Shown one piece after another: positions 1-64,000 of a stretch of 64,000 nt of DNA. The notes beneath the pieces are model-generated. The model was not told where the DNA came from and searched no databases. It saw only the letters and a list, made by a program, of their open reading frames with translations. The translations under genes were made by a program, and so were the position numbers. Every line of letters begins with the position of its first letter. Positions within the stretch are counted from its first letter, which is position 1. The DNA lies in NCBI GenBank assembly GCA_026874595.1, contig CM049316.1, forward strand, positions 9,414,839 to 9,478,838, read 5' to 3'. Source of the DNA: Sipunculus nudus. Taxonomy: Eukaryota; Annelida; Sipuncula; Golfingiida; Sipunculidae.

Positions 1-831
1 TGCTCAAAATCAAATATGGTTATAACAGAGTACAATCGATGATTTTCTATCGCACACATTATTTCAGAAATGTTTTCTACAATATTATTTAAACCAGTAG
101 GATTTTTAACCTCATGCATATGGATAAAAACCTGTTTCTGTTTGTCATAATTTTCAACTTTAACCTAAACTTTCCACCCACATGTAAACTGGTCAAGCAC
201 TACCAGAAATGCAGGCCCTCTGAGGACCACTGTCTGACCACATCTAGATATAATTATCTTGAATTCAAGATATCTTTTTACTTATAATTTAATATGCCAA
301 ATGAATGCCTCTCACAGAACATTTTTGAGTGATTGTAAGTTGCCTGTCTTTTTCAGTGAACTTCCAATAAAAACTAATTACATGGTACGTACCTGAATAA
401 TATCATGTGTCAGGGACTGTATTATTTTTCTATGGAATCATCTGCTGTGTAAAGAGGAGGAGATAGCTTTATTCAGATGTTATTTTGACACTTTTTTATG
501 ACCCATCAGGTCAGTCTTTTTAATTAAGCCATTTTTGTGAGTCAGATAAACTGTTTCGGATTGTTTTGCTGAGAAAACAACAGCTGATTTGTGTAACTTC
601 TTCTGAGGTTGAATGAAAATGGAGCTAAGTAAAGATAATTATTACATAACTTGACTTTATGTCAGAGTGGCAGAATTTTTAATCAAAACCTTTTCATTAA
701 CACAAGATAAAACTCAGGTAAACCACAGGAGAAAATTAAATGCTATTATGAGTGCAAGTAACTTCAAATACATGGTTTAAGTAAGAAATATAGGAATTTC
801 TTTTCATGTGGTGTTGATTTTTTTCTTTCAG

Positions 832-3800
832 GTTGGAAGGAGAACCCTGTTGAGTTTGACTCTGTCTTTAACCAGAGTCGATCCACTTGGTCCTGGGGAA
901 GTCCAGATATTCTGCCAATGTTTGCTAAAGGTGAGCTTATTAAGTACTGGCCTTTTTTTTTTATTTGTAGAGAAATTATGGGAAAAAAATATAAATATAG
1001 CAAACTGCGTGAACACTTGATTTTAATTGAGAGAGTTATACAGAGATGTGAAGTAAAACAAAGAGTGTCCAATTGACCAAATGAATTTCTTCAGTAAGAT
1101 ATTATGTTTTTGTAGGGGGTTAGAGTAACACCCAAGGAAAAATACATTAAATCTTGGAGGTTATCTTTTTAATTTAAAAGATTATATACCAAATTGACAC
1201 AAGATGATTCCTCTGTCCTCTGGTAGACACTGCTTGATTCGTTGGTAATTGAGACCACATTTTTTAGCAACTGACCAGGTGAACAATGAACTGTGACACT
1301 GTAGCACAACACATAAAAGCTTGATCAGGGGATCATGGTATGTTTATCCAGTTAGCGATACAACTACAACATCTATGGGTAGTTTTTATATCATTATATT
1401 ATCATATGGTTAAACCTTTATTGAGCAGGTGCGAGTGGTGACCATGTGTTTACTAAGATGTACCCGGCTGAGAGTGAAGACTTTGCTGGTGCTGACTCGT
1501 CCTTGTTAGACACCTGGGTGTTTGACAGTGTCAAGGTACTTCTTGTCATGAAAGACATAAACTCTTTCTTATTTACAATTAATTTAGATCTCTGACAAAT
1601 TCTGACACTCTTTATATTTACATTACTGGCAGTATCTTGTTCAGTTTATGTTTTATTTTTACAAAATTTTAAATAGTTTCAACGGAGAGTTTGCTTTAGG
1701 GTAAGGTGAATATTTAGTACTTAAAATAGATATAAATGATATCAGAGAATCTTGACATATGAGGGAATATCTAGGTGCCAATTTGGAATGGACTTCAGTG
1801 AGGCTATGAACAGTGAAGAGTTAATGTAATATCTCATGTTAAGATGAATATGTAAAGCAGTACAATTTTAAAGGATAAGATAACTGTGTTGGCCCATATC
1901 AGTATTACAGGAATAATATAAGCTTCAAACAGTAGATGATTACAGTTATAGGTTTCTTAAAATGAACTTATAAGAAATTTTATCTGTCCTCAATTCTTAA
2001 AGTTTTATGTACAGGACTTATATACTGTGATCTCACATGCTCCAATATGCTTTTGTTCTTCACAAAAATAAGAAACAAACACTTGAATTTCCCTATCAGA
2101 AACTTTAAACAAATCTATAAAATACAAATTTCGAGAATTTTATAAAATAAGAAACGGAAATTAAATGGGACACTAAGAGAAAGACAGGCCTGTATACTTA
2201 AGGAAATTTAGGAAATTTTTAATACTTCTCAAGCTGAATTAGTTAATTTTTTCCTTTTCTCTTATATCTGCACAAAGTATTTGAATTTACTTCAGCACGG
2301 GCAAGTATTGAGTTTACTTCAATCAATAAAGAGAATTTAGCATCAAGTCTCTGTCCTGTTTACAATTCAGTCCTTTTTTCCAGGAATTTTTGGCTGAAGC
2401 ATCCAGTAAGGACCAGACTGATAAGCTCCAGCAGGACAAGGTGGTCCTGTTCCTGCATCTGCTGGGTATTGACACCAATGGGCACGCACACAAGCCCTAC
2501 TCTGAGTAAGTGCTTTTCTTTCACAGACAAAGGAAAGACTAGTTACATAATGCAATAGTAATCATTACAATTGATAGTTAAAATATCTTTATGCAGCAGA
2601 GCAAATATAGAGGAAAAAATCATAGTATCACTTTTAATTATATAATTTTGTAAGTATTGAATTTAGGAAATGGAAAACTTTCAAAATATGGCACATTTCA
2701 TTAGTACATTGTTGCTTTAAATACTTACATTAAATATCAGGGAGTACCTGGAGAACATCCGTGTTGTTGATGAAGGAGTCAGAAACACCTGTGCCATCAT
2801 TGATGAGTTTTATAACCACGATGGTCAGACAGCCTTCATCCTCACCTCTGATCATGGCATGACAAACTGGGGTAAGTTTCATTACAGGTGTTTAAACTTG
2901 GATTTAGAGCATGGAAATATGGAGTATATTCTGTATAATAGGATTCTAAAACAACCATTATTTCATGCTGTTAGGTTTGTGTGTAATTTTTTATTACATT
3001 ATAATATTTAAGAATGATTATTTGAGGTTAACGTGTGCTCCAGTCTAGGCATGTACCATGCCTGAATCAGTAAAGTTGAGTAAACTGTGTCCTCATATTT
3101 CTGATACTTGTCTTGTACTGACCTAAGCATATTATGTCTCAATGCACTTTGGCAGTGAGTAAGGGAAAAACATTTGATTTTTTAAATAACATGCGCAAAT
3201 CACAATACTGCGGTCTCAAATAACTGTTGTTGAGTGTTTTATACATGTACCTTGACCTTGAAGGGTCACATGGTGCAGGTCATCCCAGTGAGACCTTGAC
3301 CCCGCTGGTTGCCTGGGGAGCAGGGGTCAGAGGTCCTCAACCTTCAGGATCATCTCAGGACTATGAAGATGGGTTTTCGAATGGTTTGTAATGGATTCAT
3401 GAGACTTTTAGTGGTAGATTTTAAAATTGAGTTATGGATAAACTGTATTTAAAAATAACAGCATATAATAGTAAGTTATCATCTGTTGTTGCCTGAATCA
3501 TTTCCAAAAGTGGTAAAACATCAGGAATTCAGAATAGCACTTATGAATAAACTATGAATTAACACAAATCAGACATAAAAAAGCATTGAACTCTTGATAA
3601 ATGATTTGATTGCCCTTGATTAGCACCTTTATAAGTCCAGTTTAAAAATAATATATTGAATCCTATTTATATGTCAGAATAGAATACATAAATAAGTGGC
3701 CTATGGACTGTGTCAATCTACCAGTGATATAGTTTATGTTCCAATACAATAATGATAATTTCTGTGTGTTGATTAAGGTGCAGTCACATACATGTTTTGT

Positions 3801-6800
3801 CACTGTGTTTTAAACTTTACAGCCTGGAAACTTGATCACTTGAAAAGGACAGATGTTATGCAGGTAGGGACAGGCCAGTAGTTTTATTCCTTCAACATGT
3901 ATATAAGGTACAAGGATAATCAAACCCTCCACGTCAATGGACAGGTTAAAATAAGGGGAGTGTACTACACTAGGAATTAAATAATGTTTATCATTTGAAT
4001 CAAATGGATCAAGGTCACACAAAATGTATTGCATGTTTGTTGTAGTATTACTAGGATAAAGACCTTTATGTGGCCTTTTTGTTGCAAATTATTTTAATGT
4101 TTGTCACAGAGTAAATGAATGAAATATTTGTTAAATTTTTCCATTTGCTCACACAAATCACACTTCTACCTGTATTTTTTATGAATATATATTATAAGGA
4201 CCATATTTATGTTTCTTTTATGGAAGCAGGCCAGTTTGGCATTATTTTCAACTCCAACAAAGATGCAGGAGGGGATATAATAATGCCTCCATTCTTGCAT
4301 GAGTGTGTCCGTCTGTCCATCAGGATTTTCTTGTTGACCAATTTCAAGCCAAACCGTTTGACCAAAAGCTTTTATCTTTCACATATAGCTCACCAACCAA
4401 TGAATGAAGAACCCTATTCATTTTGAGGTCACGGGGTCAAAGGTCACACTGTGTAATACACCAAGTATAATAATGCTCCCAGGTGAAGGGATGCTCCACT
4501 TTGCAGTGCCTTTGATTTATAAGTGTATGCATCAGGCATCTGTTTTTTCAGATTGCTAAATAATGACATCAGCTATTGCCATCATTTACATTTTTGTACT
4601 GTTGTGTATTTAATTTTTAATCTATGAACTCTGTTGTGTTTTAGACCTAATTATGCACTTCTGATGAATACAGATAAAAACATAATGGAAAATGCTACTT
4701 TTCAATCTTTAGTTGGTTAAACTTTATATCTCAGTCAGTGCACACAAACAAAGTGACAACCTGTGAAGCATATTTTGATGCATAAATGTGTCATTTCCTT
4801 TCACAGAAGTCAGTCCTGACTGGTGAGAATTCAGTTTGAATTTAAGAGATATGATTGTACATACAGAATGATCATTTAATTTTCATCATTCACTCCAGGG
4901 TCTAATCAATTTTCTATTTACCTCATGCCCACCCAATGTTCACTCAACTTTTTTGTACACAAACATTCAGCCATATAAATATACATAGGTATTATTGTAC
5001 AACCTCAGACAAATTTGGCAGGGGGTAAATATAATTTTTTTTTTCAAATATTTTAGTTCATTATACTTTATTTTAACCAAAATACTTTGCATTTCAGGCA
5101 GATATAGCCCCACTGATGGCAGCTCTGATTGGTATAGCTTATCCTCTCAACTCTGTGGTGAGTATTAATGTTTTACGGTAATGTTAATATTGGGAGGAAG
5201 GAGGGTTTGTAATGTAGCATTGAGGGATTGCTGTCAGGAGATATATATATTAGGATTCATTCTTAACCTGGACTCAGTGGTTAATTTTCAATAAATAATC
5301 CATATTTTGGACAAGAGAGTCTGATATATGATCTTGGAAGAAATATTACATTACCTTGATGTAGCTAACAAAAGGTTAGATGTTCAGTTGTACTTAAATC
5401 ATGCTTAAATTGAAACAGCATGATAGAATCAAGCTTTCTTAAATGGGCTACCTTCAGTGTGATACGGATCAAGAACAATTGTCCGCTCTGTTTTTTTGGT
5501 GAATGCAGTCATTTTTGTATTGATTCTTGTTGGAATCATCAGTCATTATATTGGTTATTGTCAAAATTGTTGATGATGACATCAGTTCTTGTCAGAGCTA
5601 TAAATAATCATGTTTTCCTATTCATTTATTTACTGATGTATAATTCCAGGATTAGTGAGTGTTTGAACTGATAATGACCTAACTGAAACAGCCCAATATT
5701 TATCTGTTAATAAATGACAGAATACACACTATATCTTTTGCTACCATAATTTTATGTTAATATGTCCTTGTTTTTTTTTTTCTTCTTCACAGGGGACACT
5801 GCCTGTTGACTACCTGGATACACCTGAGGCCCACAAGGCAGAAAGTCTGTTTGTCAACGCACGGCAGATTCTGGCTCAGTTTGAGGTACCTGCAGATTTA
5901 ATCAAATCAATAATAGGGCTGTTACGATCCACAGGTGCATCAGTACATGGGGATACAAAGTCAGATATCATATTTGTATCATCAGGTGTCCCAGAATAGA
6001 TTCATTGGTGATAAATGATCATTCAAAAGAAAATTTGACATTTAACTAGTGACCAAGTTAAGGGTCAGTTCATTATTTACTTTTCCTGAAGCATGGAGGC
6101 AAACTTTAAGAAAGAGAACTTATCAACAGGAATTCAAGTTTGATACAGGTCATATGTTTCATGTATCATATTATGAGTGAAGCATCACGATATGTATCGT
6201 ATTGTGAGAAGATATATCATTACAGTCGTAATCATAATAACCTGGCCTGAATACTTAATTGGTGATCTTATCAAGTAAAAATGGAAGACATCTGTGTATA
6301 ATTTGTAACCTCTGGTCAGAAAACATCAGTACTTTTTGTCAGACAGGGCAAGAATTTACCAGAACAAAAATACTGATATGGCCCCACATACCATCATACC
6401 TCTAAAGCAAAAGTCAAAACAATTGTTCTTTTATTGGAATAAATAAGGATGGGGTCTTTACTTAGACAGATAGTACATACTTTTATATTTTGTTATTAGC
6501 TCAGCTGACTATAAGTCATCTGAGCTATAGTCGTGGTCCATTGTCCGTCGTCCGTCCGTCCGTCCGTCTGTCCGTCCGTCCGTAGATGTGGCACGTTTTG
6601 AAACCGTAAGACTTAGGAATCCAAAATTCAGCATAATGTTAGATGTCCCCAAGATCTCCTACCAAGCCGAAAACTGGGTCTTTGCGACTTCGTTCCTTTG
6701 AGAAATTAAGGAAAAACCTCAAATTTTTATTAAAAACCTATTTTCACTCTTCAGGACTGCCTAATATCAAAACCACGCATCTGTTTTTCCTCATATTTAC

Positions 6801-9800
6801 CATAAATATTCTTCTATATAGTTCCTATATACATGCCAGAAATTAAGTCTGTTAAGTATAAATTCTTTAAGTTATGGGCCCGAACATAATAGACTTTGTA
6901 AAAAATCAGGAAAAATATTTACTCACTTAAAATGAAAAATTTTGAAACTAGAGTCTATTTTCCCAAGTATATAACTATGTTTAATTAAGATTTAATTGTT
7001 TACCCAAAATTAGATCTGAATTTTGTAAATTTTTTAAGTTATTAGCATAAAAATAAAATCAGTACCTTAAATTTAGCCCAACTTTGACCATGGCATGTTT
7101 TTCTCCTGTATGTACCAATGATTTAATTTTCACAGCATGTAAACATAAATATTTAATTTGTTTAAATCTGAAATTTGAAAATAAAAGCTTGAAAACTAAG
7201 CTAGTTATTGATTTTTTTTCATGAGGCTCTACTGTAGTCATTTGCTTTGATAACAGATTACAGATGCAGGGTCCCACACCAGGTCACTGGAAGTTGGGCT
7301 ATGCCAAGGTTTCTGATTTGTTACAGTCACTGGGGGAGACCCCCTGCTGTGACAGGTGTACAGTTATTCTAATATCACCACCCCAATCCCCCCCCCCCCC
7401 CCCCCCCCCCCCGCCAAACCCAACCCACTAAGTGTAATGCAGTAATTGTTATTGTTTTCACTGTATTTCCTTAATTGTAATGCTGTTTCCACTCCAATAT
7501 ACAAAAATTTCCTTAAAAAAGTAATTCAAGTGTAATCCAGAAGATGCCATGTTGTGTTAATGTAGCATTTTTAAAGAAATTAATTTTCTTTTAAATGATT
7601 TTAACAGATATAATTGAACCCATCAGTATGCTTAAATTTATAAAATATGAAGCACATTATGGATAAATAAAGACACAATTGAAAATTGTGAAATCTAAAT
7701 CAAGTATTATTTTTATATATTAATTGTTTTGCAGATTTAAAAGATATATTTTTGTGGTAAAAAATAAATAAACATTTGTATGCATGGTGTGGTGTTATAT
7801 GACAAGATTGAGATTTATGATGATGCAATTGAGAATTATGAATCAACTCTTATATTCAGATGTATCTGTTTTATTGGAAATGTATAGAAATATAAACTTA
7901 AATTAAAAAAAAATTGATGTGATAAAAAAATAAGGATTTAATACAAACATTTGTTCATTAGTTTCCTGCCACAGCAGAATTTGAGATCAGGCTTTGTTTG
8001 CCCTGTTTTATGTTGTTAATTAGTTATATTTCATCTGTATACATTTCATAAAAAAATACATATATATTTAATAATATATATTATACAAAAAAAAATAGAT
8101 TCAATTAAACAAATTTGTAAACTACTGAAATGTCAAAAGTCAATCAAAAGCCAACTAATGATCATGGTAATAGTACAGATCATTTGTTCATAAAACTGCT
8201 CACATACTTCAGTTTCAACATTAGGAAACACATGGTCAGGTCACAAAATATTATTTGCAACAATTTCTTGCTCATCAATACAAACCAATCATATAAACCA
8301 ACCATGGCCTTTATTACCTCTTCCTCTTACACTTGATCTCCATTTGATATTATTTTAGATTTTTACCTTCAAGGTCAACTTCAGCTGAGCACAGTGACCC
8401 ATAGGTCCCTTGTTTTTACTGTCATTTGATTGTAAACAATTCTACATGGTTTATATTTGATTTTCTTTTAAGGTGAAAATGACACAGAAACAGGAGACAA
8501 CATTGTCAGCCTTATTCACACCATATGAGTAAGTTTTAATCATTTAGAATTTTATTTCCTTACCTTTTGAAGTTTCATTTTTTTCATTTATCCTAAAATT
8601 TAGCCAAGTTTCTCTAGTATGGCTGAAATAATTTTTTTTAATGAAATGTACCTCCCATTTTGGTCATTAGAGTAAATCTCTGAGGTTCTTCAACAAATGA
8701 CACTATTATGCCATTGAGGCACCGGCAGGGATAAAACCAGGGACCTTCAGCTTAAAAGTCCAACACCTTAAGCACTAGGCTACATACTACCCCCAGTTAA
8801 CAATGAACTTAGCTTTTGCATTGGCAGATTAAGTTTCACTCATGCCCATCGGAACAAAGTTGGAATCATGAACAAACATGAGCTTTCCTTATTACCAGTA
8901 AACGAAATATTTTATTTTAATTTAAGCAAATATATACATACCCAGGATACCTTGAAATCCTGTGATCCTTGTGCAATTGTACATTGAAATTATTTTTTTA
9001 ATTTTCAGAAAACTGACACCTTCAAAACAGGTAATATAAAAATTTCATGTATTAATATAATTTTTATTTATATTTTTGAAAAATCTTGTGAGATAATGTC
9101 TTTACTTTGAAATATATGTTTCCATATTTTTTATGCCCCCGCCACAAAGTGGCCGGGGCATATAGTTTTACCCATGTCCGTCATTCCGTCCTTCCGTCCT
9201 TCCGAAATCAAACAGTTGTACGGACTTTTTTTTGCAATGCCTGCAGATATTGGCCTGATTTTTGGTGTGTGGGCAGATATAGACCAGTTACAGATCGAGT
9301 TCGCGTTTCGTCCCGGTTGACCTACTTTTGACTGTTTTACGGCTCCTAAACTTAGAAAATTTCATGAAAAATAGAAATATTCATGACAGATACACATGTA
9401 CGGACTTTTTCTAGCAATGCCTGCAGATATTGGCCTGATTTTTGGTGTGTGGGCAGATAATGACCAGTTACAGATCAAGTTCATGTTTTGTCCCGGTTGA
9501 CCTAATTTTGACCGTTTTACGGCTCCGAAACTTAGAAAAATTCATGAAAAATAGAAATTTTCATGACAAATACACATGTACAGCCGTTTTTAGCCCTCAG
9601 CTCATAGGCTGATGGGCTATTGTCGTCACCCAAGCTGTCCATCTGTCCATCTGTCTGTCCGGTGTCTGTCCGTCCGTCCGTCCGTTCCGCGTCTGTTAAC
9701 TTTTACCTTGTGAGCGGGATATCTCTAAAAGGATTCACCGTTGGAATTTTATTTCAGCAGTGAAGATGTATATCGATAAAATCTCAGTCAAGTTCGAAGA

Positions 9801-12800
9801 TGGGTGACCTTGACCCATTTTTCTACATTTTAGAGCTGATTATAGAAAAACACTCAGAAGTTTATATCTCAGGAACCATTGTGTGGATTTTCACAAAATT
9901 ACTATGATCATTGGGACTGATGGTCTGTATGTGCTGCACAATTTTGGTGGCACCACCTGCAATTTCTGATTTTTTAATGAAATTTTATCGGATTTTTTTA
10001 AATTTTGGCCTTTTGTGCAGGATATCTCCAAAGGTATTCAACACAGGAACTTCATTTCTTCAGTCCTATTGCATTATATTTACAAAATCTTGGTCAAGTT
10101 CAAAGATGGGTGATCTTGACCTACTTTTCAAGGTCACAGAGCTTTTTTATAGAAAAAAACTTAGGAGCTTATTTCTCAGGAAGCATTTGGTAGATTGTTA
10201 TGAAACATGGTATATACCTCTCCAATTTAAATTTATAAATGATTATCAACTTTTGCTAATATTCTAGTTTCGCAATGCAATGCTTACAGATACTGGCCTA
10301 ATGTTTGGTCTGTTGCGCATAATGATCACTTACAGATCAAGTTCGCGTTTCTTCCCAGTTGACTTATTTTTGACCATATGACAGATCCTGAACATAGAAA
10401 ATTTCATGAAAGACAGAAATTTTTATGAAAATGCACGTATGGACTTTTTTTCACAATGCCTGCAGATACTGGCCTGATTTTTGGTGTGTTGCTTGATAAT
10501 GACCCATTACAGATCGAGTTTGCATTTTGCCCTTGTTGACCTACTTTTGACCATACAACACTTCCTGAACTTAAAAAAAATTACAAAATTTAACAAATGT
10601 TTCTAATTTGCCCCAAGCGGGGGCATTCGTGTCGTTCCGACACATCTGGTCATCTTTTTACACCATCAAAATTCTGATACTTTCTTTCACAATTAATAAA
10701 TCACCATTCATGACTAAGTTATCACTAATCAGTCTGTTTGAGAATTTGTGGGAAACAGTACTTGCTCAGGATTAAGTTGTTATTCTGTATGATTTATAAA
10801 AGATAAGAACTAAACCAAGATTACCATGCATCCTGTTTTGAATAGATAACTTTACAACTTTTTTTTCAGGCTGACACCTTGAGAAAAATCAAAAGTCTGC
10901 TGAATGATAAGAAATACAGTGAAGTGGTAAGGAATTCACAAACTGTACCTATATCATCAGAAAACACCATACTTTAATTTGTATGACAGCAAAAGCTTAG
11001 TTAACAAATGACAATACTGAAAAACATCATTTTTGAAAAGTTTGATAATTCAGATAAAGGTTAATTCTCACAACATTTCTTAGACAATTAAGAAAAGAGC
11101 AAAAGAAGTAATAAGGCAGATTGTTTTTTGGTAGCCTATTTGTAACCCTTTTCTTAAATCATTGTGATCATTTTGAGTAATATCATGTTTGGTCCTATGG
11201 TTACAGATATCAAAATCTAATGAACTTATTGAGCTGGCTTTGGAAGGTCTCAACTACTACCATAACTATGACAGGTTCTTCCTGGGGTGAGTACACATCA
11301 TCATGAAATCAAACCTTCTGCTAAAATAGAAATACACTCAGTGAGAACATACAACAAAACTGTCAAACCTGATCTGCCCCTTTAAATAGCTCTGTGTAGT
11401 TGAAAGTTAAAGGTTTAAGCTCCATACATGTTAAGAAAACCATGGATACAAATTATTGTTTCTTTATAATTTTAGTGACAAAGATAATCCCCAGATTATG
11501 TAAAATATCTGAAATTTCTGTTGGATTCTGTACAACATAACATGGTTACCTCTTTTCATCTTCCATGGTACATAAACAAAAAAAATATGGGGCAATATCA
11601 GTATATCTTGTATGGCCAGTTACAGACTTTGGTAATATATTTTACTAAATTTGAAAAAAAATCATGGGATGCTAATATTTATTTTAAGGGAATCCCTAAA
11701 ACTGTCAAATCTGCATCAAAATTGTAATATTAATGTAGAGTTATCATTTGACATCAAAATAAATTTTAATACATATTTATGTTTATATAAACAGGACCAG
11801 TATAGCGACAGGTTACCTTGGCTGGATGACCTACATTCTGATCCTCATCCTCAGGGATCACACACATCTGATCCCTACGCAGACCAAGCTGGATCGCCTA
11901 GGAGCTGACACCAAGCTCTCAGACATGGTTGGCCAGATCATATTCCTCCTGATCGGAGCTTCAGCATTTATTCTTCTGACAGGTAAAAGATTTAATAATA
12001 CTTGAAATAAAATATATTAAATCTGATTAGAAATTTTAAGGATGTTTATTTGGACATAAATTAGAAATCAGAAGGAGCAATTAAACATTAAAGTGTCATT
12101 TTAAGATTAAAATGTAAGTTCATGAGATTCAGATTAATTTATTTATTAATATATATGTATTAAAGTTAATTACTCTGATGAAGATTATTAAAGAAATATC
12201 ATTTATAAACGATCAATTATATTAAAATTTAATTCTCTTCAGTAAACAACAATTGGTGGTAGTAGAAGTCCTGTCTTACTAGTGATATATTTTTAGCTCA
12301 GCTGACTTTCAGTCATGCTGGGCTAGAGCGATGGGTCTTTGTCCGGCGTCCTTCCGTCTGTCCGGCCGGCCGGCCGTCTGGCGGGCCATCCGTCTGTTAG
12401 CAGGGCACAAATCGTAACCATAGGGGCTAGGGCCATGAACTGCGACCTATATTCTCGAAGTTATGGGGTGTGTTTGCACCCCCCAGAAATAATTCTTTTA
12501 GCCAAAATTTTCATCCCAAACCTTTCATCTTTCACATACAGCTCACCTACCAACAGGGGAAGAACATAATTATTTTGAGGTCACAAGGTCAAAGGTCAAG
12601 GTCACAGAACCAACTTCTTTGAAAACTTCAGGATGCATTTTAAGCCAAACCTTTCATCCCAATTCTTTGATCTTTCACATATAGCTCACTTACTAAGTGG
12701 GAGAAGAATCCTATAGATGTTGAGGTCACAAGGTCAAAGGTCAGGGTCACAGGATCTACTTTTTTTAAAAGGTTGTGGACACATTTCAACCTAGACCTTT

Positions 12801-15800
12801 CATTCCAAACCTTTCAGCACTGATATCGCTTCTCTGCCAACAGGGGAAAAGACCTGTTGATTTTGAGGTCAAAGGTCAAGTTCACAGCACCCTCTTCTTG
12901 CGTGGAGTCATTTTCAGCAAACTTTTCAATCTGTACTTTCCATCTGTCATATATGGCTTACCTACCAATAGGAGAAGAAGCCTATTGATGTTGAGTTCAA
13001 AAGGTCAAAGGTCAAGGTCACAATATTGTTCTAAATGCTTGTGAACATATTTCAAGTGAAACTGTTCAACCCAAACCTTCAGTCTTTCACATATGCCTTA
13101 TCTATGCATCACTGAATTTGATTCAAACTTCATATTTATGGGTCTTTTTGCATGAAGAAATAACTAATTGATTTTGAGGTCAGCTGGTCAGGAGGTTAAA
13201 GGTTGCAGGTCTAAGTAATTCACTCATTGGTTGCCAAGTAATTACACCCGGCCAGATGTAAGTGGTTAGTAGTTACCCATCATTTAGAAAGAATCCAATT
13301 GATATGTTGGCAAAAGGCCAAGGTCATAGGTCAGGGATGTTCACAATAACTGATTTTGTAGACCATCTCTATTTTTCTTGTTTTCTTGTATATATAACCA
13401 TATGGCACTCACAACTGGTACATCTCACTATGTGCCCATAATTGTCAGTGACACTTGTGATATATGACTCCCTTTTGTATCAGCTCATGGAGTATTAAGG
13501 ATATATCATTAGTGCATAACAAAAACACTGTTGCTGGAATGCTTTGGCCAGGCATAAAGACTATGAGAGTTAAGTGTTAAGTTTAGCTACTGATTTATAA
13601 AATGATGGGAACATTTTGCAGTTTATATCATGGAATCATAGCAATACACTTAGTTTTCTAGATATCTGAATATTATTATACAAATCATCAGATAAACCAG
13701 CAAGTGTTTGTTCTGATAATATGTGGGTCTGTACCTGGATTTAGGATGGCTTTATTTGATTACAAGACTCTTAGTGATGCTTTCTGCATTTCTTTTCTTT
13801 TAGGTTTTGCAGTTTACCTACCCTGCTGACCCCATTGAATAGCAAGCTGATAATTAAAACAAATTGGACTTGCACTTTTTACATTTGCATGTTCATAAAT
13901 CTGATATGAGAGCTCTCCAACCTGATCATGCCTTTTGAATTGTTTTGGACATTCATAACTGTTACATTCTTTGAAGCAATTGCTACAAGTTTAGTGTCTT
14001 ATTGGAGGATGTGTGACTTGTCAGAAAACCATTATGTGTGCCAGGTAGGCATTTTAGAAATCCTTTTGCCAGGACAGTTTCTGTGATTTTTTTATGATGT
14101 TTGGTCCCTTTTAGAGGCTGTTTGTTGTTCAATTTCCGATCTGTCAGAAATCCAATATGGCCACCAGGACGCCATCTTTAAATTCCTTTAGAACATTATC
14201 TCAAGAACTGTGAATGCAGTGGGATGTATATTAATGAAATCTTGCATTGGGTCAAAGATTTCTTAATAAATATGACCATCATTTATGAAAGCTCAGTACA
14301 GTTGGCTTGTATTGAATAAAAATTAATATGGAAGCACCCTTTTCACAATAATTCTTGTTTGTACAAGTAACTGAAGAGAATCTACTTCCATGGTAATAAT
14401 GATTAATTCATATTACCTTTCATCTGTGAATCATTTGTGTTACTTCACTTAACTTTTGTTGTTGTTTGTTGAACAGTTCAGTCCCTGCCCTGGACACACT
14501 ACCTGTATGTGCTTGTCCCTGTTGCTTTGTGGTACAGAGTCTACAGCCAGTGAGTACCCCATTGTTACTGTAAAAGACCTTATATACTATGTAATGATAC
14601 TGCAACTATTTCTTCTTTTTTTTTTTGTATTAGGTACAACAACCCTATCAGTATTATTAATGTGAGCTTGTTCAGCTATAATAATCGTATTTCGCATGAT
14701 ATCAGAGCATTTGTACCGTTTACCACCTGATTACTTGAACAAGACATGTGATAGTTGTAATCTTAAAGTACCTTTATGCTTGTTTAACCAGCATATTTAA
14801 AATGTCATACCTTTGGATAACCAACTATTGAGAATTTTAATGGAATTTTTTTAATTCATGTTTTCCCGCATTATAATGTAGACATTTATGACCCCACATT
14901 TGTTCATTAAAACCACCACTAAAACCTACATGACATATATTTTATTTCAGGAGACATGTGCTGATATCTGTTGTTAAAGTCATTCAACAACAAAAGAAAC
15001 TTCTGATGGCCCTCTCTACAGTGGTATTATGGATAATTGGCATTGAGATTATGGTATGTGAACCTGTATTATACATGCTTATTTTACATTTATATTTATG
15101 TCTTCAGAAGCAGATCCAAGGGGGGGGGGTCCAGGGTTTTTTTTTCATTTGTCCTCCTGGGTTGGACCCCCCCTTTTCCTAAATCCTGGATCCTCCCCTG
15201 GTCTTTATGTAACTTGTAGCTTTAACTTAAAACGTTTTAATTTATTAAATTCATTCATTAATACTATAATATCTAAACAGAGGAAACATGCAGTGCAGCA
15301 GAACAAAGACTTAGAAATATATTTCTGATTTGGCCTAAATAAATAAGATTGTTTGAAAGCAGAAGATTAATTTTGTGTGTGTAAACCAGTAGATTCATAG
15401 ATAACATGGCATTTTTATCATTTAAACAAACAGTGCTCATTCAGTAGTTACTGGATCACTGTTTATAAATAATATTAATTATTATTATAATATATCAAGT
15501 TCTAATCTCACTGCATTTAATTTATAACCACATAAAAGATTCTGTCCCAGAGATTTTTCATGTTAAAACTAGTAACCTTATACGTTAGTAAAGTTACCAT
15601 ATTGTCTGTTCTGTGAAGCATTACTTCTGTTCATAATGTGTGCACAATTCAGTTCTACTATATAATATAATGGATGATTGTTCTACTTATTTCCAGGTGG
15701 CCAGTTTCTTCCACCGTGGGGTGCTGTCTGTAGGTCTGTTGATCGTAGCCTTTTGGCCTTGGTTAACAGCAGATACTTCCTCAAACAAGGTGGAGAGTTT

Positions 15801-18800
15801 TGCCTTTTTTTCTTGATGTATAAATTAGTGATCTTATACTACTTTTCAATATATCTGGAGGTTGAACAATCTTTTCAGAATGACAAAACTGGTTGTTGGA
15901 ATGGTTTAGCTTTGGAAATCTAGATATGAACAGTTATGCAAAAGCATTTCTGTTCAACACAGGCAAATGTTGTGTTATAATATTGTCCTGATTTCAGTAC
16001 ACAGTGTATAGCTGGATGTCATCATGTTGTCCTGATTTCAGAACATGGTGTATAGCTGGATGTTATCATTAAATGATGTCCTGATTTCTGAACATAGTGT
16101 ATAGCTGGATGTCATTATGTTGTCCTGATTTCAGAACATAATAGCTTGTTGTTATCATGTTGTCCTGATTTCAGAACACAGTGTATAGCAGGTTAGCATG
16201 TTGTCCTGATTTCAGAACACAGTGTATAGCTGGATGTTATCATGTTGACCTGATTTCAGAAGACAGTGTATAGCTTGTTGATATCATGTTGACCTGATTT
16301 CAGAACACGGTGTACAGCTGGATGTAATCATGTTGTCCTGATTTCAGAACACAGTAGCTGGATGTTGTCATGTTGTCCTGATTTCAGAACACACTGTATA
16401 GCTGGATGTTTTCATGTTGTCCTGATTTCAGAACAGTGTACAGCTTGATGTTTTCATGTTGTCCTGATTTCAGAACACATTGTACAGTTGGATGTTGTCA
16501 TGTTGTCCTGATTTTAGGACACACTGTATAGCTGGATGTTATGTTGTCCTGAATTCAGAACACAGTGTATAGCTTGATGTTTTCATGTTGTCCTGATTTC
16601 AAAATCATAGTGTTCAATTGGATGTTATCATGTTGTCCTGATTTCAGAACACAGTGTATAGCTGGATGTTTTCATGTTTTTCTGATTTCAGGACACAGTG
16701 TACAGCTGTATGATATCATGTTTTCCTGATTTTGGACATAGTATATACCTTGCTGTTATCATGTTCTTCTGATTTCAGAACACAGTGTACAGCTGGATGA
16801 TGTCTTGTTGTCCTGATTTCAGGACATAGTATATAGCTTGTTGTTATCGTGTTGTCCTGATTTCAGAACACAGTGTACAGCTGGATGATGTCATGTTTTT
16901 TCTGATTTCAGGACATAGTATATAGCTTGTTGTTATATCGTTGCCCTGATTTCAGAACACAATGTACAGCTGGATGTTGTCATGTTGCTGTTTAGCAGCG
17001 TTTCCCATGATGCCAGTGGTTGGGCGGCATGCCAACTATAGCCTGGTGTGAGTACAGAATAACATTCTTGCCTGTTTCTTATGCCAGGGGAAAGTCAGAG
17101 TCGCATTGTTAAAGTAGTTAATTATTAACAGTGCACAGAACTGAAAAATGTATTATTAACAATTAACATTAACTTTAGTTGTACAGTGTGATGATGTTTA
17201 TGGATTTCTTAGTTGTAAAACACAGAAGATAATCAATATCTTTTTATCATTCTGCATAAGATGTCTGACATTATTAAATTTTATGAATGATTTTTATAGG
17301 AATGTGTGTTATGAATGTCCTGAGTTAGAAGAAAAAGGTTAAAAAACTTTGTCTTTCTTTATTTCCAGGGTTCTGGCAGGAATCTGTGGCTTGATTATTT
17401 CTATTTATTGTTATCTCAGGTAGGTTTAGAATTGGCAGTTTATCTTGGATAAATTAATTTCTTGTCCCTGGACAACTTATATGTATACTTATTTTTATGT
17501 GCTAAGATTTCACCCACTAATCTAGAAAGGAAATGAGAAGCAAGGCACAAAGTTTTCTGCCGCTGGTGGCCAGTTAATATGTTCAGTAAAACTTTTTAAT
17601 TTAGGTTATCAAATGTTGTGACTTTAAAGTCAGTCAACCAAATGTTTCATTACAGTTCACAGGTTTGGGGCCGATTTAGATTATCTTGCTTTGTGAATGA
17701 TAAATGCTTCTGTAAAACTTTCTGAAAAATAAAACCTAAAGAATGGATTTCATAAGCATGTTATTTGTAGAATGATAAAAAAATATGAAGGAAATTGATT
17801 GATAAATATTAACAGAAGTAATGTCACAAAGATAACAAAATAAATATACAGAGTATCAGTCTTTGTTTTGTTTTATTCACAGACCAGAGTTGGGTATGAC
17901 AGGAGAAAATAAAACCAGAAAGAAGCGGGATCTCATTTTATTTGCTGTTCAGGTGGGTATTGCATTTTCTTCATGAATTATGCTGTTTGTGATATACATA
18001 ATTATAAGTTTTGTTTGTCAGACATTTGAGAGTACTGTTCTGTAGTATCAAGCTTGCCTCATCCAAGATCATGAAAACATTAGTGCATTATCAACAGGGG
18101 AATGGACAAGGGTGGATTGGGGTGGGGTGCGGATGCAGGAGGGGAATAATAATACATGCATACTAGAGAAAAACAGCAACACAATGCTCGGTATTGAAAA
18201 ACAGGTGTGGCTTCCAACTAAAAAACTTGTGTAATTGTTCTCATGAATGAAGTTTGTATATGGTAAGACAATTAAAGATTCACTATAAAGAAAGAGAGCT
18301 TGTTACCTCCAAGAAAATTTAAAAAAAGTAAAATCATACAGCAAAGGTACTTCCTTGACATCCTAAATTCTAAATTTTTTGGTAATGTATGATAAATATA
18401 CATGGATATGATAACATTGAATAAAATATTCTGTCATCATATTTATGTCTTACTTTAAAAAAATTGATCTCAATCATTATATTAATCCTTTGATTCAAAA
18501 ACTGACTTAGGATATTATAGGGCCATTTGCTTTTTTGCCTGTGTTGTTCTGCTTGTTCATTGTCATTCCCCATGAATTACATTTTACTTTGCAGGCTACT
18601 GCTCTATTTATTGCTATCAGTATTCTACGAACAACTGCCCATGGCATCAGCCAAAAATTAGGAGTACCATTTATCAGCAAAGCTGGAAGCTGGACCATTC
18701 TGGGTAACTTATTGATATTTAAGTTTTGAAATTGATCACACAACTTTATATTGGATTTTTTCTCCAGAGCTCTTCTTTTCATAATGAAAATCATAATTTT

Positions 18801-21800
18801 AATGGAAAAAGGAATTTTTAAATGTAAGAGAAGTCGCATAAGTTTTGATATTTGATATATAAGGATAAAAATTATTTGCAAAATCAGGCATAATTTCCGT
18901 ACCTGTTAACTTAAATAGTTTATGTTGCAAAAAGAAATGAATGTATAAATGAAAAGTATCAGATCATCTGTACAGTTCATCATACTTATAGTTAAGTTGT
19001 GAGTTAAACTAGAGATAAAATATTGATGCCATGTATTTATTTATTTATTATTGTATCCGCCAAAACAGAGTTTTGCGGATACTATGTTTTCAGCTGCACG
19101 CCGCCGCCGCCGCCGCCGCCGCGTAGGTGTCCGGAGAACTCCTCCGTAACCGCTGGGCGGAATTTTCCGAAACCCGGGATTATGTTCGGGTCACATGTGA
19201 ACTGCTGCGCCCCGATTTTGTTTTGACCTCTGACCTTTCCTCTGCGCTCTGCGTCCGTTTGTGCGTCTGTTTCCACACATAAACCCACATATCTCGGGAA
19301 CCGTTTGACCGATCAGGAAAATTTTTTTGCACAAATGTAGCCCTCGGAGAGCTTTATAACATACACCAAAAATGGTGGCGCCACCTACAACCATGTTTGC
19401 ACAGTGTCCATCTGTTCGTCTGCCTTGGGTTAAAATCACTCATATCTCTGAGGTGACTTGACTAATTCACCTGAAATTCCGCATGCGTAAACATCCTGGA
19501 TAGCTTTTCTGATTTTATGACAGGTGGCGCCACCTACATTCACGTTTACGCTGCAGACATCCAAGCTCATATCTCGGGAACCGTTTGACCGATCAGGAAA
19601 ATTCTTTTGCACAAATGTAGCCCTCGGAGAGCTTTATAACATACACCAAAAATGGTGGCGCCACCTGCAACCATGTTTGCACAGTGTCCATCTGTTCGTC
19701 TGCCTTGGGTTAAAATCACTCATATCTCTGCAGTGACTTGACTAATTCACCTGAAATTTGGCATGCGTATACATCCTGGATAGCTTTTCTGATTTAATGA
19801 CAGGTGGCGCCACCTACATTCACGTTTACGCTGCAGACATCCAAGCTCATATCTCGGGAACCGTTTGACCGATCAGGAAAATTCTTTTGCACAAATGAAG
19901 CCCTTGGAGAGCTTTATAACATACACCAAAAATGGTGGCGCTACCTGCAACCATGTTTGCACAGTGTCCATCTGTTTGTCTGCCTTGGGTTAAAATCACT
20001 CATATCTCTGCAGTGACTTGACTAATTCACCTGAAATTTGGCATGCGTATACATCCTGGATAGCTTTTCTGATTTTATGACAGGTGGCGCCACCTTCATT
20101 CATGTTTACGCTGCAGACATCCAAGCTCATATCTCAGGAACCGTTTGACCGATCAGGAAAATTTTTTTGCACAAATGTAGCCCTTGGAGAGCTTTATAAC
20201 ATACACAAAAAATGGTGGCGCCATCTGCAACCATGTTTGCACAGTGTCCATCTGTTCGACTGCCTTGGGTTAAAATCACTCATATCTCTGCAGTGGTTTG
20301 ACTAATTCACCTGAAATTCGGCATGCTTATACATCCTGGATAGCTTTTCTGATTTTATGACAGGTGGCGCCACCTACAATCAAGTTTACGCTGCAGACAT
20401 CCAAGCTCATATCTAGGGAACCGTTTGACTGATTGGGCCAAAATTTTGCATGTGTATAAATCTCACATAGCTCTTTATCATACGCAAAACTGGTGGCGCC
20501 ACCTGCAGCCATGTTTGCACAGCTCCCGTCTGTTTGTCTGCCATGGGATAAAATCACTCGTATCTCGGCAGTGGTTTGACATATCTGCCTTAAATTTGGC
20601 AAGTTTATACATCCCCGACAGCTCTCTTGATTTTATGACAGGTGGCGCCACCTGCATTCTAGTTTATGCAGCAGATATCCAAGCTCATATCTTGGGAACC
20701 GTTTGACCGATTGGGGCAAAGTTTTGCATGTGTATAGTTCTCACATAGCTCTTTATCATACTCTAAACTGGTGGCACCACCTGAAACCCTTTTTTGCACA
20801 GCGTCCATCTGTTTGTCTGCCAAGGGCAAAAATCACTCATATACATGTAGTGGTTTGACTTATCTGCCTTAAATTTTGCATATGTATACAACTTGGACGG
20901 CTTTCTGGATTTTTTTGGTAGGTAGCGCAACCTACATACACAATTTGGCTGCAGACATCCATGCTAATATGCAACACTTCACCCGTTCCACTCTGATTTA
21001 GGCGGATACAAGTAGTCGCTTGTCGACTACCCGTATTCTAGTTATTATTATTTTTATTATAATTATTATTGCACATTTATAAAGTGTTCATCCAGCAACT
21101 GCTTGCATGTGCTAATACAATAAAATTGTGATAATAAAAGTTAAACCTGTAAAAGTTAATTTTTGCAATTCCGAGATAAAAAACAATTAAAATATGACTA
21201 AATGGTGATAAAAATACCATTCAGGTAAGTTAAGAAACAAGTATAATGTGCTTATCAACACCATTTGGATCTATAACCACTGGTCCTGTTTAAAATTTAC
21301 AAGTCATAGCATAATAAAATCAAATTACGAGGAGAAATCATTAAAATATCCTTCAGTAACAGTTCTGATACATTATTAAATACCTGACTTCTTGATTCAA
21401 GCTATGACAGAAATCATCAGGCTTGTCTGTTTAACGGGTTACAGTTTGTTTTGTGTTTCAGGTCTGTCCTTCATTTTGCCTTTGATTGGCAACACCAGCG
21501 TGTATCGACGACTCCTTAGTATCGCAGTCTCGTTCCTGCCGTCATACCTGCTACTTAGCACAGCGTATCTTTTGTGAAATGGTCATAAAAAAATCAATAG
21601 TTTAGGTTGCTGACAGTGAGAACATCCAAAAATCACAAATTGTGCTCTTTCCAGAAATATGTCTATCATTTAGTAATTTAAAAAATGTGGCTTTGAAGAT
21701 TTCCAGGACTGATTTTGTAAAACAAGTTCATATAGCATCCTTGAGACACAGCTTTCTCATAACACATAACTTTTGCACTAGCAGACAGTAGCAGCAGTGA

Positions 21801-24800
21801 CATTGCTTAAATTATCACCTCAAACTTTTAATACTTTTTCATCTATGGAAACTTGCAGAATCCTGGCAAACTGACAGGTCAAGACCTTCTTTCATTTTTA
21901 AGCATTGACCATGAGCACATGCAGTGTATGAGGACCTTATTTATTAGTATCACTATTTTTTATTGGTTGTATTAATTATACAACTATCTGTTATAGTTTA
22001 GACTTTGGTTTAGTGATAAGGTCCATCAGCTTAATTCACGAGACAAAGAGACCAATCAACCTAGAACACAGACAAAGAAACAAAGTTACCAGTCAGTGTA
22101 AGATCATAACAAATGTTTCCATGTTTTAGTGTGTTTAGGTTAATTCCATAAATAGTATTTAAGTAGATATAAGAAACCTCAATATTGAACTGAATTACAA
22201 TGAAGAATAATGTTTGACTTCAGATCAAGAAGAAAGATATTTATATCATTTATAATTCTTAAAAGAAAACCTTAAGAAAACATTAAACTTTTCTCAACAC
22301 AAACCTGTGTCCTTGATTGAGAAATTATTTGACAAAGCTAGGTCTCTAATAAGATGTCCATATAATAAAATTCATTATTAAAGGGGCCCAGTCACCTACC
22401 TTTTGCAAAAGAATTTATATGGTTTCTTGGTTCCTCTGTGTATATATTAATGATCTAAGGGTAATTTTGGTTGTGAAAAGTTCTTATAAGGCCTTCATTA
22501 AGGACGTGTGAACTTTTTATCAGTGTGTGTGTAAATGCAGTAACGTTGACAAATGTGAAAAACATGTAACCTAAGGTGGAGGTTGCATATATGCAGACAT
22601 AGATAGGTCTCTTGTTGAAAAACTCTATTTGCAAAGCTCTGGCTTATCTGACTTGCTGCCAGATGCAGTTGTTGAATTTTTTTTTTTTTGGTGGGCAGCC
22701 ACATAATATAAACACACTGATATAAACAAAACAATCAGCCTGTGTGCAGTGATATCTACAGTTTCTGGCCTATTTTTATAACAGCTCTGAGGGATTACCT
22801 TTAGTTTATAAAGGTCAGATAGGTGATTGGGCCCCTTTAACATTTGTAAATTTACATTATGCAGTCTTTAGAAGTGGTTAAAAAACTAATGAATATTAGA
22901 TTACCTCAATGATTTTACATCTTTGATAAATTTTGTATGTGAGAAATCGAATGACCTTGACCTTTGTCAGCCATGAGGGCCTGTTTTACATCACTCTTTG
23001 TTACCTGTTGTTTTATTGGCTGAAAGTGGAACAGGCTGCAGCCCCCGCTGTTACCAGCAGAAAAGTAAGAATTTATTTGACAAATGTAAAATAACCTAAA
23101 GCATTCCAAACTTAATTTGATTGATCAGGTACATTTAAATATAGAACTAAGAAAAAGTATTTCTTCTATGTATTTTTGTATTCATTCCTTTCTTACAGAG
23201 AATTTATATTTAACCATTGCCAGGATTATAAATCCTGTCCTCTGTTCAGTAGAAAATGTTTATGATTATTTCACAGTAAATCAGTTTTTAATCAAAGTGT
23301 ATTAACAGTTTTTGTTTAATGCTGTATAATTTGCAAGTATTTATTGATTGAAGTGGATGATTAGAAACATATATATCAAACATTTAAGATAAGACATATA
23401 AAAACAATGAATTTGCTTATTTTTTTTTTTTTCAGATAGAAAATATGGACTTCACAGAGGAGACATCCATACTGGAGAGTAAAAGAAGCCTGATCATGGC
23501 TGATCTTAGATGCTCGTACATATTTGTATCCTTGACGGCCGTCTGAGTGACATAGTTTTAGCTCCTCTCACCAGGGGGCACTACTGAGCCATCTACATAA
23601 ACTGTTTAGTTTTCTTTAAATTAACATCATCACTGAGTCCTTCATCATGTCTCTAACAAATTGTTTAAAATACCTGCATATCATTATTTGTCTCCAGCGA
23701 GTGGTATTTAATTAAAAATTAATTAAAAATGTCATATTTATATAGGTGGCTACTTAAAATAATGTGCCTTTGAAGTTCATAATAAAAGGGAAATAACAGG
23801 GCACAAATTTGGTAATATATTTGACTGGACAGTGTGGTCTGGCAAGGCAATTTTGCCTTCATTTATTGAAAATCCCTGTTTTTAGTTGTATGTTTCAAAA
23901 TAGTAATGTATGACACAGCACTGTACACATTTTACGATTTTGCAATGTCTAGATTTATGAAGCCTTAATGAAATGAGAATAAAGAAGATTACACAATCAT
24001 TTTTTTTACCAGGAAAAAAATATTTGTTTAATTCTCACAAAAAAAAAGTATTCTTGGTCAGACCTTGTTAAAATGATACTAGATGGCATTAACCAATTTT
24101 TGTAGGGCTTCCTGTAAAATTATCAGCAAATTCCTTTGGTCTTGCATGAATTTCCAGCCCTGAGTATCATACAATTATGTCAACTAGTTTCTTTTTAACC
24201 ACCTAGAACATGCCTGTGTAATACTTAAAATCTTGTAACAGTAAAGGCCTGTATGAACTCATGGACGGACACTTTGCATTGGCATCAAATGGTATATGAA
24301 GGTTATTTGAACACAGCCATTGGGAACAATCATATCTGTTCAAACATGTAAATTTAAAATTTGGATGTTACAGCCATTGATTGATAATGTCCACGGGTCT
24401 GCATTGGGTATGATGTCATTTATATGGCTTACCTTATATAAACTGTTCAGAGGATTTTAACACACCAGTATAAAAGCTCCTTTTGGTTAGCATCCTAGCA
24501 TCATGAAGGGCCAGTGAACCTACTTGTGTAACCTGTTGTATGACTGCAAACATGTCACATATTTCATCGATAAGTGGTTCATCTTATGCTGGTACGTCTT
24601 TTGGTGAAAAAGACTTTTTCATAAGAACTGCTCATTTTATATTTATCTTCCTATTTTGAGGGGGGGGGGGTAATGGTATATCAACAGTAAATTTTTCTTC
24701 TTTTGCCAGTCAGTTTACAAGTGTTGTTCACTGTCAGACTTATCAATGACATGCTGATCGAGAATCTGTGTTAAAAGTCAAAGCACAGGCACCTGTTAAT

Positions 24801-27430
24801 ACCTGTGAGTTTGGTAAAACAATTGTTTGATTTCAGCAGCATGTTCTACAATAGCAGCCTGCCACCCCAAACGTCAATTTTTTATTAACTGAAGACAATG
24901 GCTGGCCCCTATCAGTTTATTTCAGAAGGCCTGAGTGTCATGTTGTCATGGCTAGTCCTACACAGAAAAGGCACAGAGCACCAATGTGATCTTGTTTTTT
25001 ATCTGAGTATGTCCTTAACTGTGGGCCAGATATTTCTATTACTTACAGCATTTTTTGGTACTGGAAACATTGCCAGTATCAACAGGTGAGACCAAATTAT
25101 TTTTCTTCTTCATCAGTGTCATCATCATTATCATCTTTTTTATCATTATTATAAGTCATCCTCATTATTATCATACTAATTAATATCATCATCAACATTA
25201 TTGTCATTGTCATTGTCATTATTATTGTGATAAACATCATCATCATTATCATCAGTGCACTTAATTAAAGTAAATAGTCATAAGGCTTAAGATCTGATAA
25301 AGTATTATTTTTAATTTAAAAAAAAACATAATCAGATGTCTAACCTGTAATCTTTTATTTTTCAGTTTTGATTTGTCCAGTGTGTACTGTTTCCTGACAG
25401 TTTTCAATCCCTTTGTTATGGGAGCTCTGATGTTATGGAAGGTATGTGCATTATATATCCAGTCAAAGATTGATGATATGATTAGATTAAACAGTAGACA
25501 GTTCTTTGACCAATGTTCACTATTGAATTTTTAAGTTCTTTGTTTAATCGATCTCAAGGCAAGAAGGCATTTGGAAAACAGCAAAATATGTTTGTCTCAC
25601 ATAACATAAAAAATGATTTAGCTATGTTGTCTGTGCCAGAAAAAGGTGTTTGGCAGTGCTGGCTTTACTTATAAGATCTGGTATGTATACCAGTAAGTGT
25701 GGTCCACTGTCCAGGTCTGTTGATAAATGCATGGGTAAAAGTTTTATATTCCAGCATGATACAGCTGATAATGCAGTCACCAGATAATCACCTCATAAGA
25801 CATGATATCTGTTTTGTTACATTATATTAATATTTTCCAGATTGTGATTCCGTTCGTCCTGGTGACCTGTACGTTCAGCGCCATTCATCTGGTCGTTAGC
25901 GTTCCAACGCAGAGCCTCTTTCTGATTGTGCTTCTAATGTCTGACTCCCTGGCTTTGGTGAGTGGCAGATCTGACAATTCTCTCTCATACGCTCTCAAAT
26001 CGTATACATATATTCCTTCATTGTGCAACTTGTAGTTGTTCATTGGTTCAAGTCTTTTTATTATACACCCGCCATATAATGGTATTATGGTATACCCACC
26101 GCCCGTCAGTTATATTTTAGTGTCGCTACAATAACTTACCAGGGCTTTGATGGATTTTTATGAAACTCACCATAACTACTTACCAACAGATTATCTTAGC
26201 TGAGTTTGAATCTGGGCAACATCCACACATATTTAATAAGGTCATTGGTCACTAGGCTACTTTGTGGTGTGGCCATGATAACTTATGAAGAATAACAAAC
26301 TCATCAGAAATGTTAATCAATAAAATATCTCGCCTGAGTTCGAATTTCAGCAAAATCCATGCATATTTAACCTCAGAGGCCACCACATTTTGGAGGCACC
26401 TTGGTGACCTACCAAAAATCCTGTGGATTTTCATGAAACTTGTTATACATATTTACCAACAGAGTTTCTTACCAAATTACCTTCTCAGCAAATGCTTGCA
26501 TATTTAATGAGGTCAGAGGTCACCAGATACACAGCGGGTGTATGATGCACGTTTGCGGTGCTCTTGTTTTATATTATTGTTACAGTAATGCCTTGATATT
26601 GTGAGCACCATCCAGACCTGGATAGAGTAGTCACATATGTGCAGTGGTCACCTAAGTGAGGCTTTATATAAAGAGCAAAAAAGAACTGGGAACCAAGAAA
26701 AGTGTTTTTTTAAGTGGTTGCTTAACTAAGGTGGCCGTTAGGTGAGATATGATTGTATTTAGACCTGTTGCACAGCTCACACATTCCTGACCAGACAGGA
26801 ATAGTGCTGTCAAAGTCTGAAACAGCCATAAGGGTACTCAACACACATGATTTTGACTGCATTTATTCAGCCACATTTGGTTATACTTCATATTTTCAGT
26901 TTAATTGAATATTTTTTGTCTTGTGTGGGATAAAATGACTGCAGTTTGATGAAACCATAAGATGTATGACTAAATGAGGAAGGGACGTTTGGTGATGTAC
27001 TGGTTTACAACAATTTTGTGTGATTTTGTTCATTATATTAGATGTAAAATGTTGCATTTAGGGCATAAACTTTAAATCCACAACAACAATGAAATTGGTA
27101 CCAGGGATTTATTTTTGATTATCATTTATCATAATTACCTGGGTCTTGAATGGAGGGCAGAGTTTGTGGTAAATTTAATCATACTGTTTTCATTTTAATT
27201 AAATCTTCAAATTATCTCTCTCATGCTGAATAAAATCCCTGTTTTTGTTACAGAATTTCTTCTTCCTAGTGAGGGATTATGGGAGCTGGCTGGAGATCGG
27301 GACCAGTATAAGCCATTACGTCATCGTCATGTGTCTCATCTTGTTTCTTTTGCTGCTACTAGGGTGCAGCACTGTATTGACTAAATACCAACTCTTTAGA
27401 ACCAAGTCTGACAAATCCCATGCACATTAA
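832..27430 (+). CDS. PIGN: GPI ethanolamine phosphate transferase 1 (PIG-N), 27 exons, 5' partial
   Basis: PIG-N transfers ethanolamine phosphate to the first mannose of the GPI precursor in the ER lumen. Coding exons: 832-930, 1429-1535, 2384-2505, 2741-2871, 3264-3383, 3823-3863, 5098-5157, 5793-5885, 8473-8528, 9009-9030, 10870-10926, 11207-11286, 11795-11982, 14477-14549, 14951-15053, 15697-15789, 16956-17047, 17369-17419, 17883-17952, 18595-18703, 21462-21564, 22971-23064, 23436-23515, 25008-25085, 25366-25441, 25841-25957, 27254-27430. All have AG/GT borders and matching phases and give 829 residues plus a stop. The human protein is about 930 aa, so roughly 100 N-terminal residues lie off the left edge. 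Alkaline-phosphatase-superfamily metal-site motifs are present: GIDTNGHAH in exon 3, and SDHGM running into [10 protein letters not shown] across exons 4-5. The rest is the multi-spanning PigN domain, with [13 protein letters not shown] and RDYGSW near the end. Exon 10 is only 22 nt. The acceptor of exon 24 is the least certain; 25008 was chosen because it keeps phase. No exon is broken. Confidence 0.95.
4225..4500 (+). repeat. Interspersed repeat fragment with AGGTCA runs (PIGN intron)
   Basis: The stretch shares its sentence-like order (GTGTCCGTCTGTCC, then 'CACATATAGCTCAC', then GAGGTCACGGGGTCAAAGGTCAC) with the larger repeat at about 12.3-13.4 kb. It is a truncated member of the same bivalve-type dispersed family. 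No coding potential was recognised. Confidence 0.5.
6495..7060 (+). repeat. Dispersed repeat starting with a TAGCTCAGCTGACT hairpin
   Basis: It begins with an imperfect inverted repeat, TAGCTCAGCTGACT ... AGTCATCTGAGCTA, followed by a GTCCGTCCGTCCGTC run. The same start occurs at 12295. The right end is not clearly defined. The body is AT-rich with no protein-like ORF. Confidence 0.5.
7388..7412. repeat. Poly-C tract in a PIGN intron
   Basis: A nearly uninterrupted run of about 25 C. Similar C/G runs occur at 42080, 42525, 44637, 57034 and 60436. These are likely hard to sequence, so their lengths may be unreliable. Confidence 0.8.
8711..8795 (-). repeat. tRNA-derived SINE head (antisense in PIGN intron)
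   Basis: Read on the - strand this is TAGCCTAGTGCTTAAGG ... GGTCCCTGGTTTTATCC. It resembles the A box and a decayed B box of tRNA-type SINE heads common in invertebrates. The B box has lost the GGTTCGAATCC consensus, so it is probably inactive. No body or tail could be delimited. Confidence 0.55.
9131..10649 (+). mobile_element. Helitron-like non-autonomous element, ATGCCCCCGC family
   Basis: The left end is a strong hairpin, ATGCCCCCGCCAC-AAA-GTGGCCGGGGCAT. The right end repeats the left arm inverted (GCGGGGGCAT, around 10617-10626). A perfect short hairpin GTGTCG-TTC-CGACAC (10629-10643) follows, then ATCTGG, a near match to the Helitron terminal CTRR. Inside are diverged tandem units of about 185 bp (starting near 9219, 9402, 10275 and 10440) with no transposase. 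Another element is inserted into it at about 9595-10267. Confidence 0.65.
9595..10267 (+). mobile_element. Nested element inside the 9131-10649 element
   Basis: The tandem-unit pattern of the host element stops near 9594 and resumes near 10268. The insert starts with an imperfect hairpin (AGCCCTCAGC ... GCTGATGGGCT), has a GTCTGTCCGTCCGTCC run, and ends in TATTCTAG followed by T. This agrees with a Helitron-type insertion without target duplication. No ORF of transposase type. Confidence 0.55.
12293..13390 (+). repeat. Dispersed repeat with AGGTCA-rich tandem core
   Basis: Starts with the hairpin-like TAGCTCAGCTGACTTTCAG ... GGGCTA and a CCGTCTGTCCGGCC run. It then carries four or five diverged units of about 145 bp, each holding 'CTTTCACATATAGCTCAC' and a cluster of AGGTCA half-sites. 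The right boundary is approximate. ORFs across it are chance readings. Confidence 0.6.
15984..16955 (+). repeat. Minisatellite of 43-46 bp made of PIGN exon-17 splice-acceptor copies
   Basis: About 22 imperfect units directly precede exon 17. Each reads roughly TTGTCCTGATTTCAG, then AACACAGTGTATAGCTGG, then ATGTTATCATG. The last unit is the real intron end plus the first 30 or so bases of the exon starting at 16956. The array is therefore a tandem expansion of an intron/exon border. Many units keep an intact pyrimidine tract and CAG acceptor. Confidence 0.85.
19051..21041 (+). mobile_element. Helitron-like non-autonomous element, GTATCCGCC family, copy 1
   Basis: The left end holds a near-perfect hairpin GTATCCGCCAAAAC-AGA-GTTTTGCGGATAC. 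The right end has GGCGGATAC, a perfect hairpin GTAGTCG-CTTGT-CGACTAC (21012-21030), then CCGTATTCTAG and T. The core is tandem units of 280 bp, each with two palindromes GGTGGCGCCACC spaced about 140 bp. There is no Rep/helicase ORF, so the element is non-autonomous. It sits in the PIGN intron between exons 20 and 21. A second, very similar copy lies at 51968-53573. Confidence 0.75.
22378..22840. mobile_element. MITE with TTAA target duplication
   Basis: Terminal inverted repeats AGGGGCCCAGTCACCT and AGGTGATTGGGCCCCT match at 15 of 16 positions. They are flanked on both sides by TTAA (22378-22381 and 22837-22840), the target duplication of piggyBac-type elements. The interior is non-coding. 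Diverged relatives occur at about 34110-34470 and 57700-57960. Confidence 0.7.
25108..25258. repeat. Imperfect ATC/ATT trinucleotide repeat
   Basis: A run of TCATCATCATTATCATC-type triplets in the intron after PIGN exon 24. Low-complexity only. Confidence 0.75.
26066..26572 (+). mobile_element. Helitron-like non-autonomous element, TACACCCGC family
   Basis: Left end ATACACCCGCC. Right end has its inverse, GCGGGTGTAT (26536-26545), followed by a short hairpin GCAC ... GTGC and TCTTGT. The order (left arm, inverted arm, small hairpin, CT-purine-purine-like end) matches the other two Helitron-like families here. The body has diverged direct repeats such as TTTTCATGAAACTTG. Ends are approximate. 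Confidence 0.45.
26582..26765. mobile_element. Tigger/pogo-type MITE remnant
   Basis: Starts TACAGTAATGCC and ends with the inverse of TACAATCATATCTCACC. Inside are GGTCACCTAAGTGAGG, ACTGGGAACCAAG and AGGTGGCCGTTAGGTGAG, typical of decayed pogo-like termini. Non-coding. Confidence 0.4.
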
Positions 27431-27518
27431 CTAAAGGACTATTGATAAAAATTACAATTTTGGGGGAATGAGTGCTAATATTGCCTAAGTTTATCATAGC
27501 AATACATAAGATATTTTA

Positions 27519-27524
27519 AATAAA
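27519..27524 (+). terminator. Candidate polyadenylation signal of PIGN
   Basis: AATAAA lies about 90 nt after the PIGN stop codon in an AT-rich stretch. It is the first perfect hexamer seen downstream. Position and motif only; the cleavage site is not visible. Confidence 0.45.
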
Positions 27525-27530
27525 TTTAAC

Positions 27531-30500
27531 AAATTTTTTTAAAGATTACACTTCTTAGTCTGAATTTACCATTATTTTATCATAATATTTAATTTAGAAT
27601 TCTTGTATTGTTGTAAGTAACCATAACAAGGTTTTCAATGCTGATAGAATTGCATAGTTTAAACAGGGGGTGCATTAAGTTATGGTAATAATATGCATGA
27701 TGTATGTATGTATGAATGTATGTATGCATGTGTTTAAACAGGTAGCCATTCAGTAGATAAAGGTGTGTTTCAATGTGCATGAAAAATAGCGTTTCCATGT
27801 GCGTGTATATGCATATATACATGAACTGGCAGAAGTATATATTTCTACAGTGGATCTAGCAGGTCTTCCACAAAAGATGGTGAAGTGATGTCATGAAAGT
27901 CACTCCTATGGCAATGTTCATGCATATACGCTGACAGACAAATGGAAACACCCCTGTAACGAAATCATATAATTGATTTTTCACACATTATATGCTTATA
28001 CAAACACATGGAAAAAACCCTTTATGAGATGAGAAAGGAATAAGGTAGACAGGAAACTAGAGGAAAGTTACAAATCTTTAAAGGCAGCAGTCATTTAATA
28101 AGAAACGTTTGAACATATCTGATTTAGCATGAAGGATAACCAAGAATGTGTGTAAATGAACATTCAGCTGCAGTAATAAAAATGACCATCTTTAAAGGAT
28201 TGAACTAACCAAGAAAGAGGCACCAGACCCCCCAAGGTGAGAGCTGGTGGAGAAACCGGGGGCACCACACCCACATGATCAGATTACATGTATTATCTTT
28301 GTCAAATGTGTTAAGGGGAGCAGAAACTCACAAGGGATGGAATATTCAAACCGGTTGTCACAGAATGTCTGGGAATGAGAAAAAATGAAACCGACAAGAG
28401 TTCTGCAGTATGGCATTCTATATATATATTTATGTATAAACATTGTCAAAAACACTTTTTCTCGTATCATTATAATATTGCTTCCCCAGGATATCGTTTT
28501 TAATGCATGTTTTTACACCGATATTAAAGAATAAAGAAAAAAAACTGAGCTTACTGATGATATCAGATGCCATTTCATTGCCTTACAGGCTCGCTTACAG
28601 TGATGTCCCATGCACATCTTTACCCCGTCACATATGCACATATACTGTATGTAATGTCAGTGCAGATTTTTTTTTTCAACATTAGATGGGCAGCACATCT
28701 GACTGTTACATTTCCCATTTGAATGATTGTAGATATCTTTAGTCATACGATACAAAACCTAATGGTAAGGGATTCTGACACAACTACGTAGATGTATATC
28801 GTAACAGAGAGCGAAGACCGAATAAAATATAACATCATTAACATTATCACTGTATAACCAGTTTCTGCATATTATTGTAAAAAGACAGATTTATTCTTTA
28901 GTAGAAGAAGTAAGCGTATAAAACTTCATGAAAATGTTATTGGTTCAAGCTTTCATATTTCAATAATATTGGCTATATTATTTGTGTTTCCAGAAACGTT
29001 ATTTCTGTAAATATTTTATAATATACCAAAAACCATGAACAATGTACCCGGTACCTCCATTTTGGAATTAATTGTATCCTCAGACCATGCGTTGTTTACA
29101 GGACCACAGTAAATTGTCAGATTTCTTTCAAATTTTGCATGTTAACAGAGATGAACCCGTTTTAGAGGAAACTCAAACAGGTAATCGCTTTCTGGGAAAT
29201 ATGTGTCTGTATTTTCTTGAAATTTGTTGTGCCTTTAGATTCTTGTTTGTTTAAAACCCCAAGTGTTATGACGACACCGATCCCCCATTTTGTACAGAGT
29301 TTCTCCACATAACTAAAACCAAAATTATCAACAGGTAAAATGTAAAAAGTAAAATTCGACTGATTTGTTTTCAGATTTCGCTTGTCCATAGATAAGGGTC
29401 ACAACTCAAAGCTTGTTCAAAGCTACATTATGATCGTAACCGATGCAGTAACGTAGTTCTTTCTATGATAGTTTAGCCAAATTTAATCAGAAAGAGGGAA
29501 TGCTTGATCTCCTAATCAAGACTCAAGAGTAGTTGATACCATTTACATTGTAGTTTAACGTCAGAAAAGAGATGTAAAAATAATCACATCAGCATCTGAT
29601 AGATAGAGCCAAATTTTATGTTTATTTCACACAATGAATATCCTTGCATTACCAAAGATTTATAACCGTTGTGTGTTGCTCTTATGTATAATCAAAGGTC
29701 TATTATATCTCAAATAAATATTTTATTTTCTTTAAATACCAAAAACATATTATTTTAGACAGAGTAGAAATATGATAAGTCGGTAAAGGGCAGGAATACC
29801 TAGAGCTGTTCGCGTTAAAGATGTTCATTTATGTGGATTAACCTACATAAAAGTACTCATAACTACTGCTTTTATCCACATTTAAACATCACCTTTCAGT
29901 GTCTTAAAACAAATTATTAATTCCGTGTTGCATCTAGTATTATTGTAAATTTCTGTTAGTTGCACTAGGTTTCCTTTTTGCACTGAATGATATATTGTCT
30001 GAAAATGTGATGTGATGCATACGTCCTATAAAGGCCAACTTCTAATAGTAATGTAAAGATATTATAGACATTACGGATATCGCATATTTATTCCATTTTA
30101 ATGATTTATATCATGTTGTATGTTATATCTTGGTCGATAAAATTTACCTTCAATTACATGTAAATCACTTAAGACTCTTAAGGCTTTTTTAATCAAGGTT
30201 TATGGTCAAGAATGCCAGGGTCGGCTTTGTGGATCGTTCTTAAATTTTAGATGCAGATTTATGATTCATTTCCTTAAATGTTACACAAGGCTAATGGCGC
30301 CATCTGTTGTTACCATTTTAATAGCTTAATATCGTAAAGAAAACCAGAGGCATGTTATTTTGCTGAAAGATATTTGTCAGAGCACAGCTGAAATTGAAAG
30401 GTGTCTTCGTCAGTGTCTTGGAATAATACGTCATCACCGATGCCAGGCGACCGCGCGCTCATTTTGTTTAGTATGTAGTATGTAGTACATGTATCGTGTT

Positions 30501-31866
30501 ACTGTTAACCCTCTAACCGTTATATGATTAGCATGAGGTACAAATGTTTTAAAGACATAAACAGTATATGAAATGGGTGAGGTCGGACAACTTAGAAATA
30601 CATCAGTTATAAAACAAAGAGGGGTTCATTCTGCATGGTTGTAAACCCAGAATCCTGTATGTTTGAATTCCCTGCAGACAATAGCATCTTTCACATGTAG
30701 ATGAAATTATTTTTGTACAACGGACTTCAGAATGTCCATTGAATTTCACGATGTAATTCCAGGAGCTATATATATATCTAACTGAACAAGAACTTGATTC
30801 TGAAAAAAATAACTGATAAAGATGCTTCGCTTTGATGTTATCTTTGCGGGGGAGGGTTTTTGTCAGAACCAATCCTTATCAAAATTATCTCTTGTTAATA
30901 TATATTTGAGGTTTTAATGTCTTTGTCTGCATGTTTAGAAAAATTTGTTGTTGTACAGCTGAAATAATAATTTAGAATAAATATTAAGTCTCTCTGGAAA
31001 AAAAATTATTTTACCTCTGTGTATGTGGTATTGGATAAAATGTGCATCAATTATGTATTGTTTCATTTGTGTTACTTATTAATGTTGATGATTACTGTAT
31101 TCAAATCAATGCTGCTGTATATGTGAACATACTTTTTGAATATCCTGATGGTTAATTGTCAGTATATAGATTTATACGCAATGAAACATCAGCTGCCATT
31201 TGTGTGTACAAATCACGCATTGTTTAATATATAAAACCCTGTCAATACATCATTGTGGTTATGAATTATATGAATCCATTTGATCATCACGTAATCTGTT
31301 ATGAAACTTGTTTATATAAGTTATTCCACAGACGTGCAACATCATTATATAATGCCTGTTTTTATCAATGCTTTCTCAGGTGAATTTAACTCATGCTGAA
31401 TAATTGCTGTTGGGCGTTTGGCCGTTTTTGCATCAGAAATATAATATAAATGACGAGGAAAGGCCCAAGCAAATTCTGGCTGCAAGATGGAAGCTTTGTC
31501 AACATGACGTATTGTTTGCAAGCAACGGTGCGATTTGTAAGGGTCTTTTTTCAATGTTGTTTTGCATACGCCCATCATCAACGTGTTTGAGCAAATTTCT
31601 CGGACTGATTTCCTTATCATTAACCTTTAATATAGAACCTGCATGGAACTCACATCAAAGTTTCCTTATGGCCTGCAGGGAGTGTTCTCATTTTGATCTT
31701 AAGACATGACGTAGAACCTTGTTTATTCGACATTCAATGTTCAGCGTTATTCGATGGATCCTTTCGTCATCCTGCCGGCCAACGGGGATCATTTTGTTGT
31801 GTTTTATTCGAATATGCCGTTCACCTACTTTCCAAGTTCGCAGTCTCATATGCGTGTATGTATATG

Positions 31867-31868
<2 letters not shown>
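27531..31868. other. Intergenic stretch without recognised genes
   Basis: AT-rich sequence between PIGN and the peptide cluster. Only a short TGTATGTATG repeat (about 27699-27732) and scattered low-complexity tracts are visible. ORFs here are short, lack flanking splice logic and look random. Confidence 0.6.

Positions 31869-31918
<50 letters not shown>
31869..31918. repeat. (TA)n microsatellite
   Basis: About 25 uninterrupted TA units. It generates artefactual YIYIYI reading frames on both strands. Confidence 0.95.
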
Positions 31919-31924
<6 letters not shown>

Positions 31925-32772
31925 TGCACGAGATAAGTGCTGCACGCTGATTTACTGGTGAATAAGTCCTCGTAATTTTGCACGCGTTGAATTCTCCCTG
32001 TGATAATATCGTGTTATTATTTGGACGTTTAGGACTAATCCTCGACATAGATTTACCCAGCTCTACCTGCATGATTGTTACTTTTTGGACTGCCAGTTCC
32101 AGGACATCAGTAATAAGTCCTCGAGGTATTATACCAGAAGGATAGACACTCTTGCGCGTTAAGATACCTTGTACCCTGAGAGTTCTTGTCTTGAAATTGA
32201 TATACTTCTGTTGTAAATACGTCTCTTACCATATCGAATTATGAACTCAGTTCTTCCCGTTTTGCATATACTGATTTCGACAGTTTTTAACTCAAGTGGA
32301 TTAAATTTGTAGATTTTGAGGTTACCTTGTTAGAGGTCAGGGTCACTTGACCAAATTTAAATTTGTTACGATAATTTAAATGCTGTACGTTCAAAGATAG
32401 TAAGTTCTCAGATTTTTTTGGTTACAAGGTCATTGGTTAAGGTCACAGAACCAACATTTTTAAAAAAGAAAAAAAAATATCCTGATAGACAACTCAGCGG
32501 AGCGTCGAGACCTATGGGTTCCTAGTTAATACATGTATAGGTATACACGATCGGCATCCTCGCTCATTGAACAATGGGCTCCGACCTCTGAAATGAGCGT
32601 TAGCCGAGAACACGACATTATCCATTGATTCTGTGACCTTAGACCCGAAGTGTGTAAACATGACACGCTTACTCAGGAATGTCACTGTTTCCTCACAACA
32701 GGCAAATAATATCCCTACCATTTGACATGCATTTAACTGATCGCCCGCACTTTTCCGCCATATCGATACGTC
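31919..32772. other. Non-coding stretch with an AGGTCA-repeat fragment
   Basis: No gene recognised. About 32310-32460 resembles the AGGTCA-rich repeat at 12.3 kb (GATTTTGAGGTTACC, GAGGTCAGGGTCAC, AAGGTCATTGGTTAAGGTCAC) and is probably a fragment of it. Confidence 0.45.
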
Positions 32773-32773
32773 A

Positions 32774-32863
<90 letters not shown>
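32773..32863. repeat. Compound (CA)n(TA)n(GA)n microsatellite
   Basis: CA units, then TA units, then about 19 GA units with sharp transitions. Low-complexity translation artefacts arise on both strands. Confidence 0.95.
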
Positions 32864-32865
<2 letters not shown>

Positions 32866-34109
32866 TAAATAAAAGAGATGAAAGTTTGACTTAGCAAAAT
32901 GCTTGTCTCTGTTCACGTTAAAGATAACGTTATCCCGGACCCACTTGCTACTTATCAGCAGGATTCACCGGAAGTACCGGCAGGATGCGCCTTGACCTTA
33001 TGTAAAGCTGCTATTTGTCGGTGAGAATAAACGAAGTCATGGCTGGTGAAAGTGAATCAAATTGTTTTAAAACTATATTTAAACACACCAGTAACTTTTC
33101 GGGTCAAAGTATCAAGTACAATAGATATTGTAAATATAGAAACATAGAGAAGTTTAATTAAATAATTAGTTCATATGATTTTTCTTCATGCGTTGAAAAG
33201 TTGCTAATCTTGCCACACCAAACTCAGAAAACAAAAAATTCTGCATCTGGACTGACCAGTGTAAAATGATGATGCGCAATACTTCTGCGACTTGCATGAT
33301 GTTTTATTCAGTAACAACCTATATGTATTATGTTTAAATGCAGTAAAAGAAAATCAAACAATACGAAAAAAAAAACCGTTGCATGTGATTCAAAATTAAT
33401 ATCTTTGCTGTCAAGAAATCTTATCATCGTGATGATACAGGTTTAACGTGCGTTGTTTTTACATTGACACGCAATGCTCATATCCCGTTTTATACGTTGT
33501 AATAGCTCAGTGTAACAAATCCCCATTCGGTTTTATCAAACGTACCCCCGCAAAGGATGGAACGGATGGTGACATTTTTTTATCTGTCCACACAAACCGC
33601 CTGCTTGTTTACAGTCAGGAGCTTGATACATTCAACGTATCTGGTCCGTATAACGAGCCTGCGGAAGACCTACGGTAAGTGTGCAAATAATGCATATATT
33701 TATATTTTCAGGGGAGTACATATACCTATATCTATATCTTACTTAATGATACAGTAGCCGCCGGAACCTTTTTTTAAAGGGATACAAATCTTTTTTTAGG
33801 CCTTGACCCTCCCCTTTTCAAGACCTGAGGACCTTCTGTGTTTTCTATCATTATTCTTCCTTTCTGACCCTTTCCTTTCCAAAATAAATCTTGATCTACA
33901 CCTGTGATATCAATATCTTTGCATATAATGGGACGGACCGGTTGAGAGTTATTGTGCTTGATTTCCACTGCCAGCTTGCGGTTTTAGTATCCATGCAGCA
34001 GCGTGCAATCAAGGATAGCTATACACACTTTTATTTTCTATAGAATATATGTGATTTCAAGCTTTCTTTAAGAATATATCCCGATGGACTGTAGGTCGTC
34101 CTAATAAAG

Positions 34110-34470
34110 CCTCTGTGATGGATGTATGGACTTATTTATTTACAAGCTGTTAGTAAACACAGCAATGTTGACAAACAGATAAACAATGTGACTTTAGGTG
34201 GTTGGTTGCATTTTTGCGGAAGCTTAAAGGTCACTTTTGTTGCAAGACAGCCTTTGCAACAATCTGGTTCGTCTGATTCCCGCCAGATGTCTCTGTCGAA
34301 TGTGTGTTGATTATTTTGGCGTGCCCCCGCATATGTTATAAACATGTTGATATTAACAAAGCGAACAGCCTATGTGCGGCGTTTTCTGGTCTATTTTTAT
34401 CAAAGGTTCAAGGGATTATTTATAGGTAACAGACGTCAGATATCGGGATAAGCCCGTTAAATATTCCGGT
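34110..34470. repeat. Diverged copy of the 22.4 kb MITE family
   Basis: Shares, in order, GCAATGTTGACAAA, TAGGTGG..GGTTGCAT, CTGATT..CGCCAGATG, ATATTAACAAAGCGAACAGCC and TTTCTGGTCTATTTTTATC with 22530-22830. The terminal repeats are largely lost. Confidence 0.55.
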
Positions 34471-34517
34471 TCAGCATATTTTCTCTGTATAGAAATAATG
34501 TTGGAAAATGCATGTAG

Positions 34518-35235
34518 ATATACAGTCTAACCCCTTTCATTCGCCCACCTTGGGACCGGACGAATTTTAGCGGTAAGCGAGGGTGAGGGTTGATTGAGGG
34601 TCCAGATGGGATTGGATGGTTAGCTTAAATCGGGCCATGCATTTATTATGCTCGGCTTTAGCCACTAGCTAACTAACCACATTAAATAACTTTTTAAAAC
34701 TGTTTACAAAAAGATTTTCTTTATTAACATTGAAAGAAAAAATAACAAATAACAACAGAAATATAGTGTGTAAAATTTGTTTACATACATAAACATGTAA
34801 ATATAAAAAACATCAAAATATAAAATTCTCCATTTTCTTCCTTGTGCCGTTTCACTTTCATCCGTGTCTACCCCTAAAGCATTCCGTAATGGAGCATTGT
34901 TTGTCATCTTGTGACAGAAGAGCTATTATTCTTTGGTCCATCCTGTAAATACGTCAATATAGGACTGTAAGATGTTGTTGGAGCTCTTGAAATATCGCAA
35001 GACGGTCTTCATGGCCTGCCGGACTTCGGCGGATGTGGGCGGAGGTTGGGGAACTATTTCTTCAGGTTCACAGGTCGGACTGGCTGTATCATCGCTGCCT
35101 GTCACTGTTTTTCGCGATATCCTGATCGCTCAAGGGCTGTGCCGTTCCGATGTTCTGGTCTGCATTGGATACTTTTTGCTTCTGGACCGTCTTGCCGATT
35201 TGTTTCATTTGGTCACCCCTGGATATAACACCCCC
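34518..35235 (-). mobile_element. Decayed Tigger/pogo-like transposon, one end plus transposase tail
   Basis: TACAGTCTAACCCC, followed by GGGACCGGACGAATTTTAGC and GGTAAGCGAGG, resembles the terminal repeats of Tigger/pogo elements. The transposase remnant on the - strand points towards this end. The opposite end was not found, so the copy is probably truncated near the CACACACATACAC run at 35235. Confidence 0.5.
34926..35129 (-). pseudogene. Transposase C-terminal remnant (Tigger/pogo type)
   Basis: An open frame of 67 codons ends in TAA at 34926. It has an acidic, proline-rich linker (PEEIVPQPPPTSAEVR) followed by a helical stretch (AMKTVLRYFKSSNN). This style is typical of the tail after the DDE domain of CENP-B/Tigger-like transposases. 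The catalytic part is missing and stops interrupt the upstream frame. Assignment rests on style and the adjacent terminal repeat; a BLASTX search would settle it. Confidence 0.4.
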
Positions 35236-35452
35236 CACACACACATACACATATAATGTTCATATTAATGCTATGATTTATTGTATGGACAGGATTGCTG
35301 TATTCGATGATATTTTATTAACATTTTATGTTCAGAGTGTGTACACGTGTGTGTGATGGTGTGTGTGTATCGTTGCTGGTAATAAACGTGATGGTGTGTG
35401 TGTGTATCGTTGCTGATAATTAGTAATAATGCATGCCTTAATTTTATTACAG

Positions 35453-37692
35453 GTACAGCAAATCATGAAAGCTGCTGTATATCTCTTAGCCGCCGTCTTT
35501 CTTGTGGCGTTGCTGCTCGTTGACGAGGGACGCAGCTGGCGCGTTCGTATGTACCGCCCTAACAGGTGGTTGTGGTGCCCTCGCTACTGTCCGCGCGTGT
35601 GTTCCGGCCAGAGCTACTGTGGCTCTCTCTGTAGGAGACTGTGCAAGAGAGAGATCCGTTTACAAGTGAGTTCTTCACCAAGGTCATCGACTGACAAACA
35701 TTTACGTCCCATTCCAAATAAACACAAAACGACATATTATGATTATTCCTGGTGTTTACAGCCGACCAGTAGCGTCTCCGTCACCCTTCCGCCAGAGGTC
35801 ATTAATTTCTTCTCGAAACAAATCCACCAGTTAGGAACTGTGGGACGGCCGGACTGCTTGTCTCAACTGTCAAACTTTAAAATCAAAATTTGTTACATTT
35901 CAAGGTAATTTTTTACATACTCAGGTTAAGAATTAGATAAGTCAGCATTAAAAAAAGAGGAGGCGGTTACCTCCACACAAAAAAAACTACGTAAATGTAC
36001 ATCTGCAGAATTCCATTCGGGCATAACACACTTTCTCTCATTTTATATCCTAGCGTCAACCAGGCCCGGTGACGACAACTCATTTGGTGGGTCATACCAC
36101 CCAGGAACCCCCGAAAGGCGCAGTCGTTTTTGAGGGAAACACGGCCGTGGTGCACGACCTTCCCTTTCTTTCCCAAACGGGAAATATTCAACTGCCTCGG
36201 CTGAGATCCGTACTCACGATCTCCCGGCTTTGTATTCTGTGCGTCACCTCTGAGCCACAGAAACCGGTCTTCTGTTTATATTTCACATGCGTGTGATTAC
36301 AAAAAAAAATTGTTATTGCATGAAGTCCTCGAGCACAAAAACACCCATGCTTATCTAATATGTCTTGAAACAATTATAATCCAACATATTAGAACGAACT
36401 ACATTGTCACCACATTTTTACCTACACCGCCGATTTATGTAGAAGACGCGGTGCATTGTGGGGTCAGACTTTGACGCCCATAAACCCTAAACAGCAGAGT
36501 CGTGCTTTTGGGAGTCGTGCAGTGTCAGCGTGTCTCCGTATATACCCGGGGCAGATACGGTTTGTTAAATGACTCGCATCAGGGACATAACTGATAAACG
36601 GTTTCCTAGGTTTCCAGGGCTGGAAACAACAAACTACAGGAATATCTCCTGTTTCAATATCCAATGCACTATTCACTCAGAAATTTAATATTAATACTGA
36701 AAATTAATTCAGCAGTTTAATATTTATGAATCTTCAAAAATTTGCGTTTTTTGTTTTTATGAGATTAAGAGACTGCCTATTATAAAAATCCCAAATACCA
36801 ACTTCGTGTGACATATATTTGGAAACAAGAACACAACAAGTCACTTTAAACTCGGGATAACTGTATAACTGGGCACCTAATACATTTTATAATACCCTTA
36901 TATAACAACTTTTCATCTTAAGCCTGCTACCCGCTATTTATAGAGTATTTACAGAATTGTCCCTAAATATTAGGACAACCGTCTTTCATATCACAAAGGC
37001 GCGCCTGGTATGAAATACAATAGTTACTTCGATCATTTTCAGGATAATGAGCCATTCCCGTCAGAGTTTGAGGAATATGACACTGACAAGGATGGTCACA
37101 TCAGCCCGGGAGAATTCACTAAACCCATCCGTGACGGTTTCGAGGACACTAACCTGGTCTCTGATCTCGTTGACAAGCATGGTAAATATGATACTGAACG
37201 TGTGTTTACACCATATCCATGCTCCTCCCGGAATCGACCTTCTAAAACTCTTTCTTTTGTCGGAAATTTTTAAGGATTAATGAGCATATTCTATATTAAA
37301 ATATGGGTCGACAGGTTTGTGAGGGGAGTTTTTTTTAGCTTCCTGCAAGTACAAACCATAGACCAGATTCCCTTTCCCCAGTTTTTTCTTCTTTGCGTTT
37401 GCACTGTATTTCCAATGTAGTAATTAAAAAAAATCTTTTGGTCAGAGTAATAGTCTTACGTGAGAAATGCGAACCTAATATTATTTATTTTACCTTGACT
37501 CTAAAGGTATTCCTATGTAATCACTTAGTAGCGGGCTCAGTCACTTACTTAAGAAAATAAGTTTAATTTACAAAAAAAAAACATAAATCAATATAGATAA
37601 TGTATATAATTTCAGCCGAAGAACAACAGGACCAAGAAGAGTTTGATGACGCCGCATTCATAAAGATGACAGACGAATGAGTATCGTTGTAG
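35453..37692 (+). CDS. Gene A: secreted cysteine-rich peptide precursor with EF-hand tail (mytimycin-like layout)
   Basis: Exons 35453-35665 (ATG at 35465), 37043-37181 and 37616-37692 (TGA ends at 37680). Phases 0 and 1 join to 134 residues. An AG acceptor at 35451-35452, 12 nt before the ATG, implies an untranslated first exon upstream. Residues 1-22 are a hydrophobic signal peptide (MKAAVYLLAAVFLVALLLV). The basic core has six cysteines spaced C-x3-C-x3-C-x5-C-x3-C-x3-C and many Arg/Trp. The second exon encodes an acidic tail with a canonical EF loop (DTDKDGHISPGE). The second EF loop spans the last intron and is degenerate: D1 is kept but D3, D5 and G6 are lost. The stop lies 12 nt before another donor. 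Mytimycin of mussels has the same signal/Cys-rich/EF-hand order but a different cysteine pattern (recalled). Host-defence function is inferred only. Confidence 0.75.
36060..36275 (-). repeat. SINE-like element with tRNA-type head in gene A intron
   Basis: On the - strand the right-hand end reads GTGGCTCAGAGGTGACGC ... AGCCGGGAGATCGTGAG, like a tRNA-derived A box and following region. It runs into a GC-richer body than the surrounding intron. The B box is only partly recognisable. Confidence 0.45.
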
Positions 37693-37960
37693 GTGAGTTA
37701 CTTAGGTCATAGCGGTAAAAATATAGATTTCAAATAATATGCCCCTTTGTTTAGAAAAATACTCACCTGCGTTACATGTGTCACAGGTAGACGCATACTC
37801 TTCACACGTAACTTTTAACTGTATATATATTGGTTTAATCAACATATAATTCAGTAAAACATTTTGTCGTTCTGTTGAATTTATGTTCCCTGGCGGTGTT
37901 AACATTCATGTATACATGCCGACGTCACCTCATATAATGCTGTCTTCTATGATTTTGCAG

Positions 37961-38204
37961 GATCTACTCGGCATGTTATCGGAAGGAGACAAGATGGACT
38001 CCATACTCTTTGTGTTCCTGACAGGGGTCTTCTGTATTTGTGTAACCAACAAACTCTTCGATTTCCCGAAATGAAAATTTCCCATGCCAAATATAACCAA
38101 CAGAAATCATTTGTCCATGAAACATGCTTTATATATTGATAAACCTGTGGATCTATTTTGCGGTGTAATATCAGTGACGCGGTACTGTATATATAAACAG
38201 AAAC

Positions 38205-38264
<60 letters not shown>

Positions 38265-38539
38265 CTTTCGTTTCGCCATGCAGTCTGATTTATTCTCAGT
38301 ATGGCCACGGACACACAAAATATTTACGGAACCGCTGTTCTTATTTTTCAGGGATCAATATGTGAAGAGCAACAAATCTTCTGTATTTATGCATGTATTA
38401 AAATACATATTACATTCATGAAGTTAAACTGACAATGGTTTAATTTTGTGTTATTCGTAATTACAAATCATTTTAAGAATTCTCACATATTTTTCAGACA
38501 TGATTTTTAAACCCTTTGCATCTGTTCATACCAAATAAA
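37961..38539 (+). other. Probable 3' UTR exon of gene A
   Basis: Gene A's third exon ends AG/GTGAGT (37692/37693). A pyrimidine-rich acceptor (TGATTTTGCAG, ending 37960) precedes GATCTACTCGGCATG. The block has no conserved frame. An AATAAA at 38534-38539 could end the transcript. The same acceptor and start recur at 44308 as an orphan. Splicing is inferred, not proven. Confidence 0.4.
38208..38263. repeat. (TA)n microsatellite in D1
   Basis: About 27 TA units. The matching site in D3 (57353-57422) has about 35 units, and in D2 only a few TA remain near 44700. Confidence 0.95.
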
Positions 38540-39680
38540 ATTCCACAAGTGATAGTTAGAGTACTTTAATAGAATACGCCCCTTTAACAGGTAGTTATAA
38601 CTTGTGGACAAGGTCTTTCTGATTTTGTCCTTATCAGGGCGCGGTTAACATAGTGTTATATGAAAAGAAACACGAAACAAGTTCTTCAATACTCCTTTCA
38701 GCCAAAGGGCTTAGGTGGACTGGTTACCATAATGGTGAAGAAGAGATTCCTGTGATTTAACACTGATATGAAGGAACAGGTATACGTGCATTAACGTAAG
38801 ACATAAAACAAGTATACATTGCCCTTTTTTATTAGAAAATAGAAGGAAAACAGCCACTCACATCTGTTGGATGATTCTGACTGTTGTAACGCATATCATA
38901 TGTACAACATACAACAAACACTTATTTGCGTATTAATGTTAACGAAGTCCCCTCTCATGATAATGATAAACTGATTATGATCATCTTATAGTCAGATATA
39001 AACTGGGAGTATCTATGTTTTATTTTTCATCTAATTTTATACCTGATTATTTGTTACTCAAAACACAAAGACTGAAAAAATAATACATTATCGTTAAATG
39101 GCCATGTGAATAAATTAATATGCTAGATTTTGCAATTATAAGTACAAGCACCTAGAAGAAAACTTTGTCAACCGTATGCGGATCGTTGTACCAGCAGAAC
39201 AAACATGCATACTGTGAATACAGTCACAGAAAGATCTGCAGTAGCGTCCACTTCGTGTCACAGTGGTGTGTCAGTGTGTTTGTGCATTTAAAAACGTCAC
39301 TGGACTGGCTCAATTAATTGAAACATTTATTGAGTGTTTTGTCATTGTCCTAGAGAAATGGTGCATTCCTGGATATTATAGAATTTATTGATAAACATAC
39401 ATCCGGTACAAGAATCTAAACATGAAGTGTAGATTCAGAAAAGATTATAAAATTAATATATGCTCACTCGATTACACACAAAAAGGGGACTAGAATATAA
39501 CAGAACGTTATCTTTTTTTTCAAGTATATTCGGTGCGTTTCAACTAATGGACGATTGCCTAATAAGTAAATAAAAACGGTAAAGCTTTCAAGGAATATAT
39601 GGAGAACTGGAGAGTATTAAAAATGGACGATTTAACGGGTTCATGTTATCTAATAAGCAGCTCACATGCACACGTTTTGT

Positions 39681-39944
39681 TTATTCGTCTTTCGTCTTTA
39701 TGAATGGAGCGGCATCAAACTCTTTCTGGTCCAGCTGTCCATCATCTGAAATTATAAACATTGCATTCACAGTATATCTATATTAAAACCTCGTCGATTT
39801 GAACTTTCACATATCGAACATGCAGGCCTACCCCTTTACGTAAAAGTCAAAGATGTATTCCCACTCCAGTGAATTAATTCACTGCCAAGTACAACATGCA
39901 TATGTGGAATCTAGGATTTGGAAATATGGAATCTAGGATACAAG

Positions 39945-39999
<55 letters not shown>

Positions 40000-42461
40000 T
40001 AGATAAAGATAAAGTGTGACGCCTTTTAGATGGATTTTTTAACGTATACGTTGAACTTTTTAACTTCTTTCTCTGTTCTTTTATTTTTGAATCTTATTAT
40101 TCTCTCTTGTCTATTCGAAAGATTTTAAATCGCTAAGTATTTTTAATGTTTAATCAGTTCATACTGCATAATTTTCGTCATTGTTTAATTTGTATTTTGA
40201 AAATCATCTCCATATGGTTCATATTAATCATTATATGAGGAATGTACATTTTACGTACTTTTCAACACTCCTGGAGTAAAAAGAGTGTTATATAAATGTA
40301 GTAAAATTATAATAATTAACAACTTCGCCTCCGTTATGACCATTTTGCGGGGTATCTGAAGTACGATGCAATACGTGAACAATACTGGTATAATTACCGT
40401 CCTGGTCGACGAGATCAAAGATCGGGTCACTGTGTTCAATGTTTGAGCTGATGTGTTTGGTGAATTCTCCCGGGCTGATGTGGCCGTCCTTGTCGTTATC
40501 ATATTCCTGGAATTTAGACGGGAAAGACTCCACATCCTGAAAATGAACACAACGACAGTTATATTTTATCTTAGATAGAGCAGAGTCTTCACTATATTTG
40601 CATCTGTTGTATACAATATTGAGTATACTTGCACACAACGCAGGGTTCTGTCGATGACCAAAACACAGAGAAAATTCGCCGGCCCACCATAGGGCTAACT
40701 GGGGTTATAGCACGATACGATCTGGTACTCTTAGAAAGGAAATTAAATAAAAATATTTCCTATGGTTTTAGTAAACCAATGTTCACATAATGCTTTATGT
40801 CGAAAGGCCTGTAATAAAAAATAACCATTCTGGGAAGCATGAAGCACCTGTAACATCAGCAACTGAGAATTGTCCTGAGAGAATTGAAGCATTTACAGCC
40901 CCGTAGACATCTTGCATTTGGTGGCAGTCCTGTATAAGGCTTTAGGCCTGTGTACTATTATGTTCATATTTTAACATTCTTGGTGCAAAATAGGGCTGAG
41001 AACAGAACAGTAATGTTTTCCAGTGGTCAAAAAAATACACATAGATGTACTGAACATTAATCAATGGATATATGTTAAATCTCACAGCTGTGTATGGAGT
41101 GTTATGATCACAGTTAACTGCAGGTGCAATCTATGGACTCCACAATGCGTCAGTCATTGAAAAAAAGCAGTTGAGAAGTTCATTCTTATGGGCTACGCCC
41201 CGTGTAATTGGCCACAGAGCTTCCCAAAGGAGTGGCAGTTGGTGCGTTTCGGTTTAATCAAAGCTTGATATAATTTCCAAATTTGAACAGATCTTTCAGC
41301 CATTATGTGACTAAAACTAATTTGCTGTGTTTATTTTTATTCCATTCCTGGGAGAAATCCTACACTATTGCCAATCAGCAATGTTGTTACAGCCAAAAAC
41401 ATTTTAAAAGTGCTGGAACTGTTGAAAATATGTCATGCTTTAACGATCTCAGGTGGTCAATAACTTTAAAAATGCCATTTCAATAGGCTGCAGTTAATTA
41501 TTTTGATTGACCAAGTCTAATGAATACTCAATTTGTACCTTTTTTCTGATAGAACATTTACAAGAATGTATGAATATAAAATGAAAAAAGAGGGCAGACA
41601 AGGTAAACCTGGTCAGTGTTTGGATATAAATCACGGTTTTTGATATAAGTAGAAGCCTGTTGTCAACAAACTAGCCTACAAAAAAAGGGGGGAGGGGGCT
41701 CAATACTCTGGCCTTGGTAAACAAGTGGGCGTGCTAGATATGCTAGAAGACTTTATACACAACTCTCGCATAAAGTCGTATATTGGGAAGAAAATTATGA
41801 GATCCGGCACTACTTTTCGGTATTAATTATTTTAAGAAGTGTATATATATTTTTTCTATTTGCCAGATTTTTAAGTTATGAAAAGGAGGGCCGCGCAACT
41901 ATATATAGGCCCTGGGTACAGCCATCTTTTTATTTACACTCATTACACCTATAGGCCATCTATATAAGACATTCAGTAATTAATATCATTCATTAACATA
42001 ATTTTTCTATCAATTCGCAAAAGATCACAGCATTAGCTTGTATTAACCATCAGTCGGCCACGCAAACAGTCTCATACCCTCCCCCCCCCCCCAAGCTCAG
42101 GGCAATTGGAGAAACCCACTGGGGCCTGATGGACTGCTGGTCAAAACTCCGTGTTAATATAAGGTATTCTTTTTCGCGTTACTGGCCTGTACAGGCAAAA
42201 ATGCAAGAAGTAGTCATTTGTTTACCTGAAGACGGATCTCTCTCTTGCACAGTCTATGACAGAGCGAACGGCAATACCTCCCGCCGGAACACACGCGTGG
42301 GCAGTAGTGAGGACACAACAGAAACCTGTTGGGACGGTAAGCCTTCCGCCAGAAACCAATTCGGCGGCTCCTCTTTCCGAACCGGATCGTTTGTCCGTCA
42401 TCAACACACAGCGACGCCACAAGAAAAACGAAGAGAACAGCAACAGCTCTCATGATGACTC
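39681..42461 (-). CDS. Gene B: secreted cysteine-rich peptide precursor with EF-hand tail
   Basis: Coding exons in transcript order: 42453-42226 (ATG at 42453; acceptor at 42462-42463 implies a 5' UTR intron), 40536-40398 and 39745-39681 (TAA). Sizes 228, 139 and 65 nt give 143 residues. Signal peptide MRAVAVLFVFLVASLCVDD, then a very basic stretch with GKRSRR (possible furin-type cleavage), then the same six-cysteine core as gene A (CPHYCPRVCSGGRYC ...). EF loop 1 is DNDKDGHISPGE. EF loop 2, split by the last intron in phase 1, is DQDDDGQLDQKE, a perfect calcium-binding consensus. The gene converges on gene A. Function as a calcium-binding-tailed antimicrobial precursor is inferred. Confidence 0.75.
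39951..39997. repeat. (TA)n microsatellite in gene B intron
   Basis: About 23 TA units. The equivalent intron of gene C has its own array at 59320-59374. Confidence 0.95.
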
Positions 42462-43158
42462 CTGTAACACGTTATAGCTAGTACACACTGGCTAAACAGT
42501 ATACGGTCTTGTCTCTGACTTCCATCCCCCCCCCCACCCCCCACCCCCACCATGCATGTTGTTTTATACTTTTCCGAAATTTTGGTGCTAAGTGTCAGAG
42601 AAATTAAGGATTCAATGAGATACAGAATTTCTTGGGACGGGAGGTTTTCACTGAGAGTTACAAACGCGCAAACAAGCCTTTGAACTTACGCTCTCTGAAT
42701 CATTATATGTCGAAATTTACAGAAATATGATAAACACACCTTTCAGAACTTCCTCAGCTGCCGTCGGGCCTCAAGTTTTTGATTTGAATATCAACAGGCA
42801 GGTGATTCAATGAATTAAAACGGGTCTGTGTGATATAATCAGCAGTTCTTCCGATACGTTAGATAAATCCGAATGTGTTTTGGGGGCCGTGTAAAAAATT
42901 TAAAATGTTCTTGTCACTAGCAAATTATCAATCCTTGCCTAGTTCACGGAATTCCTGGTAGACTTCGCTCCTGGTGACTCCTGCTAGGCCACACTTGGCA
43001 TCTTTCCCGACGGTTCAAGACCAAAACAGATTTCTGGAATTTTATTTTATTTTATTTTTTTAGGGCCCCCCCCCCCGGCCCTGCTGGGAGATACAGATCT
43101 AATCTGATTACGGTGTATCCAACCGTGTGCAGATGTTAGGAGATGGTGGATCCGGGAT

Positions 43159-43239
43159 CACGTGGTTCAGATCTCACGGGAACAAAGGCATGCTGTGTTA
43201 CTACTTAAGAGCATTCTGTATATTACGGACTATAAATAG
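43159..43239 (-). promoter_or_regulatory. Candidate promoter elements of gene B
   Basis: CACGTG E-box (43159-43164) and CTATAAATAG (43230-43239; reads CTATTTATAG on the - strand), 66 nt apart, about 0.7-0.8 kb upstream of the gene B start codon. The pair is kept in D3 at 62437-62442 and 62502-62511. The second motif fits both a TATA box and the MEF2 consensus. Role inferred from conservation. Confidence 0.4.
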
Positions 43240-43471
43240 CCTTAACAGGTAGATTACATGGAAAATGTATTTGATGACCAGACAGTAAAACCCAAAGCCA
43301 AACCACCCTTTGAAAGGGACATGTATAAAATGTGTTCTCCGTTTTTAGGATTTCAATTAAAAGCGAATTTAGGCCATACGTTTGCCATTCAGTTACTGAC
43401 AAGTTTTATTTGTAAATTGAAATTTACTGATTTTCAGCAGTGTCATGTTTAAACCCTCCCTCTCTTGCTGT

Positions 43472-43537
43472 TTCTCTTTCTACCTCTCTCTCTCTCCCTC
43501 TCTCTCTCTCTCATACACACACATATATACATATATG
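43472..43537. repeat. (CT)n/(CA)n/(TA)n microsatellite
   Basis: TCTCTCTCTCCCTCTCTCTC followed by CACACACATATATACATATAT. The corresponding position in D3 is 62740-62797. Confidence 0.85.
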
Positions 43538-44307
43538 TTGGTATATGTTGATCACCGCTTCATAAAGACGAGAAATGAATTAAAGTATCCTCGTGTGTGA
43601 GTTGCTTATAGATCTTTTCTGGAAAATTTACCTAGAAAGACGTTTAGATAAATACCCATCTTCGTGCCACGTGCCACATACAAACATAATCACGTCTCCT
43701 TTCTCCTCCCATAAACTTTACTCTTATTTGTAATCTTTACTTGGGTATTTTTCCCCCATAAACTTAAACCCGTGCAACTTACACTGATATTTCTATAAGT
43801 AGGTCCATTCCACCGTCGTGATATAATTGCCTGCTGTGTCATGAATTTTAAACAATCTGCCACGTGACGGGACAAAAATCATAAAGACCAATTTACTCAA
43901 ACCTGAAAAAAAGTAAAAACAGTACACAATATTGAAGATTACTCACACAGTCAGAAAGAACATGTACCAGGAACCGGACAGGTTTACAAGCCTTTATTGA
44001 TGATTGACCAGATGTTTTGCAAAACCAGTGACTTTAATATAGAAACAGCTTTGTTTTGGAGGGCAAGTAGAGGGATTGTGCGCGAGTCACTTGAAAGGTC
44101 CCAATTGTTTTGTAATCAATGCATGATATAGTAGGTCCAGCGGCTTGTTGAAGCAAGGTCTTGTCATGACGGAGCGGTAGGGCTGCTTATAAAGGAAGAT
44201 GCTTAAAACATATTGACGTTCTGTTGTATTCATGGTTCACTGGCTGTCTTAATACGTAAATGTGGTGACATTAGCTCGTATATTGCTATCTTCTATATTT
44301 GTGTAGG

Positions 44308-44390
44308 ATCTATTCGGCATGTAATCGGAGGGTGACAGTGGTCTTCTGTATATTTATAATTAAAAAACTTAACGATTTCCAGAGATGAAT
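44308..44390 (+). pseudogene. Orphan copy of gene A's 3' UTR exon
   Basis: TTTGTGTAG, then GATCTATTCGGCATG, mirrors 37952-37976, including GTCTTCTGTAT and ACGATTTCC further on. No matching coding exons lie upstream on the + strand, so this is a stranded fragment at the left end of D2. Confidence 0.5.
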
Positions 44391-44610
44391 TAATCCCTTA
44401 ACTCAGTGACAGATCCTGGATGAGTACTTTCTGCAATGGCAATATTCTGCACTGTGTTCTTTAAATTTATCCAAGCCCCATTAAATTTTAAATGCAAACT
44501 TATAAATATTCAGGATAATTCCCAGGGGCAGATCCGTTATTTAGTTAAGGAAGGGGATTACCGTTTATTCCGAGCGACTAATATCTTATCAAGAGGTTCC
44601 ACATACCAAG

Positions 44611-44652
44611 TATGGCGGATGTGGTGGTGGTGGTGGGGGGGGGGGGGGGGGA
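44611..44652 (+). repeat. GGT repeat and poly-G run
   Basis: GTGGTGGTGGTGGT followed by about 16 G. G-quadruplex-prone and probably length-unstable. Confidence 0.8.
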
Positions 44653-46400
44653 GGTAAGAGTAGAAGTGGTCGACCCGTCAATTTCCGTCTTTGTTCTCTT
44701 ATATATTTCACTCTTGTCCGCTACTCAGAATTGTTCTCCGTGAGTCCAGGCACACGCAAATAAATAATCGTTCTACGTACGTTCTACGTTCGAGCGATAA
44801 GAGCTCGGTATTCATGCATGCTGCTAATTGCTGCCGTTTTCTCTGCCCACTAACTATAAAGTCATTTCCTTCGTGTATTGAAATACAAATTATATTCATA
44901 AAGATAAAACTGAAAATGGATTCAACTCTGTGTTGTTCTTGCTTTACATTTAAAGAATTGTCATATTTTTTCTCCTTCTTCAAGTTGATAAAAGTTCACC
45001 GATCGAAATGATAAATTAAAAAAAAATCACCTGTCCTCAATATTTGCTCCATAAATTCGTTTGACAAATTATTTTGTTGTGTGTGTGGCCTTAACTCAGC
45101 TTCTTTCTATTGACCTCTTATTTGTATATTCTCTCCTTTCTACTAAATTATTTTATAAATGCATGCGTTGTGTCCCTAGTTAAATGATTTAGATATCTCT
45201 TTCAAATTCACTATGTAAAAGTGAATGCATGGAAGGTTATGACATTAAGATAATTATCGGATATTATTTCCTTTATAAAACACTGTTAACACCTTTAAAT
45301 ATTCTTATTTTATACAGGTTTTTTCTTTGCATATTCGCGACGTAGAAACCATTTTCTCTTGTTTGGTTGTACAAAAATTACGTTAAAAATCGTTTAAAAT
45401 GACGTTAAAGATTATTAACGTAATAAATTATTGTTTTGCATTGTTGACATGCTGAGGCATGCACAGACCCGGAAAAAATCTGGAAAATGGAAAAATATAC
45501 ACTCAATAACGAAAAGCGGCGTCCAATTTTACAAGAATACAACATAAATAACACTTATGTAGGCATATATATTAACGAAGTCCCCTCTCATGATAATGCA
45601 CAATGTTATAAGAATAATTCAAATGGTCAGATATAAAGGAAAGGATAGATGCATGTTGTTTATTTCCCATCTGATTTTATACAAATTATATAGCATTCAA
45701 AACATCATGATTCAAAGGAATGAATATTACAATATCTTGGGATGAATTAATATAATGAACCTGAGGATGAATTAATTCGATATAATTTGCATTCTTGAAA
45801 CAAGCATCTAATATGAAAAGTTACTAAACGCATGAGGATGGCTGAACCAGCAGGACAAATATGAGTACTTAGCCAGTTACATACAGTGTGCTAATAATAT
45901 CCATGCATCTTATACGTCACGGGACTGGTTCTGGTCTAGGGAAACATTTAATGAGTGTTAATGTGACTCTCTGTGTACATGAAATACCCCAAGACGTTTA
46001 CTTGAAATGGAAAAACTGTTCTTTCTTGGATGTTTTAAAAGATTTGTTAATGAAAGTACACGAGACCGCTCTCGAGAAAACGGTATACAGAGTTCAAATC
46101 CAGTATATGAGCCTTCATCAGGACGGAGTGTAGACCCTGAATATATACAACAATAAAAGCTAACTGAAGAATACACAAGGAGAACACCTGGATATAAGTT
46201 TTTAAGAATGTTATGTGGTTGATTATATAATAAAACAGAGTTTAATATATGTAGAATTCACAATGTATGCTTACAAAAATTATCAATTTAACGGTTATGA
46301 TTTTTTTTCGATATTAATGTCCTATCTATGAGGTAAAGCACGGTGTGATGCGGGCGGGCCGGGCCTGTGTGATCTTATAATCAGCTCTCACATGTGTTGT

Positions 46401-49341
46401 TTATTCGTCTTCCTCCCTTATGAATGGAGCGGCATCAAACTCTTCCTGGTCCAGTTGTCAATCATCTGAAATAAATTATAAACATTGCATTCACAGTATC
46501 TTCTATAATATAATATTATTAATACGGAGTTGGTTTTATTCTAGCTGCTTCCGTTCTGTTTTGACTCTCCAAATTCGGCAGACGTATGGGTGGTGTGCTC
46601 TTCTAGGACAAGTTTGTTTTACTTTTCGGGATTATGCCCTATTAAGCTGAATAATTAATAATTTTAATAATTCACCCTTAGGTGCCCCTATTTCTTTTGT
46701 GCTGCAAGGTCCTCGAGGCCTGTGAGGCTTTTTTAGGAGGTGCCTCGGGGATTTTCACTGGCCTGTTAAGACCGTGGCCTGCCAATAAGGCACGGGGATC
46801 CACTATAATCCCCATTGATCCCCCATATCCATTGTAACGCCTATAAAGGAATTTTCTCTCTTAAAGGAAGTAAAGGTTTTTAATCCAAAGACCAGGTGAC
46901 TCCGCTTTCAACGCGATGGCTTTTCAGTTTGGTCAACACTGGCCACCGAGTCCAGTGATGTGACAAGTGTTTTTTTTTTATTGGATACAGGTATGTTGAT
47001 TTTTAAACATAAGAAATATCTTTCCATGATAATCATGGTTTCAAAAGTTCGGCCAAGTCATTTGTTTCATGAATTTTTAATTTTTTTTTTAAATAAGCCC
47101 AACAACTTACTTATCATTCGGGTGAGGTGGGGTCGGGGGGGGGTCACATATATTTGTTAAGATCCGTTGTCTGTAGGGACGGTGAAACATGAAAAATATT
47201 ACCAGTAGATCTTTAAATTGATAACAAACTAGAATTTGAAGTCAGGGCGTACAGACCTCCACAAGAATCTCCTTAAATATCAGTCATGTGTTTACGTATA
47301 CGCGTTTCATCTGTGAACACTGTCATGCGTCAGTAACACAAGTTCACCTTGCGAGCGGCAGAACAAATAAATATTACGAAAGGTTGCCTTCATCACGGGG
47401 ACAAAGGAATGGTCCTTTATCATAGTGGTTTATAAGAAAATGTATATTGTGGTAATTCTTATTACCTCCGAAATGAAATAGGCTTTTGATATGTCTTTAC
47501 CCTAACCCTCTACAAATGTTCAGTAAAACATTTTTCGCCTGTCACGCTTTTTCAGGAGGCGACCTGCAATCGCCACTGAGCCCCATTTTCATTATTTCGC
47601 CTGTTTTAGAATTTTACTCTGTTAAAAGGAAGTAAAGATTTAAATTCAACGTGGAACACATGTTCACATGAATCTTTCAATAGGGAGCACTTTTCCGTTG
47701 AGTGGAAACAAAGAGCTGAGACTCTTTACACGATCACCGTTTTATATGTTTACAGGTATGTTGATTTTTATATATTCAGATGTATCCTTCCATGATAACC
47801 ATAGTTTTAATAGTTCGGCCGATTTATGGGTTGTTTGAAGAAAGTTTTTTTTTTCAAAAGGAACCCCTGTGGGTGGGGTGGTTGCACATACTTCTAAGCG
47901 TCCTGTTAGGGGCTTTGAAACACCCGCCAGAATCTACTAAACAGTCGTCCATTCATACGTGCACGTTTCATGTAAAACATTGTCATGGTTCAGAATCACG
48001 GGTTCACCAGGCGAGTGGCAGAACAACTGCATACATATGGGCGGCTTCTACTTGGGGACAAAGGAAAAGCTGCTTATAATTATTCCTTTGTGGAATTGTT
48101 TTTATGCACTTAAGAAAAAAATATATTATGGTGATTCCAATTACCTCCAAAAATGTAATGGATTACGGATGAAGTTTTACTCTACCCCTCTACAAATTTT
48201 TCAGCAAAATCTACATTTTGCCTTAATTTGCTGAGAGATAATACAATGATCCAGGGCTGTAGTGGTTTCTTTGCTAAATGCTTTCATCGAAATATATCAA
48301 CTTGCTTTCTTTTTATGTGGGAGATTTGTCAATTTTGCATCAGACCTGCTAATTCAATGACAATTTACAGTAAACATTTAATACTGTTGGAATATATTTT
48401 TCTGGGCCTATCTTTATCACATTGGCAGCAATACGTTTCGCGTACAAGGGACTTCAACGACATATGCACGTCTATTAAAAAAACGCATGTGTCTGGTAAC
48501 ATGCCCTAGACTATACCCACAACAGACTACACTGAATAAACAACGTGTTTCAAGATATCACATGAGCTTCAAATAATAAACGCATCTTTCATATAATTTC
48601 ACGGTAGAATGTTTCTTTATACAATCGTTAAATCTACGATATTTCCCAAGCAATGAAGCTGTCGGACCTTTTTTGTTTATCGGGCGAAACATTTCTCGCT
48701 TAAAGATTCGTCCACCTTGAATATGCCTCACGTCTCTTTCCAAAATTTGTTTGTTTTTTTGTGAGATTTCTGGAATAGAATAATTTTTCTTTCTATGTTG
48801 ATTTTACTGGGAGGGTGTTCCTGAAGAATTCTAGCAGAAGCAATCTGTATATCATATAAGTGAAACACATGAAAAAAAATCCTGCAAAAACCTTAGGATT
48901 AAAATATGCGTCGTTTAGTTCCTATCAGCTCATTACAAAAATATCCATCAGATAGAGCCGTGGTTTTCATCGGGTGCAGCTAGCATTTCTATTAATACCT
49001 CGTCGACTCGAACTTCCACATATCGAACAGACCTACTCCCTTACATAAAAGTCAAGTTGTATAGTTCCTATCCCAGTTAATAAACTCATTGCCTAGTCCA
49101 GCCTTCATGTGTGGAATCTAGGATATACACTTCAGTCTGGGCTGATGGCTGTTTGGGGTCCCCAAAAACGGTGTAATACGTTAAAAATGCTTCTATAATT
49201 ACCGTCCTGGTCGACGAGATCAAAGATCGGTTCACTGTGTTCAATGTTTGAGCTGATGAGTTTGGTGTATTCTCACGGGCTGATATGACCGTCCTTGTCG
49301 TTATCATATTCCTGGAACTTTGATGGGAAAGACTCAACATC
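46401..49341 (-). pseudogene. Pseudogene of the cysteine-rich/EF-hand peptide family
   Basis: Two exons aligned to genes B and C remain: 49341-49203 (EF-hand exon, 139 nt) and 46465-46401 (last exon, 65 nt), both with intact splice borders. Each carries a nonsense codon where the relatives have glycine (TGA for GGA): one inside EF loop 1 after HISP, the other at the glycine of EF loop 2. No signal-peptide/cysteine exon exists upstream. The matching segment of D2 is deleted and a Helitron-like element sits next to the gap. The locus cannot make the precursor. Confidence 0.8.
46800..48330. repeat. Direct tandem duplication, unit about 765 bp
   Basis: Two diverged units. GGTATGTTGATTTTTA occurs at 46990 and 47755. 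AAAGGAAGTAAAG, CCATGATAA, AGTTCGGCC, AGTTCACC..GCGAG..GGCAGAACAA and GGGGACAAAGGAA recur in the same order. Non-coding. Confidence 0.6.
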
Positions 49342-50211
49342 CTGTAAATGAACACAACAGCGCTTATATTTGACCGTAGATAGAGCAGAGTATTCAATAT
49401 ACATGTATTTTAATGCTTGCACCACATTGAGTATACATGTACACAGCAGAGGACTTTGTCGATGCCCCAGGCATATTAAAGGGATTGGATATACGACCGC
49501 TTAGTGAACATACATAACACGGCCAATCCTATCCGTTTTTCATTTCCATATAGAGCCCCAGGAGGCCTAGGGTCGGGATTGCAACTTCTTAGAAGCTCAG
49601 ACCATATGGCATTTAGGCAAATCGATGATTCCTGTCATTAAAAAAGGAGAGGGGTGACGTTTAGCGTCGATGGAGCTTAGTTGTTACAGCAACGCAAAGT
49701 TCCTTTGGCTAATGAGCTTACCAAATGACTGGCAGTATGGTGCGTTTCGGCTTAATTATAACGATTTTTGCAAACGTTGACAGATCTTTAATCAATTTTC
49801 GTGATTTAAACCTACTTTGAAATTACATTGTTTTATTTTATTTTATTTTCTGAGAAATCCTACAATATAGTCAATCAGCATTGGCGTTATAGCCTAAAAC
49901 GAAACTAGGTCAGTAACTTAATTCAAAATGCCACTTCCACTAGCCGCTGTTCATCATTTTAATTGACCAATACTAATGAATACTCAAGTTGTACTTTTTC
50001 CTTTTGAAATTTACCAGAATGTATGAATATGATAAAATGAATGTATAGAATGTAAAAAAATTAAAAGAAAAAAAGGGGGCTCAACACCATGTCCCTTGTA
50101 AATAAATGTGCCGGAAAAGCAGAAGACTCTATACATAACTCTTGCATAAAGAATTTTAGCGATGAAAATGATGAGATCCGTCACTATTTTTTTCTAGTTC
50201 CTAGATTTTAA

Positions 50212-51877
50212 GTAAACAAGGCCTACATGCCACAGCTATAAATAGTTCAAGACTGAACTTGGGTGCCAAATCTGATGCAGTGGGCTGTCTGCCAAAGCTA
50301 TAAATAGAATGCAGCTACTGTATTTAGTGAATTCTTGACCTATACCTAGCTTCACTGAGTGAACTCTTGACCTGTTGTCTATTGTGATACAGTTGGCAAT
50401 CTAGCAAAGCTATAAATAGACCCAGGCAGAGCTTTGGTCTGTTGCAAAATCTGAAATAATTAGGAAGATGCTAAGCTATTTATAGTTAAAGATACAATCT
50501 TGTTCTGTTTGTAAATCTGTTTACACACACTGAACTTTGGCTAAATTGCTTTTTTTTAAGCTGATGCAAGCATAAGATTTTTTAATAAAAATGTTTAGAA
50601 TAATAAAAGATGCAGTCCTTTCATTTTAAAGGTCTAATAATTTGCCAAAAATCATTTAAGTAAACTTGAACGAAGGCCACCTAATAATTATTTTTGTGCA
50701 GTGTTACTTAAATTGAAACAACATTTTTATGAAGGAGCCCTTAATTTGAAATAGGTTACTAATGGCCTCAAGACCTACTGAAACTTTCTATTACCAAAAA
50801 TCAATGAACCCAACTTATTCTTATACAATTAAAAAAACCTATCGTAGAATATTCTTTTAAACATTAAACAATTCAGCTTGACAGTTTCATCATAAAACAT
50901 TTTAAAGCTAAAAGTGGCTAAAATTAAAAGGTTTCTGAACGTAAAAACAGGTCGATATAGGTGGCGCCACAAAAACTGCAATTTCAAATATGAGTCACGT
51001 GACCAACATTTGCACAAAACTTAGTGATCCTAGATCCTATTGTTTCTTAGATGATTATGTTAGTATGCTCACTTGCCAAATGACTAATTTCAAATTCCTG
51101 TTAATCGGCCGGAACCATCAAACCAAAACCATTTGAACAATTTTGAGAGAGCTGGTCTCTGGGATCATTTCTGTGAAATATTGAACCATTTGGCCGATTT
51201 TTTTTTTTTTGTGAAGAAGTTTTTCAAAGTTTTTTTAAAACTTTTCCCCCATAAAATGTAAGCTAATACAGTTTGCGCCAAAAACACTCAACCCACATCA
51301 TTTGATATGTGACAGATTGTTGCATAAAATTTGGGGATGCAAGCTCCTGCTATTTCTGAGATATTATGGATTAATGTACTGATGACTGATGACCCCTGTA
51401 CAGAAAAGGTTGGTGCAGGTGGCGCCACCAATCCCTGAATTTCAAATATGACTCATGTGACCAACATTGGCATAAAATTTGGTGATGATAGCTCCAGCCG
51501 TTTCTGAGATAGTAATTTTTAGCAAGCTATTTAGGACAGATGAATAAGTTCAACTTCCTGTTACTCGTCCAAAATCACCGAACTTGAACCATTCGGACAA
51601 ACTTGAGAAAGAATGTTCCAGGGATCATTTTTTTTTTAACATTGGACAATTTGGTCGAACAGTTTCGGAGAAAAACATTTTAAACTTTTTCCCTATAAAA
51701 TCTACCAAAATGCAGTTAGTCAAAAATAAACAAAATCCGATAGAGTTATTTAGATGACTAATGATTTGCATAAAAATTGGTGATGCTAGCTCCTGTCGTT
51801 TTCGAGATAGTATGGGTTAACGCACAGACGACGGAAGACGCCACCGTACCGCATAAGCTCAGGTTCGCTTGTTAAAA
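50212..51877. mobile_element. Dispersed repeat inserted in D2
   Basis: D1 and D3 are continuous where D2 is split between ATTTTAAGTAA and AAAAAAAGTCGAGCGCGCC. The insert contains four CTATAAATAG-type motifs at its left. It then has diverged units with GGTGGCGCCAC, 'TTTCAAATATGA.TCA.GTGACCAACA' and 'GCTCC.GTCGTTT..GAGATAGTA'. It ends CATAAGCTCAGGTTCGCTTG, like the termini of bivalve dispersed repeats. No ORF. Confidence 0.55.
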
Positions 51878-51967
51878 AAAGTCGAGCGCGCCCTATAGAC
51901 CCTTGGTGCAGCTATCACATAACACCTAGGCCGACAATATAATATATTCAGTAATTAATATCTTTTA

Positions 51968-52014
51968 TTGTATCCGCCAAAACAGAGTTTTGCGGATACT
52001 ATGTTTTCAGCTGG

Positions 52015-52057
<43 letters not shown>

Positions 52058-53573
52058 GTAGGTGTCCGGAGAACTCCTCCGTAACCGCTGGGCGGAATTT
52101 TCCGAAACCCGGGATTATGTTCGGGTCACATGTGAACTGCTGCGCCCCGATTTTGTTTTGACCTCTGACCTTTCCTTTGCGCTCTGCGTCCGTTTGTGCG
52201 TCTGTTTCCACACATAAACCCACATATCTCGGGAACCGTTTGACCGATCAGGAAAATTTTTTTGCACAAATGTAGCCCTCGGAGAGCTTTATTACATACA
52301 CCAAAAATGGTGGCGCCACCTGCAACCATGTTTGCACAGTGTCCATCTGTTCGTCTGCCTTGGGTTAAAATCACTCATATCTCTGCAGTGACTTGACTAA
52401 TTCACCTGAAATTGGGCATGCGTAAACATCCTGGATAGCTTTTCTGATTTTATGACAGGTGGCGCCACCTACATTCACGTTTACGCTGCAGACATCCAAG
52501 CTCATATCTCGGGAACCGTTTGACCGATCAGGAAAATTCTTTTGCACAAATGTAGCCCTTGGACAGCTTTATAACATACACCAAAAATGGTGGCGCCACC
52601 TGCAACCATGTTTGCACAGTGTCCATCTGTTCGTCTGCCTTGGGTTAAAATCACTCATATCTCTGCAGTGACTTGACTAATTCACCTGAAATTGGGCATG
52701 CGTATACATCCTGGATAGCTTTTCTGATTTTATGACAGGTGGCGCCACCTACATTCACGTTTACGCTGCAGACATCAAAAGTCATATCTCAGGAACCGTT
52801 TGACCGATCAGGAAAATTCTTTTGCACAAATGTAGCCCTTGGAGAGCTTTATAACATACACCAAAAATGGTGGCGCTACCTGCAACCATGTTTGCACAGT
52901 GTCCATCTGTTTGTCTGCCTTGGGTTAAAATCACTCATATCTCTGCAGTGACTTGACTTATTCACCTGAAATTTAGCATGCGTATACATCCTGGATAGCT
53001 TTTCTGATTTTATGACAGGTGGCGCCACCTACATTCACGTTTACGCTGCAGACATCTAAGCTCATATCTCAGGAACCGTTTGACCGATCAGGAAAATTTT
53101 TTTGCACAAATGTAGCCCTTGGAGAGCTTTATAACATACACCGAAAATGGTGGCACCACCTGCAACCATGTTTGCACAGTGTCCATCTGTTCGTCTGCCT
53201 TGGATTAAAATCACTCATATTTCTGCAGTGGTTTGACTAATTCACCTGAAATTTGGCATGCTTATACATCCTGGATAGCTTTTCTGATTTTATGACAGGT
53301 GGCGCCACCTACAATCAAGTTTACGCTGCGACATCCAAGCTCATATCTAGGAAACCGTTTGACCGATTGGGCCAAAATTTTGCATGTGTATAAATCTCAC
53401 ATAGCTCTTTATCATACGCAAAACTGGTGGCGCCACCTGCAGCCATGTTTGCACAGCTCCCATCTGTTTGTCTGCCATGGGATAAAATATCCATGCTAAT
53501 ATGCAACACTTCACCCGTTCCACTCTGATTTAGGCGGATACAAGTAGTCGCTTGTCGACTACCCGTATTCTAG
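51968..53573 (+). mobile_element. Helitron-like non-autonomous element, GTATCCGCC family, copy 2
   Basis: Nearly identical to copy 1, with the same end hairpins and CTAG terminus but fewer core units (280-bp period). The empty site is visible in D1 (ATTAATATCATTCA joined to TTAACATAATTT near 41996). It shows insertion between A and T with no target duplication, the Helitron rule. The CCG repeat near its left end is about twice as long as in copy 1. Confidence 0.8.
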
Positions 53574-55249
53574 TTAACATTACTTTTCTTTCAATTCACA
53601 TAAGATGACAGTATCGGCTCTATCCACCAGGAGCCCGCCCCGCTAAGAGTCCGAATCATCGGATTCTTAAACATCACACTTATAAGCAGATACATGAAGG
53701 AACAAGCCTTTAATCTTGCACTTTGTGAATCCATATGTATGTGTAAAATCTACAAAAAATATGATTAACACGTCTTTGAGATCTTCCGCAGCTTCCTTCG
53801 GGTCTCTTCCACACTTTAAATGTACCAGATTTTGATTTGTCTGTCAACAGGAAGGTGATTCGTTCGAGAAAAAAGGGGCTGTGTGATATAATCATCAGTT
53901 CCATCTGATACGTCAGATAAATCATTTGCTTTAGGGGCGGTGTAGAAAATTAATTTATAATTGTCACGTAGCATAAAACCCATTCTTGCGCAGTTAACGT
54001 AGTTCAAGAAGGATTCCATAGTAATAGCCCCATCGGGAAATAAAATTTTAAATTTCTCACGATTTAAAGGAGAATTTGGGAATGGCCCCTCTTAGGACAC
54101 ACTTGGCATCGTTCTCAAAGCGTACCTAAAGAGCAATTGCATAAAAATGATAAAGTGTAGCAATCATCAATTTAAATATATATTTTTTAAATTCATTTGG
54201 ATAAAAACCTAAATCACCTGACAAAGATAAATTAACGAGAAAAATGCATTTTTTTTAAAGTCCTTGATGATTATAGAATCATCGAATCTTTTTTTTTTCC
54301 AAACATTTCAACCTTAAAGACCATCAGTATATTTTTTATTACTGCTTGGATCATTATGGCATTCTTTGATTTGTGTTAACAGTGTAAAACAAGAGCGTAC
54401 ACAAGCGTTTATTTATATGTAATTTATCAATATTAGGTCAGATATTAAAAGGTCCGATAGTTATAATGATACGACGTTCATTCATCGAAATTATTACAAT
54501 CTAAATGGATTTCTTTATTCATAAAATACAGTGTCCACTTTAAGATCATGACGCTAACAAAATCATTTCAAGATCCATCTAAAATAGAAATAACATTACT
54601 TTTTTTCAACCTGTCCTCTCATATTTTTTGCGCACACCGACCCCCCTACAAAGGAGATCAAGATCTAGAATGTTCACGGTGAATCCTGCCGTGTACTGAT
54701 ATCAGGAGATGGCGGGTCAGGGATCACGTGGTTCAGACATCACCAGAACAAAGGCAAGCTTTGCAACTAAAGAGCAATCTCTTTATCACGAACATTAAAA
54801 AGCTTAAATAAAGCGATTCCATAGAAAATATATAGGATGACCTGATAAGTGATGATGCTTAAATTTGCAAACCGGAATGGGACGCGAGGGCATTCAGATG
54901 TATAAGTTAGATGTATAAATGATAGGAATATATGAAATATGAATTTAGGGTTTGTTAAAGGCATGCAAGGAAGCTGTTCCTGAAGAAAGAAACGGATATA
55001 TGCATACCTCGTTAGTAGGCCTATCCATCCTCCTCACATTGTGCGGTGATAGGCCTGTGACACACTTCGATTGAAATTTCTAAATAATGTGTTTGAGCGG
55101 CTAAATGATGTATTAAAGGAAAGGAAAATTGTTTTTTGAAGGGACTATAAATGATGTTTTTAAATTGGAAAATCACTTGAAGTGAGGAAACAGAGTTCAA
55201 TTATCTTAATGGAAATCTTGATGAAAGCCTGCGTGTCGGGGCCCTGTTT

Positions 55250-57075
55250 CTCCCTAGTTATGTCCTTGTTGACATTTTGTCACATCCCTGTGTTCATTCT
55301 TCTCACAGAAGGTCTCCCTAGTTATCGGCCGGGTTATGTCCTTGTTGACATTGTGTCACATCCCTGTGTTCATTCTTCTCACAGAAGGTCTCCCCAGTTA
55401 TCGACCGGGTTATGTCCTTGTTGACATTGTGTCACATCCCTGTGTTCATTCTTCTCACAGAAGGTCTCCCCAGTTATCGACCGGGTTATGTCCTTGTTGA
55501 CATTGTGTCACATCCCTTTGTTCCTTCTTCTCACAGAAGGTCTCCCCAGTTATCGGCCGGGTTATGTCCTTGTTGACATTTAGTCACACCCCTGTATTCA
55601 TTCTTCTCACAGAAGGTCTCCCTAGTTATCGACCGGGTTATGTCCTTGTTGACATTGTGTCACATCCCTCTGTTCCTTCTTCTCACAGAAGGTCTCCCCA
55701 GTTATCGGCCGGGTTATGTCCTTGTTGACATTGTGTCACATCCCTGTGTTCATTCTTCTCACAGAAGGTCTCCCCAGTTATCGGCCGGGTTATGTCCTTA
55801 TTGACATTGTGTCACATCCCTCTGTTCCTTCTTCTCACAGAAGGTCTCCCCAGTTATCAGCCGGGTTATGTCCTTGTTGACATTGTGTCACACCCCTGTG
55901 TTCATTCTTCTCACAGAAGGTCTCCCCAGTTATCGCCCGGGTTATGTCCTTGTTGACATTGTGTCACATCCCTGTGTTCATTCTTCTCACAGAAGGTCTC
56001 CCCAGTTATCGACCGGGTTATTTCCTTGTTGACATTTTGTCACACCCCTGTGTTCATTCTCCTCACAGAAAGTCTCCCCAGTTATCGACCGGGTTATGTC
56101 CTTGTTGACATTGTGTCACATCCCTCTGTTCCTTCTTCTCACAGAAGGTCTCCCCAGTTATCGGCCGGGTTAAGTCCTTGTTGACATTGTGTCACATCCC
56201 TCTGTTCATTCTTCTCACAGAAGGTCTCCCCAGTTATCGACCGGGTTATGTCCTTGTTGACATTGTGTCACATCCCTCTGTTCCTTCTTCTCACAGAAGG
56301 TCTCCCCAGTTATCGGCCGGGTTATGTCCTTGTTGACATTGTGTCACACCCCTGTGTTCATTCTTCTCACAGAAAGGTCTCCCCAGTTATCGGCCGGGTC
56401 ATGTCCTTGTTGACATTGTGTCACATCTCTGTGTTCATTCTTCTCACAGAAGGTCTCCCTAGTTATCGGCCGGGTTATGTCCTTGTTGACATTGTGTCAC
56501 ATCCCTGTGTTCATTCTTCTCACAGAAGGTCTCCCCAGTTATCGGCCGGGTTATGTCCTTGTTGACATTGTGACACTTCCCTGTGTTCATTCTTCTCACA
56601 GAAGGTCTCCCCAGTTATCGGCCGGGTTATGTCCTTGTTGACATTGTGCCACATCCCTCTGTTCATCCTTCTCACGTACAGAATGTCTCCCCAGTTATCG
56701 TCCGGGTTATGTCCTTGTTGACATTGTGTCACATCCCTGTGTTCATTCTTCTCACAGAAGGTCTACCCAGATATCGGCCGGGTTATGTCCTTGTTGATAT
56801 TGTGACACATCCCTGTGTTCATTCTCCTCACAGAAGGTCTCCCTAGTTATCGGCCGGGTTATGTCCTTGTTGACATTGTGACACACCCCTGTGTTCATTC
56901 TCCTCACAGAAGGTCTCCCTAGTTATCGGCTGGGTTATGTCTTGTTGACATTGTGACACATCCCTGTGTTCATTCTTCTCACAGTAGGTCTCCCCAGTTA
57001 TCGGCCGGGTTATGTCCTTGTTGACATTGTGTCCCCCCCCCCCCCCCCCCCCTTGTGCGTTCTTCTCACAGAAGG
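55250..57075 (+). repeat. 76-bp minisatellite, about 24 units
   Basis: The unit reads roughly GGTCTCCCCAGTTATCGACC, GGGTTATGTCCTTGTTGACA, TTGTGTCACATCCCTGTGTT, CATTCTTCTCACAGAA. Units are very similar, with a few recurring variants (GGCCGG/GACCGG, CTCTGTTCC/TGTGTTCATT). Because 76 is not a multiple of 3, all three frames give repetitive ORFs; these are artefacts. It lies between D2 and D3. A poly-C run at 57034 interrupts the last units. Confidence 0.95.
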
Positions 57076-57348
57076 TCTATATCAATGAATGTCAAGAATA
57101 AAGTACCTGACATAATTTAATCGCACAGCACGCTTTCACGCCGAAACCGATCTATTTCGCCTGAGAAGTGTATATTTCCACAATCAAGTAAATGGAGCAA
57201 ATAAAGAGTTTGGATCGTCAACGACCATGCAAAACAGAACCAACAGAAATCATTTTTCCGTGAAACATGCTTTATATATTGATAAACCTGTGGATCTATT
57301 TTGCGGTGTAATATCAGTTACGCGGTACTGTATATATAAACAAAAACT

Positions 57349-57352
<4 letters not shown>

Positions 57353-57422
<70 letters not shown>
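57353..57422. repeat. (TA)n microsatellite in D3
   Basis: About 35 TA units, the longest in the window. Counterpart of 38208-38263. Confidence 0.95.
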
Positions 57423-57426
<4 letters not shown>

Positions 57427-57699
57427 CTTCGTTTCGCCATGCACTCTGATTTATTCTCAGTATGGCCACGGACACAAAAAATATTTTCTGGAAGCGCTGT
57501 TCTTATTTTTTAGGGATCAATATGTGAAGAGCAACACATATTACATTCATGACAATAGTTTAATTTTGTGTTATTCGTAATTACAAATCATTTTAAGAAT
57601 TCCCACATATTTTTCAGACATGATTTTTAAACCATTTGCATCTGTTCATACCAAATAAAATTCCTCCAGTTATAATTAGACTGCTTTAATAGACAACCT

Positions 57700-57960
57700 T
57701 TGAGCAGGACAGATTTCCGGAAAAATCCTGTAACATGAGGATGTTGGTTCTTTATGTACTGAAGTTGAAAGGTCTGACTTACCACAAGATGTCCTTTTTA
57801 AATGTGGTTAGGTTATTTTGGCGGGCCCTAACAAGTTTTAAACACGCGGATATAAACAAACTTAACAGTCTGTAGCATTTGCATTTTTCGGCCTGTTTTT
57901 AAAGTTTAACGGTTATCTTTAGTTAAAAGACGTAGGATATATCTGAATAGGCCCCTTATG
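57700..57960. repeat. Third copy of the 22.4 kb MITE family
   Basis: Shares TTATTTTGGCGGGCCC, GATATAAACAAACTTAACAG, TTTTTCGGCCTGTTTTTA and a right end GAATAGGCCCCTTAT with the copies at 22.4 and 34.1 kb. D1 keeps only a trace (ACGCCCCTTTAAC near 38577). Confidence 0.5.
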
Positions 57961-59081
57961 GTCTTTCTGATTTTTCCCTTATCAGGGCGCTGGTAACAGA
58001 GTGTCATATAAAAAGAAACACAAACAGTTTTTCAACACTCCTTTCAGCAAGAGTTTAGCTCCTTAAGTGGTTTGACTGGTAACCATATCAGTGAAGAAGA
58101 GATTCCTATAATTCAATACTGATAAATGTTACGTTTGGATATGAAGGAACAGGTACGTGCATTAAGTTAAACATAAAACAAGTATAAATTGCCTTTATTT
58201 ACCAGAAAATAGCGGGAAAACAGCCAGACACATCTGAGGAATGTTTCTGTGAGTTGTAACGCATATCATACAACATGCAACAAACACTAATTTGCGCATT
58301 TACATTAATGAAGTCCTCTCTCATGATAATTGTAAACTGATTATGATCATCCTATGGTCAGATATAAAGTGGGAGTATCTATGTTGCATTTTCCATTCAA
58401 TTTTATACCTGATTATTTGTTTCTCAACACACAAAGACTAAAAATTACTACAATATCTGGCGATGCATCATTAAATGGCCATGTGAATAAATTAATTCGC
58501 TAGATTTTGCCAATTTAATTGCAAGCACCTACAAGAAAACTTTGTCAACCGTATGCGGATGGTTGCACCAGCAGAACAAACATGAATACTGTGATTACAG
58601 TCACAGAAAGATCTGCCTGATAAGTAGCGTCCACTTCGTGTCACAGTGGTGTGTCAGCGTGTCCGTGCATTTAAAACGTCACTGGACTGGCTCAATTCAT
58701 TGAAACATTTATTGAGTATTTAATCCGGCCCTTACTGTATATCGAATTTCCCAAGACCAGTCATTGTCGCTGAGAAATGGTTCATTCCTGGATATTATAG
58801 AATTTGTTGATAAACATACATCCAGTAGAAGGATCTCAACATGGATTGTAGAGTCTAAAAAGATAAGATAAATTTAAGCTCAATGAAGTACACACAAAAA
58901 GGGGCCTTGAATATTACTGCACGTCAACAAGTATTCGGTGCGTTTCAACTAATGGACGATTTCCTAATAATTAAATAAATACGGTAAAGCTGTTAAGGTA
59001 TATATGGAGAACTGAAGAGTATTAAAAATGGACGATTTAACGGGTACATTTTATCTTATGAGCAGCTCACATACGTGTTGT

Positions 59082-59316
59082 TTATTCGTCTTCCGTCTTT
59101 ATGAATTTGGCGGCATCAAACTTTTCCTGGTCCAGCCGTCCATCATCTGAAATTATAAACATTATTTTTATTAATACCTCGTCGACTTGAACATGTCGAA
59201 CAGGACTATTCCCATACGTAATAATCAAAGATGTATTCCCACTCAAATAAATAACCTCAGTTCCAAGTCCAAATGCATGTCTGGAATCTATGATATGAAT
59301 TTATATGAAGTGAATT

Positions 59317-59378
<62 letters not shown>

Positions 59379-61104
59379 CGTATACGTTTATCTTTTTAAC
59401 TTTTATTTCAGTTGTTTTACCTCTTAATTAGATTAAATCGCTTAGTATTTTTAATGTTTTATCAGTTCATACTGCATAAGATTTAGTTACTGTATAATTT
59501 GTATTTTAAAATCACTTATATATGGTTCATATTTATCATTATATGAAGAATGGACATTTTACGTACTTTTGAACAATCTTTGAGTGAAAAGAGTGCTATA
59601 TAAATATGATAAAATAATAATAATAAACAACTTCGCCTCCGTTAATGACCATTTGCGGGGTACCCGAAGTACGATGCAATACGTGAAATATACTGGTATA
59701 ATTACCGTCCTCGTCGACGGGATCAAAGATTGGGTCACTCTGTTCAATGTTTGAGCTGATGAGTTTGGTGTATTCTCCCGGGCTGATGTGGCCATCCTTG
59801 TCGTTATCATATTCCTGGGACTTAGACGGGAAAGACTCCACATCCTGAAAATGAACACAACAACGTTTATATTACTTAACACTTGTACCACATTAAGTAT
59901 ACATGTACACAGCAGAGGACTTTGTCGATGCCCCAGACACATCGACGGGAGAAGATTCATGGCACGGTCAATCCTATCCTTTTTTCCCTTCTGCAGCCCT
60001 AGTAGGCCTATGGTCGTGATTTTAGCCCCTGTTCAACATTGGCTAGCCTCTACCATATGGCATTTATAGGCAAGTCGATTAGCAGCTTGAGTCCTGTCGT
60101 AATAATGAGACGACGTTTAGTGGCCACAGTAACGCCCCCTGTCTTTAGGCATGCCGGAAGTGTTTAAAAAAAGTCATGCTTTAACGATGTCAGGAGGTCA
60201 ATAACTTAAATTCAAGATGCAATTTCAATAAGCTGCGGTTCATCATTTTAATTGACCGATACTAATGAATACTCTAGTTGTACTATTTCTGATCGAAAAT
60301 ATACCAGAATGTATGAATATAAAATAAAAAAAGAGAGCTTACCTGGTAAATCTGGTCAGTCGTTTGATATAAATCACGTTTTTCTTTTAATATAAGTAGA
60401 AGACTGCTGTCTACAAAGTTAGTCACATAAAAGGGGGGGGGGGGGGGAGATTGGGGCTCAACACCCTGGCCTTGGTAAACATATGTGCTAAAATGCTAGA
60501 AGATTTTATACATAATTCTCGCATAAAAATTAATTTTGGAGAAAATGACGAGATCCGGTATTGCTTTTCGGTGTGAATTATTTTAAGAAATGTGTTTTTT
60601 TTTCTATTTCCCAGATTTTTAAGTCGAGAAAAAGGGCGCCGCTCAACTCTCGGCCCTGGGTACAGCTATCTGTTTTAGCTTATATTAACCATTAGCCGGC
60701 CATGCAAACAGTCTCAAGCATACCCCCCCCCCAGCTCAGGACCATTGGAGAAACCAACTTAGGCCTAATGGACTGCTGGTCAAAACTCCGTGTTAATTTA
60801 AGATATTTTTTCACGTTACAGGCCTGTTCAGGCAAAAATGCAAGAAGTAGTCATTAGTTTACCTGAAGACGGATCCCTCTCTTGCACAGTCTATGACAGA
60901 AGAAAGGACAATACCTCCGGCCGGAACACACGCGAGGACAGTAGTGAGGGCACAACAGAAATTTGTTGGGACGGTAGACTCGCCAGTGAACATTTCGGCG
61001 GCGGCTCATCTTAAATTTTTTTAACCGGATCGTTTGTCCGTCATCAACAAACAGCGACGCCACAAGGAAAACGAAGAGAACAACAACAGCTCTCATGATG
61101 ACTC
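59082..61104 (-). CDS. Gene C: secreted cysteine-rich peptide precursor with EF-hand tail
   Basis: Coding exons in transcript order: 61096-60863, 59844-59706 and 59146-59082 (234, 139 and 65 nt), phases 0 and 1, 145 residues. An acceptor just upstream of the ATG again implies a 5' UTR intron. Signal peptide MRAVVVLFVFLVASLFVDD, then a lysine/arginine-rich spacer with KMSRRR, then the six-cysteine core (CPHYCPRVCSGRRYC ...). EF loop 1 is DNDKDGHISPGE. EF loop 2 is DEDDDGRLDQEK: the last chelating position is Lys instead of Glu, which should weaken calcium binding. Closest relative is gene B. Function inferred as host-defence peptide; no enzyme motif. Confidence 0.75.
59320..59374. repeat. (TA)n microsatellite in gene C intron
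   Basis: About 27 TA units, counterpart of 39951-39997 in gene B. Confidence 0.95.
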
Positions 61105-62436
61105 CTGTAACACGTTATAGTACACCCTGGCTGAACAGTATACGGTCTGGTCTCTGACTCTCCCCCCCCCCTCATGTTATTTTTATACTTTTCCGGTATT
61201 TTGGCGCTGAATCTCAGAGTAAATTTTGTCGTGGAATGTTTTCACAGAGATTTACAAATAAGTACGGAAGTTCTTAAAAAACACACTAATACACAGATAC
61301 ATGAAGGATAAGCCTTTGATCTTACACTTTGTGAATCAATATGTGTGTCACATTTTTTACAGAAACATGATAAACACACCTTTGAGATCTTCCGCAGCTG
61401 CCTTCGGGCCTCAAGTCTTCACTTTATATACACCAGGTTCGACTGTCACCGGGCAGGTGATTTGTAGGAGAAAAATTGGGGCTGTGTGATACAATCATCA
61501 GTTCCATCTGATGCATCGGATAAATCCACATGTGCTTTGGGGGCCGTGTAAAAAAAATAAGTTGTTATTTTTAAGTGATTATTGTCACTAGCCTATTATC
61601 CATTCTTGAGTAGTTTATACAGAATTCCTTGTAGACTTCGATAATTTAACAATGTCGGATATCTCACGATTTAGGGGTAATGTGGAAATTAATCCCTCCA
61701 ATAGGCCACACTTAGCATCGTTCCCGACGGTTCAAGACCAAAACAGATTTCTGAGGCGTGATCATAGATGAATTGCATGACAGAGCTTCTGTGCCTCCAC
61801 CGTCCGTCAATGACATCACGGATTTCTATCAAATTTAGTAACTGAGAAAACTCAAATGAAAGAAATTTATGAGAAATGCATTCAAACCGACCTGTGTAGA
61901 ATATTTAATGTACAATCCAAGTCTTTGATGTAGGCAATTGATAATGCCTTCATTGAATCTTTATGTTTAAAAAACATTAAAGCATGAGACACTTTCTTAC
62001 TCATTTTCTTAGTATTGTTGGTGTCATCATGGTATTTTTTCAATTGTGTAAACCCGTGTAAAACAACAACGCACACTAGCGCTTATTCTTAAGTATTTTA
62101 TACATATCAGGAAGAAAGTCCCATATAAAGTTGTAATGACACGACGTAACCCCCAATATTCATTGCATTTAATTACAATATGAGTGTATTTTTCTTTTAT
62201 AAAATACAACGTCCACTTTAAGTTCATGACGTTAACAGTCAAACAAGCTCCATCTTAAATAGCAAAAAAAAAATGACAACAATCAATGAAAGCAGCACGC
62301 GTGTCATTTGTAACCTCTGTCCTCTCATGTTTTTGCGAACACCAACCCCCTTGCACGGGAGATCAATATCTTTAAAATGATTACAGTGAATCCTGCCATG
62401 TATAAAACATATGTGAGGAGATGGTTGGTCCGGGAT

Positions 62437-62511
62437 CACGTGGTTCAAATCTCACGTGAACTAAGTGTATTACTGTTAACGAGAATCCTCTATATGACGA
62501 ACTATAAATAG
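62437..62511 (-). promoter_or_regulatory. Candidate promoter elements of gene C
   Basis: CACGTG at 62437-62442 and CTATAAATAG at 62502-62511, 60 nt apart. Same order and similar spacing as in D1. The corresponding D2 site keeps the E-box (54725-54730) but the CTATAAATAG motif is decayed. Confidence 0.4.
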
Positions 62512-62749
62512 CCTTAACAATTAAGACGATTACATGGAAAATATATTTGATGACATGACCAGACGGTAAAAAAACACAGAGCAAAACCACCCTTTGAACG
62601 GGGCATGTAAAAAAGGTTCTCCTTTTTTAGGATTTGATTTAAAAAGGCAAAACATATGGCATTCAATTACTGAAAAGTTTCATTTGTGAAATAAAATTTA
62701 ATGATTTTCAGTTTTGTCATGCATATCTCCTCTTTCCTTCTCTCTCACT

Positions 62750-62751
<2 letters not shown>

Positions 62752-62797
<46 letters not shown>
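62752..62797. repeat. (CA)n(TA)n microsatellite
   Basis: CACACA units followed by about 14 TA units. Confidence 0.95.
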
Positions 62798-62799
<2 letters not shown>

Positions 62800-64000
62800 C
62801 TTTTGTATATGTCCCACATGCTTACACTACTTAAATGAGCCTTGACGAGAAATCCAGTGACATTTTCATTATTTTTTGCATGATGAAGTGGAAATGTGAT
62901 TATGCTGCAAATTTGGCTTTACTTTTCTGTAGGAATGTGTATTGGTCTTTGGCACCCTTTAATGGCTGTTTATGAGCATATCAAAGTGCTGTAAAACAAA
63001 TTTTAAAAATAAATAACTTGGAGACAACAACGAAGTAAGAAAGTGAATAAATGCAATATTTATGGCATCAAATATGCCGTAGTGTCGCACGACTGGCCAT
63101 TACCCCTCTAAATTAGGCCCTCTTCTTCTGAAACATATATTGGAGACATTTATATTGAAACATTTCGTGTTTCAAATTAAAATATGCAGATTAATAATAA
63201 AGTATGTAGAATTTCAAAAGTTATGGGGTTTAAACAATCCTAAATATTTACAGATATGACCTCGAAGACCAACGTCAACGTCAAAAGTTTACAACATGTC
63301 AGACAACTTGGTTGAAGCAACTTGTGTGCAAAATTTGAATACAAAATATGCAATACCTGTGTAATAGGGTTCACCATTATCAGGCTGTTTGGCTGATTTG
63401 AACTTGAACGTGAAGGTCACTGGTTTTCGAATTCATTCGACAACTTACCACCTGACATCATTCAAATTGGTTTTCAGAAAAAAAGTCCATCCAGTTGAGA
63501 AATTATCAAGTATAAAGTTGTGGGTTTGTTTTTCACCAAATATGGAAAGAAGAAAGCTAATATGAAAGAAATATGTCGGTCAGTGTGTGTCGGTCACTGA
63601 CATGTGTACATAAATTCCACGTCCACACGAAAATAACAAGTGACCAAGGGGTCATGACGCTCAGCCGACTAGGATGACTTTCACAAAAGGAATTTTATCA
63701 TCTGAATGGCCAATTTTGGTAGATGGTATCCCCTAGGGATATGGGTAACAGAGACCTAAGGTGATTTTTCATGGACCTCCCTGGATGTCAAGTTAAAAGA
63801 TTCTAGGTGCAATTCTAGGACCATCTGTGATGGTCTAAAAAAAAATAAAAAGTCTGCAGGAACTAATGAAACACTCCATGATGAATGTGCATGCAAAGAA
63901 TCATAACGATGAATGCATTAGTTGTTCAGAAACTGGAGGTTTTGTATAAATTTTTCATTACACTGAGGGGTACTTACAAGCCCTATAGCTCAAAGGATTT
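62800..64000. other. Intergenic stretch, nothing recognised
   Basis: AT-rich sequence with no splice-bounded ORF. The phrases GAACTTGAACGTGAAGGTCAC and AGACCTAAGGTGATTTTTC suggest more old dispersed-repeat fragments. Confidence 0.4.

Follow-up and report, generated by a model that had tools for sequence, protein, structure and literature searches.

Secreted six-cysteine peptides with acidic EF-hand tails form a large, tandemly expanded gene family of probable host defence in Sipunculus nudus

What is encoded by a cluster of short genes in which a cysteine-rich exon is followed by an EF-hand exon, and how far does it resemble the mytimycins of mussels? The window analysed here (the whole stretch of 64,000 nucleotides from S. 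nudus) carries three intact genes (g1, g2 and g4) and one decayed copy (g3) at 35,465-61,096 (Table 1). Each intact gene consists of a signal-peptide/six-cysteine exon (exon A), an EF exon of 139 nt and a last exon of 65 nt, as read in an earlier note on this DNA, and all introns are GT-AG, the first in phase 0 and the second in phase 1. The spliced frames yield precursors of 134 (g1), 143 (g2) and 145 (g4) amino acids with a terminal stop only, while the other two frames contain 2-4 and 11-15 stops. The spacing C-x3-C-x3-C-x5-C-x3-C-x3-C and the basic core with an acidic tail, both claimed in the same note, hold in all three genes: the net charge of signal plus core is +10, +14 and +16 and that of the tail -18, -13 and -14 in g1, g2 and g4, respectively. 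A looser form of the six-cysteine pattern occurs three times in the window (g1, g2 and g4) and is absent from 20 Markov-1 sequences of 64 kb each.

NG86 dN/dS values are 0.239/0.815 for g1-g2, 0.268/0.692 for g1-g4 and 0.113/0.206 for g2-g4; the synonymous excess is significant for g1-g2 (p = 2e-7) and g1-g4 (p = 5e-5) and not significant for the close pair g2-g4 (p = 0.057). On these values and their open frames, g1, g2 and g4 look coding; a full-length match to g1 exon A was also found in the same genome. The earlier description of three intact genes and a pseudogene sharing three exons stands for the intact genes but not for g3, the core exon of which was not found in the window, where homology to the duplicated unit (the g1 3' flank plus g2) ends at 50041 and restarts at 53701. 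Self-comparison shows pieces of this unit repeated at 57225-62721, around g4, and at 45538-54845, around g3. Outside the cluster, none of ten open frames in the window matched a Pfam family, and one of them matched no PDB chain below E 0.5.

Table 1 Coordinates of the gene models and of the duplicated unit in the window
Feature	Position	Strand	Basis
g1 exon A: signal peptide, six-cysteine core, KR behind sixth cysteine	35465-35665	+	spliced reading frame
g1 EF exon, 139 nt, first EF loop intact	37043-37181	+	
g1 last coding exon, 65 nt, with stop; second EF loop eroded	37616-37680	+	
Duplicated unit (g1 3' flank + g2)	38082-43447	.	window self-comparison
g2 last coding exon, supplies rest of second EF loop	39681-39745	-	
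g2 EF exon, 139 nt	40398-40536	-	Pfam EF-hand above cut-off for g2 precursor
g2 exon A: signal peptide, six-cysteine core flanked by GKR (before) and KR (after)	42226-42453	-	
g3 (pseudogene) last exon with in-frame TGA	46401-46465	-	
g3 (pseudogene) EF exon with in-frame TGA	49203-49341	-	
g4 last coding exon, supplies rest of second EF loop	59082-59146	-	
g4 EF exon, 139 nt	59706-59844	-	
g4 exon A: signal peptide, six-cysteine core, KR behind sixth cysteine	60863-61096	-	

The family was tallied in the S. nudus genome itself (1.43 Gb), where 63 core-exon places are spread over five contigs. An EF match lies downstream on the same strand within 5.6 kb of 57 of these, and because of this pairing we reject the idea that Cys-rich exons lie beside EF-hand genes by chance; five of the six core places without a downstream EF match have an in-frame stop. 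At 55 core places the matched stretch is free of stops and followed by an EF match, although the core of at least one of these (L032) is truncated. No core was identified for 18 of the 75 EF places, which we count against the explanation proposed below; it was not found in the 3.4 kb of upstream sequence examined for L034, nor in the region examined for L046. L043 does not have the exon form of the family and was set aside as an ordinary calmodulin-type gene. The window cluster accounts for little of this large animal gene family (about 60 places), the genes of which appear to encode small secreted six-cysteine peptides with an acidic, often predicted calcium-binding tail. Cysteines, dibasic sites, tails and trees were read in detail in 25 genes, all of which have six invariant cysteines in the pattern C-x3-C-x3-C-x(3-5)-C-x3-C-x3-C; the loop between the two cysteine arms is of 4-5 residues in 23 cores and of 3 in L027 and L030.

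We propose, with a probability of about 0.6, a large tandemly expanded family of secreted prepropeptides, most likely of host defence, processed as follows. Exon A would provide a signal peptide, followed by a basic peptide that carries its six cysteines in two arms (C-x3-C-x3-C, a short loop, C-x3-C-x3-C), which are expected to close into a three-rung disulfide hairpin with the pairs 1-6, 2-5 and 3-4. A furin/PC-type cleavage at the dibasic site behind the sixth cysteine would free the cationic hairpin; until then the acidic tail, usually with an EF-hand pair, may neutralise the hairpin and aid its folding and packing in the calcium-rich secretory pathway. The exon structure, the coding constraint, the EF pairing at 57/63 core places, the acidic tails, the cationic hairpins, the dibasic layouts, the matching core tree and the broken copies were counted in favour of this explanation.

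The tail of g2 and g4 has two EF-hand loops, the second interrupted by intron 2 (in g2, VDQD before and DDGQLDQKEF after the intron). The g2 precursor exceeds the Pfam cut-offs for EF-hand_1 (35.7, cut-off 25.4) and EF-hand_7 (30.8, cut-off 30), and g1 and g4 stay under every EF-hand cut-off; g5 has lost both loops, its tail still being acidic. By inspection the first EF loop is retained in 24 of the 25 genes. A last exon was accepted for 17 of the 25, and all of their tails are acidic, with charges from -6 to -25; this count leaves out L031 and L051 (the last-exon picks of which look wrong) and six genes in which no last exon was found within the stretch examined. The retained first loop and the acidic tails would also suit structural or calcium-handling proteins (e.g. 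of a shell matrix); the function would then rest with the EF-hand tail, and the hairpin would do no more than anchor it. We consider this very improbable, since constraint within exon A is strongest in the cysteine core, the group A dibasic sites (see below) would sever the tail from the core, and EF loops have been lost, both in g5 and one in g1.

Searches of Pfam, NCBIfam and PDB sequences with the six-cysteine core gave weak, scattered matches, none of which was accepted; no relative was confirmed in viral and prokaryotic collections, and searches of the text of open-access journal articles listed no description of this six-Cys/EF-tail family. Big defensin (PF14862) was matched by g5 only (15.5 bits against a cut-off of 25, E 0.019) and was rejected. 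According to the accessible parts of the published accounts, mytimycins are mussel antifungal peptides with ten invariant cysteines, 10-14 in all, made from a precursor with a signal peptide, a Cys-rich cationic peptide, a dibasic site and an acidic EF-hand extension (PMC8004829); the multigene family includes pseudogenes (18 of 94 peptides; PMC8004829) and is reported there only in Mytilida (PMC8004829, PMC3210125). Compared with mytimycin by these descriptions, the order of parts is the same, in agreement with the mytimycin-like architecture first suggested for this locus, the acidic C-terminal EF-hand extension is shared (in g5 as acidity without loops), and the clusters likewise include broken copies (PMC8004829). 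The mytimycin precursor is of 152 amino acids from a three-exon gene versus 134-145 for g1, g2 and g4 (PMC8004829, PMC3210125), a dibasic site between the Cys-rich peptide and the extension is found in 12 of 25 genes (group A, including the window genes), the other 13 having the site before the cysteines, and all 25 cores have six cysteines instead of the ten invariant ones (PMC8004829). Within these tests the suggestion of a new family is supported; the published description of mytimycin sets it apart from the core, and a host-defence role is plausible.

Other likenesses concern the core alone. From the accessible text, six-cysteine plant alpha-hairpinins follow CX3CX3C-X4-20-CX3CX3C (PMC11591084), a spacing that fits 23 of 25 cores, including all three of the window; L027 and L030, with a loop of 3, fall outside. 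As to the helix-loop-helix fold with laddered disulfides that marks this class, AlphaFold2 gave a poor model (pLDDT 57), and helix versus strand propensities are mixed. We know of no alpha-hairpinin with an EF-hand tail, and a common origin is not expected. Among PDB sequences the family profile came closest to the pollen allergen Ole e 6 (1ss3; E 0.18 and 0.42, not significant), which shows C-x3-C-x3-C-x9-C-x3-C-x3-C in the alignment and is an acidic plant protein with a longer loop, described in the accessible text as two antiparallel helices (PMC8198727). PDB 7ald (E 2.8), a beta-hairpin peptide, shares an inner C-x3-C-x4-C-x3-C and Arg-rich arms but has four cysteines and a BRICHOS pro-domain, not an EF-hand one; we take it to be capitellacin, from an annelid. 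Minicollagen cysteine-rich domains, CX3CX3CX3CX3CC plus collagen repeats in the accessible account, likewise have six cysteines in four-residue steps and prolines following cysteine, but the cores described here have no terminal CC (PMC4863159). The weak match to conotoxin I2 (E 0.22, two of 18 members) could, together with the small size, secretion and cysteine stabilisation of the peptides and the expansion of their clusters, indicate toxin-like or deterrent peptides from gland or mucus. We regard this as quite unlikely: the match was rejected at 12.1 bits against a curated cut-off of 27, and an acidic EF tail behind the peptide better fits charge masking of cationic peptides.

The core-exon tree splits the 25 genes 12:13 (support 100/99), and the same split separates two layouts. 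In group A, which includes the window genes, a dibasic site lies at most 5 residues behind the sixth cysteine (12/12); in group B it lies ahead of the core (13/13), so that an N-terminal peptide would be released, and it is preceded by Gly in 11 of 13 genes, the pattern expected of an amidated N-terminal peptide. The cationic stretch plus hairpin has a net charge of +6 to +14 in ten of the 12 group A genes; L031 and L047, at 0 and +2, are not strongly cationic. An EF-exon tree (46 columns) assigns L031, L042, L045 and L047 to group B (95/93), contradicting the core tree. Pooled pN/pS is 0.52 in the N-terminal stretch, the most variable part, and 0.26 in the core, and exceeds 1 in no region. 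The charge of L031 and L047, the tree conflict, the lack of a pooled pN/pS above 1 and the poor AlphaFold2 model are counted against the host-defence prepropeptide explanation. Several group B N-terminal peptides (L040, L044, L041) are neutral or acidic, which a plain antimicrobial reading leaves unexplained.

Group B could instead supply peptide messengers: its amidated N-terminal peptides would act as signals, and the hairpin-EF part would serve as a domain for calcium-dependent sorting to secretory granules. The Gly in 11 of 13 genes points this way, as do some N-terminal peptides that are short and uncharged. We nevertheless think it unlikely, as most peptide messengers are not so variable as the N-terminal stretch is here, the group A dibasic site is located after the core, and tens of tandem genes, including broken copies, are present. 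Under the host-defence explanation, group B would release its N-terminal peptide, which is variable and in most genes predicted to be amidated, and would keep hairpin and tail as a conserved pro-domain. Between members the site of cleavage appears to have shifted, and therefore different members would release different halves of the precursor. Tentatively, and with more doubt than belief, we suggest that the processing site crossed the disulfide hairpin within one family, which would be an animal counterpart of the six-cysteine plant hairpinins: group A would release the hairpin, group B would keep it in a conserved EF-hand pro-domain and release a variable amidated N-terminal peptide, and g2, where dibasic sites flank the hairpin, would be an intermediate. 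If true, the processing-site shift would amount to effector switching within one fixed gene frame.

If the host-defence explanation is right, a large unnamed peptide arsenal would be added (55 stop-free, EF-paired core places, at least one, L032, truncated), and the odd mytimycin arrangement of a defence peptide with an EF-hand tail may be a single instance of a broader design. The role of the EF-hand pro-tail would then be directly testable by comparing g2 and g4, which keep two loops, with g1, which keeps one, and g5, which has lost both.

In the window, the first coding exon of each of the three intact genes (g1, g2 and g4) encodes a signal peptide and six cysteines (the core), the following EF-hand exon is exactly 139 nt long, and the stop lies within a 65-nt last coding exon. 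All splice junctions are GT-AG, with phase 0 and then phase 1, and the reading frame of the models is the sole open one of three. Divergence (NG86) is coding-like for g1-g2 (dN/dS 0.239/0.815, p 2e-7) and g1-g4 (0.268/0.692, p 5e-5); for the close pair g2-g4 (0.113/0.206) the difference is not significant (p 0.057). The exon models confirm the three intact genes with these EF and last exons reported in an earlier note; the gene set is real and larger than reported there. By eye, a TATA-like stretch, AGTATAAAA, occurs at about 42565 and 61185 (-), some 90-110 bp upstream of the g2 and g4 start codons; nothing similar was seen ahead of g1, where an AG may instead end a 5' intron. The 3' untranslated part of g1 has a possible intron at 37693-37960 (+; GT...AG, by eye), and the sequence past 38082, 3' of g1, recurs at 57225-57693.

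Intact family genes in the window
Gene	Position	Strand	Basis
g1, intact	35,465-37,680	+	exon model
g2, intact	42,453-39,681	-	exon model
g4, intact	61,096-59,082	-	exon model

The fourth copy, g3, had been read as a pseudogene with all three exons. Its EF and last exons are present, with one TGA in each; its core exon was not found, homology to the g2 unit ending at 50,041 and restarting at 53,701. Self-comparison found pieces of a duplicated unit (38,082-43,447) again around g4 and around g3, hence the window cluster grew by segmental duplication. One array of a 280-bp tandem repeat (52223-53488, 4.5 copies) sits at the place of the lost core exon, and a second lies at 19288-20970 (6.0 copies). 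Two further tandem repeats have 23 copies each, one of 76 bp directly before the g4-bearing unit (55257-57033, 93% matches) and one of 44 bp (15973-16987, 79%). An exon-like open stretch of 69 codons at 5790-5996 (+) has neither a Pfam match nor a credible PDB match.

The whole genome (1.43 Gb, 153 contigs) was searched, and the counts obtained are lower bounds; the window itself maps to C11:9,414,839-9,478,838. The core retrieved a fifth core, g5, on contig C3, and a search with the EF tail produced 47 hits at E<=1; 10/10 plus-strand EF loci readable by script can accommodate an exon of 139 nt in the same phases. The EF exon measures 139 nt in 20 of the 25 modelled genes and 142-151 nt in five. 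Twenty regions were chosen by their EF match and then examined for a core exon: 16 have a same-strand upstream exon with C-x3-C-x3-C-x(3-5)-C-x3-C-x3-C (in L036 a stop separates the signal peptide from the core), none was found upstream in L034, L043 and L046, and the core of L032 is truncated. This last copy (L032:7983-8246), of group B described below, breaks off within the hairpin, and its very Arg-rich N-terminal stretch ends FGKR. L047, a C2 region picked by EF match, also carries a six-cysteine core exon; L048-L052 were picked by a prior core match and hence provide no independent test. Combined core searches with several members yielded 63 distinct core places on C2, C3, C8, C10 and C11, seven with a stop inside the matched stretch. 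At 57 of them an EF match follows on the same strand, no more than 5.6 kb downstream, and 55 of these lack a stop in the match; five of the six unpaired places contain one. Eighteen of the 75 EF places used are so far without a core. Excluded were 3 of the 38 rows of one core search (a further piece of a single gene, a stop row and a weak row on C8) and, from another core search, two weak rows (C3:19.66 Mb and C6). Two weak core rows (E 0.048 and 0.33) were retained on the strength of a downstream EF match in each case. A C3 core as query finds the cores of g2 (E 3.6e-5) and g4 (E 8.5e-5), thus the core exons are related independently of the EF exon. The C8 member at L030:5529-5771 has an apparent GC donor (GAG/GCAAGT); the other 24 tabulated core exons have GT.

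The EF and last exons of g2 and g4 together form two EF-hand loops, the second interrupted by intron 2, a tail structure absent from the earlier note. g2 passes the Pfam cut-offs of EF-hand_1 (35.7 bits, cut-off 25.4) and EF-hand_7 (30.8, cut-off 30), g1 and g4 fall under every Pfam EF-hand cut-off, and the second loop of g1 has lost its ligands. By inspection, the first loop is present in 24/25 genes. Wherever the last exon was acceptable (17 genes), the tail is acidic (charge -6 to -25); in g5 both loops are gone, yet the tail charge is -17. Since acidity is retained where calcium binding must be gone, charge masking is favoured as the putative common role of the tails.

Invariant positions are limited to Met1 and the six cysteines in 18 aligned core exons, and to the cysteines in 25 trimmed cores. 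The cysteine core has the lowest pooled pN/pS (0.26; 15 non-independent pairs), followed by the signal peptide (0.37) and the intervening stretch (0.52); the pooled ratio exceeds 1 in no region, so diversifying selection is not demonstrated. Two pairs, L042-L045 and L027-L030, have fast-evolving cores. The cysteine spacing is that of six-cysteine plant alpha-hairpinins, following the spacing definition in PMC11591084, and likewise that of Ole e 6, which is described as two antiparallel helices (PMC8198727) and is the top, though non-significant, PDB hit for the family profile (E 0.18 and 0.42). The next match, also not significant (E 2.8), is 7ald, a four-cysteine peptide from a BRICHOS precursor. 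A 1-6, 2-5, 3-4 disulfide ladder would be compatible with a helical or a beta hairpin alike; AlphaFold2, run on the three window cores, gave a poor pLDDT of 57, too low to favour either.

The precursor layout is common to mytimycins as these are described in PMC8004829, which bears out the mytimycin-like architectural class proposed earlier. The proposal that the cysteine pattern differs also holds: the core has six cysteines versus ten invariant ones in mytimycin precursors, known, in the same account, only from Mytilida (PMC8004829). The peptides are therefore not mytimycins; the two may be alike in action. Searches of open-licence full-text literature found no description of the family. We propose a secreted peptide family whose most likely, putative role is host defence (probability about 0.6).

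The family has two layouts of its putative processing site. In group A (12/25 genes: g1, g2, g4, g5 and the C3:53.6, C8, C2 and C10:17 genes) the last of the six cysteines is followed, after 0-5 residues, by a dibasic site, which is RK in L031 and KR elsewhere (GKR in six), and several genes have additional basic pairs further upstream. In group B (13/25; C10:22-23 Mb and C3:76) a dibasic site lies ahead of the core in 13/13, with a basic pair also shortly past the core in L049, L050 and L052; g2 has dibasic sites on both sides. Gly precedes the group B site in 11/13 genes (exceptions L037 and L041), against a 7% background (p 1e-11, the genes being related and not independent), a predicted sign of C-terminal amidation. 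The core-exon tree gives the same 12 versus 13 split (100/99). The EF-exon tree (46 columns) disagrees, grouping L031, L042, L045 and L047 with the C10:22 genes (95/93), a conflict reflecting either exon exchange or a misleading short tree. The N-terminal stretch plus hairpin carries +6 to +14 in 10/12 group A genes (0 in L031, +2 in L047), and the hairpins of group B, taken alone, have charges close to zero (-2 to +4). Among the N-terminal peptides of group B, some are Arg/Trp-rich (L033, L039) and others short and neutral or acidic, a spread unexplained by one function. As predicted from sequence, layout and charge pattern fit a change of the released part, and this putative change of processing layout is the most interesting feature of the family.
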